Shown: positions 1 to 64,000 of the stretch, in pieces | How positions within the stretch are numbered: the stretch's first letter is position 1 | Layout of the letters: each line of letters starts with the position of its first letter | Assembly (NCBI RefSeq): GCF_000298235.1 | Contig: NZ_BAHE01000020.1 | Span: 62,001-126,000, forward strand | DNA length: 64,000 bases | Direction: 5' to 3' | Origin: Gordonia namibiensis NBRC 108229 | GTDB taxonomy: Bacteria; Actinomycetota; Actinomycetes; Mycobacteriales; Mycobacteriaceae | Made by a program: the position numbers and the translations under genes | Notes under the pieces: model-generated | Told to the model about the DNA's origin: nothing | What the model saw: the letters and a program-made list of their open reading frames with translations, nothing else | Databases searched by the model: none

Positions 1-2
1 GC

Positions 3-674
3 GCGCGCGTCGCCGGCTGCGACGTCCAGGAAGGCCGTGCGGAGGCGACCGCCGGCGCGCTGGCCGCCGAGGGGCTCGATGTGTCGGGTTCCACCGTCGA
101 CCTCACCGACCCCGCAGCCGCGACCGCGTGGGTCGAAGAGAGCGCGGAGCGGCTCGGCGGAATCGACGTGTTGTACAACAACGCGGCGGGCTTCGGCTTC
201 GCGCCGTTCCCGGACATCACCTACGAGATGTGGAAACACGTCATCGACGTCGAATTGAACCTGGTGTTCACCGTGACGAGCCCCGCGTGGAAGCATCTCG
301 TGGCATCCGGCGCTGGATCGATCATCAACGTCGGGTCGATCTCGGGCATCCGCGGTGTGGCTCCGCTGGGCCAGGCTGCCCACTCCGCGGCCAAGGGGGC
401 GATCATCGCGCTGACGAAGTCGTTGGCGGCCGAAGGCGCCGAGCACGGACTCCGTGTGAATGCCATCTCGCCGGGCTTCGTCGCATCACCCGCCACCGAC
501 ACCGCGGTGGACGCACAGGGACGCGACTACATGCTGGGACTGCACCTGATCCAGCGCGCTGGAACGGGCGCGGACACGGCGGCGCTCGCCACTTATCTCG
601 CGTCGGACGAATCGTCTTGGGTGACCGGGCAGAACATCGTCATCGACGGTGGATGGTCGGCCGGTTTCCGCTGA
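3..674 (+). CDS. SDR family oxidoreductase, 5' end cut by window
   Basis: Short-chain dehydrogenase/reductase, NAD(P)-dependent; the substrate is unknown. The reading frame is open from the first bases of the window, so the true start lies upstream; 223 codons are visible. Family marks are the NNAAG motif after the cofactor-binding half, a catalytic Ser region (NVGSISGIRG), the helix ending TKSLAAEG, and the terminal VIDGGWSAGFR strand. The active-site YxxxK motif reads HSAAK, with His (codon 381-383) where most SDRs have Tyr. Some SDR subgroups are believed to carry this change, so it need not mean the enzyme is dead. The gene converges on the embB paralog at 758-4120, and a long hairpin lies between them. 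Confidence 0.85.
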   Translation, partial: ARVAGCDVQEGRAEATAGALAAEGLDVSGSTVDLTDPAAATAWVEESAERLGGIDVLYNNAAGFGFAPFPDITYEMWKHVIDVELNLVFTVTSPAWKHLVASGAGSIINVGSISGIRGVAPLGQAAHSAAKGAIIALTKSLAAEGAEHGLRVNAISPGFVASPATDTAVDAQGRDYMLGLHLIQRAGTGADTAALATYLASDESSWVTGQNIVIDGGWSAGFR

Positions 675-693
675 TCCACTCCTGAATCCCGAA

Positions 694-743
694 CGCCGAT
701 GGATGAACCCGACACCCCGAGGTGTCGGGTTCATCCATCGGCG
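694..743. terminator. Perfect 23-bp inverted repeat, bidirectional terminator
   Basis: Two 23-base arms (694-716 and 721-743) are exact reverse complements around a CCGA tetraloop. They sit between the converging stop codons of the SDR gene (674) and the emb gene (758). No strong T-run follows on either strand, which is common for actinobacterial terminators. Confidence 0.7.
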
Positions 744-757
744 CCGGTGCGTCGGTA

Positions 758-3700
758 CTAGTTGCCGATCGCCCGCATCGGTCCCGGCGTCCAGAGGCCG
801 TTGTGGGTCTCGGTCGTGACGATCAGCTTCGCGTCCTTCTGCGGCAGGATCGGGGTGAGGCCCTGGAGCGAGCCCCAGTCCTTCGCCCAGTCGTTGCGCA
901 GATACGACGGGTAGACGCGACCGCGCAGTTCGTTCTCGATGATGCCGAGCGGACCACCGGCGTCGCCGGACATCCAGCGCTGCGAGTTCACCCGCTCGCC
1001 CTCACGGTCGGGGGAGATCCGCCAGACCGGGGTCTCGAGGACGCCGTTCTTGACCTGAGCGGGCCGCTGGCACGGGAACGCCAGTCCGGCCTCCCAGTCG
1101 ATGAGCACCGGCTCCTCGCTGCCCACGAGGGAGTTCAGCGACTCCATCGACGACACCCGCGGCGGGGTCACCGCGAGCCACTGATCGCGCAGCGGGGAGG
1201 TGTCCTCGGCGAGTACGCGGACCACGGAGGCGCCCGGAGGGGCCTGATCGAGCGGGAAACGCAGGTTGCGCCACTCGGGTGCACCACCGATGTCGAGCGG
1301 GATCATCTGACCGGCGGGGGCGACCGTGCCGTCCGGTGCGACGCGGCCGAACTGCAGCCGCACCTTCTGGCCCGGCCGGACCACGGCGAGGTCGTCGATG
1401 TACTCGACGTAGCCGGCGACCGACATGGTGATCAGCGGCTGGGCGTCGGAACGGCCCTCGGGCAGCTGGTACCAGTCGGAGGTGAGGCTTCCCGTCCCGG
1501 TCGGGGAGTTGTAGGTGCCCAGCACCGGGGTCTTCGACGGCGACAGTCCGAAGGGCAGCTTCACCGTCGAGCCGTTGACGCCGGCCTGTGCGGTGCGTCC
1601 GCCGCTGGTGTCGGTCGTCGACGACGTGGTGTCGTCGGAGCTGCTGCCATCCTCGGTCGGATCGGTCTGCGTGCGATCGACCTCGGCGGTCGAGGTGCCC
1701 GCGGAGTCGTCGGACTCCTCGGTGTCCTCGGACAGATCCGACGCGACGCCGTTGGGATCGAAGCCCACCAGACCGGCACCCGCGAGAGCTGCGCCCGGCG
1801 ACGGATTGTTCTGTCCGGCAACACGGGCCGGGGTCAGAAGTCCGGCGGTCGGATCGTTCTCCACGAGCACGGCGTCGGCGAGCGCACACGGTTCGCCCTT
1901 GAGAGCGTTCACGTTCGAGCTCAGCCACGACCACGAATTACGTTGTGTCCAGTCGGCTTTCGCGAACGAGACCAGGGTGAACAACAGCATGATCGCCGAC
2001 ACGATGATGATCGACGGGCTCCGCAGGCGGGAGAACAGCGTCTTCGACGACCCGGCACGGACCGCCTCGTCGACGTAGTCGTCCCGGAAGTGCTGCCAGA
2101 GGCCGAGCAGGGTCAGGGCGACGGCGACGGCGAGGATGCCGGTCCACAGCGGGATGCCCTTGACGTCGGGAACGGCGTCGCGCCACGGGATTCCGTAGCT
2201 GCCGACGTACCACCACTGGTTGCGTCCGGAGAACGCGAGGGCGAGCACGTAGGCGCAGGCGGCCGCGAACAGCGTGCGGTTTCGGCGCCGCCGCATGATC
2301 GTGCGGTCGGCACACGCGGTCGCCACCGCGGCGAGCGCACCGCCGATCCCCGCGTACACGCCCATCTGGTGGGTCCACTTGGTCGGCAGGAAGGCCATCA
2401 GCACAACCGAACCCGCGACCATGGCGAGCAGGCGCCAGGTGGGCGCGGTCGCGATCCCCGGCAGACGACGCCGGTTGAGCAGCATGATCACCACGAGGAT
2501 GAAGCATGTGAACACGATCAGGACACCGAAACGTCGGGCGATCCCGCCGTCCGCGGTCGGGTTCATCAGCATGTAGTAGCGCATCGGCTCTTCCCACCAC
2601 TTGTTGGTGGGACCGACCTGACCGTTCACCGACACCGCTTCCAGGATCGGGGCGAGCGGCTGGTCGGCGAAGATCTCGAACATCACCGCGAGACCCGCGG
2701 CCAGGATGGGCAGCAGCAGTGGGAGTGCTCCATCGCGCTTGCGGCGCACCATGAACCGCTTGAGTAGCGGGCGGATACCCGCGACCAGGGCGATCGCCGC
2801 GATGACACCGGTCGGGTGGATCGTCAGGGTGAACGCCGCCGAGATGATGGCGACGGCCAGCGGGAAGAACCGGCCGGAGGCGATGGCCCGTTCCACGCAG
2901 ACCCACGTGAACAGGGTGCCGAGTGCGATCAGCGGTTCGACACGCAGACCGTTGTTGTACGGCATCCACACGGCGAGGAAGACCAGGGCGGCCGCCCAGA
3001 TCGCGGGCGTCGACTCACGGACCGCGCGACCCAGACGCGGGATCGCGGCACGGGAGATCAGCCACCAGGACGCCATCGCGAACATGAACGGCAGCAGGCG
3101 GAGCCACGGGGTGGCCGTGCTGATGTCCATCCACACCGACAGGTACTGGTAGTGCCAGCCGAACGGATCCTGCGGCACACCGAAGTAGCGGTAGTAGTTG
3201 TCGAGATAACCGGCCTCGCGGGCGATCCGGCCCACCGTCACCTGGTATCCGTCGTCGGCGGTGTTGCCACCGACGAACAGCCAGATCCCCAGGATCAGCG
3301 CGACGAACCCGTCGACCGGGCGTACCCGCCACCAGCCGGCGGGGAAGATCTTGTGGTGTCCGCGGGCGTCACGGGCGTCGAGAACCGCCAGGGCGGCCAG
3401 CGACAGGATGGTCGACGCCACGCCCAGGACCAGCAGCCAGAACTTGAGAGTCGTGGGGGTGGAGACGAATCGGGTGTCGATGGTCGATCGGAACGACAGC
3501 CCCTCGGTGGACACGTTCGACGGCAGTCCCGAGTAGACGCCGATGATCTGCGGGCGCGCATTCGGATCCCGGAGATCGAACTCGTGGATCGCGCCGTCGG
3601 TCTCGGGGACGCCCTGGATCGAGCCGCGGCTGCCGTCGGTGTCGGCGTCGACGACGATCCGGCAGTCGGGCGAGTTCTGCGCGGCTGCTCGAGGAGTGTT

Positions 3701-4120
3701 GAGCAGCACCACATTTCGCTGGACGACCTGCAGGTTGTCCGCGGTGGCGCGGATGAACAGGCCGACCTTTCCGGCTTCCGCGCCGCCCTCGGGCACCGTC
3801 GACAGCAGGACGCCGCCGTTGCGCGGGAGCGATGCACCCAGCGCACACGGAACGGAGACCTCCATCGACACCGGCACGAACGAGACGTTCGGCGCGGCGA
3901 CGTTGGCGACCGAACCCTGTTGCGGCCAGACGAGTTCGGACTTCGTGTAGTCGACCGGCAGGAACGGGCTCAGCAGCGCGAGCAGGATGCCGAGCGCGCC
4001 CGCCGCCATCGCGACGATGCGTGCCCTGCCCGCATTGCGTTCGGAGAAACTCTGCTCCCGTCGTGTGGGCGGCGGGTCGTCGTGCTCCGGGTCGATGGGA
4101 GCGTCAACGCGGTCAGTCAT
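758..4120 (-). CDS. embB2: Arabinosyltransferase, EmbB-type, second copy
   Basis: GT53 arabinosyltransferase of 1120 aa that adds arabinofuranose from decaprenyl-phospho-arabinose to arabinogalactan arabinan, in the plasma membrane. An N-terminal membrane segment (about residues 33-55) precedes a periplasmic domain, then the multi-pass GT-C core and a soluble carbohydrate-binding C-terminus ending LWTPGPMR, as in EmbB. The catalytic acidic pair of the DDGY motif is D289-D290. The residue aligned with M. tuberculosis EmbB Met306 is V296, and the one aligned with Ile303 is Q293. A Ser/Thr/Asp-rich stretch (nucleotides about 1584-1746) precedes the GVNGSTVKLPFGL motif. Its ATG overlaps the upstream embA2 stop by 8 nt, so the pair is probably translationally coupled. 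Paralog of 9780-13106. Confidence 0.93.
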   Translation of the reverse strand: MTDRVDAPIDPEHDDPPPTRREQSFSERNAGRARIVAMAAGALGILLALLSPFLPVDYTKSELVWPQQGSVANVAAPNVSFVPVSMEVSVPCALGASLPRNGGVLLSTVPEGGAEAGKVGLFIRATADNLQVVQRNVVLLNTPRAAAQNSPDCRIVVDADTDGSRGSIQGVPETDGAIHEFDLRDPNARPQIIGVYSGLPSNVSTEGLSFRSTIDTRFVSTPTTLKFWLLVLGVASTILSLAALAVLDARDARGHHKIFPAGWWRVRPVDGFVALILGIWLFVGGNTADDGYQVTVGRIAREAGYLDNYYRYFGVPQDPFGWHYQYLSVWMDISTATPWLRLLPFMFAMASWWLISRAAIPRLGRAVRESTPAIWAAALVFLAVWMPYNNGLRVEPLIALGTLFTWVCVERAIASGRFFPLAVAIISAAFTLTIHPTGVIAAIALVAGIRPLLKRFMVRRKRDGALPLLLPILAAGLAVMFEIFADQPLAPILEAVSVNGQVGPTNKWWEEPMRYYMLMNPTADGGIARRFGVLIVFTCFILVVIMLLNRRRLPGIATAPTWRLLAMVAGSVVLMAFLPTKWTHQMGVYAGIGGALAAVATACADRTIMRRRRNRTLFAAACAYVLALAFSGRNQWWYVGSYGIPWRDAVPDVKGIPLWTGILAVAVALTLLGLWQHFRDDYVDEAVRAGSSKTLFSRLRSPSIIIVSAIMLLFTLVSFAKADWTQRNSWSWLSSNVNALKGEPCALADAVLVENDPTAGLLTPARVAGQNNPSPGAALAGAGLVGFDPNGVASDLSEDTEESDDSAGTSTAEVDRTQTDPTEDGSSSDDTTSSTTDTSGGRTAQAGVNGSTVKLPFGLSPSKTPVLGTYNSPTGTGSLTSDWYQLPEGRSDAQPLITMSVAGYVEYIDDLAVVRPGQKVRLQFGRVAPDGTVAPAGQMIPLDIGGAPEWRNLRFPLDQAPPGASVVRVLAEDTSPLRDQWLAVTPPRVSSMESLNSLVGSEEPVLIDWEAGLAFPCQRPAQVKNGVLETPVWRISPDREGERVNSQRWMSGDAGGPLGIIENELRGRVYPSYLRNDWAKDWGSLQGLTPILPQKDAKLIVTTETHNGLWTPGPMRAIGN

Positions 4121-7100
4121 CTTCGGGCACCACCCTGATCGGGCCGGGTCGTGACCATCCCCATGTGGTGGCCGACCCGGTCATCACGTCCGCCGGCCGC
4201 GCCTGCGGCACCAGCGGGTTGAGTCGCTGCAGGTTGCCCCACTCGCGATACCAGTCGTTGTCGAGATATGTCGCCACCGTCGTCGGCCGGGTCAGTGCCT
4301 CGACCGTCGTCAGCAGGCCGCCGTCCTCGGCGGCCATCCAGGTCTTGGACTGCGAATTGGCGATCCAGGACTCCGGCAGGATCCGCCAGTCCGGGACGTC
4401 GAAGACACCCTCGTGGGCGGTCATCGGCCGCTGGCACGGGAACCAGGCGCCGGCGGCGAAGTCGATGAGAACCGGATCGGTCGAACCGACCACCTGTTGC
4501 AGGGTCTCCAGGACCGGGGCGCGCGGCGGCGTGATCGCGAGCCACTGGTCGGCGTCGAGGTTGTTGTCCTTGGCGACGAGACGCATCACGGTCGCCTCGG
4601 TTGGCACACGGTCCATCGGGATGCGGAGGTTGCGCCACGGACGGTTGGTGCGCTCGGCGTCGATCGGGACGGCCGGTGCGCCGACCTCGACGAACTGGCC
4701 GTCGACCTCGCGGCCGAACTCGACCTGCAGCTGCTGGCCGAAGATCGGGACACCGTCGCGGTCGTAGGTGAACACGGCGCCCGCGGCGGTGACGACGATC
4801 AGCGGCGAGGCGTTCCGGTCCGGGAGGCGGTACCAGCCGGTGGTCAGCGTCGCCTGTCCGTCGCTGGTCTCGTGACTGCCCATGACCGGCGTGGTGGCCG
4901 GGTCGAGGCCGTACGGGAGCGCCGCGGTGCTGCCGTTGACCCCGCGCGGGCCCTCGCCGCCGGCGGTGCCGGGGTTGGAGCCGTAGACGATGAAGGTCTT
5001 GGACAGGTCCGCGGAGGTGTTCATCGCACCGGGCTTCTGGGCGCCGGCCTGCGGTGTCAGGTCGGGCTTCACGCCGTTCGGGCTGAAGCCGTGCGAGTCA
5101 CCTTCCAGGGTCTTCGACGCCGATCCGCCGTCCGCCGGGGCGAGCGTGCCCTTGTTGGGGTCTGGCTCGACGAGGACCGCGTCGGCCATCGCGCACGTAT
5201 TGCCGCGCAGGGAGTCGAGGTTGGCCGAGAGCACGGTGAACGTATCGGCCCGGCTGACGGCGGCCTTGGCGAAGACCGCGAGCTCGCAGACGACGATGAG
5301 GACGGCGATGACCGCGATCGGCGCCGAGGCGACACCGATGCGCCACCCGGCCGGGGCGGCACCGCGCTCGTGGGCCAGACCGGTCTCGTCGACGTAGTCC
5401 ATGCGCAGGTGCTGCCAGACGGCGAACACGAGTGCGACGACGGCCAGCGCGAGCAGCACCGTCGAGACCTGCATCCCGGCGACGACCGGTGCCTTGTCGA
5501 ACCAGGCGATGCCGAAGTTGTACGGCCACGGCCACGCGTTCTTGCCGGCCGCGGCGGCGGCGCACGCCACGAGCAGTCCGGCGATCAGGATCGACAAATT
5601 GCGCAGTGTCCGGCTCGCGGCCTGGCCGATCGCGACACAGGCGACGGCGGCCAGTGCGGCGCCGAGGCCGGCGAAGATGCCGAACTGGATCGTCCACTTG
5701 GTCGGCGTGAACGACAGCAGCAGGATCGTCAGCAGTGATGCGCCCAGGACGCGCCACACCGCGCCGGGATCGACCCCGTCGATCCGCTTGCGACGCAACA
5801 TGATCGCGAGCACGAGGAACATGGACACGGCGAACAGCAGCACCGGGATACGACGTGCGAGTGCACCGTCGGTGTGGTTCACGGCCAGGAAGTAGTAGCG
5901 CAGCAGCTCCTGGTACCAGGCCAGGGTGGGCCCGACCGAGTAGCGGATGCGGATCGCCTCGAAGACCGTGGCGAGGGTCTGGTCGCGGAAGACGACGATG
6001 ACGACGAGCGCACCTGCACCGAGGACGGGCGCGAGGAGCGGCAGCAGACCGTTCTCGCGGCGGCGGCGGACGAGGATGCGCAGCAACGGGCGGGCGCTGG
6101 CGATCAGCAGTGCCAGTGCGACGAGACCGTGCGGGGCCAGAGCGAGCGTCAGCAGGGCGGTCAGCGCGGCGAGGGCCGCGGGCAGCATCCGGCGCGTCGA
6201 GACCGTGACCTCGACCGCCCACCAGGTGAGGAGCGTGCCGAGCACGATGATGCCCTCACTGCGCAGGCCCGAACACATGGGCAGCCAGAACGCCAGGAAC
6301 ACCGCTGCACCGGTCAGCATGGCCCACTGGGACCGGCGGACGGCGCCGCCCAGTCGGGGCAGCAGGACCCGGCTGAGGATGAACCAGGCCGCCAGCCCGG
6401 CGATCAGCGACGGCAGACGCATCCACAGGCCGGTGGTCGAGATCGTCGACCAGTAGGCGAGGAAGTTGTAGTACCAGTCGAACGGCGCCTCGGGGATGCC
6501 GTAGAAGCGGTAGTAGTCGGCCAGGTAGCCCGCGTCCGCGGCGTTGCGGCCCATGTTGAGGATGTAACCGTCATCGGGCGACCCGGCACCCAGGAAGTGC
6601 CACACGACGAGCGTCAGGGTGACACCGATGTCGGTGGGCGTCGGACGCAGCACCTTTCCCCAGCGGAGCTTGCCGCCCACCCGGCGGTGGTAGCCGTGGA
6701 TGCGGTCCAGGCGGCCGACCGCGATCAGCGCGACGACCGCCGCGATGACGCCGACGATCATGACCAGCCACTTGATGACCGACGGCGACGAGTCGAAGCG
6801 GTCGTCGATCTCGATCTTCACGTCGATGCCCGAAGCGCGGACCTGCTCGGTGGTCAGACCCGTGAAAACACCTGCGATCTGCGGGTTCGACGAAGGCTCG
6901 GCCAGACCCACGTCGCCACCGCCGGCGCTCGCGGCACCCGGCGGCAGGCCGACGAACCGGGCGCCGGTCGTGGTGGTGTCGGAGAAGATACGCAGTTCGT
7001 CGCATCCCGACAGAGCCGAACGCGGAACCGAGGCCAGGGTCTTGTTGCGGACCGACACCGAGACGTTCGAACCATCGGCAATGACGAAGAGACCGTTCTC

Positions 7101-7463
7101 ACGCGCCTTCGTGGCGCCCGAGGGCATCGTCGACAGCACCGTCGTGGACGCATCACCCGGCGTGGCCGCCAGCGCCCGGCACGGGATGGTGATCTGCACG
7201 TCGCGTGCGGTCTGCGCGACCAGCGGTGCGGTGACCGACGCCGACTCCGCGCCCAGCTCCTGGCCTTGCGGCCACGTGATCGTCGCCGTCGACGTGCTGA
7301 CCGGCAGGAACGGGGTCAACACACCGGCGGCGAGGGCGACCAGTCCGGCGACCGCGGCCACGATCGCCACGGTGCGCGAGGAACGGTCGGAAGACCGGTC
7401 TACGGGGGTATCGCCGCCGACGGTGGGCTCGTCTGATTCGGACACTCCAGGCGACTTCGGCAC
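4113..7463 (-). CDS. embA2: Arabinosyltransferase, EmbA-type, second copy
   Basis: GT53 arabinosyltransferase of 1116 aa, partner of the EmbB-type gene it overlaps. EmbA/EmbB pairs are known to work together on the terminal hexa-arabinofuranoside of arabinogalactan. EmbA-type marks are WPQGQELGAES after the first membrane segment, the CSGLRSEG motif (B and C types have NNGLRPEP) and the C-terminal GWSRPGPIR. The catalytic DDGY motif starts at D297; the position aligned with EmbB Met306 is Met (M304). The start is GTG at 7463 with no Shine-Dalgarno; a TACGAT hexamer lies 6 nt before it, suggesting a leaderless transcript. The sequence resembles embA1 (13099-16422) closely enough to call it a paralog. 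Confidence 0.93.
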   Translation of the reverse strand: MPKSPGVSESDEPTVGGDTPVDRSSDRSSRTVAIVAAVAGLVALAAGVLTPFLPVSTSTATITWPQGQELGAESASVTAPLVAQTARDVQITIPCRALAATPGDASTTVLSTMPSGATKARENGLFVIADGSNVSVSVRNKTLASVPRSALSGCDELRIFSDTTTTGARFVGLPPGAASAGGGDVGLAEPSSNPQIAGVFTGLTTEQVRASGIDVKIEIDDRFDSSPSVIKWLVMIVGVIAAVVALIAVGRLDRIHGYHRRVGGKLRWGKVLRPTPTDIGVTLTLVVWHFLGAGSPDDGYILNMGRNAADAGYLADYYRFYGIPEAPFDWYYNFLAYWSTISTTGLWMRLPSLIAGLAAWFILSRVLLPRLGGAVRRSQWAMLTGAAVFLAFWLPMCSGLRSEGIIVLGTLLTWWAVEVTVSTRRMLPAALAALTALLTLALAPHGLVALALLIASARPLLRILVRRRRENGLLPLLAPVLGAGALVVIVVFRDQTLATVFEAIRIRYSVGPTLAWYQELLRYYFLAVNHTDGALARRIPVLLFAVSMFLVLAIMLRRKRIDGVDPGAVWRVLGASLLTILLLSFTPTKWTIQFGIFAGLGAALAAVACVAIGQAASRTLRNLSILIAGLLVACAAAAAGKNAWPWPYNFGIAWFDKAPVVAGMQVSTVLLALAVVALVFAVWQHLRMDYVDETGLAHERGAAPAGWRIGVASAPIAVIAVLIVVCELAVFAKAAVSRADTFTVLSANLDSLRGNTCAMADAVLVEPDPNKGTLAPADGGSASKTLEGDSHGFSPNGVKPDLTPQAGAQKPGAMNTSADLSKTFIVYGSNPGTAGGEGPRGVNGSTAALPYGLDPATTPVMGSHETSDGQATLTTGWYRLPDRNASPLIVVTAAGAVFTYDRDGVPIFGQQLQVEFGREVDGQFVEVGAPAVPIDAERTNRPWRNLRIPMDRVPTEATVMRLVAKDNNLDADQWLAITPPRAPVLETLQQVVGSTDPVLIDFAAGAWFPCQRPMTAHEGVFDVPDWRILPESWIANSQSKTWMAAEDGGLLTTVEALTRPTTVATYLDNDWYREWGNLQRLNPLVPQARPADVMTGSATTWGWSRPGPIRVVPEDD

Positions 7464-7475
7464 AGGCGCATCGTA
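7464..7475 (-). promoter_or_regulatory. Putative leaderless promoter of embA2 (-10 TACGAT)
   Basis: On the minus strand TACGAT (7475-7470) is followed by 6 nt and then the GTG start at 7463. This spacing puts the likely transcription start at or next to the start codon. No -35 was assigned. Confidence 0.5.
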
Positions 7476-7506
7476 GTCAGCGATGCTGTGACAATCCCAA
7501 ATCCTG

Positions 7507-7598
7507 CTGCTCCCTGAGGAGGCCCGGAGCTTGCGGAGGGCTGTCGGACTCCTGCTCCCTGAGGAGGCCCGGAGCTTGCGGAGGGCTGTCTCGAAGGG
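7507..7598. repeat. Dispersed REP-like repeat, two tandem units
   Basis: Two identical 39-base units (7507-7545 and 7552-7590, period 45) share the core CCCGGAGCTTGCGGAGGG and are followed by TCGAAGGGTCA, which runs into the stop codon of the EAL/DICT gene. The same core occurs at 16526-16558 and 34020-34112, also directly after stop codons. Confidence 0.8.
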
Positions 7599-8807
7599 TC
7601 AGGCGAACCGGGCCAGGATCGAGTGCACGGCCTGCGTGACGGTCATCCGGTCGTAGGTCTGGACGAACTCGAAGGTGCGCTCCAGGTCGGGGCCGGCGTC
7701 GTGCTGGTCGCGCGCGGAGAGCAGAGCGGCGAAGTGCGGGCCGAGCACCGCGACGTTCCACTCGTTGATCAGGTCGTCTTCGGGGGACAGCGGTGCGCGG
7801 TGCACGTTGCCGTCCCGAACGTCGGGAAGCCCGACGCCGTAGACGCCGGCCAGGCCGGTCTTGGTCGACATCTCCCGCCACCGCTTGGCGGTGCGGGGGG
7901 TGAAGTGTTCGGCGAACTGGAACGTGCCCAGCACGATGGCGGCGCCCCCGATCGCGGCCTGATGCTCCAGGGCCTTGCTCATCTCGATGAGCAGACGCTT
8001 GTTGCCCATGCGCGGCTCGATGGAGGTGGACGCGATGCGATACGGCGTCGACTTCTCCGAGTCCGGGGTGGTCCACACCGGCATGTCGGGTAGCGGGACG
8101 ATGGTCCGCGACGCGAGGGTCGAGGGGTCGGACACCGGCGGGTACAGGTCGCCGATACCGAAGGCCGCTCCCATGGTCTGCGCGGTGACGCGCGCCGACT
8201 CGTCGTCGACGCCCTCGGCGATGACCACGGCGTGACTGCGCTCGGTGTGCGCGGCGAGAGCGTGGGCGAGCTGTGCGGCATCGGCGGTCGCCTGCTTGGC
8301 GAGGAGCTCGGCGCCGGTGACGATGATGTCGGGTTCGACGAGCGACAGCAGAGTGGCGGCGTGTTCGCTGCGAACCAGGCCGTCGACGCAGATGATCTTG
8401 CCCGCGGCTCGGGCTCGCGCCACCCGGGCGAGCGTGCGTTGGGGACTGCGTTCGACGGAGTCGGGCACGATCACCATGACGTGGCGCTCGAGTGTCTGGG
8501 TGGTCTCGTCGTCGAGATTGTCGATGAGTTCCAGATCGAGGTTGACCAGGAGCGGGAGGATCTTGGCCAGCGACTGCGCGCGGGGGTGGGTGGCCATCTT
8601 CCGCTTGCGCTCGTCCAGCACCGGATGCTCTTCGACGAGCCGCGCGGCCCGTTTGAGGGCGGCGGCGGTGGCGAGGCGGGTCCCGGCGGGACCACGGAGC
8701 TGCAGTTCGACGGCGGCCAACGCTCCGTCCGACAGCCGGCAGACCGGCGCGAACTGCATGTGGAGCTCCAGATCGTTGAACAGCGTGAATGATCGTGTTT
8801 CGGCCAC
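7599..8807 (-). CDS. Degenerate EAL domain plus DICT sensory domain protein
   Basis: A 402-aa cytoplasmic protein. The N-terminal about 230 residues follow the EAL (c-di-GMP phosphodiesterase) fold: the signature is VELQLRG in place of EALLR, and AEGVDDE is kept. However, the DDFG metal motif reads VDGLVR and the catalytic KID lysine region reads IIVTG, so hydrolysis is probably lost and a binding or scaffold role is more likely. The C-terminal about 140 residues resemble the DICT sensory domain (INEWNVAVLGPHFAALL). I chose GTG at 8807 because GGGGAGG lies 5 nt upstream; an ATG at 8858 is possible but has no such site. It lies between the two embAB pairs on the same strand. A link to cell-wall control is only inferred from position. 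Confidence 0.75.
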   Translation of the reverse strand: MAETRSFTLFNDLELHMQFAPVCRLSDGALAAVELQLRGPAGTRLATAAALKRAARLVEEHPVLDERKRKMATHPRAQSLAKILPLLVNLDLELIDNLDDETTQTLERHVMVIVPDSVERSPQRTLARVARARAAGKIICVDGLVRSEHAATLLSLVEPDIIVTGAELLAKQATADAAQLAHALAAHTERSHAVVIAEGVDDESARVTAQTMGAAFGIGDLYPPVSDPSTLASRTIVPLPDMPVWTTPDSEKSTPYRIASTSIEPRMGNKRLLIEMSKALEHQAAIGGAAIVLGTFQFAEHFTPRTAKRWREMSTKTGLAGVYGVGLPDVRDGNVHRAPLSPEDDLINEWNVAVLGPHFAALLSARDQHDAGPDLERTFEFVQTYDRMTVTQAVHSILARFA

Positions 8808-8984
8808 ACGTACCTCCCCGTCAGAGCGAGGGCGCCCCGATCGATCCGGCGGACGCAATTGTCTTCACATCCTGTTCACGGCCTAAGCCTGTGCTCAGAG
8901 TAACAGTGCGTCGTCGTCCGGACGTGCGAGCGCACCCGCACCACATCGAGAGGTCAACTCTCGCAGTGTGTCCGGGTGGGAGGA

Positions 8985-9033
8985 GAAACCGCGGCCGCGA
9001 GTTGGTGGTGGGGGCGGTCGCGACCGCGGTTTC
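8985..9033. terminator. 15-bp stem hairpin after dps
   Basis: Arms 8985-8999 and 9019-9033 pair at 14 of 15 positions (GAAACCGCGG core) around a 19-nt loop, about 40 nt downstream of the dps stop on the minus strand. It probably ends the dps transcript. The rest of 8808-9073 shows only the upstream region of the EAL/DICT gene. Confidence 0.5.
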
Positions 9034-9073
9034 GGTGTGAGGCCGGGGGACGGCCCCACACCGGGTCTGACGA

Positions 9074-9613
9074 TCAGCGTGCGGCGTCTGCAGCTTCCTT
9101 CTCGCCGCTGGCGCCGGAGTGCTTCAGTTCGCCCGTGTAGCTCTCGAGGTGGGCGCGGACGAACCACTGGAACTTCTCGAGTTCAGCGGTCTGGCCGATC
9201 AGGACGTCCTCGGTGATCGGGTCGAGCTCACCGATCTTCTCGATCGCGTTGCGGTGCGAGGTGATGAAACCGTCGTAGACGAGGTCGAGGGCGCCGAGGT
9301 GGGCTTGGGCGGTGTCGCGACCGATGGAGTAGTCACTCCACGAGCGGTCGGCCTCGATCGCCTTCGCTGTGCCGTTCGGCGACGAGCCGAGGGTCGCGAT
9401 GCGCTCGGCGAGGGTGTCGGCGTAACCGCGGACGAGTTCGACCTGCGGATCGATCATCTCGTGGACGCCGATGAAGTTCGCGCCGACCACATTCCAGTGG
9501 ATGTGCTTGAGGGTGAGATGCAGGTCGTTCAGCGCGCTGAGACGCTCCTGCAGGATCCCGGCCACCTCATCGGCCGATTCCGTGCTCAGTCCTGGTGCCG
9601 TGAATTTACTCAT
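9074..9613 (-). CDS. dps: Dps family DNA-protecting ferritin-like protein
   Basis: A 179-aa Dps protein. The family forms 12-subunit shells that oxidise Fe(II) with peroxide, store iron and shield DNA in stationary phase or stress. The ferroxidase helix is visible (LTLKHIHWNVVG, then FIGVHEMIDPQV, giving the His and Asp/Glu ligands), followed by the YADTLAERIATLG helix and the C-terminal WFVRAHLESY helix. The ATG at 9613 has a TAGCGT hexamer 6 nt upstream and no Shine-Dalgarno, so it may be leaderless. It stands alone between embB1 and the EAL/DICT gene; no iron box was noticed upstream. Confidence 0.9.
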   Translation of the reverse strand: MSKFTAPGLSTESADEVAGILQERLSALNDLHLTLKHIHWNVVGANFIGVHEMIDPQVELVRGYADTLAERIATLGSSPNGTAKAIEADRSWSDYSIGRDTAQAHLGALDLVYDGFITSHRNAIEKIGELDPITEDVLIGQTAELEKFQWFVRAHLESYTGELKHSGASGEKEAADAAR

Positions 9614-9723
9614 GACACGACGCTAGGCTCCCCGTCGCCGCAAGAGCGAGGGTTGCAACCGATGAGTGACGCAACCGAGATCGGACATCACGGTGCCGTA
9701 ACGAACCGGGGTCGACAGGTTTC

Positions 9724-9761
9724 GATGGGAGTGCCACGGGTACCACCGCGACACTCCCATC
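9724..9761. terminator. Hairpin downstream of embB1
   Basis: GATGGGAGTG (9724-9733) and CACTCCCATC (9752-9761) are perfect 10-base arms around an 18-nt loop, 19 nt beyond the embB1 stop on the minus strand. It is a likely terminator of the embC-embA1-embB1 group. Confidence 0.55.
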
Positions 9762-9779
9762 AGCACAGGTCAGAACCGG

Positions 9780-12700
9780 TCAGTAACCGCTCGATCGCAT
9801 CGGCGCGGGGTCGTAGAGCCCCGACCGTCGGGCCTCGCCGAGCTCGATCTCGGCGGGCGGCGCCGGGATGATCTCGGTGAACCGCTGCAGGCCGCCCCAG
9901 TCCCGCCCCCAGTTGTTGCGCAGGTACGTCGGAAGCAGCGTGGGACGCAGCATCGCCTCGGTGATGCCCAACGGTCCGCCCGCAGTGCCCGACATCCAGG
10001 TCTGGCTGTTCTTCCGGGTGGCCTCCGCGTCTGGCATGATCCGCCACTTCGGCACCTCGAGCACACCGTGCCGCACCTTCATCGGCTGCTGGCAGGGGAA
10101 GACCAGTCCGGGCAGCCAGTCGATGAACACCGGGTCGGTCCGGCCGACGACCTCGTCGAGCGTCGCCAGCCTGCTGACGCGCGGCGGGGTGATGGCCACC
10201 CACTCCGACGACGCCGCCGCGGTGTCCTCGACCAGGATGCGCACCACGGTCGACTGCGCCGGCGAATCGGCCAGCGGGAACCGCAGGTTGCGCCACGTGG
10301 GGACCTCACCGATGTCGATGGGGAACATCTGGCCCGTCCGCACCACGCGGCCGTCGGCCCCGACGCGACCGAACTGTGCGACCACCTTCTGGCCCGCATG
10401 GACGACACCGATGCCGTCGACGGCCTCGACCGATCCGGCGACCGCCATGGTGAGCAGCGGAGCGTCGTCGGAGCGTTCCGGCAGTTGGTACCAGTCCGTG
10501 GTGAGCGAGGCGGTGCCCGACGGCGAGCCGTAGCTGCCGAGAACAGGTGTGGCGGCGGGGTTCAGCCCGAACGGCAGTCGGACCGTCGACCCGTTGATGC
10601 CGCGTGCGCCCTGGCCGCCCTCGGTGCCACCCTGCGCCGACGACGAGTCGGCGGACTCGTCCGCACCGGCACCGGTCTGCGCGGTGTTCTGCGCGCTGGT
10701 CGTGGCGGAGTCGTTGCTCTCGGTGGCATCCACCGACAGCTTGTCGGGAACCCCGTTGGGGGTGAAGCCGGTCGAGTCCGAGCCCGAGAGTGCTTGGGCC
10801 ACACCGGGTGCCGGCCGCCCGTTCACCGCTGCCGGTGGGAGCAGGCCCGCCGTCGGATCGGCCTCGACGAGGACGTCGTTGGCCAGACCGCATGAATTAC
10901 CGGTCAGGGCACGGGCATTGGACTTCATCCAGGACCACGAATCCCGTTGCTCGTAGGCACCCTTCAGGAACGAGGCGACCATGAACAGCACCATCAGGCC
11001 GGAGATCACCGGCAACGGCGAGAACTTGAGCTTCGAGTACCACCGGTCACCACCACGGGTCCGGGTCTGCTCGTCGACGAAGTCGTCGCGGAAGTGGAAC
11101 CACAGGCCGGCCAGAGCCGTGACCACCGCCGCGAGAAGGATGAACCACGCGACGTTGATCCCGCCGACCGCCGGCGGACGGTCCCACCACGGCACCCCGT
11201 AGCTGCCGACGAACCACCAGCCGTTGGTGCCGGCGAACGAGATCCCGGTGATCGCGAGCACGGCGGCCGCGAAGAAGGTGCGGTTGCGACGCGACCGCAG
11301 CACCGCGGGAGCCATCATCGCGCCCGCCGCGGCGGCGATACCGGCGGCGATGCCCGCGTAGACGCCGAAGTGGTGGGTCCACTTGGTCGGGGTGAACGCG
11401 ATGAAGAACATGGTGCCGAGAGTGACCGCGATCAGCCGCCAGATCGGGGCCCGCGCAACACCGTTCGGATGCTCACGGCGCAGCAGGCGCAGCAGCACGA
11501 CGAACAGGCAGAGGATCATCGCCAGCACGCCGAAGCGTCGCGCGAGGGTGCCGTCGGCGGTCGGCAGGATCAGGTAGTAGTACCGGATCGGTTCCTGCCA
11601 CCACTCCAGTGTCGGCCCCACATCGGAGGCGACCTTGTTACCCGCGATCAGCGGGGCCAGGGGCTGATCGAAGAAGATCTGGTAGAGCACCGCGGTACCC
11701 GCGGCCAGGATCGGCGCGAGCATCGGCAGCAGCCCGTCGCGGCGACGCCGGGAAACGAGGGTCTTCACGATCGGCCGGATGCCGGCGAGCAGCGCGGCGA
11801 CTGCCATCAAGCCGCCGGGGGCGAGAGCGAGGGTGAACGCCGCGGTCACCACCGCGACCGCGTACGGCAACAGGCGCCGCGTCGCGATCGCGCGTTCCAC
11901 GCAGCACCAGGTGAGCAGTGCGCCCACGGCTTCCGCCGGCTCCGGGCGCAGACCGTTGTTGAAGGGCAACCAGATCGCGAGGAAGACGAACGCCGCCGAC
12001 CACACCGCGGGCGTGCTGTTGCGGACGGCGCGGCCCAGACGGGGGATCACCTCGCGGCTGATGAGCCACCAGCCGAGCAGGCCCAGCAGGAAGGCGGGCA
12101 GGCGCATGAAGGGCGCGGCGACGCTGATGTGCGACATCGCCGAGATGACCTGGAAATGCCAGCCGAACGGGTCCTGCGGGACGCCGAAGTAGCGGAAGTA
12201 GTTGTCTGCGTAGCCGGCCTCGCTGGTGATGCGGCCGACGGTGAAGTTGTAACCGTCGTCGGAGGTGTTGGCACCGGCGAACCACCAGAAGGCCAGGATC
12301 GCGAACACCGCGACGTCGGGCGGGCGGATGGTCCACCAACCGGTCGGCAGAAAACGCTTGTGGGCCCGCCCGTCCCGACTGTCGAGGACACCGAGAGCGA
12401 TGAGCGAGAGGATCGTCATCACGATGCCGACCACGATCGCCGCGAGTTTCACCGGCGTCGGCGAGGTGACGTAGCGGGTGTCGATGGTGGCACGCAGCGA
12501 CAACCCGTCGCGGGACACGTCCGCGGGCAGGTCGCTGTAGACGCCGACGATCTGCGGCCGCATCTCGTGGTCGGGGATGGCGAACTCGTTCAGGCCACCG
12601 TCGGCGGACTCGGGTGCGGGCAGTCCCTCGAAACGGCCGTCGACGCCCTCGCCGTCGGCGTGCATCACGATCCGGCAGTTCGGGTTCGCCTGCGCCGCCG

Positions 12701-13106
12701 CGCGATCGGTGTTGAGGAGCACCACATTGCGGTCGATCATCGTCAGCGTGTCGGCGGTGGCGCGGACGAAGAGGCCGCGGGCGGAATCGTCCTGCCCGCC
12801 CTCCGGTGTCGTCGACAGGAGGACCCCACCCTGCGCGGGCAGGCGGGCGGCCAGCGAACACGGCACCGACATGTCCATGTCGATCGGGACGAAGGCCACC
12901 AGCGGCGCCGCCACATCCGAGACCGAATCGCCCTGCGGCCACTCGAGTTCGGCGGTGGTCTGGTTCACCGGCAGGATCGGCGTGACGATCGCGAGCAGGA
13001 AACCCAGCAGACCCGTGACGACCGCGACGATCTTCGCGGTGCGGTGGTCGCGCCCGGGTCGCTCATCGGCCTTCGGGGTCGTGCTCGTGGGGTTGGGTTC
13101 ACTCAT
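9780..13106 (-). CDS. embB: Arabinosyltransferase, EmbB-type, first copy
   Basis: GT53 arabinosyltransferase of 1108 aa in the plasma membrane, the ethambutol-target type. It shows an N-terminal membrane segment (about residues 25-47), a DDGY catalytic motif at D283-D284, the EmbB-like segment RYYYLILPTADG, FTPTKWTHHFGVYAG, and a C-terminal carbohydrate-binding region ending GLYDPAPMR. The residue aligned with M. tuberculosis Met306 is V290, and N287 aligns with Ile303. A Ser/Thr/Asp/Gln-rich linker (nucleotides about 10605-10748) precedes GINGSTVRLPFGL. The ATG overlaps the embA1 stop by 8 nt, the same geometry as embA2-embB2. I call this the ancestral-position copy because it follows embC and embA directly, as in mycobacteria. 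Confidence 0.94.
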   Translation of the reverse strand: MSEPNPTSTTPKADERPGRDHRTAKIVAVVTGLLGFLLAIVTPILPVNQTTAELEWPQGDSVSDVAAPLVAFVPIDMDMSVPCSLAARLPAQGGVLLSTTPEGGQDDSARGLFVRATADTLTMIDRNVVLLNTDRAAAQANPNCRIVMHADGEGVDGRFEGLPAPESADGGLNEFAIPDHEMRPQIVGVYSDLPADVSRDGLSLRATIDTRYVTSPTPVKLAAIVVGIVMTILSLIALGVLDSRDGRAHKRFLPTGWWTIRPPDVAVFAILAFWWFAGANTSDDGYNFTVGRITSEAGYADNYFRYFGVPQDPFGWHFQVISAMSHISVAAPFMRLPAFLLGLLGWWLISREVIPRLGRAVRNSTPAVWSAAFVFLAIWLPFNNGLRPEPAEAVGALLTWCCVERAIATRRLLPYAVAVVTAAFTLALAPGGLMAVAALLAGIRPIVKTLVSRRRRDGLLPMLAPILAAGTAVLYQIFFDQPLAPLIAGNKVASDVGPTLEWWQEPIRYYYLILPTADGTLARRFGVLAMILCLFVVLLRLLRREHPNGVARAPIWRLIAVTLGTMFFIAFTPTKWTHHFGVYAGIAAGIAAAAGAMMAPAVLRSRRNRTFFAAAVLAITGISFAGTNGWWFVGSYGVPWWDRPPAVGGINVAWFILLAAVVTALAGLWFHFRDDFVDEQTRTRGGDRWYSKLKFSPLPVISGLMVLFMVASFLKGAYEQRDSWSWMKSNARALTGNSCGLANDVLVEADPTAGLLPPAAVNGRPAPGVAQALSGSDSTGFTPNGVPDKLSVDATESNDSATTSAQNTAQTGAGADESADSSSAQGGTEGGQGARGINGSTVRLPFGLNPAATPVLGSYGSPSGTASLTTDWYQLPERSDDAPLLTMAVAGSVEAVDGIGVVHAGQKVVAQFGRVGADGRVVRTGQMFPIDIGEVPTWRNLRFPLADSPAQSTVVRILVEDTAAASSEWVAITPPRVSRLATLDEVVGRTDPVFIDWLPGLVFPCQQPMKVRHGVLEVPKWRIMPDAEATRKNSQTWMSGTAGGPLGITEAMLRPTLLPTYLRNNWGRDWGGLQRFTEIIPAPPAEIELGEARRSGLYDPAPMRSSGY

Positions 13107-16100
13107 GGGATTCGGGCTCCACCCTGATCGAGCCGGCGCGTGACCAGCCCCATTGCGTCGTCTGTGCGGTGTCGATCTGTGCGTTCGGTGCGTCGGGTAC
13201 CAGTGGCGTCAGCTTCTCCAGGGCGCCCCATTCACGAACCCAGTCGTCCTTGAGGTAGGTCGACACGGCCTGGGCCGAGGTCGTCGCCTCCGAGATACCG
13301 AGCAGGCCGCCGTCGACCCCGGCCTGCCAGGTCTTGGACTGCGAGTTGGTCAGCGGGTAGTCACCCAGGATCCGCCACTGCGGCACCTGGGCGACGCCGT
13401 TCGAGACACCCATCGGCTGTTGGCACGGGAAGTGCGAGGCCACCCCGAAGTCGATCAAGGTCGGCGCCGTCGTCCCGACGACCTCCTGCAGGGTCTGCAG
13501 CTGCGGCGCGCGCGGAGGCGTGATCCCGATGAACTGCTTGTCGCCGAGATTGTTGTCCTGCAACGACAGTCGCATCACGGTCGCAGCCGGCGGGGCGGCC
13601 GCCATCGGCACCCGCATGTTGCGCCACGGACGGTTGAGGATCACCGGCCCGGGGTCGAAGGGCAGGATGTCCGGGCCGACCTGCTCGAACTCACCATCCG
13701 GGCCGGGCCGGCCGAACTGGACGACCATCTTCTGCCCGAAGTTGCGCACCCCGAAGGTGTCGATGGTCGAGACGGCGCCGGCGGTGCTGAACACGAGCAG
13801 CGGCGACGCGGCCCGGTCGGCGGGCAGGTCGTACCAACCCGTCGTGAGGCGCGCCTCGCCGTTGTACCCGTAGCTGCCGAGTACGGGCGTCGTGGCGGGG
13901 TCGAGTCCGAAGGGAAGCTTGGCGTTGGACCCGTTGACGGTTTCGGGGCCGCGGCCGCCGGTGGTCCCGGAGCCGAGTCCGCCGGTGATGGCGAACGGGC
14001 GCGCCATGCTCGCCGACACGTTCATCTGGCCCGGCCGCTGGCTCCCCGGTTCGGGTTGCAGGTCGCCGGGGATGCCGTTGGGGGAGAAGCCGACCGGGTT
14101 CTCCCCGCGCAGTGCCTCGGTCGCCGACGCGCCGCCGGCGGGGGTGAGCATGCCCGCGTTCGGATCGACTTCGACGAGCACCTCGTCGGCGAGTCCACAG
14201 GGGTTGCCGCGCAGGGTGTTCAGGTTCTCGGTGAGCACCGTCGGCGCCGGATGGCGGGTGACGGCGGCCTTGACGAACAGCAGCATCTCGACGACGACGA
14301 GGAGTCCGGCGATCACCGCGATCGGCGAGGACGCGAGGAACAGGCGACGCCGGTCTGCGCGGGTCTCACCGGGGCCCGTGTCGCTGTGCGCGAGACCGCG
14401 ATTGGTGACGTAATCGAGTCGGAGATGCTGCCAGACCGCCAGGGCGGCAGCCAGGACGGCGAGGATCAGGAACAGCGTGGACGCCCCGTAGCCGGCGATG
14501 ACGGGCGCACGGTCGAACCAGGAGATGCCGTACTCGTAGGCGAACGGCCACGAGTTGTAACCGGCCATCGCCGCGGCCATCGCGAACAACAGACCCGAGA
14601 CGAAGACGGTCAGGTTGCGGGCGGACCGTGCCGCCGATTGGGCGACGGCGAGGGTTGCGGCTGCGGAGATCGCCGCCGCGAGGCCGGCGAGGACGCCGAA
14701 CTGGATCGTCCACTTCGTCGGGGTGAACACGAACAGCAGCAGGGTCACACCCACTGCGCCGACGAGACGCCACACCGGACCGGGGTCCACGCCGCGAATC
14801 CGGGTGCGCCGCAGCATCACCGCGACCACGACGAACAGTCCGGCGAGAAGAAGGAGCAGGGGTACGCGGCGGGTCAGCGAACCGTCGTCGGTGACGACCG
14901 AGATGAAGTAGTAGCGCAGGAACTCCTGGTGCCAGGAGATCACCGGGCCGACGGTGTAGCGGAGCTTGATGGCCTCGAGCACCGTCGCGAGCGTCTGATC
15001 CCGGAACACGATGACCAGCACGACCATCCCGGCGGCGGCGATCGGGGCGACGAGCGCCGCAGTCGAGGTCCATCTCGAACCGCCGAACTCGTTGCGTCGT
15101 CGGAGCAGGATGTGCAGCAGCGAACGGGCGGCGACGAGCAGGATCGCGACGCCGACGACGCCGTGCGGAGCCAGCGCGAGGGTGAACCCGGCGAGCGCGG
15201 CGGCGAGCGCCGCCGGCAGGAGGCGTCGGGTGGAGATGGCGTATTCGGCTGCCCACCAGGTCAACAGGGAGCCGAGGACGATGATGCCCTCGCTGCGCAG
15301 GCCGCTGCAGAACGGCAGCCAGAACGCGGTGAACGTCAGGGCGGCGGCCCAGGTGGCCCAGGAACTGCGACGCACCGCCGGGCCCAGACGCGGAAGCAGC
15401 ACCCGGCTGAGCACGAACCACGACACGAGGCCGGCGACGAGGGCCGGGATGTGCATCCACAGGATCGACGGCGAGATCGACGACCACGTCGAGAGGAAGC
15501 TGTAATACCAGTCGAACGGCGCCTCGGGGATGCCGTAGAAGCGGTAGTAGTTCGCCAGATAGCCGAACCCGTCGGCGGTGCGGCCCATGTTGAGGATGTA
15601 GCCGTCGTCGGGCGAACCGGCCCCGAGCAACAGCCAGACCAGCAGGATCGCCGTCACGACCAGGTCGGCGGCGCGCGGCTTCAGGGAGTGCCACCAGACG
15701 CGGGTCCGGGCCCCGATCCGGCGGTGATAGCCCTGGATACGGTCGAGGAGGGCCAGGGCGACCAGTGCCACGATCACCGAGATCACGGCGAGGACCATCA
15801 CGATGATCTTCAGGACCGTCGGCGAGGACTCGTACCGGTTGTCGACGACGATCGAGACCGACATACCGGCGGCGGCCGCGGCGCGGGCCTGCTCGGGACT
15901 CAGCTCGCTGAAGATGCCGGCGACCTGCGGGCGCTTCTCGGGCGGTAAGACCGTCGAGTCGCCGAGGCCGACGAACTGGGCGCCGGGTCCGCTCGGGGCG
16001 GAGAAGATGTGCAGCTCGCGGCAACGGTCTAGATCGGCGCGGGGCGCGGTGGCCGCGACGCTGTTGCGGAAGGTGACCGTGACGGCCTGATCGGACTTCG

Positions 16101-16422
16101 TCACCCACAGCGACGAACCCTTCGACTTCGGCGCGCTCACCGGCATCGTCGACAGGACGACGCCGTTGCGAGCACTCGCCAGCGTGGAACACGGGATGCG
16201 GGCGTCGAGCGTCTGCGGGGTCTGCGCGATGAGTGGCGCCATCACCGACGACGTCTCGGCGGCGAGCTGCTGACCTGCGGGCCAGGTGATGTCGGCGTCG
16301 GTGGCCTTCACCGGCAGCAGCGGCGTCAGAGCGCACAGCACGACGCCGAGAACACCCGCGACGATCGCGATCAGACGAGCGGTATGTGCGGAAACACGGG
16401 ACGTCGGAGCTGTCACAGGCAC
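13099..16422 (-). CDS. embA: Arabinosyltransferase, EmbA-type, first copy
   Basis: GT53 arabinosyltransferase, 1107 aa from the GTG at 16422. It carries WPAGQQLAAETSSV, the DDGY motif (D272 from this start), CSGLRSEG, FTPTKWTIQFGV and the C-terminal GWSRAGSIR typical of EmbA; the position aligned with Met306 of EmbB is Met. An ATG at 16467 in the same frame would add 15 residues. I prefer the GTG because a TACGAT hexamer lies exactly 8 nt before it, inside the extra coding part, and because 15 residues before the first hydrophobic segment matches EmbA of mycobacteria. It sits about 136 bp after embC, with a repeat element between, and seems to have its own promoter as well as any read-through. 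Confidence 0.92.
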   Translation of the reverse strand: MPVTAPTSRVSAHTARLIAIVAGVLGVVLCALTPLLPVKATDADITWPAGQQLAAETSSVMAPLIAQTPQTLDARIPCSTLASARNGVVLSTMPVSAPKSKGSSLWVTKSDQAVTVTFRNSVAATAPRADLDRCRELHIFSAPSGPGAQFVGLGDSTVLPPEKRPQVAGIFSELSPEQARAAAAAGMSVSIVVDNRYESSPTVLKIIVMVLAVISVIVALVALALLDRIQGYHRRIGARTRVWWHSLKPRAADLVVTAILLVWLLLGAGSPDDGYILNMGRTADGFGYLANYYRFYGIPEAPFDWYYSFLSTWSSISPSILWMHIPALVAGLVSWFVLSRVLLPRLGPAVRRSSWATWAAALTFTAFWLPFCSGLRSEGIIVLGSLLTWWAAEYAISTRRLLPAALAAALAGFTLALAPHGVVGVAILLVAARSLLHILLRRRNEFGGSRWTSTAALVAPIAAAGMVVLVIVFRDQTLATVLEAIKLRYTVGPVISWHQEFLRYYFISVVTDDGSLTRRVPLLLLLAGLFVVVAVMLRRTRIRGVDPGPVWRLVGAVGVTLLLFVFTPTKWTIQFGVLAGLAAAISAAATLAVAQSAARSARNLTVFVSGLLFAMAAAMAGYNSWPFAYEYGISWFDRAPVIAGYGASTLFLILAVLAAALAVWQHLRLDYVTNRGLAHSDTGPGETRADRRRLFLASSPIAVIAGLLVVVEMLLFVKAAVTRHPAPTVLTENLNTLRGNPCGLADEVLVEVDPNAGMLTPAGGASATEALRGENPVGFSPNGIPGDLQPEPGSQRPGQMNVSASMARPFAITGGLGSGTTGGRGPETVNGSNAKLPFGLDPATTPVLGSYGYNGEARLTTGWYDLPADRAASPLLVFSTAGAVSTIDTFGVRNFGQKMVVQFGRPGPDGEFEQVGPDILPFDPGPVILNRPWRNMRVPMAAAPPAATVMRLSLQDNNLGDKQFIGITPPRAPQLQTLQEVVGTTAPTLIDFGVASHFPCQQPMGVSNGVAQVPQWRILGDYPLTNSQSKTWQAGVDGGLLGISEATTSAQAVSTYLKDDWVREWGALEKLTPLVPDAPNAQIDTAQTTQWGWSRAGSIRVEPESHE

Positions 16423-16436
16423 GGTGCTTGATCGTA
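16423..16436 (-). promoter_or_regulatory. Putative leaderless promoter of embA1 (-10 TACGAT)
   Basis: TACGAT (16436-16431 on the minus strand) is followed by 8 nt and the GTG at 16422. It lies inside the reading frame of the longer annotated start, which argues for the shorter one. Confidence 0.5.
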
Positions 16437-16492
16437 TGCGACCGACACCCGGCCACCTAGCGCCCACCCTTCGTGGCTCGCTCCGCTCGCAC

Positions 16493-16525
16493 CTCAGGGA
16501 GCAGACACCGGCTTCGCTCCCTGAG
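16493..16525. terminator. Hairpin inside the repeat downstream of embC
   Basis: CTCAGGGAGC (16493-16502) and GCTCCCTGAG (16516-16525) are perfect 10-base arms with a 13-nt loop, about 35 nt after the embC stop. It may attenuate read-through into embA1. Confidence 0.5.
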
Positions 16526-16558
16526 TAGCCCGGAGCTTGCGAAGGGCGTATCGAAGGG
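16498..16558. repeat. Dispersed REP-like repeat after embC
   Basis: It contains CCCTGAGTAGCCCGGAGCTT, then GCGAAGGGCGTATCGAAGGG, ending at the embC stop codon (16559). It is the same family as 7507-7598 and 34020-34112. Confidence 0.75.
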
Positions 16559-19500
16559 TCAGTGCCGGAGCGGCGCCGGGCTCCACAGACCGCTGCGGGT
16601 CTCCGTGCCGGTGTCGATGTCGGCGAGGCTGTCCACGCCGCCGTACGGCTCGTAGCGCTCCAGCGCGCCCCAGTCGCGGCCGATGTCGGCCATCAGATAC
16701 GTCGGCAGGGCGGTGGGCTGCTGCGACACGTCGATCCAGCCGAGCGGGCCGCCGCCGTAGTAGTTCTGCCATGCCGAGACCGCGGCCGCCAGATCCGACC
16801 CCGGCTTGATCCGCCACTGGGGGATCTCGGCGACGCCCGCATCGTGGGTGAACGGCCGCTGGCACGGGAAGGCCAGACCCGACGTCCAGTCCACGTGCAC
16901 CGGGTCGGTGCTGCCGACGACGTCCTGCAGCGTCCTCATCTGCGGGACACGCGGCGGGGTCAGGACGATGAAGCGGTCCTCGTTGAGGTTGTCGTCGGTG
17001 GCGACGATGCGGACCGCGGTGGTGTCCGCCGGCAGCTCGCTGGTGTTGTAGCGCAGGTTCCGCCAGGCCGGGCGTGGGCCGGGGTCGATGAGTTCGGTCT
17101 CGCCGGCGGCGGTGAGGTCGGCGTCCTTGGTGTCCGGTCCGATGGGGTCGGCGGTGTACTCGAGCATCACGTTCGGGTTGTCGTATTCGCCGGCCACCGA
17201 CATGGTCAGCAGCGGACGGTCGCGCCAGTCCTCCGGGAGGGCGTACCAGCCGGAGGTGAGCCGGGCCGGGACCTGGTCGAGCTTGGAGTAGCTACCCATG
17301 ACCGGAGTGGTGTTCGGGTCGAGGAAGAACGGCAACGCGGCGCTGCTGCCGTTGACCCCGGGTTCGGCCAGTTCACCGCCACCGGTGCCGCCGGGATTGG
17401 AGTTGACGATCTTCGGGTCGGCCCACACGTTGCCGGACAACACACCCAGCGAGCCCTCACTGGCCGTCGACGCCAGGTCCAGCGGCACACCGTCGGGGGA
17501 GAAGCCGACCGTCTTCGGCGAGGTCCCGGGTGCAGGGGCCGGTCCGCCCAGCGGGTTGCCCAGCGACCCGTCGACGGGCCGCAGCATGTCGCGGTTGGGG
17601 TCTCCTTCGACCCACACCTTGTCGGCCATGCCGCACGGCTTGCCGGCGAGCGCGGCCAGATTGGAGCGCGGCACCGAGTACGACGACGACTGGTGGATGC
17701 CGGCGAACACTGCGGTGACGATCTCGAAGACGACGACGGCCATCGCGAGATAGGCGAGCGGTGCGGCGGCCATCGACGCGGACACGCGTCGGTACCAACG
17801 CCGGTCGGAGGTGTCCGCCCGCCTGGTGGGATCCCCGTCGGGGGAGTGTGGGTCGGTGCCGGTGAACGGTTCCCGGAAGTGGAACCACAGCGCGAGGAGG
17901 AGTAGTGCCAGCGCGGCGTACAGGAACACGCTGCCGAGCATCACCCCGCCGATCTTCACCTGCTCGTAGGCCCAGGGCATGCCCCACGCGGAGTAGTAGT
18001 AATAGGAGTTCGGCGCGGTGAACGCCAACCCGCCGATGAACAGGACGAGTGCACAGAACAGAGTGCGGTTGCGTCGTGAGTGCATCGACTGCTGGCTGGC
18101 GGCGATCGCGGCGATGGCGGCCAGCGCGGCAGCGATACCGGCGAAGACGCCGAAGTGGTGGGTCCACTTGGTCGGCGTGAACATGAGGAACACCAGTGAG
18201 GCGAAGGTGATCGCGACGATGCGGCGGGTGGGTCCGATGGCGGTGCCAGGGATGCGGTTCTTGCGGATCAGAACCGCGGCGGAAACGACGAGTCCGAGGA
18301 TCATCGCGAGGACGGCGAAGCGCCGGGCGATGTCGCCGTCGGCGGAGAACGCGAACAGCAGCGAGTAGCGGCCCATCTCGTTGTACCAGTTCATCGAAGG
18401 CCCGAGTGCCGTCTTCATGCTCGATGCCTCGGAGAACGAGCGCAGGGTCAGGTTCGAGAACACCACGAAGGCGACGAAACTGCCGGCGGCCAGGATCGGG
18501 GCGATGAGCGCGACGTAGGACCACCTCAGCGCGCGGCGCGACGTCGAGTCGCCGGTGATGACCCGGGCGCGCTTGATCAGCGCCATGATCATCGGTCGGG
18601 CACCGGCGATCAGTGCGGCGACCGCGAGCAGGCCGGTCGGACCGGCGGCGAGGCTGAACGCGCCGACGGTGCAGGCCACCGCGGCGGGGAGCAATCGGCC
18701 GGTGGCGATGGCGCGTTCCACCGAGCACCAGGTGAGCAGCGCGCCGAGGCAGATGATCGGCTCGGGACGCAGACCGTTGTTGAACGGGAACCAGCAGGCC
18801 AGGAAGGTGAACGCGGCTGTCCAGGCCACCATCGGGCGGGTCACAGCAGCCCGGCCCAGCCGCGGGATCACCTCGTGACTCACGATGAGCCACACCAGGA
18901 TTCCGCAGGCGAGTGCCGGCAGGCGCATCCAGGGGCTGGCGACCGACACGTGGCTCAGCAGTCCGAAGACCTGGTAATACCAGCCGAACGGGGCCTCGGG
19001 CGCGCCGTACCAGCGGAAGTAATTCGCGGTGTAGTCGGTGTCCTGTGCGACCCGCGACATCGTCAGGAGGTAACCGTCGTCGGAGGTGTTGGGGCCGACG
19101 ATGTGCCACAGGATCAGTGCGCCGATCACCACATAGTCGCGCGAGTTGAGGCGCCACCAGCGGGCGGGGAAGATGCGACGGTGCTTGCGGCCGTCGGTTG
19201 CGTCGAGGGTGGCCAGCGCCGCGAGTGAGAGCAGCGTCGCGGCCACTCCGACGATGATGACGAGCCACTTGGAGAGGGTCGGCGCGGTGTTGTAGCGGGA
19301 GTCGACGGTAACATGTGCGTCGAGACCGTCGATCTCGGACGCGGGCCCGGACAGGTCGGTGAAGAGGCCGGTGACCTGCGGCCGCTGGTCGGGCGAGTTC
19401 TTGAAGGCCTCTTTGTCCTCGGTGGTCCCCTCGAGCGGTTCCCCGGCATCGTCGGTCATGCCGACGAATTCGGCGGTCACCGCGTCGGAATCGGCGTGGA

Positions 19501-19921
19501 CGACGATCTCGCGGCAGTCCTGTGCGCGCATGTCCTGGAGCCTGGCGGAGATCAGCGGGACATTACGGATGACCACCTCGACGCCTTGGCGGTCGGCGGG
19601 GGCATCGGCGGCACCCGTCTTACGGATGAAGAGGCCGCGTTCGGCGGATTTCTCCGCCTGCTTCGGCGTGGTCGACAGCACGACCGAACCGCCGGGTGGG
19701 AGGTCGTCGATGGCCGTGCACGGGATCGTGACGTCGAGGTCGACGGGCGTGTAGCCGATGAGCGGGGAGGCGACGGAACCGATCTGCCCGTTCTGGGGCC
19801 AGTTGATCTCCGCGGTCTTCTGCTCGACCGGCATCAGCGGGGTGGCGAGCGCGAGCAGGAACCCGAGCAGGCCGGTGACTATGGCGACGATCCTCGCTCG
19901 TCGAACGGTCTGCGCTGGCAC
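16559..19921 (-). CDS. embC: Arabinosyltransferase, EmbC-type
   Basis: GT53 arabinosyltransferase of 1120 aa. In mycobacteria EmbC elongates the arabinan of lipoarabinomannan; here the assignment rests on its place first in embC-embA-embB and on its sequence (C-terminal ETRSGLWSPAPLRH). The DDGY motif is at D281-D282, close to the catalytic D279 of M. tuberculosis EmbC; the following LLTMSRV keeps Met at the EmbB-306 position. Multi-pass GT-C core with FTPTKWTHHFGVFAG, then a C-terminal carbohydrate-binding region. The start is GTG at 19921 with TACCAT 8 nt upstream and no Shine-Dalgarno. It is divergent from aroQ across about 100 bp. Confidence 0.92.
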   Translation of the reverse strand: MPAQTVRRARIVAIVTGLLGFLLALATPLMPVEQKTAEINWPQNGQIGSVASPLIGYTPVDLDVTIPCTAIDDLPPGGSVVLSTTPKQAEKSAERGLFIRKTGAADAPADRQGVEVVIRNVPLISARLQDMRAQDCREIVVHADSDAVTAEFVGMTDDAGEPLEGTTEDKEAFKNSPDQRPQVTGLFTDLSGPASEIDGLDAHVTVDSRYNTAPTLSKWLVIIVGVAATLLSLAALATLDATDGRKHRRIFPARWWRLNSRDYVVIGALILWHIVGPNTSDDGYLLTMSRVAQDTDYTANYFRWYGAPEAPFGWYYQVFGLLSHVSVASPWMRLPALACGILVWLIVSHEVIPRLGRAAVTRPMVAWTAAFTFLACWFPFNNGLRPEPIICLGALLTWCSVERAIATGRLLPAAVACTVGAFSLAAGPTGLLAVAALIAGARPMIMALIKRARVITGDSTSRRALRWSYVALIAPILAAGSFVAFVVFSNLTLRSFSEASSMKTALGPSMNWYNEMGRYSLLFAFSADGDIARRFAVLAMILGLVVSAAVLIRKNRIPGTAIGPTRRIVAITFASLVFLMFTPTKWTHHFGVFAGIAAALAAIAAIAASQQSMHSRRNRTLFCALVLFIGGLAFTAPNSYYYYSAWGMPWAYEQVKIGGVMLGSVFLYAALALLLLALWFHFREPFTGTDPHSPDGDPTRRADTSDRRWYRRVSASMAAAPLAYLAMAVVVFEIVTAVFAGIHQSSSYSVPRSNLAALAGKPCGMADKVWVEGDPNRDMLRPVDGSLGNPLGGPAPAPGTSPKTVGFSPDGVPLDLASTASEGSLGVLSGNVWADPKIVNSNPGGTGGGELAEPGVNGSSAALPFFLDPNTTPVMGSYSKLDQVPARLTSGWYALPEDWRDRPLLTMSVAGEYDNPNVMLEYTADPIGPDTKDADLTAAGETELIDPGPRPAWRNLRYNTSELPADTTAVRIVATDDNLNEDRFIVLTPPRVPQMRTLQDVVGSTDPVHVDWTSGLAFPCQRPFTHDAGVAEIPQWRIKPGSDLAAAVSAWQNYYGGGPLGWIDVSQQPTALPTYLMADIGRDWGALERYEPYGGVDSLADIDTGTETRSGLWSPAPLRH

Positions 19922-19935
19922 AAAGAGAGATGGTA
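19922..19935 (-). promoter_or_regulatory. Putative leaderless promoter of embC (-10 TACCAT)
   Basis: On the minus strand TACCAT (19935-19930) is followed by 8 nt and the GTG at 19921, matching the layout before embA1 and embA2. Confidence 0.5.
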
Positions 19936-20022
19936 GCCCTTGCGGTGTCTCGCCCCGGTCGGTGAGGCGACACCCTGCGCGACGCCGCAGGTGCGCCGGG
20001 GTCCGGCGACTATGGTGAACCC

Positions 20023-20493
20023 ATGTCCGACTCCACGTCCGATTCGGCCGGTCCCGAGCCGCTGCCGATCCTGCTGCTCAACGGGCCGAACCTGAACACC
20101 CTGGGTACCCGTGAGCCGGCGATCTACGGCTCCGAGACGCTCGAGGACGTCGTCGACCTCGCCGAGCGGACGGCGTCGGAACTCGGTTTCGGCCTGCGTG
20201 CGGCGCAGACCAATCACGAGGGCCAGATGATCGACTGGATTCACGAGTCGGTCGGGAAGATCAGCGGCATCGTCATCAACCCCGGTGGGTGGACCCACAC
20301 GTCCGTCGCCCTCGCCGACGCCCTGGTGGTGCCCGGTGTGCCGATCTTCGAGGTCCACATCAGCAACGTGCACAAGCGTGAGGCCTTCCGCCACCACTCC
20401 TATGTCTCGCCCCTCGCGGCCGGCGTCATCGCGGGGTACGGCATCCGCGGCTACGAGTTCGCGATCCGGCGACTCGCGGAGATCGCGGCCTGA
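20023..20493 (+). CDS. aroQ: 3-dehydroquinate dehydratase, type II
   Basis: Type II dehydroquinase, 156 aa, third step of the shikimate pathway (3-dehydroquinate to 3-dehydroshikimate), cytosolic dodecamer in the family. Motifs: LLLNGPNLNTLGTRE with catalytic Arg30, Tyr35 in AIYGSETL, QTNHEG, NPGGWTHTSVALADA and EVHISNVHKREAFRHHSY with the substrate-binding His and Arg. Length fits the family (about 145-160 aa). The ATG has TATGGT 6 nt upstream and no Shine-Dalgarno. It is divergent from embC. The next gene lies 86 bp downstream behind its own operators, so aroQ is probably monocistronic. Confidence 0.95.
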   Translation: MSDSTSDSAGPEPLPILLLNGPNLNTLGTREPAIYGSETLEDVVDLAERTASELGFGLRAAQTNHEGQMIDWIHESVGKISGIVINPGGWTHTSVALADALVVPGVPIFEVHISNVHKREAFRHHSYVSPLAAGVIAGYGIRGYEFAIRRLAEIAA

Positions 20494-20501
20494 GCCCCCT
20501 T

Positions 20502-20521
20502 TTGCAACCCAAAGGTTGCAA
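20502..20521. promoter_or_regulatory. ArsR-type operator, upstream copy
   Basis: Perfect inverted repeat TTGCAACC (20502-20509) and GGTTGCAA (20514-20521) with a 4-nt centre. It is followed 33 bp later (centre to centre) by a near copy, upstream of an SRPBCC-ArsR pair. Confidence 0.6.
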
Positions 20522-20535
20522 GTCGCGGATATTGG

Positions 20536-20553
20536 TGCAACCATTGGGTTGCA
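20536..20553. promoter_or_regulatory. ArsR-type operator, downstream copy
   Basis: TGCAACC (20536-20542) and GGTTGCA (20547-20553) with a 4-nt centre. Read on the minus strand it matches the upstream site at 17 of its 18 bases, so the two sites are the same element in opposite orientation. Confidence 0.6.
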
Positions 20554-20579
20554 TCATTCGAAGCGGCCCAGGAGGCGTC

Positions 20580-21062
20580 ATGAGTGCGACCGATCCCGAG
20601 ACAACCAGTGCGGCAATCGATGAGGACCTCGACCGGATCGAGCGGGAGATCGACATCGAGGCGACCGCCGAGCGCGTCTGGCAGCTCGTCAGCGAACCGG
20701 GCTGGTACATCAACGACAACGCGATCACCGAACACCGGATCGACCGCGACGGGGACCTGTCGACGGTGCACGATCCGGTCCACGGCGCCTTCGTCTTTCG
20801 CACGGTGGAACTCGACGAGCCGCGCTACGCGGCCTTTCGATGGCTTGCCGACGCCACCGATCCCGACTCGGAGTCGACGTTGGTCGAGTTCTGGATCACC
20901 GATTCCGGTTCCGGGGTGACCCTCAGGGTCGTCGAGTCGGGTTTCGCCTCGCTGTCCGGTTCGGACGCGGAACGACGCGCCAGATTCGACGGCAACGTCG
21001 AAGGCTGGAAGATCGAGCTCGAACTCGCACGTACTCACCTGACGAGCGGCTCCGATGCCTGA
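20580..21062 (+). CDS. SRPBCC/AHSA1 domain protein paired with ArsR
   Basis: A 160-aa protein of the SRPBCC (START/Bet v1-like) superfamily, AHSA1 type: it opens with a REIDIEATAERVWQLVSEP strand-helix and ends with an amphipathic helix (NVEGWKIELEL). The family binds hydrophobic ligands; the ligand here is unknown. The start is ATG 20580, with AGGAGG 4 nt upstream; a longer frame back to 20502 would run through the operator sites and is unlikely. The downstream ArsR gene overlaps its 3' end by 8 nt, so the two form an operon. AHSA1-ArsR pairs are common in actinobacteria, often as a stress or drug-sensing unit. Confidence 0.85.
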   Translation: MSATDPETTSAAIDEDLDRIEREIDIEATAERVWQLVSEPGWYINDNAITEHRIDRDGDLSTVHDPVHGAFVFRTVELDEPRYAAFRWLADATDPDSESTLVEFWITDSGSGVTLRVVESGFASLSGSDAERRARFDGNVEGWKIELELARTHLTSGSDA

Positions 21063-21372
21063 GGTCGCTCCGGTCGAGATCTTCGGTGCCCTCGCCGACG
21101 AGAGCCGCTGGCAGATCCTCGTCAGACTGGGAACCGAACCGGCGTCGGCCTCGACTCTTGCCACCGAGTTGCCGATCAGCCGTCAGGCGATCGCCAAACA
21201 TCTCAAGATCCTGACCGAGGCGGGTCTGGTCACCGCGTCCCGCGCCGGACGCGAAATCCGTTACGAGGCGGTCGGTTCGGAGCTCTCGCGGGTGGCCCGG
21301 CACCTGGACACCATCGCGCGCGGATGGGATCGCCGACTGGCCGGCATCAAGAAGGCTGCCGAAGGTGGCTGA
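21055..21372 (+). CDS. ArsR family transcriptional regulator
   Basis: A 105-aa winged-helix repressor: EIFGALADESRWQILVRLG, the recognition helix SRQAIAKHLKILTEAG and a short wing (SRAGREIRYEA). No cluster of Cys/His metal ligands (such as the ELCVCDL motif) is present, so it probably does not sense arsenite. It overlaps the SRPBCC gene by 8 nt and probably represses this operon through the paired GCAACC/GGTTGC sites at 20502-20553. A hairpin ends the transcript. Confidence 0.88.
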   Translation: MPEVAPVEIFGALADESRWQILVRLGTEPASASTLATELPISRQAIAKHLKILTEAGLVTASRAGREIRYEAVGSELSRVARHLDTIARGWDRRLAGIKKAAEGG

Positions 21373-21385
21373 CCGGCGAGCGCGT

Positions 21386-21430
21386 AGATGTCGCGAAACG
21401 TGGCGGCTGGCGACACGTTCCGCGACATCT
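21386..21430. terminator. 16-bp inverted repeat between convergent genes
   Basis: Arms 21386-21401 and 21415-21430 (AGATGTCGCG core) match at 15 of 16 positions around a 13-nt loop, between the arsR stop and the NRPS-like stop. Probable bidirectional terminator. Confidence 0.65.
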
Positions 21431-21434
21431 GCGT

Positions 21435-24014
21435 TCAGGGTGCCCCGTCGCCGATGATCTCGTCGAGCGCCCGCGCGGTCTCCGCGGCGTGCGGCGCCCG
21501 GATCATCGAGATGTGGTCACCGTCGATGTCGAGGAATTCCACTCTGCCCGAGGTGAAGTGACTCCACAGCGCGGGATCGTCGGTGTTGGTGCGCGCCTTC
21601 ACCACCGTGATCGGGCCCGAGTAGGGACTGGGCCGGTGACGGCGGATCATCCTGGTGCCCAGGCGGAAGAAGACGACCCACTGCACCGGCGTCGACAACG
21701 GGACGAGTCCCGCGGTGAGGACGAGGGCGTTGAGGGCGATCTCTTGCACGACGCGCTGGACCGGTGAGCCGGCGGGCTTCTTCTCCTCGGTCCCGGTACG
21801 GTCCGGCAGCGTCTCTTCGGTCTTGGTCAACGAGCGCAACGAGTCCCGGACGCGCTGTGCGACGTTCGGCGCGTTCCCGGAAAGGCGTTGCGCCAGCACC
21901 GGGTCGATGACCGAGTCGAGCACCGCGACCGGATGGCAGGTCTCGCCGGCCCGGGTGAGGCGAGCGGCGACCTCGACGGCGATGAACCCGCCCAGCGAGT
22001 AGCCGCCGATCTGATACGGGCCATGGGGTTGCACCGAGCGGATGTCGGCGATGGCACGACGCGCCGCGGCGCGTACGGAATGATCTGCACGGCCGTGTTT
22101 TTCGACGCCCCTCGACTGGATGGCGTAGACCGGGCGGTCGCCGGAGAGGGCGCGGACGACCGGTGTCAGGCTCGTCGCGAGGCTGCCGGCCCCGGCGATC
22201 AGGAAGATGGGGTCGCCGTGCCCCTTCCGTAGCGGGATCAGCGTGGCGCCGGTCGCGTTCTTGGACCGCTCCTTCGCGGCCGCCTCGATCCGCTGCGCGA
22301 ACTGCGCGATCGTCGGTGCCTCGGCGAGCATGGCGGTGTTCACCTCCAACTGGAGGTGATGCTGAACCTCGGAGAGCATCTTCGCAGCAGCGAGTGAGTC
22401 GCCGCCGAGCTTCACGAAGTCGTCGTGGCGACCGAAGGACTGGGGTTCGAGACCGAGAATCTCGCCCCAGAAGCGGTGCAGCGCCATCTCGGTGAGTCCG
22501 CGCGGACGCTCGGGCGTCGGACGTGGAGGGGGAGGCGGCAGGGCACCGCGGTCGACCTTGCCCCGCTCGTTGCGCGGGATCTCCGAGACCACGACGATGT
22601 CACGCGGGATCATCCACGGTGTCAGTGTCTTCCCGAGTTCGTGGCGGATCTCGGCAGGCGACGGCGACCACTTCTGCGGGTCGACGGCCACGTGCGCGGT
22701 GAGCCGGCCCTCCTCCCGGTCGGCGGTGACGACGGCGTCGGTGGTCCAGGGCAGCGAGCGCAGCGCGGACTCGACCTCGAGGGGTTCGACGAGGTAACCG
22801 CGGACCTTGATCGCATCGTCACCGCGACCGAGCAGTGCGAGTGCACCGTTCTCGTCGAGACGGCCGAGATCGCCGGTGCGATAACGCCGGCGGCCGTCGG
22901 GCAGCGAGGTGAAGCGAGCCGCGGTCAGCTCCGGATTCGCGTGATATCCGGAGGCGATGTTCGCTGATTCGACGATGACCTCGCCGGTCGACCCCGTTGG
23001 TAGATCCCGATCGTCCTCGTCGACGATGCGGACGAACTTGTCCGACGCCGGGATGCCGACCGGGATCGCGCCGTCTTCGACCTCGCGTTCCGGCGGGAAG
23101 AGATTGAAAGCGAGGTTGCCGACCTCGGATGCGCCTGCCCAGCAGCAGAACACGCCCCGAGGGAGGATCGTGTTCCGCGCGAGTTCGACGTCCGTGCGAT
23201 GTGCGGGCTCACCGCAGGTCGACAACAGGCGTAGGGAATCGACGGCATCCTCGGCGTCGAGCTCGCCCAGCCACGACCGGAGCAGTGACGGCGTGCAGTG
23301 CGCGGTGGTGGCGCCTTCGGCGGACAGCCAGTCCCGTAACCCGGTGGTGGTGCGGCGCCGGACATCCCACAGCAGCATCGTCGCGCCGTTCAGGACGCTC
23401 ATCGCGAGCGCGTCGAGCCCGCCGCCGAAGCTCAGCGGCAGTAGCACGGCCGCGCGGTCGTCGGGGCCGAGCTCCATGAACCGACGGCCGTCACGCGCGT
23501 GGTTGACGGGTGTTCGCTGCGCGAGCACCACGCCCTTGGGGGTGCCGGTGGACCCGGAGGTGAACAGCAGGACCGCGGGATCATCGGGGGCGGGTTCGAC
23601 GACACGGGTCTCGTGAAGTTCGTGATCGACGACAGTCGCCGGGGCGAGGAGATGTGCCCCGGACAGTTCCAGGATGTTCGCGCGGCGGTCATCGGGCAGG
23701 AACGGATCGACCATGACGAGCGAACGTCCGGCGCACCAGACCGCGAGCATGGAGATCACCGAGTCGATGTCGGATTCGATCTCGACGGCGACCGGGCTGT
23801 CGGTCGGGGTGGTGTCGAGGATTGCGCGGGCGAGGTCGTCCACTCGCGTGGCCGCCTGCGCGAAGGTGATCGACTGCTCCGGAGTGCGGATCGCGGCCGC
23901 GTCGTCGCGGCTGCGGGCGATGGCTCGCCACCGGGCGGCGACGGTCGGCGCCGCGGACTCGGATGATCCGGCCGGGGTGGACAGAAGGGCATCCAGGTGT
24001 TTGTCGCCGGTCAT
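21435..24014 (-). CDS. Single-module NRPS-like enzyme (A-PCP-TE)
   Basis: An 859-aa enzyme. An adenylation domain spans about residues 1-500 (LLFTSGSTGTPKGVVL, RYRTGDLGR, GRGDDAIKVRG, NERGKVDRG). A carrier domain follows with the phosphopantetheine Ser540 in LGGDSL, and then a type I thioesterase with Ser673 in GYSLGG and a late His in DGDHISM. There is no condensation domain, so it would activate and release or condense one acid, as in other A-T-TE enzymes; the substrate is not readable by eye. I chose ATG 24014 (GGGGAG 8 nt upstream) over 24047. A DtxR/IdeR-like box at 24101-24115 suggests iron control. It is divergent from a nitroreductase. Confidence 0.85.
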   Translation of the reverse strand: MTGDKHLDALLSTPAGSSESAAPTVAARWRAIARSRDDAAAIRTPEQSITFAQAATRVDDLARAILDTTPTDSPVAVEIESDIDSVISMLAVWCAGRSLVMVDPFLPDDRRANILELSGAHLLAPATVVDHELHETRVVEPAPDDPAVLLFTSGSTGTPKGVVLAQRTPVNHARDGRRFMELGPDDRAAVLLPLSFGGGLDALAMSVLNGATMLLWDVRRRTTTGLRDWLSAEGATTAHCTPSLLRSWLGELDAEDAVDSLRLLSTCGEPAHRTDVELARNTILPRGVFCCWAGASEVGNLAFNLFPPEREVEDGAIPVGIPASDKFVRIVDEDDRDLPTGSTGEVIVESANIASGYHANPELTAARFTSLPDGRRRYRTGDLGRLDENGALALLGRGDDAIKVRGYLVEPLEVESALRSLPWTTDAVVTADREEGRLTAHVAVDPQKWSPSPAEIRHELGKTLTPWMIPRDIVVVSEIPRNERGKVDRGALPPPPPRPTPERPRGLTEMALHRFWGEILGLEPQSFGRHDDFVKLGGDSLAAAKMLSEVQHHLQLEVNTAMLAEAPTIAQFAQRIEAAAKERSKNATGATLIPLRKGHGDPIFLIAGAGSLATSLTPVVRALSGDRPVYAIQSRGVEKHGRADHSVRAAARRAIADIRSVQPHGPYQIGGYSLGGFIAVEVAARLTRAGETCHPVAVLDSVIDPVLAQRLSGNAPNVAQRVRDSLRSLTKTEETLPDRTGTEEKKPAGSPVQRVVQEIALNALVLTAGLVPLSTPVQWVVFFRLGTRMIRRHRPSPYSGPITVVKARTNTDDPALWSHFTSGRVEFLDIDGDHISMIRAPHAAETARALDEIIGDGAP

Positions 24015-24100
24015 GTCTCGAACTCCCCAGGTGGCGGGGGTGACCACGGATGCGGCTCGTGCGGGACTCGGCCCCTCCTCCGGCCCCGGGAAATGAACTC

Positions 24101-24115
24101 AGGTAAAGCTACCCT
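24101..24115. promoter_or_regulatory. Candidate DtxR/IdeR iron box
   Basis: AGGTAAAGCTACCCT matches the 15-base core of the DtxR/IdeR consensus (AGGTTAGGCTAACCT) at 12 positions. It lies about 90 bp before the NRPS-like start and about 100 bp before the nitroreductase start, so either or both could be iron-regulated. Confidence 0.45.
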
Positions 24116-24215
24116 TTGTTCGATGCGGCGGCACCGTCGGATGGCGAGAACGTGGCGGGGGTAACAGTAGGGTGAGGACGAATCGGTAGGCCGGATCGCC
24201 CGACGAGAGGGAGCG

Positions 24216-24896
24216 ATGCAGTTCGACGACGTGATCCTGGGGCGGCGCAGCATCCGCGGCTTCACACCGGAGCCCGTGCCCCGGGAACTCATCGAGGAGA
24301 TCCTCGCGCTCGCCATGCGGGCGCCGTCCTCCATGAACACCCAGCCCTGGAACTTCTTCGTGATCACCGGTGAACCACTCGATCGTATCCGCGCGGGCAA
24401 CACCGAACGCAACCTTGCGGGGGTGCCGCACTCCCGCGAGTTCCGGACCGGGGCGGAGAAGTTCACCGGCGTCCATCGTGATCGCCAGGTGGGCGTCGCG
24501 AAGCAGCTGTTCACCGCCATGGGCATCGCTCGCGAGGACATGGAGATGCGACAGGACTGGGTCCTACGGGGATTCCGCCAGTTCGATGCCCCGGTCTGTG
24601 TCATCGTGACCTACGACCGCATCCTGGACGGCAGCGACGACACCCCCTTCGACTGCGGAGCGGTCTCCACCGCGCTGGTGAACGCCGCCTGGTCCCGCGG
24701 TCTCGGTGCGGTGATCAACAGCCAGGGCATCATGCAGTCGCCCGTGGTCCGGGAACATGCCGGGATACCGGATGACCAGGTCATCATGAAGAGCATCGCG
24801 CTGGGCTGGCCGGATGAGACGTTCCCGGCCAATTCGGTGGTCTCCGAACGCAAGACGGTCGAGGAAGCCGCCACGTTCGTGGGGTTCGGCGACTAG
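24216..24896 (+). CDS. Nitroreductase family protein
   Basis: A 226-aa FMN-dependent nitroreductase-fold protein. Visible marks are the FMN phosphate-binding RRSIRGF near the N-terminus, APSSMNTQPWNFFVITG, and the late GLGAVINSQG and SIALGWPDE strands. Substrates of the family range from nitroaromatics to quinones and enones, so the true one is not clear. GAGAGGGAG lies just before the ATG. It is divergent from the NRPS-like gene and convergent with the MBL hydrolase. Confidence 0.88.
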   Translation: MQFDDVILGRRSIRGFTPEPVPRELIEEILALAMRAPSSMNTQPWNFFVITGEPLDRIRAGNTERNLAGVPHSREFRTGAEKFTGVHRDRQVGVAKQLFTAMGIAREDMEMRQDWVLRGFRQFDAPVCVIVTYDRILDGSDDTPFDCGAVSTALVNAAWSRGLGAVINSQGIMQSPVVREHAGIPDDQVIMKSIALGWPDETFPANSVVSERKTVEEAATFVGFGD

Positions 24897-24897
24897 T

Positions 24898-24973
24898 TCA
24901 GAGCGCCAGCGCTCGGCGACAGTTCAGAGCGCCAGCGCTCGGCGACAGTTCAGAGCGCCAGCGCTCGGCGAGC
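24898..24973. repeat. Threefold 26-bp tandem repeat at the end of the MBL gene
   Basis: Units start at 24898, 24924 and 24950, each opening TTCAGAGCGCCAGCGCTCGG; the first two are 26 bp and the third diverges after 23 bases. The third unit is the real 3' end of the hydrolase gene (stop plus codons for RRALAL); the other two duplicate it downstream. Each unit has a GCGCC-AGCGCT-CGGCG near-palindrome that could fold. Confidence 0.85.
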
Positions 24974-25717
24974 CGCGTCGGCGACGCTGCCTCGATACAG
25001 CGGCCCGTGTCCGGCAAGCAGCAGCTCGGCGTCGAGTTCGGTGAACCGTTCGACGCTCCGACGCGCGGTGGCCTCATCGTGCTGGAACGGCGACGGAATG
25101 CATTGTGGCCCGGCGATCGCCGACACCTCGTGACCGCTGACCAGCGCATCACCGGAGACTAGGGCACGCCCGTCGCCGACCAGGTATGAGCTGTGGCCGT
25201 CGGTGTGACCGTGGCTGGCCACGGCCATCGGTGACCCCGGCAGGTCCAGTTTCTCCGGGAAGGACTCTGCCGCAGACAGTCCGGCCCGACTCAACACCCC
25301 GAGAGGTGTGGTCTTCGCGAGCCAGGACCACAGGCGTCGGGTGCCGGCGAGTGGCGCGAGGTCGAGCGCGTTGGCCTGCTGAAGATGGTGCCGCCGGGCG
25401 TGGTCGACCTCGACGGGATCCATGTAGACCGGGAATCCGTACCGCGCCTGCAGTTTCGCGAGTCCGCCGAGGTGGTCGACGTGCGCATGGGTCAGCAGCG
25501 CACCGCGGATGTCCTCCGGACGACGGCCGATCCGGTTGATCGATTCGACGACCTGCCCGGCCTGTCCGGGGTAGCCGCCGTCGATGAGAGTGAGCTCGCC
25601 GCCCTGTTCCAGCAGCACCCAGTTCACGACGTCGGTGTGGACGAAATACGTTGTCGACGAGTCACCGTCGAGGCGCGTGATCTCCAGCGGCCGGGCGGTG
25701 CTGATCGGGAGACGCAT
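24950..25717 (-). CDS. MBL-fold metallo-hydrolase in the aftA operon
   Basis: A 255-aa metallo-beta-lactamase-fold hydrolase. The metal site is THAHVDHLG (H77, H79, D81, H82), followed by SHGHTDGHS, SGDALVSG and the final AGHGPLYRG, giving the full set of zinc ligands. The substrate is unknown. Its ATG lies 3 nt after the aftA stop with GGAAGTGA upstream, so it is very likely co-translated with aftA. That location suggests, but does not show, a role in envelope or lipid intermediate metabolism. Confidence 0.85.
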   Translation of the reverse strand: MRLPISTARPLEITRLDGDSSTTYFVHTDVVNWVLLEQGGELTLIDGGYPGQAGQVVESINRIGRRPEDIRGALLTHAHVDHLGGLAKLQARYGFPVYMDPVEVDHARRHHLQQANALDLAPLAGTRRLWSWLAKTTPLGVLSRAGLSAAESFPEKLDLPGSPMAVASHGHTDGHSSYLVGDGRALVSGDALVSGHEVSAIAGPQCIPSPFQHDEATARRSVERFTELDAELLLAGHGPLYRGSVADAARRALAL

Positions 25718-25720
25718 CGA

Positions 25721-27724
25721 TCACTTCCGGACGACGAGGACGAACGGGCCCACCTCGGTGACCTCGAACCGGGGGTCGTCGAAGACCGAGGGATCGAAGG
25801 TGACGGTGTAGCGCTTGACGTTCGGGTCGTTCGGGTAGACGTCCTCGGCGAGGCGGAGGGAGTACCCGTCGGAGCTGTACCGGAACAGGAAGACATCGGG
25901 TGCCTTCCACGGTGACTCGTCGAGGTGCCGGACCAACTGGTCGGCGTCCTCCGCCTTCGCCCAGCGTGCGATGGCCGCGGCGCGCTTGTCGAACTCGGCC
26001 AGCGGGTTGGCGTAGTGGGAGGTCAGTCCCTGGAAGCCCCAGTACGGGTAGATCGACAGGAATCCGAAATCGGCGGTGAGGACGACGTTCTCGGTTGCCG
26101 GCCGGCCGGTCTGCTCGCCGATGAGCTTGTCGATCTCGGCGAAATACGACTCGGCGCCGGCCGGGCGTTCGTCTGCGCGTTTTCCGTAACCGTCGGTGTC
26201 GGTGTACGCCGTGGTGATCTCCGTGCCGAGATGACCGGGGATGCTCTGTGCCGCTGCGATCGCGGCGAGCACGGCCACCGCGCCCACGACGACGCGTACG
26301 TCGCCGAACCTGCCCACAGCCCAATGGCCGATGTCGACGACGCCGAAGACGCCGGCCGCGGCGAGCGCGGCCACCAGGATCGGCTCGAGCCGGAAGGACA
26401 GCAGGGTGGTGCCCAAAGCGGTCATGAGCATCGACAGCAGGCAGAAGAGGTACACCGTGATCACGGTGGCGCCCATGGCCACTGCGACGGTGCGGGTGCG
26501 GAAACGCAGGAGAATCCACAGCAGACCGATCATCGTGATCGCGCCGACCAGGTTGACCCCGAACATGGGCAGCGGGAACGTCGCCCCGCGCTCCGGAAGG
26601 TAGTGTTCGGCGGTTCCGCCGCTGGCCGGGGCGCTGGACAGACGCTTCAGCAGATACGGCGCCCAGACCAGCAGCGCGATGAGCCCGGCGATGACGCCCA
26701 CCGAGAGGAGTCGGCCCATGACGGCGACCACGATCTCGCGGCGGTGCGCCTTGACGGTCCGGGTCGGTGTCGCCTTGTTGGACGCGGCGAGCCAGCCCTG
26801 GACGAGGAAGTAGCAGGCCAAGAGGATCGCGGTCAGCGCGAACAGGCCGGTGTAGAGCGTGTAGGTCGCGGCCGAGATGCCCAGGAAGACACCGGCACCG
26901 ATCACCGCGGGCCAACTGGTCGAACCCCGGAGCGGTCCGGCCGGCCCCTCGGCGGCGCGTGTGCGTCCCCGCAGTGCGTAGGTGAGGACGATCATCATCG
27001 GCACACCGATGATCACGAGGATCGCGGCGTATGGCTCGGGCGAGGCGTACAACAGCGCCAGCGTGGTCACCGCGAGGCCCAGTGCCACCCCGCGATCCGC
27101 ACCGAACATCCGATTGAACAGGAGGACGGCGACCGCCGCGGCCACCGCCATCGACACGATGGCCCACGGCTTGTAGGCCTCCCACCCGGGCTGGCCGAGC
27201 AGATTCGCGAACCGGCCGCCCCACCAGAACCAACCGGCCGGGTAGTACGGCGGCAGATCCGGGTAGGTCATGTCCGCCAGGCGCGGACTCGACGTCATCC
27301 GCGTCAGGTACTCGGTGCGGAACTCCTGGTCGACGGACAGGCCGAAGAGGTAGAGACGCGTTGCGCCCAAGGGCATCCCGATGGTGACCGTCACGAACGC
27401 CGACATCGCCGCCGCCGACAGGAACGGGACGAGTACCCGCCCTTTCCCGTAGCGGTACAGCAGTGCGACGACGACGAGCACCGCGATCGCGAGGACCTGA
27501 CCGGCGGTCGTCAGCGACCGGGTCACGTTCGACGAGTTGAAGGCCGGCCAGTTGACGGTCTCGATCGCCTTGAGACCGATGATCGACACCACCGCACCGA
27601 CCACCACCGCCATCAGCAGGAGCAGTGCTGTCCGGCCCAGGCGTGCGGCCGTGGTCGGACCGGAGTCTGCTTCCTGAGGCGCGGTCGTGGGGTCCTGGCG
27701 GTCAGCGCTTACGGAAGTCGTCAT
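25721..27724 (-). CDS. aftA: Galactan 5-O-arabinofuranosyltransferase
   Basis: A GT85 GT-C membrane enzyme, 667 aa, that adds the first arabinofuranose residues to the galactan from decaprenyl-phospho-arabinose. It has about ten or more membrane segments, the motif GLSVDQEFRTEYLTR with the likely catalytic D132, and YPDLPPYYPAGWFWWGGR, then a soluble C-terminus. M. tuberculosis AftA is similar (about 640 aa). I chose ATG 27724; a TTG at 27733 would add three residues. It follows dprE2 by about 30 bp and precedes the MBL hydrolase by 3 nt, so dprE1-dprE2-aftA-MBL is one operon. Confidence 0.93.
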   Translation of the reverse strand: MTTSVSADRQDPTTAPQEADSGPTTAARLGRTALLLLMAVVVGAVVSIIGLKAIETVNWPAFNSSNVTRSLTTAGQVLAIAVLVVVALLYRYGKGRVLVPFLSAAAMSAFVTVTIGMPLGATRLYLFGLSVDQEFRTEYLTRMTSSPRLADMTYPDLPPYYPAGWFWWGGRFANLLGQPGWEAYKPWAIVSMAVAAAVAVLLFNRMFGADRGVALGLAVTTLALLYASPEPYAAILVIIGVPMMIVLTYALRGRTRAAEGPAGPLRGSTSWPAVIGAGVFLGISAATYTLYTGLFALTAILLACYFLVQGWLAASNKATPTRTVKAHRREIVVAVMGRLLSVGVIAGLIALLVWAPYLLKRLSSAPASGGTAEHYLPERGATFPLPMFGVNLVGAITMIGLLWILLRFRTRTVAVAMGATVITVYLFCLLSMLMTALGTTLLSFRLEPILVAALAAAGVFGVVDIGHWAVGRFGDVRVVVGAVAVLAAIAAAQSIPGHLGTEITTAYTDTDGYGKRADERPAGAESYFAEIDKLIGEQTGRPATENVVLTADFGFLSIYPYWGFQGLTSHYANPLAEFDKRAAAIARWAKAEDADQLVRHLDESPWKAPDVFLFRYSSDGYSLRLAEDVYPNDPNVKRYTVTFDPSVFDDPRFEVTEVGPFVLVVRK

Positions 27725-27755
27725 CGCTCGCAATCGCAGTCGGCGTCGAGGGCTG

Positions 27756-28517
27756 CTAGACGGGCAGCTTGCGGAAGATCGGGCGCGGGATGTGGCGCAG
27801 GACCATCATGATGTAGCGGAAAGGCCCGGGGACCCAGACGATCTCCTTGCCCTTGGTGGCCGCGGCGACCGCCAGGCGCCCCACGTCTTCCTTCTCGACG
27901 GTCAGCGGCGCTTCCTTGACGTGCGCCGACAGTCGCGTGCGGACCTGACCCGGACGGATCACGAGGACGCGAGGACCGAAGGGGCGCAACGCCTCGCCGA
28001 GTCCGAGGTAGAAACCGTCGAGTCCGGCCTTGGTGGAGCCGTAGACGAAATTGCTGCGACGGACGCGCTCACCGGCGACCGAGCTCATCGCGATGATCTG
28101 GCCGTGGCCCTGGGCGCGCATCTTCTCACCGAGGAGCACGCCGACGGAAACCGCTGCGGTGTAGTTGATCTGGGCTTCGGCGACCGCGAGACCGTGGTCC
28201 TGCCAGGCCTGCTCGTCGTCGCCCTGGATGCCGAAGGCGACGATGGCCACGTCGACGTCGCCGTCGGCGAAGGCCTTCTCGATCACGTCGCGGTGGGTGT
28301 CGGTGGCGCGGGCGTCGAAGTCGATGACGCTGACCTCGGTGGCGCCGGCCTTCTTGGCCTTCTCGACCGCGGCCTCGACGGACGGGTCACCCGGCAGGGC
28401 GGCGAGGATGACCCGGGCCGGCCCCTTGCTCAGGTACTCGGCGGTGATGGCGAGCCCGATCTCCGAGCTCCCGCCCAGGACCAGGATGGACTGTGGGACG
28501 CCGACGGCGTTCATCAT
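27756..28517 (-). CDS. dprE2: Decaprenylphospho-erythropentofuranosid-2-ulose 2-reductase
   Basis: A 253-aa SDR that reduces the 2-keto intermediate made by DprE1 to decaprenyl-phospho-arabinose, using NADH or NADPH. It has the Rossmann start [13 protein letters not shown], the Ser of AMSSVAGER and YGSTK as YxxxK, and a basic C-terminal tail ([13 protein letters not shown]). Length equals the mycobacterial enzyme. An ATG at 28562 would add 15 Arg/Pro-rich residues; I chose ATG 28517, with GAGAAG 7 nt upstream (ATG 28514 is also possible). It follows dprE1 in the operon. Confidence 0.94.
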
Positions 28518-28593
28518 CGTGGGTCTTCTCGCTTTCGGTGGTCTGCGGCCGGTGGGCCGCAAAGGTGGTATGAGGGTCGGAACCGGTTGTGGG

Positions 28594-30018
28594 TCAGGCG
28601 AGTTCGAGTCGACGGCCCATGTCGGACATGAACACCCGGTTGGGGTCGATCCGACGCCGCGTGGCGATCCACTCGTCGATGCGCGGGTACATCGAGCGGA
28701 AGTTCGCCGCCGATGTCCGCGAGTCCTTCGCGGTGTAGAGGCGTCCGCCCATGGCCATCACCCGACGGTCGAGATCGTTGAGGAACTCGGCGAGCCCGGC
28801 CTTGACCGGGAAGTCGAGGCAGACGTTCCAGCCCTTGAACGGGAAGCTGAGCGGCGCCTTGTTGCCGTCGCCGAACAGCTTGATCACGTTGAGGAAGCTG
28901 ACGTGCCCCGACGCCTGGATGTGCTCGATGAGGTTGGTGAACTCGGCCTCGTTACCGGTGGGCACGATGAACTGGTACTGGCAGAATCCGCCGCCGCGAC
29001 CGTAGGCGTTGTTCCAGTCACCGAACACGTCGAGCATGTGGTAGAACTGCGCCAGATTCTTGACCTTGCCCTCGCTGGGCGGGCCGATCCGGTAGTACGC
29101 CTCGCCGACAGCGGAGAAGCTGAGCTTGTTGGCCAGCCCGCGCGGAAAGACGTCCGGGAACCGCACGAGCGGTTTGTTGTTGAACGACAGCGGGTTGTCG
29201 CGGTACTTCTCCGGCAGCTCGTCGACGCGCGCCAGATTGCCGCGCGAGAAGGTGCCGCGACCGAGCTTCGGCGGTGCGCTGATGGTGTCGAACCAGCCCG
29301 ACGCGTACTCGTAGCCGTCCTCGAAACCGTCCTGCAGGTGCAGGTCGAGCGTTTCCTGCAGGGACCCGGTGCGTGCGGTGTCGGCGATGAAGTAGGCACT
29401 CTCGGTGCGCTTCATCTGGATCTTCGCGCGCAGCACGATGCCGGTGAGGCCGATGCCGCCGACCGTCGCCCAGAACAGTTCGCCGTTCGGGTCGTCGCCG
29501 GAGCCGTCCGGGGTGAGCGTCAGGATGCGACCGTCGGCCACGAGGAGCTGCATCTCGACGACGTGGTTGCCGAAGCTGCCCTGGCTGTGGTGGTTCTTGC
29601 CGTGGATGTCGTGCGCGATCGCACCACCCACGGTGACCTGACGCGTGCCTGGGAGCACCGGCACCCAGAGGCCGTACGGGAGCGCGGCCTGCATCAGGGT
29701 GTCGAGGGAGACGCCGGCGTCGAGGTCGACCGTCGCGGTCTCCTCATCGATGGCGTAGATCCTGGTCAGCGGGGTCATGTCGATCGTGAGACCGCCGCTG
29801 TTCTGGCCGGACTCGTTGTACGAACGGCCGAGCCCGCGGGCGATGACACCGCGCTTGAGGTAGTCCGGCTTGTCCGCGTTGTCGTCGGCGACGCGGGCGA
29901 CCGCCTCGGCGATGACCTCGGGATACGGCGTGGACAGCACGTGCCCCTCGATCGGGGTGGTGCGAGACCAACCCACCAGCTTGCGGGTCGTGATCGGCAA
30001 CAACTCTTCAGTAGACAT
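28594..30018 (-). CDS. dprE1: Decaprenylphosphoryl-ribose 2'-oxidase
   Basis: A FAD enzyme of 474 aa that oxidises decaprenyl-phospho-ribose at C2', the committed step to the arabinose donor. The FAD-binding part shows [15 protein letters not shown] and [16 protein letters not shown]. The substrate part shows [14 protein letters not shown], where Cys400 matches Cys387 of M. tuberculosis, the residue trapped by benzothiazinones, then LYTAKDSR. The ATG has TACTCT 8 nt upstream with no Shine-Dalgarno, so the operon probably starts with a leaderless message here. Confidence 0.95.
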
Positions 30019-30032
30019 CGGTGAAGAGAGTA
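30019..30032 (-). promoter_or_regulatory. Putative leaderless promoter of dprE1 operon (-10 TACTCT)
   Basis: TACTCT (30032-30027 on the minus strand), 8-nt spacer, ATG at 30018. It lies in the 88-bp gap after the FAD oxidoreductase gene. Confidence 0.5.
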
Positions 30033-30106
30033 CTCGGCCGCCCTGCGCCGACGATGAGAGACGACCTGCGACAGGCGTCGCACTTTCGCGGCGCTGTGGT
30101 GTCGGG

Positions 30107-31741
30107 CTACCGCAGCACGCCGAGTTCGGCGTGTCCCAGCACCGCCGCCGCCGCGTTACGGCCCGGGATGCCGCTCACGCCCCCGCCGCGTCGTGCGCCG
30201 GCGCCGCAGAGCAGCAACCGCGGGTGGCGGGTCTCCACGCCCCAGGTGCCGACCTCCGTCGCGGTCTCGGCCCAGGGCCATCGCAGCGACTGGTGGAAGA
30301 TGTTGCCGCCGGGCAGCCCGAGTACCTCTTCGAGGTCCTGCGGCGTCTTCGTCTCGATACACGGGCGGCCGTCGAGATCGCGGGCGATGACATTCTGGAT
30401 CGGTTCGGCCAGGAGCATGTTGAGCGAGGCGAAGGTCGCGCCCACCGCGTGCTCGACGGCGCCCGGCTCGTCGAAGACGTCGGGCGGCATGTGCAGCCCG
30501 AACAGCGTGAGGGTGTGTTTGCCGTCGAGCTCGGGTCCGAGGATGGACCGGTCGGAGAGGGTGTGGCAGTAGATCTCGCACGGCGGTAGTTCCGGGACCT
30601 CGCCGCGTGAGGCCTGCCGCCAGGCCTCGTGGAGCTGGCTCGCGGACTCGTTGATGTGGAAGGTGCCCGCGAACGCCGCCTCCGGTGACACCGACTCGTC
30701 GCGGAGTCGGGGGAGACGGTCGAGCAGGAGGTTGATCTTCAACTGCGAGCCGCGCGGTTGCGCCTCGCAGGCGATCGGGTCGTCGAGCAGCGTGTTGAGG
30801 ACCTGCGGTGCGCAGGCGGCGTAGAGCATCGAACCGCGGACCGTGCGTGTGCCGTGGATGCGGTCGGAGTACTCGGCGGTTCCGTCGGCGGGGTCGACGC
30901 CGGTCACGGTGACGCCGGTGCAGATCTCGGCGCCCGCCGACGTCGCGGCCTGGTACAGCGCGCCCGAGACCGCTCCCATGCCCCCGACCGGGACGTCCCA
31001 GTCGCCGGACCCGCCGCCGATCACGTGGTAGAGGAAGCAGATGTTCTGCCGCAGCGACGGGTCGTCGAGGTCGGCGAATGTGCCGATCAGGCCGTCGGTG
31101 GCGGCGATACCGCGCAGCAGGTCGTGGTCGAAGTACTGGCCGAGCAGCGTGCCGAGGGGGAGCGTCGTGAGCGCCTCCCACAGCTCGGCGTCGGAGGTGT
31201 CGGTGCCGACCGCGAGTTCGTGCATGTCGGCGGCGGTCCGCAGAGGCTCGGTGAGGGTCGGGAAGACGCGCTGGGCGATGGTGCCGACGCGGCGGTAGAA
31301 GGACTGCCACGCCATGAAAGCGGCGTTGGAATAGCCCACGGCGTCGGCCCCGACGCGATCGGCACGGATCACCCGGCGGAAGGATTCCGCGGTCGCGTCG
31401 TCGTCCTGGGTGTCGATGAGGATGCCGCGCGTCGGGTCCGACGGCAGCGGTGTGTACGACGAGTAGCGGCGTCGGATCAGCGAGATGTCGAGGTCGAGGT
31501 CGGTGATGATCTCGCGGGGCATCAGCGAGACCAGATACGAGAACCGCGACAGCTGGGCAGCGAGACCGGGGAAGGGCATCGCCGAGACGGTCGCCCCGCC
31601 GACGTGGTCTGCCTTCTCCAGGACGAGGACCCGTCGACCGGCGCGCGCGAGATAGGCGGCGGCGGTCAGGCCGTTGTGTCCCGCGCCGATGATGACGTCG
31701 TCATAAGAAGCAACTGCGGTGCCCATCGATCCTGTGCCCAT
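30107..31741 (-). CDS. Phytoene-desaturase-like FAD oxidoreductase
   Basis: A 544-aa FAD-dependent amine oxidase/phytoene desaturase superfamily protein. The N-terminal dinucleotide site reads [21 protein letters not shown] and is followed by [10 protein letters not shown]; the C-terminal flavin motif is [16 protein letters not shown]. It resembles the PYROXD2-like NAD(P)/FAD group more than true carotenoid desaturases; no carotenoid genes are nearby. An internal ATG at 31726 (AGGATCG upstream) is an alternative start. It lies 88 bp before dprE1 on the same strand. Whether it works on a polyprenyl substrate is open. Confidence 0.8.
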
Positions 31742-31796
31742 CGCTTAAAGGGTCTCAGATCGACGGACACCGCAGAGGCGTCCTGTGATTCTCGGG

Positions 31797-33035
31797 TCAG
31801 CGCAGGATGCGGGCCACGAACGGGGTGGAGTCCTTCATCGAGGCGAGAACCGCGCTGGAGTGGTCGTCCTCGGGGTAGACGAACAGCTCGACGGGCTGGT
31901 TGTTGGCCTTCATCTGTGCGTAGAGCGACAGCGCCGACGGTGCCGGCACATCGACGTCACGCAGGCCCTGGCCCAGGAAGATCGGACGGTCGTAACCCTT
32001 GTACGGCGTCGCCATGTACTTGTGCAGCGCGGGGCTCAGCCCCGGGATCGACATCAGCGGTGCGCGGAACCAGGTCCGCACGTCGTCACCGGCGAGGGAC
32101 TTCTTGAGGATCGGGTAGCAGGTGGTGCGACCCTCGGCCAGGCGTGCGATGCCCTTCGGCGTCATGACCTTGGTGATGTTCATGTCCGGGCGGGTGTCGT
32201 TGAACCCGGCCAGGATGTAGGCGGTGTAGGCGTTCAGTCCGCCGGGCAGGTTCACCGGCGGGACGACCGGTCCCAGGTTCTGGTACAGGTACTCGAGGTT
32301 GGCCGGGATGCCGGTGGCGACGACGCCGCGGTAGTCCAGACCCGATCCACGGCTGAACTCGGTGGCGTAACGAGCGCCGTTCAGCGCGGCTGCTGCGCCC
32401 TGCGACTGACCGATGATCGCCCAGCGCTTGGCGAAGGGCAGATCCATCTGATGCGAGGCGACGACGATGTCGACGATCGCGTGCGCCGCGGTGACGCCGT
32501 TCAGGTAGGCCATCAGGCCCGGGGTGCCCAGACCGACGTAATCGGCGGCCACGACGGCGTAACCCTGCTCGAGCCAGTGGCCCAGGTACTTCTGGTCGCG
32601 CTCGCTGCGCGGGAAGGCCGACGGCGTGCAGTCGTCGTTCATGCCGACGGTGCCGTGTGCCCAGGAGATGATCGGCCAGCCGCCGGCCGGGGCCTTGCCC
32701 TTGGGCAGGAACACCGCACCGGTGCCCGTCGCCATCTTGCCGTGCTGGTTCAGCGACGAGTACTGGATGCGGTAGGCGTCACCGGCCGCGGGGAGGTTGA
32801 GCTCGTCGGCGAGCGGAACCTTGGCGATGAGCGTGCCTGCCTTGGCCGGGATGGGGCCGGAGTACTCGGTGACATCGAGACCGGACCAGTTCGGGATGCC
32901 GACGGAGACCGCGTCATCCGCGTGTGCCGGCGCGGTCGATCCGAGTGCGAGCAGGACCATGCCGAGGCCGGTGACGACGGAGACGAGTGTTCGCGTGGTG
33001 CGCGACACCGGTGATCTGGACGTGAGGGCAGACAT
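31797..33035 (-). CDS. Secreted lipase/alpha-beta hydrolase (LIP family)
   Basis: A 412-aa exported hydrolase of the secretory lipase (LIP) family. A Sec-type signal (RTTRTLVSVVTGLGMVLLAL, then TAPAHA before DDAV) is followed by an oxyanion region SWAHGTVG, the nucleophile elbow GQSQG and a late PEDDHSSAV holding the His. It probably cleaves acylglycerols or other esters outside the membrane. I chose ATG 33035 over 33059: TACTGT lies 7 nt before it and there is no Shine-Dalgarno. It stands divergent to the aldo/keto reductase. Confidence 0.86.
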   Translation of the reverse strand: MSALTSRSPVSRTTRTLVSVVTGLGMVLLALGSTAPAHADDAVSVGIPNWSGLDVTEYSGPIPAKAGTLIAKVPLADELNLPAAGDAYRIQYSSLNQHGKMATGTGAVFLPKGKAPAGGWPIISWAHGTVGMNDDCTPSAFPRSERDQKYLGHWLEQGYAVVAADYVGLGTPGLMAYLNGVTAAHAIVDIVVASHQMDLPFAKRWAIIGQSQGAAAALNGARYATEFSRGSGLDYRGVVATGIPANLEYLYQNLGPVVPPVNLPGGLNAYTAYILAGFNDTRPDMNITKVMTPKGIARLAEGRTTCYPILKKSLAGDDVRTWFRAPLMSIPGLSPALHKYMATPYKGYDRPIFLGQGLRDVDVPAPSALSLYAQMKANNQPVELFVYPEDDHSSAVLASMKDSTPFVARILR

Positions 33036-33183
33036 GTTCAGAACAGTAAAGGCACTCATGCGCCCCGTACACCTCGGGACGGCGACTATTCGTGCCGTAC
33101 CCGAGCAGTTTCCGTGCCGCTGCCGGTTTCCAGTTTGGTCTCGGCGAAGCGACCGGGGGTCGCTGCCGACCTATCCTTGTCTG

Positions 33184-34014
33184 GTGGACATCCCCTCGGT
33201 CGAGCTCAGCAACGGTCAGTCGATTCCTCTCGTGGGACTCGGGACCTACAACATGCTCGGCCGGCCGTGCATCGGCGCGGTCAGCGCCGCACTCAAGGCG
33301 GGATACCGGCTCCTCGACACCGCCCCGCGCTACAGCAACGAGCTCAGTGTCGGCATGGGTGTGCACGGTTCAGGCGTCGCTCGAGACGAGGTCATCATCC
33401 AGACCAAGCTCAGCGGCGGTGACCAGGGGTTCGACGAGGCGATCAACGCCGCCAAGGAAAGTGCCCGCCGACTCGGCGTCGGCTACATCGACGTCTACCT
33501 GATCCATTGGCCCTGTCCGAGTCTCGGGCGCACGGTCGACTCGTGGAAGGCGTTGCTCACCCTGGCCGACGAGGGCTACGTGCGTACGCCCGGTGTGTCG
33601 AATTTCAAACAGCACCAGCTGCAGACGCTTTTCGACGAGACCGGGTGCTGGCCGGTGCTCAACCAGATCCAGTGCTCACCGGCGTTGCCGCGCACCGAGC
33701 TTCGCGAATTCATGGCGGAGAAGGGGATTCATGCGCAGGCGTGGCATCCGACCGGCCGCAAGGAAGGTGTCCTGGGAGACCCGGAAATCCTGCGGATCGC
33801 CCGTAAGTATGGCAAGTCGCCGACCCAGATCGCGTTGCGGTGGGCGGTGCAGCACGGCATCAGCGTCGTGCCGAAGTCCTCGCACGCAGGCCGCCAGGTC
33901 GAGAACGCCGACCTCTTCGACTTCGTCCTCGACGACGCGGACCTCGCCGATCTCGCCTCGCTCGACCGCGGCGAACGAGCCGCCCGCGACTCGGACGTCG
34001 ACGAGGAGTTCTAG
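33184..34014 (+). CDS. Aldo/keto reductase
   Basis: A 276-aa NADPH-dependent aldo/keto reductase. All four catalytic residues are visible: D45 and Y50 (DTAPRYSNE), K75 (IQTKLSGG) and H108 (IHWPCP). The cofactor segment VPKSSHAGRQVEN replaces the usual IPKS. The start is GTG 33184, with TATCCT 6 nt upstream; longer frames run into the divergent lipase promoter. A REP-like repeat begins right after the stop codon. The substrate is unknown. Confidence 0.9.
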   Translation: MDIPSVELSNGQSIPLVGLGTYNMLGRPCIGAVSAALKAGYRLLDTAPRYSNELSVGMGVHGSGVARDEVIIQTKLSGGDQGFDEAINAAKESARRLGVGYIDVYLIHWPCPSLGRTVDSWKALLTLADEGYVRTPGVSNFKQHQLQTLFDETGCWPVLNQIQCSPALPRTELREFMAEKGIHAQAWHPTGRKEGVLGDPEILRIARKYGKSPTQIALRWAVQHGISVVPKSSHAGRQVENADLFDFVLDDADLADLASLDRGERAARDSDVDEEF

Positions 34015-34019
34015 GTCCC

Positions 34020-34112
34020 GCTCGTTGAGTAGGCGAGGAGCTTGCGACGAGCCGTATCTCCTGTTCGTTGAGTAGACCCCGGAGCTTGCGGAGGGGTCGT
34101 ATCGAAACGAGC
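34020..34112. repeat. Dispersed REP-like repeat, two units
   Basis: Unit one (34020-34062) and unit two (34063-34112) share CGTTGAGTAG, GGAGCTTGCG and CGTATC. Unit two opens GTTCGTTGAG and closes TCGAAACGAGC, so its ends can pair. It fills the gap between the aldo/keto reductase stop and the gtrA promoter. Confidence 0.75.
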
Positions 34113-34124
34113 TAGGGTGTCAGC
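34113..34124 (+). promoter_or_regulatory. Putative leaderless promoter of gtrA (-10 TAGGGT)
   Basis: TAGGGT (34113-34118), 6-nt spacer, GTG at 34125. The hexamer starts at the very edge of the repeat unit, so the repeat supplies the upstream promoter DNA. Confidence 0.45.
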
Positions 34125-34643
34125 GTGTCTCGACCCGACTCCGGCAACCACGATCCCGCAGGTGAAGTGCCTCCGCATCATCACGAGGACTTCAAGACGC
34201 GGCATGCGCCCATGCCGATCGAGTTGCCCTTCGACGACGAAGAGGCGTCGACCGATGTCGACCTGAAGACCCAGCTGATCCGCTTCATCGTCACCGGTGC
34301 CGGGTCGGCGGTCCTCGACTTCGGGCTGACGCTGTTCATGCAGTACATCGTCGGTACCCCGGACTGGGTAGCCAAGGCACTCGGCTTCATCCTCGGCACC
34401 ACCGTCGCGTACCTGATCAACCGTCGCTGGACCTTCCGCGCGGAGCCGAGCGCTGCCCGCTTCATCGCGGTCGTGCTGCTCTACCTGGTCACGTTCGTGG
34501 TCAACGTGGGTCTGTACAGCTGGTTGTCGTCGTTGTGGGAGAAGACCGCCCTCTACTCGGCGATCGCCTTCGTCATCGCGCAGGGCACCGCGACCGTCAT
34601 CAACTTCGTGGTCCAGCGGGCGGTCATCTTCCGCATCCGCTGA
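34125..34643 (+). CDS. gtrA: GtrA family membrane protein
   Basis: A 172-aa GtrA-family protein with four predicted membrane segments after a His/Asp/Glu-rich cytosolic N-terminus of about 45 residues. Marks are FIVTGAGSAVLDFGL, FILGTTVAYLINRRWTF and the final FVVQRAVIF. The M. tuberculosis homolog Rv3789 was linked to decaprenyl-phospho-arabinose translocation or to recruiting AftA. In mycobacteria it neighbours dprE1; here it is about 4 kb away and on the opposite strand, separated by the FAD enzyme, lipase and aldo/keto reductase. The GTG start is probably leaderless. Confidence 0.88.
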   Translation: MSRPDSGNHDPAGEVPPHHHEDFKTRHAPMPIELPFDDEEASTDVDLKTQLIRFIVTGAGSAVLDFGLTLFMQYIVGTPDWVAKALGFILGTTVAYLINRRWTFRAEPSAARFIAVVLLYLVTFVVNVGLYSWLSSLWEKTALYSAIAFVIAQGTATVINFVVQRAVIFRIR

Positions 34644-34709
34644 CCGCTTTGCCGCCCGTTCGGGGAGGATTCCGCGCCGCGGAGGCCGCGTTTCGCAGGT
34701 AGCTCGAGC

Positions 34710-37292
34710 TCAAGCCCGCTGCGGCACCTCCGGCGGAATCGCGGCGAGAAGGCTGCGGGTGTATTCGGTTCCGGGATCGTGCAGGATCTGCGAGGCCGGT
34801 CCCGCCTCGACGACCCTGCCGTTCTGCATCACCGCGACGGTGTCGCTGATCTGCTCGACGACGGCGAGGTCGTGCGCGATGAACAGGAAGGTCAGCCCCT
34901 TGTCGCGCTGGAGGCCGCGCAGCAGGTCGAGGACGCCTGCCTGCACCGACACGTCGAGAGACGCCGTCGACTCGTCGAGGATGAGGATCTCCGGTTCGGA
35001 GGCCAACGCACGCGCGATGCAGACGCGCTGCCGCTGTCCGCCGGACAGCTCGTGCGGATAGCGGCCGAGGAAGGACGCGTCGAGGCTGACGTCGTCGAGC
35101 AATTGCTGCGCACGACTCCGCATCTCGTCGCGTCCGGACGTCAGTCCGTGTGCGCGGAGCGGCTCGGCGATCGACGCGGCGACCGTCATCCGCGGATCCA
35201 GTGACGCAGTCGGATCCTGGAACACCATCGCGACCCGGCGTCGGAGCAGCGCCTCGTCGGCACCGCGGACGCCCACCGCCTCGACCTCGCGCCCGTCGAC
35301 GGCGACCGTGACGCTGCCCGTCACCGTCGTTCCCTGGCCGGAGGTGATCAACCCGGTGACAACGCCTGCGACCGTGGACTTCCCCGACCCCGACTCGCCG
35401 ACGATGCCGAGGGTCCGGCCGCGTGCCACCTCGAGATCCACCCCGTCGATCGCATGCACCACGTGCCGACCCGTCGGTCCGCGCACCACGTACTCGACGC
35501 CGAGCCCGCGTACCTGCAGCACCGGCTTCTCGGCGACGTCCTTCGCCGGTCCCACACCGGCGTCCCGGTCCTCGACCTTGCTCAACAGCGGCCGCGAGTC
35601 GAGGAGCTTCTGGCTGTACTCGTCCTGCGGGTCGTCGAAGAGTGCTGCCACCTCTCGGCTTTCGACGATGCGACCCGAACGCATGACCATCACGCGGTCC
35701 GCGATTCGGCCGATCACCCCGAGATCGTGGCTGATCCAGATCACCGCCATCCCGCGTTTGCGCTGTAGGTCGGCGACGAGGTCGATGATCTGTGCCTGTG
35801 TGGTCACGTCGAGGGCGGTGGTCGCCTCGTCGGCGATGAGCAGCTCGGGGTCGCAGGCGAGGGCGATGGCGATCATCACGCGTTGGCGCTGGCCGCCCGA
35901 CAGCTGGTGCGGGTATGCGCGCAAACGGCTTTCGGGATCGGGCAGGTTCACGTCGCGCAGCAGCTGGAGCGCGCGGTCGTGCGTCTGGGCGCGGTTGAGG
36001 CCGAGGTGTCGGCGGGGTCCCTCGGTGAGTTGCTGTTCGATGGTGAGCAACGGATTGAGGCTCGACGACGGGTCCTGGAAGACGAACCCGACCTTCGTCC
36101 CGTGGAGGGCACGCAGCGTCGACGGGGTGGCACCGACGATCTCGGTCTTGCCGAGTCGGGCAGATCCGCGGACGTAGGCGCTCGGGGCGTCGAACAGGCC
36201 GGTCGCCGACAGCACGCTCAGCGATTTCCCCGATCCGCTCTCGCCGACGATGCCGAGGGTCTCGCCGCGTGCGACCGTGAAACTGATGCCGTGCACGATC
36301 TCTCGCGGCCCCACCCCGACGATGAGGTCCTCCACGTCGAGCACCGTGTCCTCGGCGACGGCGCGTGCCGGCTTCGGCTTCGCCGTCGCAACGGTCGCGG
36401 ACCCGCGGTCGTGTCCGCGGTTGCGCAGCAGTGTGCGCTGTCGCGGATCGAGCACGTCGCGCACCCCGTCGCCGATCAGGTTGAACGCGAACACGGTGAA
36501 CAGGATCGCGAGGCCCGGGAAGACGCCCATCCACCAGGCGGTGGTGATGAAGCCCTGGGCGTCGAAGAGCATCCGGCCCCACGACGGGTCGGGCGGCTGC
36601 ACACCTAGTCCCAGGAAGGACAGTGCCGCCTCCGACAGGATGGCGAACGCGAGAGAGATCGAGGTCTGCACGATGACCGGTCCCGAGATGTTCGGCAGCA
36701 CATGGCTGAACAGGATGCGGGAGGTGCGCACGCCCATCGTGCGGGCCGACTGCACGTACTGGGTCTGGCGCACCCGCAAGGTGTCCGCGCGGGCGACGCG
36801 GGCGAAGATCGGGATGTAGACGACGCCGATGGCGATCATCGCCGACGTGACACCGGGTCCCAGGACCGCGACGATCGCGAGTGCCAGGAGGAGCACAGGG
36901 AACGAGAACACCACGTCGACGATGCGCATGAGGGCGGTGTCGAGTACCCCACCGGCGAATCCCGCGACCATGCCCAGGATCACGCCGACGGTCAGCGAGA
37001 TCGCCACGGCGATCACCGCGACCCGCAGGCTCACCGACGCCGCGAGCACGACCCGGGAGAAGACGTCGCGGCCGAGGTCGTCGGTGCCGAACAGATGCGA
37101 CCAGCTCGGTGCCTGCAGTGCATTCGGCACGTCGATCGCGTTGGCGCCGTAGGGCGCGATGAACGGTCCGAGGATCGCGGCGAGGACGACCACCGCGATG
37201 ATGACCAGCCCCGCGACCGACGCCCGGTTGCGGAGCAGCAGTCGCCAGGCCGAGTCCGTGGCCGCGGGGGTTTCGGGTGCGGTGGGGATCAT
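34710..37292 (-). CDS. Oligopeptide ABC transporter, permease fused to two ATPases
   Basis: An 860-aa protein joining three parts that are usually separate: a DppC-type permease (about residues 1-290, with VLLALAIVAVLG and the FLGLGVQPPDPSWG motif) and two ATPase domains. The first Walker A, GESGSGKS, is near residue 350 and the second near 630; each has LSGGQRQRV and a Walker B (LLIADEATTALD and ILILDESTASLD). It would work with the DppB permease, whose stop overlaps this ATG by 4 nt, to import peptides or related solutes. DppC-DppD fusions are known in actinobacteria; the triple fusion is less usual. The sequence is continuous with no sign of a missing stop. Confidence 0.9.
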   Translation of the reverse strand: MIPTAPETPAATDSAWRLLLRNRASVAGLVIIAVVVLAAILGPFIAPYGANAIDVPNALQAPSWSHLFGTDDLGRDVFSRVVLAASVSLRVAVIAVAISLTVGVILGMVAGFAGGVLDTALMRIVDVVFSFPVLLLALAIVAVLGPGVTSAMIAIGVVYIPIFARVARADTLRVRQTQYVQSARTMGVRTSRILFSHVLPNISGPVIVQTSISLAFAILSEAALSFLGLGVQPPDPSWGRMLFDAQGFITTAWWMGVFPGLAILFTVFAFNLIGDGVRDVLDPRQRTLLRNRGHDRGSATVATAKPKPARAVAEDTVLDVEDLIVGVGPREIVHGISFTVARGETLGIVGESGSGKSLSVLSATGLFDAPSAYVRGSARLGKTEIVGATPSTLRALHGTKVGFVFQDPSSSLNPLLTIEQQLTEGPRRHLGLNRAQTHDRALQLLRDVNLPDPESRLRAYPHQLSGGQRQRVMIAIALACDPELLIADEATTALDVTTQAQIIDLVADLQRKRGMAVIWISHDLGVIGRIADRVMVMRSGRIVESREVAALFDDPQDEYSQKLLDSRPLLSKVEDRDAGVGPAKDVAEKPVLQVRGLGVEYVVRGPTGRHVVHAIDGVDLEVARGRTLGIVGESGSGKSTVAGVVTGLITSGQGTTVTGSVTVAVDGREVEAVGVRGADEALLRRRVAMVFQDPTASLDPRMTVAASIAEPLRAHGLTSGRDEMRSRAQQLLDDVSLDASFLGRYPHELSGGQRQRVCIARALASEPEILILDESTASLDVSVQAGVLDLLRGLQRDKGLTFLFIAHDLAVVEQISDTVAVMQNGRVVEAGPASQILHDPGTEYTRSLLAAIPPEVPQRA

Positions 37293-38254
37293 GACAACCG
37301 GATCCTCGGGTCGATGACGGCGTAGAGGATGTCCACGACGAGGTTCACGAGCAGGAAGATCACCGCGATCAGCAGGATGGCGCCCTGCAGCACCGGGTAG
37401 TCGCGGGCCGCGACCGAGTCGTAGACCAGCAGTCCCAGACCCGGCCAGGCGAACACGACCTCCACGACGATGACGCCACCGAGCAGTCCGGCGAACTGGA
37501 TGCCGGAGATGGTGAGGACGGGAACCAGTGCGTTGCGGCCCACGTGGTCGAGCATGATCTTCTTCTTGCTCAGGCCCTTTGACTCGGCGGTCGTGACGAA
37601 CGGCGTGTTCGCCACTTCGAGCACGGACGACCGCACGTACCGCGTCATGATCGCGCCGGTCACGACCCCGACCGTGACCGCGGGCAGGACGAGATGCTCG
37701 AACCAACCGAGCGGACCGTCGGCGAACGGTTGATACCCCGCCGACGGAAGCCAACCGAGCGCGGTCGAGAAGAGACCGATCAGCAGGATGCCCATCCAGA
37801 AGTCCGGAACCGAGATGCCGAACTGGCTGATGACGCGAATGACGTTGTCGGCCATGCGACCTTCGCGGAGAGCCGCCCACGACCCCAGCGGGATCGCGAT
37901 GAGCAGTGCCACCACGATGGCGGCGAGGGCGAGCGTGATGGTGGCGGGCAGGCGGTCGAACAGCATGGTCGTGACGGGTTCGCCGTTGCGGAAGCTCACC
38001 CCGAGATCGCCGGTGAAAGCGTTGCCGACATAGGCGAACAACTGGTTCGCCAGTGGCTGGTCCAGGCCGGAAGCACTGCGCAGCGCCTCATACGATTCCG
38101 GCGTGTACCGCGTGCCGAGCGCGATGCGGACCGGGTCGCCGGGCACGATCTGGATGAGGAAGAAGACCGCGACGATCACGCCGAGCAGCACGGCGACGGT
38201 GTAGGCGAGCCGGATGAGGATGAAGCGCAGCAGCGGGGAACGGAGCGCGGTCAC
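37289..38254 (-). CDS. Oligopeptide ABC transporter permease, DppB-type
   Basis: A 321-aa inner-membrane permease with six predicted membrane segments. Family marks are RLAYTVAVLLGVIVAVFFL at the N-terminus, QIVPGDPVRIALG, the coupling-helix region TAESKGLSKKKIMLDHVGRN and the final VDILYAVIDPRIRLS. The GTG start follows the binding-protein stop by one base, with AGGAG upstream, and its own stop overlaps the next gene, so the three genes form one tight operon. Confidence 0.92.
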   Translation of the reverse strand: MTALRSPLLRFILIRLAYTVAVLLGVIVAVFFLIQIVPGDPVRIALGTRYTPESYEALRSASGLDQPLANQLFAYVGNAFTGDLGVSFRNGEPVTTMLFDRLPATITLALAAIVVALLIAIPLGSWAALREGRMADNVIRVISQFGISVPDFWMGILLIGLFSTALGWLPSAGYQPFADGPLGWFEHLVLPAVTVGVVTGAIMTRYVRSSVLEVANTPFVTTAESKGLSKKKIMLDHVGRNALVPVLTISGIQFAGLLGGVIVVEVVFAWPGLGLLVYDSVAARDYPVLQGAILLIAVIFLLVNLVVDILYAVIDPRIRLS

Positions 38255-38255
38255 G

Positions 38256-39833
38256 TCAGCTCCTCTCCAGCCGGGCGGACCGGAACCGGACGGCTTTGTC
38301 GGACCGGACCGTGTACCCGTGGAGTTCCTTCGAAAACGCCTGCGTGGCAGACGGGTTGTAGAGGTACAGGTAACTGACGTCGTCGGCTATCCGACCGGCG
38401 GCGTCGGCATAGATGCCCTTGCGGATTTCGACGTCGAGTTCGGTGCGTCCCCGGTCGAGCAATGCATCGACCTGCGGGTTGGAGTACTTCTGCGAGTTCG
38501 ATGTCCCCTTCGAATGATGCTGGGCGTAGTAGAAGTCGTCGGGATCGATGTTGCCGAGCCAACCGAGTAGGAGGGCGTCGAAGTCGCCGGCGGCCTGGCG
38601 GTCGAGCCAGGCACCGAAATCGAGTTGTTCGATCTTGACGTCGATCCCGACGTCGGCGAGATTCGACGCGATGACCTGTGCCGCGGTCACGGTCTCGGGA
38701 TACTCGGTGGTGACCATGAGCCGCATGTCCATCGACGTGATACCGGCTTCGCGCAGCAGGCTTTTCGCTTTGTCGACGGCCTGGGCGCGGTCGAGGCCCG
38801 CGGTGTAACGGTCGTAGGGAGCGAACCACGGACTGGTCGAGGGGATGGCGAGCTCGTTGGGTGTGGCGGTGCCGTATCCGACGACCTGCGCGATCGACGG
38901 GCGATCGATGGCGTAGGCGACGGCCTGACGTACCCGGGTGTCCTCGAACGGTTTGGCGTCGAAGTTCATCGTGACGTACCAGTAGTCGTTCGCCGTGACG
39001 GTGCCGACCTCGAGCGTGTCGTCCCGGGACAGGATGCTCAGCTGCTGTGCGGGAATCGCGTCCGTCCAATCGATCTCACCAGAGCGCAGCGCCGACACCG
39101 CGGTCGTGCCCTGCGAGATGAAGCTGTAGTTCACGCCGTCGATGGCCGGCGGGCCGCCCCAGTAGTCGGGGTTGGACTCGAGCACGATCGAGGCGCCGGG
39201 GGAGCGGGAGACGAACGAGAACGGGCCGGTCCCCACGGGTTTCGTGGCGATCTCGCCGGATTCGACGTTGCGCCGGTTGACGATCGCCAACCCCTTGAAG
39301 CCGCCGATGTTGGTGAGCAGGTTCGGGGTGGGCTCGCGGACGGTGAACTGTACGCGCCGGTCGTCGAGCGCGGTGATCGATTCGACGGCCTCGAGTTTCC
39401 AGGCGTTGGACAGTTCCTCGTCGAGGATGCGTCGGAACGAGAACTCCACGTCGGCGGCGGTGAGGGGGTCGCCGTTGTGGAAGGTGACGTCGGGCCGCAG
39501 CAGGAACGTCCACTGCCGGGCGTCGGGGCTGACCTCCCAGCTCTCGGCGAGAGCCGGCTGCATCTGCAGGTTCTCGTCGGGTTCGACGAGGGTGTCGAAG
39601 ACGTTCTCGAGGACCTCGAACGTGAAGTACGAACTGGATTTCTGGGGATCGAGCTGGTCGGGTTCGCCGGCGATGGCCACGCGCAACGTGTTCGGCGACG
39701 CCGACGACCCGCCGCATGCGGCAAGTGCCGAGGCACCGAGAAGCGCCGTACCGGTGACCCCCGCGGCCTTGAAGAAGGTACGCCTGCTCAGGCGAGATCG
39801 ACCCCTCACCCGACCGGCCCCTGCCCCGACCAC
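38256..39833 (-). CDS. Oligopeptide ABC transporter substrate-binding lipoprotein
   Basis: A 525-aa family 5 solute-binding protein (DppA/OppA type). The N-terminus combines a Tat-like SRRTFFKAAG with a lipobox LAAC (Cys40 from the GTG at 39833), so it should be exported and lipid-anchored. Core motifs are ESWEVSPDARQWTFLLRPDVTF and FHNGDPLTAADV. A second GTG at 39809 would still leave the twin-Arg signal intact and has a purine-rich site upstream. First gene of the transporter operon; the ligand is probably a peptide but nickel and sugar members exist. Confidence 0.9.
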   Translation of the reverse strand: MVGAGAGRVRGRSRLSRRTFFKAAGVTGTALLGASALAACGGSSASPNTLRVAIAGEPDQLDPQKSSSYFTFEVLENVFDTLVEPDENLQMQPALAESWEVSPDARQWTFLLRPDVTFHNGDPLTAADVEFSFRRILDEELSNAWKLEAVESITALDDRRVQFTVREPTPNLLTNIGGFKGLAIVNRRNVESGEIATKPVGTGPFSFVSRSPGASIVLESNPDYWGGPPAIDGVNYSFISQGTTAVSALRSGEIDWTDAIPAQQLSILSRDDTLEVGTVTANDYWYVTMNFDAKPFEDTRVRQAVAYAIDRPSIAQVVGYGTATPNELAIPSTSPWFAPYDRYTAGLDRAQAVDKAKSLLREAGITSMDMRLMVTTEYPETVTAAQVIASNLADVGIDVKIEQLDFGAWLDRQAAGDFDALLLGWLGNIDPDDFYYAQHHSKGTSNSQKYSNPQVDALLDRGRTELDVEIRKGIYADAAGRIADDVSYLYLYNPSATQAFSKELHGYTVRSDKAVRFRSARLERS

Positions 39834-39888
39834 GAGGCCGACCCACCGGGTGAATCGGTCATCGCTGTCCTCCCACCCGGTGATCGCT

Positions 39889-39937
39889 CACACCTGGGGT
39901 CTGCATCGTCCGTGTTCTGCAGTCTGCCCCAGGTGTG
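39889..39937. terminator. 11-bp inverted repeat between LLM gene and transporter operon
   Basis: CACACCTGGGG (39889-39899) and CCCCAGGTGTG (39927-39937) are perfect arms around a 27-nt loop. It lies about 80-120 nt after the LLM stop and about 60-100 nt before the binding-protein start on the same strand, so it may terminate the former or be an operator for the latter. Confidence 0.4.
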
Positions 39938-40012
39938 GGACCCGTGCAACCGTGCCGGTTCACCGGTGGCGCGATCAGAGATCGGGGCGAATCCTGCTGG
40001 CAGGCAACCGGA

Positions 40013-40891
40013 TCAGCCGTTGACCTTCGCGATCACGTTGTCCGCGTACCAGTTCAGATGATCGATCTTCGTCTGGAGTGGCTCGGTGTCGTCGCCCTTC
40101 ACATAGGGCAGCCGGAAGCCGACGATCACGTCGGTGATCCCCTTGTCCTCGAGTCGCTTACATCCGTCGACGGTGTAGGCGTCCGTCGAGATCACATGGA
40201 TCTCGAAGGGGTCGTTCGTCTTGCCCTCGGCCTTGCGGATCTCGTTGATCCGATCGAGGAGGGTGTCGAGCTCTTCGTGCGGGCCGCCGCCGTGCATCCA
40301 GCCGTCGCCACGGATCACCGCCCGTTTCAGCGCGGCGTCGGCGTGACCGCCGACGAGCAGCGGGATCGGCTCGGTGGGAGCGGGTGTCATCTTGATCTTC
40401 GGGATGTCGTAGAACTCGCCGTGGAACTCGAAGTATTCGCCTGTGGTGAGGCCACGGATGATGTCCATGCACTCGTCCATCCGCTTGCCGCGTCGGCGGA
40501 AGTCCACACCCATGAAGTCGTAGTCCTCCGGCCACGGGCTCGTGCCGACGCCGAGTGCGAGGCGGTTGCCGGTGAGGTACGCGACCGAGCTGGCCTGCTT
40601 GGCGACCAGGGCCGGCGGGCGAACGGGGAGTTTGAGCACGAACGGGGTGAAGCGGATCGTCGAGGTGACCGCACCCAGTGCCGCGGCCTGGATGAAGGTC
40701 TCGATGAACGCCTTGCCGTCGAGGAACTCGCGGTTGCCGTCGGGGGTGTACGGGTACTTGGCGTCCGATTCCTCGGGGTAGGCGAGCGAGTCGGGGATGG
40801 TGAAGCCGGCGTAACCCGCTTTCTCCGCGGCCTGCGCGAGCGGCGCGTAGTACGACGGGTCGGTCATGGCCTCGGCGAAAGTGAACCGCAT
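40013..40891 (-). CDS. LLM class F420-dependent oxidoreductase
   Basis: A 292-aa luciferase-like monooxygenase-fold protein of the kind that usually binds F420 in actinobacteria. It has AEKAGYAGFTIPDSLAYP, TPFVLKLPVRPPALVAKQA and LGVGTSPWPEDYDFMGVD, and PIPLLVGGHADAALKRAV near the middle. ATG 40891 has GAGGAG 4 nt upstream; the longer frame to 40939 has no such site. The substrate is unknown. It lies on the minus strand between the transporter operon and an HxlR gene. Confidence 0.87.
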   Translation of the reverse strand: MRFTFAEAMTDPSYYAPLAQAAEKAGYAGFTIPDSLAYPEESDAKYPYTPDGNREFLDGKAFIETFIQAAALGAVTSTIRFTPFVLKLPVRPPALVAKQASSVAYLTGNRLALGVGTSPWPEDYDFMGVDFRRRGKRMDECMDIIRGLTTGEYFEFHGEFYDIPKIKMTPAPTEPIPLLVGGHADAALKRAVIRGDGWMHGGGPHEELDTLLDRINEIRKAEGKTNDPFEIHVISTDAYTVDGCKRLEDKGITDVIVGFRLPYVKGDDTEPLQTKIDHLNWYADNVIAKVNG

Positions 40892-40984
40892 CTTGCTCCT
40901 CAAGGACGTCCAGACGGAACTCTCCCCACAGTAGAACACGTTCTAGTTTGCGCGGGAAGGGTCCGACATCGACGCAGGTGGAAG

Positions 40985-41461
40985 CTAACGCGTCAATCCG
41001 GAAAGAGGGTTGTTCTCCCGTGCGCCCGGCCCCGGGCGCACGCGGAGGTCGGCCAGTTCGACGTGCTCGCCGCAGGCCGAGCAGTGAGGTTCGACGGTCA
41101 TCGTGTTGCCGCAAGAGTGCGTCGACTCCACTGGGACGCCGTCGTCGGTGGTCCACTTGTCGCCCCACTGGCGTAGTGCGGTGACGACCGTCCACAGATC
41201 GCGACCCTTGTCGGTGAGGCGGTAGTCGTAGCGGACCGGGTTGTCCTGGTAGGGCTCCTTGGTCATCACTCCGTGCTCTACGAGGGTGTCCAGGCGCTGG
41301 GTCAGGACGTTGCGGGCGATGCCGAGTCGTGTCGAGAACTCGTCGAACCGCGTCACGCCGAACAGGGCGTCGCGGACGATGAGCAGGGTCCACCACTCGC
41401 CGACGATCTCCAGGCTCTGGGCGACGGAGCAGTTCATGTCGGTGAAGGAAGCGCGGCGCAT
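40985..41461 (-). CDS. HxlR family transcriptional regulator
   Basis: A 158-aa HxlR winged-helix regulator: NCSVAQSLEIVGEWWTLLIVRDAL, then FDEFSTRLGIARNVLTQRLDTLVEHG. The C-terminal tail has a CGNT...CSACG cluster that could bind metal or sense thiol stress. The ATG at 41461 has TATCGT 6 nt upstream, so the message is probably leaderless. It is divergent from a thioesterase-efflux pair, with palindromes in the 44-bp gap, and it probably controls both directions. Confidence 0.87.
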   Translation of the reverse strand: MRRASFTDMNCSVAQSLEIVGEWWTLLIVRDALFGVTRFDEFSTRLGIARNVLTQRLDTLVEHGVMTKEPYQDNPVRYDYRLTDKGRDLWTVVTALRQWGDKWTTDDGVPVESTHSCGNTMTVEPHCSACGEHVELADLRVRPGPGARENNPLSGLTR

Positions 41462-41477
41462 GCCTCGACGATAGTGG

Positions 41478-41492
41478 GTTGCATGAAGCAAC
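41478..41492. promoter_or_regulatory. Palindrome in hxlR-thioesterase gap
   Basis: GTTGC-ATGAA-GCAAC is a perfect inverted repeat with a 5-nt centre, overlapping the region just upstream of the HxlR -10 hexamer. Candidate HxlR operator. Confidence 0.5.
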
Positions 41493-41505
41493 TCAACCTG
41501 CTTGC

Positions 41506-42342
41506 ATGAGTTTCATGAAACAACTCAGCAGGCAGCGGGATGCTGCCAACGGTCTGGCGGAAGAATTCGGGGCATTGCCGGTCGGTTCGGGGCGATGGGC
41601 GGCCACCATCGACCAGAGCTGGTGGGGCTGGTCGGGTCCTTTCGGTGGGGCGATCGTCGCGCTCGCCGTGCACGTCGCGGCCGATGCCGTCCCAGGGGCG
41701 TCAGTCCGTGCGGTGGACCTGCGGTTCGTCGGCAAACCGGCCGGCGGCGAACTCATCCTGACGCCATCGGTCCGGAAGGTCGGCCGGCACACGCGGATCA
41801 TCGACGTGGCCGTCACGCAGGGAACCGGGGAGATCGCGATCGCCTCGGTGACGGCAGGACGGGGCGGCGACGCAGCTCACGATGACATCGTCGACATCGC
41901 GGCGGCCGTGCCGGGTCCGGAGGGGCTCGCACAGTTCAACATCCCGCCGGAGATCGTCCCCATGGGCGGTCACCTCGACCTCCGCCCGGTCGACGGCCCG
42001 CTGCCGCTGACCGGTGCCGACGACCCGTGGATGCGTGCGTGGATCGCCACGCGCATCCCCATGTCGCTCGACGCGGCATACCTCGGCCTGCTGGCCGACT
42101 GTCTACCGCCCGCCGTCTTCCCCACTCTGACCGCACCCCTGGCCATCCCCACCGTCGCCTTCTCGATGCACATCACCGCACCGCTCGACGATCCCGAACC
42201 CGCGCCGATCCTCGTGCACACCCGCAACATCTCCACGTCGGGCGGTTGGTCCGTCGACGACACCACTCTGCGTGACCGCAACGGTCGGCTCCTCGCCTCC
42301 GCTCGGCAGAGCCGCCGCGTCGTGGGGTGGTCGGCCCGATGA
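41506..42342 (+). CDS. Acyl-CoA thioesterase family protein (double hotdog)
   Basis: A 278-aa protein of the TesB-like thioesterase superfamily: an N-terminal hotdog half with [17 protein letters not shown] and a C-terminal half ending [14 protein letters not shown]. It likely cleaves acyl-CoA or a related thioester. I chose ATG 41506, although ATG 41515 is also possible; neither has a clear Shine-Dalgarno. Its stop overlaps the DHA2 transporter start (ATGA), so they are co-translated and probably share control by the divergent HxlR. Confidence 0.8.
41510..41521. promoter_or_regulatory. Second palindrome, overlapping thioesterase start
   Basis: GTTTCATGAAAC is a perfect 12-base palindrome, flanked by GA and AACTC so that GAGTT...AACTC also pairs. 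It covers the ATG at 41515, so binding here could block translation initiation or transcription. Confidence 0.4.
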
Positions 42343-43748
42343 CCTCCACACGCACCGAAACCGATTCGCCCGCAGCGTCGTCGGCACTCACCCGCCCTGG
42401 ACTCACGCTGCTCATCTTGTCTGGCGCCGCGTTCATGGCGAGCCTGGACGTGTTCATCGTCAATGTGGCCTTCGACGACATCAGCGCCGATTTCGGCGGC
42501 GCAAGCCTGTCCGCGATGTCGTGGATTCTCAACGCGTACGCGATTCTCTATGCGGCATTGCTCGTTCCGGCAGGTCGGATCGTCGACCGCTACGGGCGCA
42601 AGGGTGGATTCCTGCTCGGCCTCGCACTCTTCACCGTCGCCAGTGCCGCCTGTGCTGCGGCACAGGGAGTCTGGTGGCTGGTCGCGTTCCGCGGGCTGCA
42701 GGCTGTGGGTGCAGCGATCCTGACGCCGGCAAGCCTCGGGCTCGTGGTGTCGACGCTGCCGCCGGAGCGTCGTGCGCGCGGGGTGAAGATCTGGGCTGCC
42801 ACGGGTGCGCTCGCCGCCGCTTTCGGTCCCGCCGTGGGAGGCCTGTTGGTCGAGGCGTCGTGGCGGTGGGTGTTCCTGGTGAACATCCCGGTGGGCATCG
42901 CCGCTCTCATCGCGGGTGCGCTCGTTCTCGTCCGCTCTCGAAACGACACCGTGACCGCATTTCCCGACGCTCTCGGCGCCGGCCTGCTCGTGGTCTCGGT
43001 GGGCGCGTTGACCCTGGGGCTGGTCCAGGGCAGTGAGTGGGGATGGGCGGACCCCCGCATCGTCGGCGCGTGGATTGTGGCGCTGGTGGCGTTCGCGGGA
43101 TTCGTCGTCAGTTCCCGACGCCATGCCGAACCCGTCATCGACCCGGCGCTGCTGCGGGTCCGGACCTTCTCCTACGCCAATGTGGCGATGTTGCTCTTCT
43201 CGATCCCGTTCGCCGGTGCCCTACTAGCCAATGTTCTCTGGTTGCAACAGGTCTGGGGATTCTCGGCGATCACCACCGGGCTGGCCGTGTCCACCGGTCC
43301 TCTCATGGTCCCGATCTTCGCCGCGGTTGCCGACCGCCTGAGTACGCGGGTTCCGGTCGGAGTGCTGGTGGCGGTGGGGTGCGTCCTCTTCGCCGTCGGC
43401 ATCGCGATGGTCGCGCTGTCGGTCGACGCCAGCCCGGACTTCGCGACCGAGATGCTGCCCGGCTGGCTCATCGGCGGCATCGGTGTCGGCTTCGCGATGC
43501 CGTCCATCCTGTCCTCGGCGACGGCAGACCTAACCGCCCATCAGGCGGCGACCGGCAGTGCGGTGGTCAGCATGAGCCGACAGATCGGAATGTCATTGGG
43601 AGTCAGCCTGTTCGTCGCCATCGTCGGGACCGCGGTGCTCTACGACGACGTCCACGACGCCTTCGTGTCGGCGTGGTGGGTGCTCGCCGCCATCGGGGTG
43701 GTCGGCGGCGTCGCCGCGCTCGGAATGACCCCGCGCGTCGGGCGCTGA
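42339..43748 (+). CDS. MFS drug efflux transporter, DHA2 (14-TM) family
   Basis: A 469-aa multi-pass transporter. The DHA2 signature is clear: SWILNAYAILYAALLVPAGR, GRIVDRYGRKGGFLLG, AILTPASLGLV and the motif C-like GPAVGGLLVEASWRWVF in segment five. It probably uses the proton gradient to export drugs or lipids. The ATG overlaps the thioesterase stop by 4 nt. A hairpin follows the stop codon, where the gene meets glfT1 tail to tail. Confidence 0.9.
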   Translation: MTSTRTETDSPAASSALTRPGLTLLILSGAAFMASLDVFIVNVAFDDISADFGGASLSAMSWILNAYAILYAALLVPAGRIVDRYGRKGGFLLGLALFTVASAACAAAQGVWWLVAFRGLQAVGAAILTPASLGLVVSTLPPERRARGVKIWAATGALAAAFGPAVGGLLVEASWRWVFLVNIPVGIAALIAGALVLVRSRNDTVTAFPDALGAGLLVVSVGALTLGLVQGSEWGWADPRIVGAWIVALVAFAGFVVSSRRHAEPVIDPALLRVRTFSYANVAMLLFSIPFAGALLANVLWLQQVWGFSAITTGLAVSTGPLMVPIFAAVADRLSTRVPVGVLVAVGCVLFAVGIAMVALSVDASPDFATEMLPGWLIGGIGVGFAMPSILSSATADLTAHQAATGSAVVSMSRQIGMSLGVSLFVAIVGTAVLYDDVHDAFVSAWWVLAAIGVVGGVAALGMTPRVGR

Positions 43749-43752
43749 AAAA

Positions 43753-43795
43753 GTTGCGGCAGTTGGTCCCGGTATTCGGAACCAACTGCCGCAGC
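43753..43795. terminator. 15-bp stem between convergent genes
   Basis: Arms 43753-43767 and 43781-43795 (GGCAGTTGGT core) pair at all positions, one a G-T pair, around a 13-nt loop, between the efflux pump stop and the glfT1 stop. Likely bidirectional terminator. Confidence 0.65.
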
Positions 43796-43811
43796 AAATT
43801 CGCGTACCAGT

Positions 43812-44729
43812 TCAGGGCCGCGTGAAGCGCTCCCGACGACCCAGCCCGCGCAGCCGCACCCACTCGGCGAACGCCTTCGGATCTCGTTGCTGCACAAGGA
43901 AGAACCAGCCGAAGCGGGCGTACTCCTGGGGGAGCAGCTTGCGCATCCCGGGTTGGCTCATGAGGTAGCCGCGGTTGCGGTAGGTGAAGTAGCGCTTTGT
44001 GTCGTTGTCCGGGTACTGGGTGTGCATGCGGCCGCCCAGGATCGGGCGGAACTCCGCGGAACCGTCCGGATGCAGGTACCCGGCACGCAGGCAGGTCCCG
44101 AACTTCACGCCGGAGCGCACCAGGCGCCGGTGCACCTCGACCTCGTCGCCGCGGAAGAACAGCCGCAGGTCGGGGACGCCGACCTGCTCGAGGCACTCGG
44201 CAGAGAACAGCGCGCCGTTGAACAGCGACGCGATGCCGGGCAGCAAGTCATCAGACTGCGCTTCACCGTCGGCAAACAGCTCAGAACGCTTTCGGCGCCA
44301 CACGAGTCCCCGCCGCAGTGGGAACGCAAGGGTGTCCGGGTCGTCGAGGTTGGCGACCACCGGCGACACCTCGTCGAGATCGTGACGCTTCGCGCAGTCG
44401 AGCAGCGTCGACAGCACCGACGATCCGTCGGGCCGGCCGTCGTCGTCGGCGCACCAGACCCAATCGGCACCGAGAGCGAGCGCATGCAGCATGCCCAGCG
44501 CGAAACCGCCTGCGCCGCCGAGGTTGCGCTGCGACCCCAGGTACGTGGTGGGAACAGGCTGGGCGGCAACGAGTTCGGCGACCTCGGGTTCGTCGGCGTT
44601 GTCGACGACGATGAGGTGGTCGACGGGCCGGTCCTGACCGGACACCACCTTCAACGACTCGGCAAGCAGTTCGACGCGACGGTGGGTCACCACCACCGCG
44701 ATCACCTTCTCGGGCCGGGCCTGTACCAC
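43812..44729 (-). CDS. glfT1: Galactofuranosyltransferase GlfT1
   Basis: A 305-aa GT2-type enzyme that adds the first galactofuranose residues to the decaprenyl-linked rhamnosyl-GlcNAc primer of arabinogalactan. The donor site is VWCADDDGRPDG, with D95-D97 as the metal-binding acids, preceded by GSQRNLGGAGGFALGM. Length matches M. tuberculosis Rv3782. I chose GTG 44729, which shares one base with the wzt stop (TAGTG); the frame remains open upstream through wzt but codes nothing recognisable there. Third gene after wzm and wzt. Confidence 0.92.
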   Translation of the reverse strand: MVQARPEKVIAVVVTHRRVELLAESLKVVSGQDRPVDHLIVVDNADEPEVAELVAAQPVPTTYLGSQRNLGGAGGFALGMLHALALGADWVWCADDDGRPDGSSVLSTLLDCAKRHDLDEVSPVVANLDDPDTLAFPLRRGLVWRRKRSELFADGEAQSDDLLPGIASLFNGALFSAECLEQVGVPDLRLFFRGDEVEVHRRLVRSGVKFGTCLRAGYLHPDGSAEFRPILGGRMHTQYPDNDTKRYFTYRNRGYLMSQPGMRKLLPQEYARFGWFFLVQQRDPKAFAEWVRLRGLGRRERFTRP

Positions 44730-45562
44730 TAGGCCGTACCCTCCGAGTCGGCCTTGACCTGGGCGATCACCTTGCGGACGTGGGCTGCGGCGCCCGGGCC
44801 CTCGTAGGCCTCGACGACCTCTTCGATGCCACCGTCCATGCGGATCTGGCCGTGGTCGATCCACAGCGCGCGATCGCATAGCTGGGCGAGGAACTCGTTG
44901 GAGTGGCTGGCGAAGACCAGGATTCCGGAGCGTTCGACGAGCGCCTGCAGACGGCCGCGGGCCTTCTTCATGAAGTCGGCGTCGACGGCGCCGATGCCCT
45001 CGTCGAGGATCAGGACCTCCGGATCGATCGACGTCACCACGCCGAGTGCGATGCGCACGCGCATACCGGTGGAGTAAGTCCGCAGCGGCATCTGCAGGTA
45101 GTCGCCGAGCTCGGTGAACTCCGCGATGTCGTCGATCTTCTTCAGCATCTCCTTGCGGGTCATGCCCAGGAACATGCCGCGGATGATGATGTTCTCGTAG
45201 CCCGAGATCTCGGGGTCCATGCCGACACCGAGGTCGAAGACCGGGGCCACGCGTCCCTGCACCCGGCACGCACCACGGGTGGGCTCGTAGATACCCGACA
45301 GCAGACGCAGCAGCGTCGACTTGCCGGCGCCGTTGTGGCCGACGAGACCGATGCGGTCGCCGTGCTTGAGGTGCAGGTTGATGTCCTTGAGCGCCTCGAC
45401 GACCACGACATTCGACGCGTTGGAGCCGATGACACCGCCGGCGGCGCCGAGGACGGACTTCTTCAGCGAACGCGTCTTGGCGTCGAAGATCGGGAAGTCG
45501 ACGCAGGCATCCCACGTATCGACGCGGACCCGGTTGTCCCCGAGGTTGTTGTTCTTGGCCAT
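44729..45562 (-). CDS. wzt: Galactan/polysaccharide ABC exporter ATPase
   Basis: A 277-aa ATPase, homolog of Rv3781. Walker A GHNGAGKS is at residues 75-82; YSTGMRVRIALG is the signature and VLILDEGIGAVD the Walker B. A short N-terminal extension (WDACVDFPIFDAKTRSLKK) is typical of polysaccharide exporters. It lacks the large C-terminal glycan-binding domain of O-antigen Wzt. It pairs with Wzm, and the mycobacterial pair is thought to move lipid-linked galactan across the membrane. ATG 45562 lies 11 nt after the wzm stop. Confidence 0.92.
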   Translation of the reverse strand: MAKNNNLGDNRVRVDTWDACVDFPIFDAKTRSLKKSVLGAAGGVIGSNASNVVVVEALKDINLHLKHGDRIGLVGHNGAGKSTLLRLLSGIYEPTRGACRVQGRVAPVFDLGVGMDPEISGYENIIIRGMFLGMTRKEMLKKIDDIAEFTELGDYLQMPLRTYSTGMRVRIALGVVTSIDPEVLILDEGIGAVDADFMKKARGRLQALVERSGILVFASHSNEFLAQLCDRALWIDHGQIRMDGGIEEVVEAYEGPGAAAHVRKVIAQVKADSEGTA

Positions 45563-45573
45563 CAGTCTCGTCC

Positions 45574-46437
45574 CTACACCCAGTACGCCACGCGGGCGCG
45601 GTAGTTGCGCATCACCAGCATGCCCAGAACCCAGCCGACGGCGGTGCATCCGAGGACGACGGCCCAGTGGTAGAACTCCACCGGCTCGCCGAGCAGCGGT
45701 CCGCGCGCGATCTCGAGGTAGTGGAACATCGGGTTCAGCTCGACCAGCTTCAGCCGCGACGAGGTCTCGCCGGTCGCGCTGCTCAGGCTCGACGTCGTCC
45801 AGATGATCGGCGTCATGAAGAACACCAGCTGTACCGCGGTGGTCAGGAGCTGACCGATGTCGCGGAAGCGGGTCGACAGGATGCCGAAGACGATCGTCAC
45901 CCACACCGCGTTCAGCACGTACAGGCCGATCGCGGGTACGACGAGGAACACCGTCCAGTTCAGTGGCGGGGTGAAGATCGCGAAGATGATCACGATGATC
46001 ACCACGTTGTGGGCGAAGATGATCAGCGACCGCCACACGACCCGGTAGACGTGCACGCTGACCGGGGCCGGGAGCTGTTTGATCAGCCCCTCGTTCTTCG
46101 CGAACACCTCCGCGCCGTCGAGGATCGAGGTCTGGATGAAGTTCCAGAAGATGAAGCCCAGCGCGACGTACGGCAGGAACACCTTGATGTCCATGCCGAA
46201 CAGCTCGCCGTACAGCAGGCCCATCGCGGTGGCGGTGACGCCGGTGGCGATGGTGATCCACAGCGGACCCAGCACGGACCGGCGATACCGCTGCCTGATG
46301 TCCTGCCAACCCAGGTGGAACCACAGCTCGCGGCTGGCGAGACCGTCGCGGAGGTCCTTGATTGCACGCGCGAAGGTGCGTGACTCAGAACTCTCGGGAC
46401 GCGCGGGTATCGCGTCGTCGTCTACTACCGCTGACAC
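45574..46437 (-). CDS. wzm: Galactan/polysaccharide ABC exporter permease
   Basis: A 287-aa ABC-2 permease with six predicted membrane segments, homolog of Rv3783. The N-terminal SRELWFHLGWQDIRQRYRRS and FIFWNFIQTSILDGAEVF are typical of polysaccharide and teichoic-acid exporters. It forms the channel for Wzt. The GTG start has TACGCT 8 nt upstream and no strong Shine-Dalgarno; it lies 27 bp after bpa, so the export operon may have both its own promoter and read-through from bpa. Confidence 0.92.
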   Translation of the reverse strand: MSAVVDDDAIPARPESSESRTFARAIKDLRDGLASRELWFHLGWQDIRQRYRRSVLGPLWITIATGVTATAMGLLYGELFGMDIKVFLPYVALGFIFWNFIQTSILDGAEVFAKNEGLIKQLPAPVSVHVYRVVWRSLIIFAHNVVIIVIIFAIFTPPLNWTVFLVVPAIGLYVLNAVWVTIVFGILSTRFRDIGQLLTTAVQLVFFMTPIIWTTSSLSSATGETSSRLKLVELNPMFHYLEIARGPLLGEPVEFYHWAVVLGCTAVGWVLGMLVMRNYRARVAYWV

Positions 46438-46451
46438 GAGGAGTCAGCGTA
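46438..46451 (-). promoter_or_regulatory. Putative leaderless promoter of wzm-wzt-glfT1 (-10 TACGCT)
   Basis: On the minus strand TACGCT (46451-46446), 8-nt spacer, GTG at 46437, all within the bpa-wzm gap. Confidence 0.45.
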
Positions 46452-46464
46452 CCCGCGCCGGGAG

Positions 46465-47031
46465 TCAGAGGTACTGGCCGGTGCTGTGCCCCGGACCACC
46501 GCCGGCTCCCGGCATGCCCGGGGGCAGCGCACCCTGACGCATCTGTTCGAGCTGTGCGCGGGCGGCCATCTGCTGGGCGAACAGCGCTGTCTGGATGCCG
46601 TGGAAGAGGCCTTCCAGCCAGCCGACGAGCTGGGCCTGGGCGATGCGGAGCTCGGCATCGGACGGCGTCTGCTCATCGGAGAACGGCAGTGCCAGTCGCT
46701 CGAGTTCTTCGCGCAACTCGGGTGCGAGCCCCTCTTCGAGTTCGCGGATCGACGACTCGTGGATCTCGCGCAACCGGTTACGCGAGGCCTCGTCGAGAGG
46801 TGCGGCCCGTACTTCTTCGAGGAGCTGCTTGATCATCGTGCCGATGCGCATGACCTTCGCGGGCTGCTCGACCATGTCGGCGACGCTCGTCGACTCCGAC
46901 GACTCGTCGTCGGACTTCGAACCGTCCGCGCCGGCGCCCACCACGATCACGTTGTCGGAGTCACCCGCGCCGAAGGGGCCGCCGGGCATCGAACCGGGTC
47001 CTGGAGTGCCATCGATTGCCATGGCAACCAT
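46465..47031 (-). CDS. bpa: Bacterial proteasome activator
   Basis: Homolog of Bpa (Rv3780), 188 aa from ATG 47031. Bpa forms a 12-mer ring that opens the 20S proteasome gate without ATP. The conserved helical core runs VEQPAKVMRIGTMIKQLLEE, RAAPLDEASRNRLREIHESS and QAQLVGWLEGLFHGIQTALF, and the C-terminus is GQYL, the activator motif that docks between proteasome subunits. The N-terminal acidic Ser-rich part is variable. The start is uncertain: ATGs at 47022, 47031 and 47040 are all in frame. Confidence 0.93.
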   Translation of the reverse strand: MVAMAIDGTPGPGSMPGGPFGAGDSDNVIVVGAGADGSKSDDESSESTSVADMVEQPAKVMRIGTMIKQLLEEVRAAPLDEASRNRLREIHESSIRELEEGLAPELREELERLALPFSDEQTPSDAELRIAQAQLVGWLEGLFHGIQTALFAQQMAARAQLEQMRQGALPPGMPGAGGGPGHSTGQYL

Positions 47032-47140
47032 TGTGCCCATTCCGGCCGACCGACACTTCGGCGGGCGCGCAGATCGTTCGTGTGCCGGCACCCGACCGGA
47101 GGCGGTGAACGGTGAGAGCAGGGGCGTCTATCCTCGTGCC

Positions 47141-48337
47141 ATGGCTTTCGACGTCGCCTATGTGCGTGGATTGATTCCATCGCTCGGCGACGGCTGGATT
47201 CACCTCGACCCGCAAGCGGGCATGCAGGTCCCCGATTCGGTCGCCACGGCGGTGACCACCAGCTTCCGTCATCTCGCGGCGGCCCCCGGTGGCGTGTACC
47301 CGTCGGCCCGTGCTTCCGCGGACGTCACCGACAGCGCTCGACGCGCGATTGCCGATCTCGTGGGCGGCGACGCCGCTGGAGTGGTCCTCGGCCCCTCGCG
47401 CTACTCGCTGCTGGCCTGCCTCGCCGAGGCGCTCTCCCCGCACGCCTTTCTGCGCGGCGACGTGGTGGTGACCCGGCAGGACGACGAGCCGAACATCGTC
47501 CCGTGGGTCCGCGCGGCCGAACGGTATGCCGGCCGCATCCGGTGGGCCGAGGTCGACGTCGAGAGCGGCGCGCTGCCGGCATGGCAGTTCGGTGACCTCG
47601 TCACCCCCGAGACCGAGGTCGTCGCGGTGACCCTCGCCTCGTCGACGACCGGCGCCATCACCGACATCAGTGAGATCACCCCGCTGGTCCGCGAGGCGGG
47701 CGCACTGTTCGTCGTCGACGCCACCAATGCCGCGCCCTACCTGTCGCTGGACATCCACGAACTCGGTGCCGACGTCCTGGTGGTCTCCGCCGAACGCTGG
47801 GGCGGCCCGCGCATGTCGGCGATGGTGTTCCGCGAACCCCAGGTCATCGACCGTCTACGGCTGATGTCGATGGACCCGGCCGCCAAGGGCCCGGCACGAC
47901 TCGAACCGGAACCACACCAGGGGTCGATGCTCGCCGGACTGGTGGCCTCCGTCGAACACATCGCGGGCTTGGACGAGGACGGCATCGGCAAACGCCGTCG
48001 GCGTCTGGTCACGTCACTCGACGGTGTCTACGAGTACCTGCAGCGTCTGACCTATTACCTGGTGACGACGCTGACCCAGCTCAACCACGTCAACGTGGTC
48101 GGCACCGAGGAGAACCGGGTGCCGCTGGTGAGCTTCACCGTCGACGGTGTCAGCGCCGACAAGGTGGTCCGTAGGCTCGCCGACAACGGCGTGTGCGCGC
48201 TCGCCGACGTGCCCAACCGAGCGCTGGTCCGTATGGGCGCCCCCGACTTCGGCGGTGCCGTCACCGTAGGCCTCGCGCCCTATTCAACGCCGTACGAGGT
48301 CGACCACCTGGTACGTACCCTCGGTTCGTTCGCCTAG
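47141..48337 (+). CDS. Cysteine-desulfurase-like protein lacking the PLP lysine (Rv3778c type)
   Basis: A 398-aa protein of the class V aminotransferase fold, homolog of M. tuberculosis Rv3778c. The fold is preserved (ASSTTGAITDISEI, LFVVDATNAAPY, SAERWGGPRMSAMVF), but the place of the Schiff-base Lys in SufS/NifS (HK-x-x-GP) is held by E218-R219. The recalled Rv3778c sequence also lacks Lys there, so the whole group may be non-catalytic or act differently. A PLP cysteine desulfurase reaction should not be assumed. The ATG has TATCCT 6 nt upstream. Confidence 0.82.
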   Translation: MAFDVAYVRGLIPSLGDGWIHLDPQAGMQVPDSVATAVTTSFRHLAAAPGGVYPSARASADVTDSARRAIADLVGGDAAGVVLGPSRYSLLACLAEALSPHAFLRGDVVVTRQDDEPNIVPWVRAAERYAGRIRWAEVDVESGALPAWQFGDLVTPETEVVAVTLASSTTGAITDISEITPLVREAGALFVVDATNAAPYLSLDIHELGADVLVVSAERWGGPRMSAMVFREPQVIDRLRLMSMDPAAKGPARLEPEPHQGSMLAGLVASVEHIAGLDEDGIGKRRRRLVTSLDGVYEYLQRLTYYLVTTLTQLNHVNVVGTEENRVPLVSFTVDGVSADKVVRRLADNGVCALADVPNRALVRMGAPDFGGAVTVGLAPYSTPYEVDHLVRTLGSFA

Positions 48338-48343
48338 GGGCGT

Positions 48344-48360
48344 GTGCAGCGTTTCTGCAC
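48344..48360. terminator. Short hairpin after the Rv3778c-like gene
   Basis: GTGCAG-CGTTT-CTGCAC, starting 7 nt after the stop codon, before the MarR promoter. Confidence 0.4.
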
Positions 48361-48411
48361 GTAATTCACTATCGCGCGCACAAAATTAACCACCGTGTAT
48401 GTTGGCATCTT

Positions 48412-48906
48412 GTGTCGGGAAAACAGGAAGATCCAGCATCAGGTCCTCCACGGTCGCTCACCTCAGCCGAGGCGGAGAGCTGGCTCAATCTCGTCGACGG
48501 CGGGTGGGCCCTCTTCGCATGCGTCAACGACGAGTTCGTGAAGCGCGGAATGGCGTTGTCCGACCTGCGCATCCTCGAGGCCATCTCACAATCGCCGAAG
48601 CTGGGGGTCAGCGAGGTCGCCGACACCGTGCACATGCGGGTGAGCACGGTGTCGCGCATGATCGCGCGGCTCAATGACGTCGGCGATGTCGAACGCCTCG
48701 AGTCCAAAGCGGACGGTCGGCACCGACTCGTCCGCCTCACCGAACAAGGCCACCGAACCCTGGCCTCCCACGTCTCGCTCCGCGACCGCGTCATCCGCAG
48801 GTTCGTGGTCGACGCGATGAGCCCCGACGAGTTCGCCTGCCTCGGGACGGCATTCCGCAAGATCCGGGAGGCGGTCGACGCCGCCGAGCAACCTGCCGCC
48901 CCCTGA
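48412..48906 (+). CDS. MarR family transcriptional regulator
   Basis: A 164-aa MarR-type winged-helix regulator: LVDGGWALFACVNDEFVKRG, LSDLRILEAISQSP, GVSEVADTVHMRVSTVSRMIARL as the recognition helix, and the wing RLESKADGRHRLVRLT. The start is GTG 48412, with TATGTT 8 nt upstream; longer frames run back into the previous gene. It stands alone and converges on the quinone oxidoreductase. The effector and targets are unknown. Confidence 0.87.
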   Translation: MSGKQEDPASGPPRSLTSAEAESWLNLVDGGWALFACVNDEFVKRGMALSDLRILEAISQSPKLGVSEVADTVHMRVSTVSRMIARLNDVGDVERLESKADGRHRLVRLTEQGHRTLASHVSLRDRVIRRFVVDAMSPDEFACLGTAFRKIREAVDAAEQPAAP

Positions 48907-48961
48907 GGGCTCGTTGACCGTCAGCCCCCTTCGCCCACCCAATTACCGGTCGACGTCAACC

Positions 48962-48995
48962 CGACCGGCAGACTTCGATCGACGTCTGCCGGTCG
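48962..48995. terminator. Perfect 12-bp inverted repeat between convergent genes
   Basis: CGACCGGCAGAC (48962-48973) and GTCTGCCGGTCG (48984-48995) around a 10-nt loop, between the MarR stop and the oxidoreductase stop. Confidence 0.65.
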
Positions 48996-49057
48996 AGTTG
49001 AGGTTCGGCGGTCGGGCTCCGAGGTGAGGGCAAGGCGACAAGCCGCGAAGGGCTCGC

Positions 49058-50026
49058 TCAGTCGATCGTCAGCAAGACCTTTCCGATGGCGTCGCCGCTG
49101 TTGAGGTGGTCGTGCGCGGCGGCGGCGTCGGCGAGCGGGAAGGTGCGGTCGACGACCGGCACGACCTTGCCGGATTCGATCAGCGGCCAGGTGCGGCCGA
49201 CCGTCGCGGCGACCACCTCGGCCTTGCCGCCGGGTCCGTGAACGGGACGCGCACGCAGCGTCGTGCCCATCACCGACAGTCGCTTGGCGAGCAGCAGGCC
49301 GATGGGGAGTTCGGCCTTCGTGCCGCCCTGCATACCGATGATGACCAGACGACCGTCGGTGCTCAGTGCCTTGATGTTCGACGACAGGTACTTGGCGCCG
49401 ATGATGTCGAGGATGACGTCGGCGCCGCCGTTCTCCTTCAGGACCGCGGCGAAATCGTCACGCGTGTAGTCGATCAGGATCTCGGCACCGTACTCGCGGC
49501 AGCGTTCGAGCTTGGCCTGGGTGCGGGCGGTGACCGCGACCCGGGCGCCCATTGCATGCGCGAGCTGCGTCGCGTGGGTGCCGATGCCGCTGGACCCGCC
49601 GTGGATCAGGAGGAGTTCGCCGGTGGTCAGTCCCGCGGTGTCGAAGATGTTCGAGGACACGGTGCAGGCGACCTCGGGCAGCGCCGCCGCCGACACCAGG
49701 TCGACCCCGCGCGGGACCTGCATCACCTGCTCGGCGGGGACGGCGACCTTCTCCGCATAACCCCCACCGGCCAGCAGGGCGCACACCTCGTCGCCCACCG
49801 CCCAGCCCGAGACCTGGTCACCGAGTGCGGAGATCTGCCCGGACACCTCGAGGCCGAGTGTCTCCGAAGCACCGGGCGGCGGCGGATAGTTCCCGGCGCG
49901 CTGGAGGATGTCGGCGCGGTTGACCCCGGCCGCGACCACGTCGATCACCACCTCACCGGCAGCCGGCGACGGGTCGGGCACGTCCTGCACGGACAGGTTC
50001 TCGGATTCGACGACGATGGCTTTCAC
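49058..50026 (-). CDS. NAD(P)H-quinone oxidoreductase, zeta-crystallin type (Rv3777-like)
   Basis: A 322-aa medium-chain dehydrogenase/reductase without the structural zinc. It shows GVNRADILQRAGNYPPPPG, VGDEVCALLAGGGYAEKV and the cofactor loop IHGGSSGIGTHATQLA; KLERCREYGAE follows. It matches the TIGR02824/PIG3-like quinone reductases and, by position, Rv3777. I chose GTG 50026 because the protein then begins VKAIVV, as usual for the family; the frame is open to 50170 but that part is not conserved-looking. Divergent from the small membrane ORF. Confidence 0.9.
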   Translation of the reverse strand: MKAIVVESENLSVQDVPDPSPAAGEVVIDVVAAGVNRADILQRAGNYPPPPGASETLGLEVSGQISALGDQVSGWAVGDEVCALLAGGGYAEKVAVPAEQVMQVPRGVDLVSAAALPEVACTVSSNIFDTAGLTTGELLLIHGGSSGIGTHATQLAHAMGARVAVTARTQAKLERCREYGAEILIDYTRDDFAAVLKENGGADVILDIIGAKYLSSNIKALSTDGRLVIIGMQGGTKAELPIGLLLAKRLSVMGTTLRARPVHGPGGKAEVVAATVGRTWPLIESGKVVPVVDRTFPLADAAAAHDHLNSGDAIGKVLLTID

Positions 50027-50123
50027 CCTGTCGATGGTTCCACACCGACGGTCGGGCCGGTGCCGGGTCGGCGGCCGGGTCGAACCGGTGTCGCCTCGAC
50101 GTCGGTAGGCGGACAATGGGCCC

Positions 50124-50276
50124 ATGTCCACTGCGTTCTGGATCATCATCACCGTGGTTGCCATCTGCACGGTCGCCGGCGGGTTGCTGCGGATGCAGGC
50201 CTGGCTGCGGAAGCCGGCTCCACCCGAGGTGATCGAGGCGGCGCGGCGCGAGCGCGAGGCCGAGGACGACGACTGA
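50124..50276 (+). CDS. Small single-pass membrane protein, 50 aa
   Basis: A short frame of 50 codons plus stop. Residues 5-22 (FWIIITVVAICTVAGGLL) form one membrane segment, followed by a positively charged and then strongly acidic tail (AARREREAEDDD), giving an N-out/C-in prediction. No Shine-Dalgarno is clear. It lies between the divergent oxidoreductase and the tRNA-Ser gene. I do not recognise a named family; coding bias (GC-rich third positions) supports it being real. Confidence 0.6.
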   Translation: MSTAFWIIITVVAICTVAGGLLRMQAWLRKPAPPEVIEAARREREAEDDD

Positions 50277-50365
50277 CCGGCCCGAGGTGCCCACGACCAG
50301 ATGAGTGCCGGCGCGATGGGGTGGTGACGGCCGATGTCTGTGTTTCACGTACTCTTGCTGGTCAG

Positions 50366-50453
50366 GGAAGCGTGGCAGAGCGGCCGAATGCACTCGCCTT
50401 GAAAGCGAGCGTGGGTAAAACCACCGGGGGTTCAAATCCCTCCGCTTCCGCCA
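50366..50453 (+). tRNA. tRNA-Ser (anticodon TGA)
   Basis: An 88-nt serine tRNA with encoded CCA end (50451-50453). Acceptor arms GGAAGCG (50366-50372) and CGCTTCC (50443-50449) pair fully. The anticodon stem CTCGC/GCGAG holds the loop CTTGAAA with anticodon TGA at 50400-50402, reading UCA. The long variable arm (GTGGGTAAAACCAC) is typical of tRNA-Ser, and the T-arm GGGGGTTCAAATCCCTC is canonical. Confidence 0.97.
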
Positions 50454-50527
50454 GGATCGTCGTGTCGGGCCCTCGCGAATGTGTACGTGAGGCACGACAC
50501 GACCTGCGGCGTCCTAAGATCTTCGCC

Positions 50528-51301
50528 GTGCAGTTCTCGCGGTTCGTCGCCATCGGCGACAGTCAGACAGAGGGTCTGGGAGACCCGCACCCGGAGTACG
50601 AATTCCGCGGCTGGGCCGATCGGCTCGCCGAGCGTATGGCGGCGCTGAACCCGGATCTGCAGTACGCCAACCTGGCCATCCGCGGGAAGCGGACGCGGCA
50701 GGTCCTCGAGGATCAGCTGGAGCCGGCGCTCGCCCTCGAACCCGATCTCATCGCGGCACCGCTTGGTATGAACGACGTAATCGGCCGCTCCGACCTCGCC
50801 CAGGTCCGCGCCGATCTGGACACGATCTATCGCCGACTCGCGGAATCGGATGCCACGGTGATCGTCTCGACCTTCCCGAACATCGTCCGCACCATCCCGT
50901 TTGCCGCCCGCAAGGAACACCGGTTGCTGGAGCTGAACGAGATGAATCGCGAGTTCGCCGCGACTTACGGGTTCCTTCTGGTCGACCTCCACGCCGCGCC
51001 GGTGCTGACGGACCCACGGTCGTGGTCGTCGGACCGCCTGCACGCCTCGCCGTTCGGACACGAGCGGTTCGCCGACGCCGCAGCGCATGCTCTCGGTCTG
51101 CCCGACGCCACCGACGACTGGGGCAATCCGCTGCCACCTGCGCCGGTTCCGCATCCGGTGGCGGCCCTCGTCCGCGACACCCGGTGGGCGGTCGAGTTCT
51201 TCACGCCGTGGCTGATCCGCAAGCTCCGCGGGGTCTCCCTCGGCGACGGCCGCGAGCCCAAGAGGCCGTCACTGACCCCGATCGTCCTGCGCGACCACTG
51301 A
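50528..51301 (+). CDS. SGNH/GDSL hydrolase
   Basis: A 257-aa esterase-type hydrolase with the SGNH blocks: GDSQTEG (Ser12), the Gly/Asn pair in APLGMNDVIG and the final SDRLHASPFGH with the catalytic Asp-His. No signal peptide, so cytosolic. The GTG start at 50528 has TAAGAT 7 nt upstream. It follows tRNA-Ser by 74 bp. The substrate is unknown; homologs are annotated as lysophospholipase or acyl esterase. Confidence 0.88.
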   Translation: MQFSRFVAIGDSQTEGLGDPHPEYEFRGWADRLAERMAALNPDLQYANLAIRGKRTRQVLEDQLEPALALEPDLIAAPLGMNDVIGRSDLAQVRADLDTIYRRLAESDATVIVSTFPNIVRTIPFAARKEHRLLELNEMNREFAATYGFLLVDLHAAPVLTDPRSWSSDRLHASPFGHERFADAAAHALGLPDATDDWGNPLPPAPVPHPVAALVRDTRWAVEFFTPWLIRKLRGVSLGDGREPKRPSLTPIVLRDH

Positions 51302-51317
51302 GCCCTGCAACGGGCTC
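51300..51317. terminator. Short hairpin between convergent genes
   Basis: GAGCCC-TGCAAC-GGGCTC overlaps the SGNH stop codon and lies before the dienelactone-hydrolase-like stop (51340). Confidence 0.4.
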
Positions 51318-51339
51318 CGACGTGGTTGGTGCGCCACGG

Positions 51340-52095
51340 TCATTGCGGCAGTGCAACTCCCAGATGCCGAGCGAAGAAGCGGCCGGCATCCTCGCCCGCG
51401 TGCGGCGGAATCCCGGTGTGCCCGCCCATGTTCGCCTGCAGGGTCTTCTCCTGTGAGCCGAGGGCATCGAACAGTTCGAGGGCTCGTTGACGGTCGTTCC
51501 AGGCATCGTCCCACTGCATCAGGACGTGCACCGGGACGTCGACCTTGCGGGCCTCCTGCAGTGTGGCGCGCGGTAGGTAGCTGCCGGCGAAGAGTCCGAG
51601 GGCGGCGATACGCGGCTCGACCAGGGTGAGGCGCACGCCGATCGCGGTCACACCACCCGAGTAACCGACCGGGCCGTCGACGTCGGGGAGAGTGAGCAGC
51701 GCGTCGATGGTCGCCTGCAGCTCCGGCACCGCCCTGTCGACGATCGGGAGCACGAGCCGGTCGATGATGTCCTCGGTGACCGGTCGCCCGGACGCCAGGG
51801 CAGCGCGGAGTTCGGTGCGGGCATGATCGACGTCGGGTAGCGGGTCCCGGTCACCGCTGCCGGGGAGTTCGATCGCCGCAGTCGCGAATCCGCTGGCTGC
51901 GGCGCTACGTGCCCTGGCCACGAGTCGGGGATGCATGCTCTGCAACCCGCCCGGGTGGCCGGCGAGGATGAGTGGAGCAGGTGTCGTGGGAGGCGTCCAC
52001 AGCGTTCCGGGGATGCCGTCGATGACGAAGTCGCGTTCGAGGACGCCGTCGTCGAGGCGTCGTTCGGTGGTGAAATGTGCGGGGGAGAATGGCAT
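51340..52095 (-). CDS. Alpha/beta hydrolase, dienelactone-hydrolase-like
   Basis: A 251-aa cytosolic alpha/beta hydrolase. The oxyanion region LILAGHPGG, nucleophile elbow VGYSGGVTA and late MGGHTGIPPH (catalytic His) are visible, with the acid presumably in MQWDDAWN. The elbow Gly-Tyr-Ser-Gly-Gly and the hydrophobic cap point to the dienelactone-hydrolase side of the fold. ATG 52095 has GAGGACGG upstream. Substrate unknown. Divergent from xth. Confidence 0.83.
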   Translation of the reverse strand: MPFSPAHFTTERRLDDGVLERDFVIDGIPGTLWTPPTTPAPLILAGHPGGLQSMHPRLVARARSAAASGFATAAIELPGSGDRDPLPDVDHARTELRAALASGRPVTEDIIDRLVLPIVDRAVPELQATIDALLTLPDVDGPVGYSGGVTAIGVRLTLVEPRIAALGLFAGSYLPRATLQEARKVDVPVHVLMQWDDAWNDRQRALELFDALGSQEKTLQANMGGHTGIPPHAGEDAGRFFARHLGVALPQ

Positions 52096-52302
52096 GGTTC
52101 CGTCCTCGGGAGTGCTCGTCTGCGGCGCTCCCGGACGACCTATCGCCCGACCGTGACCCCTGCGAGGAGCACCCACGTCGAATCCTTCACGGGTACCACC
52201 TCCTCGTTCTCGGCACAGTCTCCGGCCAGCATAACCCCGCGCACCCGTGGTTGGTGTCGGCCCGCGCGTGCCACTAACTTGAACGCGAGTGAGAGGTGTT
52301 CC

Positions 52303-53232
52303 ATGAGTATCGACGGATTCACCGTTGCGTCGTTCAACGTCAACGGGATTCGGGCGGCGCGTCGACGCGGTTTCGACGATTGGCTGGCGCAGCGCAATCC
52401 CGATGTGGTGGGTCTGCAGGAGTTGCGGTGCGGAATCGACGACGTCGGAGAGTTCGCCGGCTACACCGCTGCCGTCGACGTCGGCACCATCCCAGGCCGG
52501 AACGGCGTCGCGATCCTGACCCGCAGCGCACCCGCCGCGGTGCGTACCTGGCTGACGCATCCACCGAAAGCGCGCGGCCTGAACGCCTTCGCGCTCGAAG
52601 GACGGTACGTCGAGGTCGACCTCGCGGACCGGCCGCTCACCGTCGCCAACATCTATCTACCCAAGGGTGGCCTGCCCGCGGAGCTGCAGCGGCCGGGGTC
52701 GATGCGCGAGAAGCCCGACGGCGGTGCCAAACACGCACGCAAACAACGGTTCCTGGCGGCGTTCGCCCGCGAGCTGCAGCGCAACCGACTGGAGGCACGA
52801 CGCGCCGGGCGGGAGTTCCTGCTCCTCGGCGACCTCAACGTCGCCCACCTCGAACACGACGTCACCAACTGGCGCGCGGCTCGCAAGATGGAAGGGTTTC
52901 TGCCCGAGGAACGGGAATGGTTCGGGGAGATCACCGGACCGCGCCGCCTCGTCGACGTGGTGCGCGCACTCCACGGCGACCGCCCCGGGCCGCTGACCTG
53001 GTGGAGCTGGGCAGGGGAGTCCTTCGTCAAGGACGTCGGCTGGCGCATCGACCACCATCTCGCGACGCCCGGGCTCGCGCGTCGGGCGCGATGGGTCGAG
53101 GTCGACAAGGAACCGGCGCCCGATGTCCGGCTCTCCGACCATGCGCCCCTCGTCGTGGAATACGCCGAGGTCGACGACGTGCAGCCGGCGTCCTCGGGCG
53201 GTCTGGCCCCCGCAGGTCCTCAGCTCGGCTGA
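52303..53232 (+). CDS. xth: Exodeoxyribonuclease III
   Basis: A 309-aa exonuclease III/AP endonuclease of the EEP superfamily, for base-excision repair at abasic sites. SFNVNGIRAARRRG holds Asn12, LQELRC holds the metal ligand Glu40, GDLNVAH the Asp-Asn pair and LSDHAPLVVEY the terminal Asp-His. The C-terminal tail after EYAEVDD is Ser/Gly/Pro-rich and likely disordered. The ATG at 52303 has GAGAGG about 7 nt upstream. The MFS gene starts 13 bp after its stop. Confidence 0.92.
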   Translation: MSIDGFTVASFNVNGIRAARRRGFDDWLAQRNPDVVGLQELRCGIDDVGEFAGYTAAVDVGTIPGRNGVAILTRSAPAAVRTWLTHPPKARGLNAFALEGRYVEVDLADRPLTVANIYLPKGGLPAELQRPGSMREKPDGGAKHARKQRFLAAFARELQRNRLEARRAGREFLLLGDLNVAHLEHDVTNWRAARKMEGFLPEEREWFGEITGPRRLVDVVRALHGDRPGPLTWWSWAGESFVKDVGWRIDHHLATPGLARRARWVEVDKEPAPDVRLSDHAPLVVEYAEVDDVQPASSGGLAPAGPQLG

Positions 53233-53245
53233 TAATCTCCCGCCG

Positions 53246-54475
53246 GTGACGAGCTCTGCACCGACCACCCGCGACGGACTGGGCGCGCGCCTGCTGTTCA
53301 CCCTGGCGCTCCTGTCGGCGACCGCACCGATCGCGACCGACCTGTACCTGCCGTCGTTCATCGAGGTCCAGAACGCGTTGCACACAGACGCCACGCATGT
53401 GCAGCTGACGCTGACCGCGTTCCTGATCGGTGTGGGCGTGGGCCAGGTCATCTGGGGACCGATCTCGGACCGGTTCGGTCGGCGACTCCCGCTCGTCATC
53501 GGCTCGGCCGGTGCGGTCATCGCCGGTGTGGTGGTGGTCGCGGCGCCGAACATCGAGGTGCTGATCGGTGCCCGATTCGTGCAGGCGCTCGCGGCGGCAT
53601 CGGGAATGGTGATCGCCCGCGCGGTGATCGCCGACCTCCTCCGCGGCTTCGCCGGTGCCCGGTCGATGACGCTGATGATGAGCATCCAGAGTCTCGCGCC
53701 GGTCGTCGCACCGCTCGTGGGAGGCGTTCTGGCGGGCCATGTTCCGTGGCGCGGCATCCTCGCGGTGATCCTGGCGACCGCAGTGCTGCAGCTGATCGGC
53801 GCGGTCACCTCGGTGCCGGAGACCCTGCCGCAGGCGAGTCGCGCACCACGACTTCGGTTCGGGGACCTGCTCGGTCGGTTGAGGCGCCCGGCATTCATGG
53901 CCTACGTGCTGACGCAGGCCTTCGCGTTCGGGGCACTGATGGCGTACATCTCCAGCTCGTCGTTCGTCTACCAGAACGTCATCGGGACGTCGGAGCTGGT
54001 GTACGGCTGCGCCTTTGCGGCCAATGCCCTCGGAATGATGGGCGGCGGACTGATCTCGTCGAGGCTGGCGCGTCGGCAGATCCACCCCGCGACGACCATC
54101 AAGTGCAGCCTGCCCGTACTGATCCTCGCCGCATTCGGGGTGCTCGGCGCAGCGGTGTCGCCGGTGCCCGCCCTGCTCGTCGTCCCGTTGTTCGTGCTCG
54201 CGACGGCGATCGGCTTCATCTTCGGCAATGCGGCCGCTCTTGCGATGGAACATACCCACGACGCCGCCGGCGCCGGCAGTGCCCTGCTCGGCGGGATCAT
54301 GTTCCTCGTCGGCGGAGCGCTGTCCCCGCTCGGCGGCCTCGCCGGTGACGACACCGCGGTCCCGATGGCCTGCATCATGATCGCCTCGTCGATCCTTGCG
54401 GCCGTCTGCTTCACGATCGCCCGGCGGTACGTCGTCCGCAACCCGGAATCCGAGGCAGCGTTCGCGAACGCTTGA
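53246..54475 (+). CDS. MFS multidrug transporter, Bcr/CflA family
   Basis: A 409-aa transporter with 12 predicted membrane segments. The Bcr/CflA signature is clear: TDLYLPSFIEVQNAL near the N-terminus, GQVIWGPISDRFGRRLPL, and the central SSSFVYQNVIG. It exports drugs such as bicyclomycin-type compounds or sulfonamides in other species. The GTG start has TAATCT 7 nt upstream. It converges on a methyltransferase with a 15-bp gap and no clear hairpin. Confidence 0.9.
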   Translation: MTSSAPTTRDGLGARLLFTLALLSATAPIATDLYLPSFIEVQNALHTDATHVQLTLTAFLIGVGVGQVIWGPISDRFGRRLPLVIGSAGAVIAGVVVVAAPNIEVLIGARFVQALAAASGMVIARAVIADLLRGFAGARSMTLMMSIQSLAPVVAPLVGGVLAGHVPWRGILAVILATAVLQLIGAVTSVPETLPQASRAPRLRFGDLLGRLRRPAFMAYVLTQAFAFGALMAYISSSSFVYQNVIGTSELVYGCAFAANALGMMGGGLISSRLARRQIHPATTIKCSLPVLILAAFGVLGAAVSPVPALLVVPLFVLATAIGFIFGNAAALAMEHTHDAAGAGSALLGGIMFLVGGALSPLGGLAGDDTAVPMACIMIASSILAAVCFTIARRYVVRNPESEAAFANA

Positions 54476-54490
54476 GCCGAGCCGGAGGGT

Positions 54491-55306
54491 TCACACGACG
54501 GTGAGCACCGCCTGCAGATACTCCCACTCCATGTGGCCGTCGGTGATGTACCGGTCGGCGAGCTCGGCGATGGCGGTGTCGAGTGCGGCGACCCGGGTCG
54601 GGTCGTCGGCGATGTTGCGGAAGGTCACGATCGTCGGGCCGTAGTGCGCCTTGAAGAAGTCCCGGAAGGCGGCGCCGTCGGGGAACTCATCGATCCTCAC
54701 GGTAGTGGTGGTGAACCGGTGATCGGTCACGCAGCCGTCGAACAGGGATCGCACGTGGTCGGTGCTGCCCCAGAGCGGGCCGGGCTGTGCACCGGGAGGC
54801 GGTGGCGGTGCGTATGGCTTCATGACACCGAACAACTCGCCGATGAAACCGGTTGGCGTCCAGTTGATCAGGCCGATCCGTCCGCCGGGTCGGACGACGC
54901 GGACGAGTTCATCGGCGCACTTCTGGTGGTTCGGCGCAAACATGACGCCGACGCAGGAGGTCGCGATGTCGAAGTCGTCCTCATCGAACGGGAGATCCTC
55001 GGCATCAGCGGTGCGCCAGGTGATGCCGAGATCCTTGTGCCGTGCCTCGCCGGTCTCCAACAGCTCGGGCGTCAGATCAGTGGCGACGACGTGACCGCCG
55101 GCCCGGGCCGCGGGAACCGCGACGTTGCCGGCACCGGCCGCGACGTCGAGGACCTTCTCGCCGGTCTGGATGTGCAAGGCGTCGACGAGGCGCCTGCCCA
55201 GAGGCGCGATCAGATCGGCGACGGCGGGGTAGTCACCCGCCGCCCACAGCTTGCGGTGCTTGGCCTTGATCTCGGCGTCGAACGGGGTGGGGTGGATCGT
55301 GGTCAT
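54491..55306 (-). CDS. Class I SAM-dependent methyltransferase
   Basis: A 271-aa methyltransferase of the UbiE/Coq5-like group. Motif I is VLDVAAGAGNVAVPAA; then ADAEDLPFDEDDFDIA holds motif II-III, and LVRVVRPGGRIGLINW motif IV-V. ATG 55306 has GAGGATTC upstream. Substrate unknown. It is divergent from an HxlR regulator, so it is a likely target of that protein. Confidence 0.87.
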   Translation of the reverse strand: MTTIHPTPFDAEIKAKHRKLWAAGDYPAVADLIAPLGRRLVDALHIQTGEKVLDVAAGAGNVAVPAARAGGHVVATDLTPELLETGEARHKDLGITWRTADAEDLPFDEDDFDIATSCVGVMFAPNHQKCADELVRVVRPGGRIGLINWTPTGFIGELFGVMKPYAPPPPPGAQPGPLWGSTDHVRSLFDGCVTDHRFTTTTVRIDEFPDGAAFRDFFKAHYGPTIVTFRNIADDPTRVAALDTAIAELADRYITDGHMEWEYLQAVLTVV

Positions 55307-55470
55307 GGTGAATCCTCGTGCTCGTGGTGTCTTCGGACATCTCGAGCTTCCGCCGTCCCGGCCACTTCTCTCCAGACCAACATCTGTACCGGAGCCGGTT
55401 CACATTCTGTACTGGTCAACGGGGTGCGGTGGGTGTGTACTTGGAGTCGACGACGTGAGGGAGGATTGCG

Positions 55471-56145
55471 ATGACGTCGTACGGACAGTTCTGCCCCGTT
55501 GCGAAGGCGATGGAGTTGCTCGACGAACGCTGGACGATTCTGATAATTCGCGAAATGCTCCTGGGGAGTAGGCATTTCAACGAACTTCGACGCGGGGTGC
55601 CGAAGATGTCATCGGCGCTCCTGACCAAGCGATTACGCAGTCTGGAACGCGCCGGGGTGGTCCGCAGATCGGAGGTCGGTGGTCGTTCGGTGTACACCCT
55701 GACGGCCATGGGGCAAGGACTCATGCCGGTGGTGGATGCGCTGAGCGAGTGGGGAATTCGCTGGGTCGGTGAGCTCGGCGACGCCGACCTCGATCCTCAC
55801 CTGCTGATGTGGGACATGCGACGGACCATTCCGATCGACCGCTGGCCGCGTCGAAGGACCATGGTGCAGTTCGTCTTTCGCGATGTGATCGGCAAGTCGC
55901 GATCCTGGTGGCTGGTCGTGTCGGCCGGCGACGCCCAGGTATGCGACTTCGACCCGGGGTACGAGGTGGACGCAACGGTCGAAACGGACCTGCGGACTCT
56001 CACCGAGATCTGGCGCGGAGACACCGACTGGCGCTGTGCGCTCACCGAGAGCCGTGTCGACATCCACGCGCTCGCCGACGTCGCCCGCGAGATCCCGTCA
56101 TGGATCGGGCAGGGCCTCTCGGCGGCCATCCCGCGTCCCGCGTGA
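55471..56145 (+). CDS. HxlR family regulator with C-terminal ligand domain
   Basis: A 224-aa regulator. The first about 100 residues are the HxlR winged helix (FCPVAKAMELLDERWTILII, then FNELRRGVPKMSSALLTKRL). The remaining about 120 residues look like an SCP2-type domain (VVSAGDAQVCDFDPG, TLTEIWRGD), which may bind a lipid or sterol-like effector. GGGAGG lies before the ATG. It is divergent from the methyltransferase; three TGTAC boxes lie between. It ends one base before the stop of the mycolyltransferase. Confidence 0.86.
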   Translation: MTSYGQFCPVAKAMELLDERWTILIIREMLLGSRHFNELRRGVPKMSSALLTKRLRSLERAGVVRRSEVGGRSVYTLTAMGQGLMPVVDALSEWGIRWVGELGDADLDPHLLMWDMRRTIPIDRWPRRRTMVQFVFRDVIGKSRSWWLVVSAGDAQVCDFDPGYEVDATVETDLRTLTEIWRGDTDWRCALTESRVDIHALADVAREIPSWIGQGLSAAIPRPA

Positions 56146-56146
56146 A

Positions 56147-57130
56147 TCAGCGCAGTCCGACCGACCGCATCAGGATCGGCCAGGAGACAGCCAGCTCGTC
56201 CTTCCAGTAGCCCCACTTGTGGGTGCCGCTGGGTCGCAGGTTGGAGGTGTACGGGATGCCGAGGCGCTTCAGGCGATTGCTCATCTGCCCGGTGCAGGTC
56301 CAGCTGCCGAACTCGCCGATCATGCCCTGGAGGGTCTCGTCGATCGGGTCGGCGAGCAGGTTGTTGTACTTCCCGGGTAGACCGTTGCCCGACGACATGT
56401 AGATGGTCTTGCCGCGCAGCTTCTCCGCGTTGACGTAGGGATCGTGGGCGCTCCACTCGGGGTCGCCCATCGGGCCCCACATGTTGTCCGCGTTACCGCC
56501 GCCGCGGCTCACGTCCCACCGGGTGAGCAGCTGGTTCTGGGGGCTCGAGATGTTGGCGCAGTCGCTGTAACCGGCCACCCCGCTGTAGAGCGCCGGGCGG
56601 CGTGTGGCGAGTGTGAGGGCAGCGACCCCGCCCATCGACGCCCCGGCGATGGCGTTGCGACCGTTGCCGCCGTATTCCCCGTCGATCAGCGGGGGTAGCT
56701 CCTCGGTCAGGAACGTCTCGTACATGTACTTCTTGCCGACGCCGGGATCGACTGCGCGCCAGTCGGTGTAATAACTGTGCGGATCGCCGACCGGCGTCAC
56801 GACGTTGAGCTTCTCGCCGGCGGCCAACTGCTGCAAATTCGTCATCGCGTACCAGCCGGACTCCTCGTCGTGCGCTTCGGCGCCGTCGAGCATGTACAGC
56901 GTCGGCCGCTTGGCGTCCCCGGCCGCATGCTGGACGTCGACGGTGATCTCGCGACCCATCGACGGCGACCAGATCTGCAGGCGCTCACGGCCGTCGAAGG
57001 CGGCCGAGGAGACGATGCGAGCGGTGTTGTCGTCGGCGACGGCGGACGGGACTCCCGGGGTGAGTACAAGCGCGACGAGCAACGTTCCGACCGCGGCAAG
57101 TACTCCGGTCACCGTGCGGTGTCGTCGCAT
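56147..57130 (-). CDS. Secreted mycolyltransferase/esterase, antigen 85 family
   Basis: A 327-aa exported protein of the antigen 85/corynomycolyltransferase family, which moves mycolic acids between trehalose monomycolate and arabinogalactan or trehalose. Signal peptide about residues 1-32 (cut after SAVA). Ser165 of GASMGG is the nucleophile; SGTHKWGYWKDEL holds the catalytic His. A trehalose-site-like segment is FLTEELPPLIDGEYGGNGR. Its partner at 62106-63101 is a related but distinct copy. The gap 57131-57250 shows no gene. Confidence 0.9.
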   Translation of the reverse strand: MRRHRTVTGVLAAVGTLLVALVLTPGVPSAVADDNTARIVSSAAFDGRERLQIWSPSMGREITVDVQHAAGDAKRPTLYMLDGAEAHDEESGWYAMTNLQQLAAGEKLNVVTPVGDPHSYYTDWRAVDPGVGKKYMYETFLTEELPPLIDGEYGGNGRNAIAGASMGGVAALTLATRRPALYSGVAGYSDCANISSPQNQLLTRWDVSRGGGNADNMWGPMGDPEWSAHDPYVNAEKLRGKTIYMSSGNGLPGKYNNLLADPIDETLQGMIGEFGSWTCTGQMSNRLKRLGIPYTSNLRPSGTHKWGYWKDELAVSWPILMRSVGLR

Positions 57131-57250
57131 GCGGCAGCCCCTGTCCTCGGTCGGTCGATCCGTCGAGTATGGGGCAGGTGTGACGGAAGGGGCAGGTGTT
57201 GTGATCGGATCGCAACGACGGGCATCAAATGCGCCCCGCCGCAGCCACAG

Positions 57251-58051
57251 CTAGGCGATGTCGCGACGCAGCGTCGTGTACCGGCCGATCAGCGCGGACA
57301 CGGCGATGTAGGCGAGCATCACGAGAGCGCCGGCCCACTGCGGGAGCAGATCCCCGGCACCTTCACCCATACTGGCGTAGAAACTCGTGCCGACCAGGGC
57401 GTCGGCCGCCGAGCCGGGTAGGAACTTCGAGACCGATGCGGTGGCGTCGAACGCTGCCAGGGCGAGTCGGGCGATCGGCTCGACGAGCTGGGTGAACGCC
57501 AGCAAGATGACGATCGCGGCCACCTGGTTGGAGACCACCGCGCCGAAGGCGACGCCCAGCGCCGTCCACAGCACCATCACGAGCATCGACAGGACGATGA
57601 CCTCGATGGTCGACGCGTCGCCGAGATACGCGCCGTCGCCGACCAGGGTGAGGAGCGGGGCGGCCGTCGCCACGACCGCGAGTGTGCCGAGGATGCCGTA
57701 CAGCGCGCCGATCGGGATACCCGCGATCAGCTTGGCCAGCAACAGGACTCCGCGTCGTGGCTCCACCAGGAGGCTGGCGGTGATGGTCTTGTGGCGGAAC
57801 TCGCCCGTCATCGCCAGACTGCCGATGACGAGCGCGAAGACGTAACCGATCGGTGAGGTCAGCGCGTAGATCGAACGGGCGAGGTCGCCGCCGGAGAGCA
57901 ACACCGGCTGGTTCATCGCGCTCTCGGAGTTCAGCGAAAAGGCAAGCACCGCACCGATGAAGGCCAGATACCCGACCATCGCGACGAGCAGCACCCACCA
58001 CATCCGGGTCGAGACGAACTTGCGGTATTCCGCGACCAGCGCCGCCCTCAT
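57251..58051 (-). CDS. ABC-2 type transporter permease
   Basis: A 266-aa permease with six predicted membrane segments; LVAEYRKFVSTRMWWVLL begins the first and MTGEFRHKTITASLLVEPRR is the typical cytosolic loop. Its ATG overlaps the ATPase stop by 4 nt. The pair is of the type used for antibiotic or lipid export; the substrate is unknown. Confidence 0.9.
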   Translation of the reverse strand: MRAALVAEYRKFVSTRMWWVLLVAMVGYLAFIGAVLAFSLNSESAMNQPVLLSGGDLARSIYALTSPIGYVFALVIGSLAMTGEFRHKTITASLLVEPRRGVLLLAKLIAGIPIGALYGILGTLAVVATAAPLLTLVGDGAYLGDASTIEVIVLSMLVMVLWTALGVAFGAVVSNQVAAIVILLAFTQLVEPIARLALAAFDATASVSKFLPGSAADALVGTSFYASMGEGAGDLLPQWAGALVMLAYIAVSALIGRYTTLRRDIA

Positions 58052-58962
58052 CGCACAGCTCCCATCGACGGCGTGGCCGAACCGGTCAGCTGCAGGAAGA
58101 CGGTCTCGAGATCGGCTCCGGCGTCGGCGAGTTCGTGCAGCTCGATGCCGGCACCGAAGGCCGCGGAGCCGACGGTGGCGGTGTCGACGCCGTGGACGCG
58201 GAAACCTCCGGGGGCGTCCTCGATCTGCCAGTTGCGCTCGCGCGCCAGTGCCACGAACGACGCGGGGCTCGGGGTGCGGACCCCGACCGCGTGGACGGCC
58301 AGGCCCTCGAAGTCGGTCAGCGTCGACGCGCGGATCAGCCGGCCGTTGCCGATGACCACCACATCGTCGACCGTGCTACGCACCTCTGCCAGAACATGAC
58401 TGGACAACAACACCGTCCGCCCCTCGCGGGCCAGCGACCGCAGCAGCCCGCGCAGCCAGACGATGCCCTGTGGATCGAGACCGTTCGCCGGCTCGTCGAG
58501 AATGATGACGCGGGGATCGCCGAGCAGCGCCGTCGCCAGGCCCAGCCGCTGCCGCATCCCCATCGAGTAGCCGCCGACTCGGCGATCTGCAGCCGCGGTC
58601 AGTCCCACGTAGTCGAGGACCTCTTTGCACCGGGCCTTCGAGACACCCACCTGCGGTGCGAGCGCGGTGAGATGGCCGAGCCCCGTGCGGCCCGGGTGGA
58701 AGCTCGACGCCTCCAATGCTGCCCCGACCTCCTGTGCGGGACGGCGGATCTGCCGGTATGGGCGGTCGCCGATGAGCGCGCGTCCCGCTGTCGGCTCGAC
58801 GAGCCCCAACAGCATCCGGAGCGTGGTCGTCTTGCCCGAACCGTTCGGACCGAGGAAACCGGTCACGCGCCCCGGCGCGACCGTGAAGGACAGATCGTCG
58901 ACCGCGGTGACCGCGCCGAAGCGCTTGGTCAATCCATCGATCGTGATGGCAGGGGAGTTCAA
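58048..58962 (-). CDS. ABC transporter ATP-binding protein
   Basis: A 304-aa ATPase of the DrrA/CcmA-like group: Walker A GPNGSGKTT, signature YSMGMRQRLGLA and Walker B VIILDEPANGLD, then SSHVLAEV. The start is uncertain. I chose TTG 58962, which lies 7 nt past the end of corA; an ATG at 59022 would overlap corA by about 50 nt. The first clear family residue is ITIDGLTKRFG. It is co-translated with the permease downstream. Confidence 0.88.
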   Translation of the reverse strand: MNSPAITIDGLTKRFGAVTAVDDLSFTVAPGRVTGFLGPNGSGKTTTLRMLLGLVEPTAGRALIGDRPYRQIRRPAQEVGAALEASSFHPGRTGLGHLTALAPQVGVSKARCKEVLDYVGLTAAADRRVGGYSMGMRQRLGLATALLGDPRVIILDEPANGLDPQGIVWLRGLLRSLAREGRTVLLSSHVLAEVRSTVDDVVVIGNGRLIRASTLTDFEGLAVHAVGVRTPSPASFVALARERNWQIEDAPGGFRVHGVDTATVGSAAFGAGIELHELADAGADLETVFLQLTGSATPSMGAVR

Positions 58963-58969
58963 CGTCGTG

Positions 58970-60074
58970 TCACAACCAATCGCGGCGTCGGAAGGAGATG
59001 TAGAGACCCAGCACGACAACAACTATCAAACAGATGCTCATGATGAAACCGGCGTTGTCGAGATACCCCGGGAACAGCACGTTCTGTCCGTAGAAACCGG
59101 TGATCGCGGTCGGTACCGCGATGATCGCGGCCCAGGCGGTCAGCTTCTTCATCACGGTGTTCAGCCGCGCGTCGGCGAGTGTCAGGCTCGTCTCGAAGAC
59201 GGTGGTGATCATGTCCCGCAACGACTCCGTCCACTCGGTCGCGCGCAGGGCGTGGTCGTAGAGATCGGAGAAGTGGGGGGTCGAGTTCGGGCGGCGCGTG
59301 GTTCTCGAGACGACGCCGCTGGATGCCGGCGATCACCTCACGCATCGGCAGGACCACCCGTCGCAGCACGACGAGGTCTTTGCGCAGATCGTAGGTGCGG
59401 CGCTGGAGCTCCCGGCCCGGGACGCGCTCGTCGAAGAGCAGCGCCTCGAGGTCCTCGATCTCGTCGTCGAGCCGCTGCACAGCATCGAAATGCCCATCGA
59501 CGACGACATCGAGTAGGCCGTGGACGAGCGCGCCCATGCCGTATTGCATCGCGCCGCTCTCCGCCCAGCGGCGGACGACCTCGTCCATGTCGAAGTCCGG
59601 CGTCGGGCGCACGGTGATCAGGACGTTCCGTTTGATGAAGATCGAGATCCGGTGGAGGTCGAACATCCGGGCGCGGCCGTTCGCCGACGGTCCGAAGTTC
59701 GTCGTGGGCTGGTCGTCCGCGACATCGTCGGCCTCGGTCTGACCGGCGTCGCCGTCGTGCAGGGCGATCGCGTAGACCATGACGAACGTGTGGCCGGAGT
59801 ACATCACCGTCTTCACGCGTTCGGCCGCCGCCACGGTGTCCTCCACCGCGAAGGGATCGAGGTCGAGTTCGGAAGCGACCCTCGACAGGGTCTCGTGGGT
59901 CGGGCACTCGAGGTCGGCCCAGATGAGGGTGTCGGGATCGTCGGCATCGAGACAGTCCGAGATCGCGTCGATGTCGAAGCCGTCCACGGCTTCGCCGCCG
60001 CGCCACAGCTGGCCGCGTACCCGCTCGTTCGCGTGCTGTCCGGTGTCGGCCTCGGCGGAATCGGTCATGCCCAC
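58970..60074 (-). pseudogene. corA: CorA-like Mg2+/Co2+ transporter with apparent +1 frameshift
   Basis: The N-terminal domain reads normally from 60074 (WADLECPTHETL, VMVYAIALHDG) up to QRRRLENHAPPELDP. The C-terminal membrane part is in another frame (LRDMITTVFETSLTLADARL, GFYGQNVLFPG in place of the GMN motif, ending ISFRRRDWL). The frames join if a run of six G at 59275-59280 is read as five; the joint then translates PHFSDLYDHALRATEWTESL without a gap. It is either a recent inactivation, a slippage site or a sequencing error. Unbroken, the protein would be about 367 aa, normal for CorA, with two membrane helices. Confidence 0.85.
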
Positions 60075-60215
60075 ATCGTGTCAGCCCGGCCACTCGCGTG
60101 AGCCCAGGTGAGGAGATCACGGTCACCCAGGGGTGTCCGGAACCGCGGGTAGCATCGGAACCGGTGTTTGCGGAAACGGGGGCGCACCGATTCTCCCAGG
60201 TAAGGCGGCAGTGGC

Positions 60216-61451
60216 ATGGTCGAGTACGGCTCGAGAGGACAGGGGCGGATGCCTGCGCGCAGCAGCGAGCAGATCCGGGAGTGGTGCGACCGGTCGGCAC
60301 TGCCGGGTGAGCGCCGCGAGCTGTCCGACACCGCCGCGCTGCTCGTCGCGGCCGGTTACCTGACTCCCGGGGGCCGCGCGATCGTGGTGCGGAGGATCTC
60401 GACGGGCCGACCGATGCCGACGGTCCCCGCCGGTTTCGGTGACCTGCGCCGCCTGCAGCGCGCGATCGTCCAGCTCGAACACCAGCTGTCCAACCCGGTC
60501 GTCCCGAGTGTCGTGGGCGCGGTCATGCGCAACCGGCTGAACGGTCTCCAGCGACGCCGCGACGACGCACGCAAGCACATCGTGACCGCCAAGGGCGTCC
60601 TCGCCTCCGGAACGCGAGCGATCCGCCGCGAGCGCCGCGAGAACATCTACCTCGAGATCGAGGAACGCGAACGGCTCTTCTCCGGCCTGCTGTGCACGCC
60701 GACCCCCAACGTGAACTCCTCGGGCTACGTCCGACGCGCGGGCACCGCGGCCATCGACCGCATCGCCGGCGTCGTCGGGCAGGTCGCCGCGAAGTCGGGC
60801 AACCCGCAGGCCGGGCAGTGGGCCGATCAGCTCCTGACCAACGGTCGCGACTCGGCGCAGGCAGGCGCCCCGCGGTCGGCGACCTTCGTCGACGGTTACG
60901 AGACCCTGCTGTTCATCGCCGGCCACTACTACGACCGCATCGTCGGCAATCCCGCGTGGCGGTCGGACCACTTCGAGGTGCAGCGCACCCAGGTCAACCT
61001 GCATGCCGAGCTGGCCGAGATCGCCGCCGACGTGATCGCCCTACGCGCGGTCCGCATCGACCTCGACCGCGCGAAGCGCAACGGCGGATTCGACCGCACC
61101 TTCGCGGCCCAGATAGACCAGCGTGAGACGACGCTCCGCCCGGTGTGGAGTGAACTCATCGATCGCGTCCAGGCCCTCGGCGAGGTCGCGCACGTCGTCG
61201 AGTCGGCGGCCGTCGAACTCCAGGTGCTCGCCGAGTACAACAAGGCGATGACCCTGGACGATCGCATCGACGCGCTGGTTGCGCGTTCGGGTGACCGGGA
61301 GATCTCGGTCGACAACGCCAAGCGTCTCAGCGAGCAGGTGCGCAGCGGTGAGGAGCAGCTTCGGATCTACCGGGATGTGTTGCAGGGCAACATCGCCCGG
61401 ATCTCGCCGGCTGTACCGCGGGAGCTACCGGCCCGTTACGAGCCGTCGTGA
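60216..61451 (+). CDS. Conserved-looking helical protein of unknown function
   Basis: A 411-aa soluble protein I do not recognise. It has no signal or membrane segment. Much of it is charged helix with coiled-coil-like stretches (LQRRRDDARKHIVTAKGVL, ERRENIYLEIEERERLFSG, LAEIAADVIALRAVRIDLDR). An ATG at 60249 with AGGACAGGGGCGG upstream is an alternative start that removes 11 residues. Its 3' end overlaps the thioesterase gene, tail to tail, by 27 bp. No close neighbour hints at its role. Confidence 0.75.
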   Translation: MVEYGSRGQGRMPARSSEQIREWCDRSALPGERRELSDTAALLVAAGYLTPGGRAIVVRRISTGRPMPTVPAGFGDLRRLQRAIVQLEHQLSNPVVPSVVGAVMRNRLNGLQRRRDDARKHIVTAKGVLASGTRAIRRERRENIYLEIEERERLFSGLLCTPTPNVNSSGYVRRAGTAAIDRIAGVVGQVAAKSGNPQAGQWADQLLTNGRDSAQAGAPRSATFVDGYETLLFIAGHYYDRIVGNPAWRSDHFEVQRTQVNLHAELAEIAADVIALRAVRIDLDRAKRNGGFDRTFAAQIDQRETTLRPVWSELIDRVQALGEVAHVVESAAVELQVLAEYNKAMTLDDRIDALVARSGDREISVDNAKRLSEQVRSGEEQLRIYRDVLQGNIARISPAVPRELPARYEPS

Positions 61452-61904
61452 CCAGGCCTGGAGATAGTCCTTCTCGCCGGGGCTGAGGCGGCGGAGCGTG
61501 TGTTTCTCCACGTCGACGACGGCCATCTGGGTGCTCGCCACGCACGCCGGGCGGCTCGACGGGTCGGCGTGTGCACCCCGGATCTCGTAGCCGATGGTGA
61601 AGTCGACCGAGCGGAAGTTCTTAATCCACATGCCGATTCGCAGCGGCGAGTCGTCGTGTCGGAGTTGGGCCTGGTACCGGATGTCGACGTGGACGATCAT
61701 CGCGCTGGTGATCAGCGGGGCGTACTCCTCACCGGCGCTGAGGAGCCATGCGATGCGCGCCTCTTCCATGAGGGTGACCATGCGCGCGTGGTTGATGTGC
61801 CCGAATGCGTCCATGTCCGACCACCGGACCCCGACCTCGGCGACGAACGCGTATCCGTCGTCGGCGAGCCCGCCGTCCTCGACATCGGTCTTCGCTGCGT
61901 TCAT
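61425..61904 (-). CDS. Hotdog-fold acyl-CoA thioesterase (YbgC/FadM type)
   Basis: A 159-aa single-hotdog thioesterase: VRWSDMDAFGHINHARMVTL contains the catalytic Asp of the 4-hydroxybenzoyl-CoA thioesterase group, followed by EEARIAWL, and IRYQAQLRHDDSPLRIG is the central strand. It probably hydrolyses acyl-CoAs in lipid turnover. ATG 61904 is the first good start; the frame further upstream is not conserved-looking. Divergent from the second mycolyltransferase. Confidence 0.87.
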   Translation of the reverse strand: MNAAKTDVEDGGLADDGYAFVAEVGVRWSDMDAFGHINHARMVTLMEEARIAWLLSAGEEYAPLITSAMIVHVDIRYQAQLRHDDSPLRIGMWIKNFRSVDFTIGYEIRGAHADPSSRPACVASTQMAVVDVEKHTLRRLSPGEKDYLQAWSRRLVTGR

Positions 61905-62105
61905 CGTCGACTTTCGCTCGGGGACAAAGAATGTGTGGCCCTTGGTATCGGATCGGCCACTTTCGGCACGTCTCGCCGTGCCGACCGGCAGGTAGTCTGA
62001 CAGTCTAGATGTCCGCCACGTGTCCGGAATGTTCGGCGCGGAGCAGTTGTATGGCGAACGGTGACTTCCGGTGCGGTCGGGGTTCTGCCGGGTAGGGAGT
62101 TTGAC

Positions 62106-63101
62106 GTGATATCGAGGCGTTTGATCGCGGGTCTCGCCAGTCTGGTGTTGACGGCTGCGCTGACCCCCGTGGTGGCCCAGGCGGCACCGCGCACGACCGA
62201 GCCGAAACCGGTCGCGCGTATCGCGAAGACCGTGAAGCTGAGTGCGCAGCGCACCGATGTCTGGGTGTACTCCCCGGCCATGAAGGACCGCATCCGCGTC
62301 TCCGTCCTCACCCCGCCAGGCGCAACGGGCCCGCGATCGACGGTGTACATGCTCGACGGTGCCGGCAACTACAAGGACGTCAGCGACTGGATCACCAAGG
62401 GCCGTGCCGGCCGGTTCTTCGCCGACAAGAACGTCAACGTGGTGCTCCCCGCCGGAGCGTCGGGCACCTTCTACACCGACTGGAAGCGCAAGGACGCGAA
62501 GCTCGGCAAGCCGATGTGGGAGACGTTCCTGACCAAGGAGCTGCCCCCGCTCGTCGACGAGCGGTTCAACGGCAACGGGCGCAACGCGATCATCGGTCTG
62601 TCGATGGGCGGGCAGGCGGCGTTCGCGCTCACCGTCCGGAACCCGGCGATGTACACCGGCGTCGCGTCGCTCAGCGGCTGTCCGCCGGTGTCGGGGCCGT
62701 TCAACGAGGCGTATGTGCGCTCGACGGTCGGCCGTGACGGCGGCGACGCGACCAACATGTGGGGACCGTTCGGCTCGGCCGGATGGCGCGCTCACGACCC
62801 GACTCACCATCTGGACAAACTCCGCGGGAAGAACATCTTCCTCTCCGCCGGGTCCGGGGCCATCGGTCCCCTGGACCTGCAGCGCCGGATCGACCCCGAA
62901 GAGGGCACCCGCGACGTCGTGACGGCTTCGTCGTCCGCGCTCGAACTGGGCGCCTACCGCTGCTCCCTCGAGTTCGCGGTCACCCTGCGCGCCGCACGCA
63001 TCCCGTACACCGACGGCTTCCGGCTCATCGGTACCCACACCTGGGGTTACTGGGAGCGCGACCTCGCGGTCGCGTGGCCGACCATCGCGCGCGGTCTCTA
63101 G
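62106..63101 (+). CDS. Secreted mycolyltransferase/esterase, antigen 85 family
   Basis: A 331-aa exported antigen-85-type protein. Signal peptide about residues 1-27 (cut after AQAA). Ser166 in GLSMGG is the nucleophile and GTHTWGYWERDL holds the His; the body matches the copy at 56147-57130 in order but with differences throughout. GTG 62106 has GGGTAGGGAG upstream; an earlier ATG at 62061 would spoil the signal. The stop overlaps the stop of the aminotransferase on the other strand (CTAG). Confidence 0.9.
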   Translation: MISRRLIAGLASLVLTAALTPVVAQAAPRTTEPKPVARIAKTVKLSAQRTDVWVYSPAMKDRIRVSVLTPPGATGPRSTVYMLDGAGNYKDVSDWITKGRAGRFFADKNVNVVLPAGASGTFYTDWKRKDAKLGKPMWETFLTKELPPLVDERFNGNGRNAIIGLSMGGQAAFALTVRNPAMYTGVASLSGCPPVSGPFNEAYVRSTVGRDGGDATNMWGPFGSAGWRAHDPTHHLDKLRGKNIFLSAGSGAIGPLDLQRRIDPEEGTRDVVTASSSALELGAYRCSLEFAVTLRAARIPYTDGFRLIGTHTWGYWERDLAVAWPTIARGL

Positions 63102-64000
63102 GCGCGGGGTCCGCCCCAGTTCTCGGCGAACGCCAAGAAGACGTCACCTTCGACGGCGTTGGTGACGGTCACGCGCACACCGTCACCGTCGAACGGTCGG
63201 ATCACCACACCGGCGTCGACGCCGGCCTGCGCGAACTCCATCGCCGCGTCGCCCAGATCGAGCCAGACGAAGTTCGCTTGCGATTCGGGCACTCGGTAGC
63301 CGGCGGCTCGCAGCCGCTCGGTCACGCGGGCACGTTCGGCGACCACGGCGTCGGTCCGGGCGACGAGCTCGTCCGCGGCCTCGAGGCTCGCGAGCGCGGC
63401 CGCCTGGGCGACGCTGCTCACCGAGAAGGGCACGTGGACCTTGCCGAGCGCAGTGATGACCTCGGGGTCGGCGATCGCGTAACCGACGCGGAGACCGGCG
63501 AGGCCGTACGCCTTGGAGAAGGTGCGCAAGATCACGAGATTCGGGAACTCGCGACGCAGTTCGAGTGCGTCGTAGGCCTGGCTCTCCGGCAGGCGCAGGT
63601 ACTCGAAGTACGCCTCGTCGAGCACGACGAGGATGTCCGACGGCACCTTCTGCAGGAACGCGCGGAGGTCGGCCGCCTCGACGACGGTGCCGGTCGGGTT
63701 GTTCGGATTGCACACGAACATCAACCGGGTCCGGTCGGTGACAGCCGCAGCCATCGCGTCGAGGTCGTAGGTGAGGTCGCCGGTCAGCGGCACCTGCACC
63801 GGCGTCGCCCCCGCCACCCGCGTGGCCAGCGGGTAGGTCTCGAACGAACGCCAACCGAAGACCACCTCGTCGCCGGGGCCGCTGGTGATGGTGATCAGGT
63901 TCTGACAGAGGATCACCGATCCGCAGCCCACCTGGACCTCGTCCTCGGTGACGCCGAGTTTCTTCGCGAGCGCTGCGGTGAGTTCGACGATGCCGTTGTC
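63098..64000 (-). CDS. hisC2: Histidinol-phosphate/aromatic aminotransferase, cut by window end
   Basis: PLP aminotransferase of the HisC/Pat type (Rv3772-like), 300 residues visible; the N-terminus lies beyond 64000. PLP site marks are the FVCNPNNPTG motif, VVLDEAYFEYLR with the Asp that pairs with the pyridine N, and TFSKAYGLAGLRVGY with the Schiff-base Lys. Substrates may be histidinol phosphate or phenylalanine/tyrosine. Its stop overlaps the mycolyltransferase stop. Confidence 0.9.
   Translation of the reverse strand, partial: DNGIVELTAALAKKLGVTEDEVQVGCGSVILCQNLITITSGPGDEVVFGWRSFETYPLATRVAGATPVQVPLTGDLTYDLDAMAAAVTDRTRLMFVCNPNNPTGTVVEAADLRAFLQKVPSDILVVLDEAYFEYLRLPESQAYDALELRREFPNLVILRTFSKAYGLAGLRVGYAIADPEVITALGKVHVPFSVSSVAQAAALASLEAADELVARTDAVVAERARVTERLRAAGYRVPESQANFVWLDLGDAAMEFAQAGVDAGVVIRPFDGDGVRVTVTNAVEGDVFLAFAENWGGPRA

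What the first reader, a model, noticed from the sequence alone, without database searches (positions are those of the whole stretch)
758..19921. embAB present twice: embC-embA1-embB1 and a separate embA2-embB2
Five complete emb genes are visible. The two embA-embB pairs have the same gene order, the same 8-nt stop/start overlap, and type-specific motifs (EmbA: CSGLRSEG and GWSR-GxIR; EmbB: DPFGWH and PMR near the end). M. tuberculosis has one of each. A second pair may give altered arabinan branching or a condition-specific enzyme set. The second pair has its own probable promoter and is split from the first by Dps and EAL/DICT genes.
Basis: partly seen in the sequence, partly recalled or inferred. 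Interest (0 to 1): 0.72.

Follow-up and report, generated by a model that had tools for sequence, protein, structure and literature searches.

The report
Second EmbA-EmbB pair in Gordonia
This Gordonia genome, like most sampled species of its genus, carries two separate pairs of the enzymes that build the arabinose polymer of the cell wall; the extra pair looks old, intact and under selection, and has changed around the active site of one partner, but what it makes is not known.

Summary
In detail: five intact emb genes lie at the stated coordinates. It is not peculiar to this strain: 48 of 57 genomes of the genus code (own included) have five emb genes, 9 have three; the nearest named relatives are Gordonia. 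Pair 2 is probably not a recent copy. EmbA1/A2 share 55% and EmbB1/B2 54% identity. In a concatenated tree pair 2 falls outside Gordonia pair 1 plus the pairs of neighbouring genera; one genus-specific duplication is rejected (AU p=0.0006; EmbB alone 0.03; EmbA alone not, 0.29). Pair 2 keeps the catalytic residues and shows purifying selection (dN/dS 0.06-0.21). EmbA2 varies with EmbB2, EmbA1 with EmbB1. EmbB2 has 23 fixed differences from EmbB1, 9 around the catalytic aspartates; EmbA2 only 4 from EmbA1. Pair 2 sits in four arrangements, and its tree conflicts with rpoB and pair 1 (AU p=1e-6): an accessory two-gene cassette. Best reading: a second, working EmbA-EmbB arabinosyltransferase of unknown product.

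The parts
16559..19921 (-). embC (GTG start), 1120 aa
   Evidence: Pfam PF17689+PF04602+PF14896; best PDB match EmbC 7bve; EmbC clade of 37 g1 genomes, SH 1.0
13099..16467 (-). embA1 (GTG start), 1122 aa
   Evidence: best PDB match EmbA 7bvc_A
9780..13106 (-). embB1 (ATG start), 1108 aa
   Evidence: EmbB by tree; best PDB matches EmbC 965 bits, EmbB 943 bits
13099..13106 (-). 8-nt embA1/embB1 stop-start overlap
   Evidence: 18 of 44 pair-1 junctions in the genus have it, with ATG
9074..9613 (-). Dps/ferritin-like gene between the two pairs
   Evidence: PF00210 E 1.4e-23
7599..8858 (-). EAL + DICT gene between the two pairs
   Evidence: PF00563 E 1e-10 and PF10069 E 3.9e-12
7507..7584 (-). two tandem copies of a dispersed intergenic repeat in the spacer upstream of embA2
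   Evidence: 11 copies at up to 3 mismatches in the genome, reversed control 0
4113..7463 (-). embA2 (GTG start), 1116 aa
   Evidence: best PDB match EmbA 7bvc_A 912 bits; 55% to EmbA1
758..4120 (-). embB2 (ATG start), 1120 aa
   Evidence: 54% to EmbB1
4113..4120 (-). 8-nt embA2/embB2 stop-start overlap
   Evidence: 33 of 34 pair-2 junctions in the genus have it, with ATG or GTG
3251..3256 (-). codons of EmbB2 Asp289-Asp290, equivalent to catalytic D285-D286 of M. smegmatis EmbB
   Evidence: alignment to 7bvc_B; coordinates; both Asp in 35 of 35 EmbB2
25721..27733 (-). aftA, arabinosyltransferase gene (context)
   Evidence: PF12250/PF12249; one copy in 10 of 10 genomes searched

Best explanation
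embA2-embB2 encodes a second EmbA-EmbB heterodimer: a polytopic GT-C arabinosyltransferase that, like pair 1, takes arabinofuranose from decaprenyl-phosphate-arabinose and extends wall arabinan after AftA has primed it (roles of AftA and of Emb from general knowledge and the two cited papers). Pair 2 is an old, separately evolving paralogous pair, kept in most sampled Gordonia as an accessory two-gene cassette that has moved about the chromosome and whose history inside the genus is not simply vertical. Its EmbB subunit has diverged around the active site, so the likely role is the same chemistry with a different acceptor, linkage pattern or setting, not a spare dose of pair 1. Shown here: intactness, separate clade (old with moderate support), purifying selection, co-inheritance of A2 with B2, EmbB2-specific residues. 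Inferred: dimerisation, donor, catalysis. Not known: acceptor and product.
For: Intact genes with all three Emb domains. Catalytic D285/D286 and R389/E391 equivalents kept: EmbB2 35 of 35 at all four; EmbA2 34 of 35 at D285 (one Glu), 35 of 35 at the rest (roles from passages of PMC7305291 and PMC7341804). dN/dS 0.058-0.211 for pair 2 and 0.062-0.214 for pair 1 in 8 species pairs (EmbA1 missing for one). EmbA2 and EmbB2 found together in 35 of 35 fetched five-gene genomes. Distance correlation with EmbC removed: A2-B2 0.80, A1-B1 0.65, across pairs -0.33 to 0.17 (31 genomes). Old split: AU against one genus-specific duplication p=0.00063 concatenated, 0.030 EmbB. EmbB1/EmbB2 fixed differences 23, 9 of them in EmbB2 280-350 (9 of 38 columns conserved in both copies, against 14 of 226 elsewhere, Fisher p=0.0019); EmbA1/EmbA2 only 4. 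Four arrangements of pair 2.
Against: EmbA alone does not reject a genus-specific duplication (p=0.294); without genera g33 and g50 the concatenated test is marginal (0.045). Pair 2 has long stems, which could draw it outwards, and the tree tool warned of long branches (g33 EmbB; g49 with g50). The place of g33 differs between trees: for EmbA it is with EmbA1 in FastTree (0.655) but with pair 2 in the mixture-model trees (83-96). The 280-350 stretch was chosen after seeing the list. Of the 4 EmbA differences, 3 are changes on the EmbA1 side. The pair correlation partly reflects shared history of A2 and B2, so it does not show contact. No expression, biochemical or wall-composition data. Nine of 57 genomes of the genus live without pair 2, so it is dispensable in some species.
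Confidence: 0.7

Rival explanations
1. Dosage or redundancy: pair 2 does the same job as pair 1 and is kept only for enzyme amount or back-up.
For: Same catalytic residues; same strength of purifying selection; pair 2 absent from three separate places of the genus tree.
Against: 54-55% identity with no homogenised tract in 5 genomes tested; 23 fixed EmbB differences, concentrated near the active site; pair-2 types alpha and beta occur in the same clade but none of 35 fetched five-gene genomes holds both, while all 35 hold pair 2 beside a full three-gene set by count, which fits alpha and beta replacing each other but not pair 1 replacing pair 2.
Confidence: 0.2
2. Young duplication inside Gordonia with fast divergence of pair 2, so that its deep place in the tree is a long-branch effect.
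For: Pair-2 clade seen only in this genus; EmbA alone does not reject it (p=0.294); pair-2 stem is longer (EmbB2 0.51 against EmbB1 0.19).
Against: Concatenated p=0.00063 and 0.045 after dropping g33 and g50; EmbB p=0.030; site-mixture model used.
Confidence: 0.2
3. Pair 2 came into the Gordonia ancestor by horizontal transfer from a relative not sampled here.
For: All 9 g31, 8 g38 and the single g28, g33 and g36 genomes surveyed have three emb genes; uncertain grouping of pair 2 with g33 (SH 83-96; weak or absent); non-vertical history inside the genus.
Against: No donor lineage found; loss in a few neighbouring genera explains the same pattern.
Confidence: 0.3

Closest known systems
Mycobacterial EmbA-EmbB heterodimer (PDB 7bvc, 7bvf, 7bvg)
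   Same: Gene order embA-embB, three Emb domains, catalytic DD motif, Arg and Glu of the cavity.
   Different: A second, separately evolving pair beside the first; Gln and Val at the E313 and M292 equivalents of EmbB (in Gordonia EmbB1 as well as EmbB2); Gln at the H581 equivalent and several further residues only in EmbB2.
EmbC homodimer (PDB 7bve, 7bvh)
   Same: EmbB1 and EmbB2 match EmbC slightly better than EmbB in the PDB search.
   Different: Both fall in a clade with the EmbB of g49 and of the neighbouring genera, not in the EmbC clade, and lie next to an EmbA gene.
Extra emb genes of other genera
   Same: Copy number varies across the family: 0-6 by PF17689 in 401 genomes. The two domains disagree for some genomes (for example G083, 6 by PF17689 and 3 by PF04602).
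   Different: In the 43 other-genus genomes looked at, extra copies are mostly single genes outside the EmbA clade; genome G190 (g25) has an extra adjacent pair of its own, also outside the EmbA clade.

Membership tests
Emb arabinosyltransferase family | Arabino_trans_N, Arabinose_trans and EmbC C-terminal domains in one protein | tested here: met
   5 of 5 proteins
Emb arabinosyltransferase family | DDx catalytic motif and conserved Arg/Glu of the active-site cavity | tested here: met
   5 of 5 window proteins; 35 of 35 EmbB2; EmbA2 34 of 35 Asp (one Glu) at D285 and 35 of 35 at the other three
Emb arabinosyltransferase family | Homology to solved Emb structures over full length | tested here: met
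   best chain per protein 846-1036 bits
Emb arabinosyltransferase family | Transfer of arabinofuranose from decaprenyl-phosphate-arabinose | not testable with these tools
   needs enzyme assay
EmbA-EmbB heterodimer | EmbA-type and EmbB-type subunits encoded next to each other | tested here: met
   trees and position
EmbA-EmbB heterodimer | Partners co-inherited and co-varying | tested here: met
   A2-B2 partial correlation 0.80, A1-B1 0.65, cross -0.33 to 0.17 (31 genomes); does not prove contact
EmbA-EmbB heterodimer | Physical EmbA-EmbB complex with AcpM | not testable with these tools
   needs purification or structure
Recent gene duplicate within the genus | Copies are each other's nearest relatives within the genus | tested here: inconclusive
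   rejected by the concatenation (p=0.00063; 0.045 without g33, g50) and EmbB (0.030), not by EmbA (0.294)

The most novel reading that the evidence does not exclude
Gordonia builds a second kind of arabinan (different acceptor, branching or linkage) with a dedicated EmbA2-EmbB2 enzyme whose active site has diverged, and species swap alternative versions (alpha, mostly collinear; beta, inverted between embC and embA1) of this two-gene cassette, so that this part of the wall polymer varies between species as a surface antigen locus does.
Probability: 0.3. Interest if true: 0.68.

Novelty: new variant of a known kind. Interest (0 to 1): 0.42.

Why it matters
Emb proteins are the target of ethambutol and are known mainly from mycobacteria, with one EmbA-EmbB pair (general knowledge). 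A genus with two diverged pairs, and sister species that lack one, is a natural experiment on which residues set Emb acceptor choice. The comparison points to a short list of EmbB2-specific positions around the catalytic aspartates.

Tried and rejected
Gene conversion: no sign (sliding 60-aa windows in 5 genomes, best 82%). Recent copy: disfavoured, not excluded. Inactivated copy: no sign. Pair-2-specific loss of the Pro of the motif between the membrane part and the C-terminal domain: it is Asp in 35 of 35 EmbA2 and Pro in 41 of 44 EmbA1 rows, but 6 of 14 neighbouring-genus EmbA and the g33 EmbA lack it too, and no Gordonia EmbB1 or EmbC row has it, so it is not a clean mark of pair 2. Gln and Val at the E313 and M292 equivalents first looked like EmbB2 marks; EmbB1 has them as well (42 of 42) and so does neighbouring-genus EmbB (14 of 14 for both), so they are older than the split. 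Conserved partner gene near pair 2: apart from frames that overlap emb, no family was in all 12 remote-pair loci (about 6 kb on each side, less in L194, where the contig starts); a broad short-chain dehydrogenase family (F9) was linked in 5 of the 12 and in the window at 30% identity or more, which for such a family says little. Direction of exchange between alpha and beta pair 2: not settled; dropping either type removes most of the conflict and the base of the genus is poorly resolved. Promoter scan: nothing. NCBIfam gave nothing for the five Emb proteins. Papers: searches; I saw listings and abstract starts only, and none of those shown mentions a second emb pair in Gordonia (one search showed 15 of 68); most subscription journals are not held. 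No structure was predicted, since solved homologues exist.
Full report
Observation. Five complete emb ORFs lie on the - strand at the stated coordinates, each with the three Emb Pfam domains, and a search of the own genome gave only these five. The gene order is embC-embA1-embB1, dps, EAL/DICT, embA2-embB2. Both A/B junctions overlap by 8 nt. Among fetched genomes of the genus this overlap is close to fixed in pair 2 (33 of 34 junctions with ATG or GTG) and less common in pair 1 (18 of 44). Upstream lie aftA and two genes that I take for dprE2 and dprE1 (these two names are recalled, the Pfam hits are a short-chain dehydrogenase and an FAD/ALO oxidase).

How common it is. Among 57 genomes of the same genus code, own included, 48 hold five emb genes and 9 hold three; one further genome listed only has five. 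The nearest named records are Gordonia alkanivorans (96% to EmbA2), G. amicalis, G. paraffinivorans, G. lacunae and Gordonia sp. 'Campus'. All five of these loci show A1-B1-A2-B2. Three Williamsia loci, G. jinhuaensis and G. hirsuta show C-A-B in the stretch held. In 401 genomes of the family the count by PF17689 runs from 0 to 6; PF04602 gives other counts for some. The neighbouring genera by code (9 g31, 8 g38, one each of g28, g33, g36) all have three. AftA is single in 10 of 10 genomes of the genus searched.

Old or young. EmbA1/EmbA2 are 55% and EmbB1/EmbB2 54% identical in the window. In a FastTree of 295 Emb proteins (37 genomes of the genus and 40-odd of other genera, less rows under 700 aa), the 31 EmbA2 and the 31 EmbB2 each form one clade (1.0). 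Both lie outside a clade of the genus EmbA1 or EmbB1 with the single EmbA or EmbB of g28, g31, g36 and g38 (0.976 for A, 0.999 for B). With a site-mixture model, 17 of 44 fetched genomes of the genus, 9 of 14 neighbours and 6 others, the concatenated A+B tree keeps pair 2 outside. The EmbA tree alone leaves this fork open. Holding all genus rows as one clade costs 58 log units (AU p=0.00063); EmbB alone p=0.030; EmbA alone p=0.294; without g33 and g50 p=0.045. The tool warned of long branches among the outgroups. I read this as an old split, with moderate confidence. Three-gene species fall in separate places among five-gene ones: G003/G010/G035, G004/G007/G014 and G129 beside G343 and G019. 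If the genus ancestor had pair 2, it was lost at least three times. G283 and G352 were fetched but not put on these trees.

Not simply vertical. In 37 genomes pair 2 stands in four arrangements: collinear behind embB1 with a gap (9), directly behind embB1 (2), inverted between embC and embA1 (12), and elsewhere, tens of kb or more away or on another contig (8); six have none. Pair-2 sequences split into type alpha (13 genomes: all collinear and contiguous ones and G008/G016) and the rest, in which type beta (the 12 inverted ones) sits with the pair 2 of the other half of the genus. rpoB keeps alpha and beta species together (SH 95) and so does pair 1 (99/99). Forcing pair 2 to do so is rejected (AU p=1.1e-6); the reverse, forcing the alpha species together on pair 1, is borderline (p=0.051) (13 genomes). 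The alpha/beta label needs at least 2 changes on the C-A1-B1 tree. Exchange inside the genus, or hidden older paralogues with differential loss, both fit; the direction is open. None of the 35 fetched five-gene genomes keeps both types.

Function. The residues that PMC7305291 and PMC7341804 place in the M. smegmatis EmbB active site and that I tabulated as core (D285, D286, R389, E391; passages read) are kept in both pairs; the exception in pair 2 is a Glu for D285 in 1 of 35 EmbA2. A further active-site acid of that structure, E313, is Gln in both EmbB1 and EmbB2 of the genus, but Glu in its EmbC (43 of 43) and EmbA2 (35 of 35). dN/dS in eight species pairs is 0.06-0.21 for the four genes. 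Pairwise distances, with EmbC removed, correlate within pairs (A2-B2 0.80; A1-B1 0.65) and little across (-0.33 to 0.17) in 31 genomes. This shows that the pairs are inherited as units and fits two separate heterodimers, though shared history adds to it. EmbB2 differs from EmbB1 at 23 columns that are at least 95% fixed in each; at 17 of these the neighbouring genera have the EmbB1 state, so most changes were on the EmbB2 side. EmbA2 differs from EmbA1 at only 4, and at 3 of them EmbA1 is the changed one (G016 left out). Nine of the 23 lie in EmbB2 280-350, the stretch with the catalytic Asp289-Asp290, against 14 in the rest (Fisher p=0.0019; stretch picked after seeing the list). Outside it is Gln at the H581 equivalent, next to H580, in 35 of 35 EmbB2 and 0 of 42 EmbB1, and Ala for Trp at the W578 equivalent in 22 of 35 EmbB2 and 0 of 42 EmbB1. 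So the second pair most likely does the same chemistry with a changed active-site rim. What it acts on is unknown.

Neighbourhood. Apart from frames that overlap emb itself, no gene family is shared by all 12 remote pair-2 loci, so pair 2 looks like a two-gene cassette without a fixed partner. In the window the spacer before embA2 carries two tandem copies of a dispersed repeat (11 in the genome at up to 3 mismatches, reversed control 0). The promoter scan found nothing.

Verdict. The finding is real and is the common state of the genus. It is a new variant of a known enzyme kind, not a new kind. Of the papers shown by the searches (listings and abstract starts seen), none mentions a second emb pair in Gordonia.

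Noticed in passing
window 12237-12239 (EmbB1 Val290) and 3233-3235 (EmbB2 Val296): EmbB1 (42 of 42) and EmbB2 (35 of 35) of this genus, and EmbB of four neighbouring genera (14 of 14), naturally have Val where EmbB of g49 has Met (5 of 5), and Gln at the E313 equivalent. The Met position (M306 in M. tuberculosis) is the commonest ethambutol-resistance site there (PMC7305291, passage).
   Followed up: partly
window 7507-7584; G000:C46:15534-15695 and others: A GC-rich intergenic repeat with a 45-base period stands in tandem upstream of embA2 and at 9 further places in the genome; the reversed control found none.
   Followed up: partly
window 21435-24047: An 870-aa AMP-binding + carrier + thioesterase protein (single NRPS-like module) lies between the aftA/metallo-beta-lactamase-fold genes and embC.
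   Followed up: no
window 7599-8858: The EAL domain next to embA2 looks degenerate by eye in the translation; the motifs looked for are recalled and were not tested.
   Followed up: no
L036 3930-7135 (G016): EmbA1 of this draft genome is split over two overlapping frames while its pair 2 is intact; could be an assembly error.
   Followed up: no
L109 (G190:C1:125700-134900): A genome of another genus (g25) has an additional adjacent emb pair outside the EmbA clade.
   Followed up: no
L060 1565-8092 (G067): A 2176-aa stop-to-stop open frame covers an Emb protein in genus g29; not examined further.
   Followed up: no
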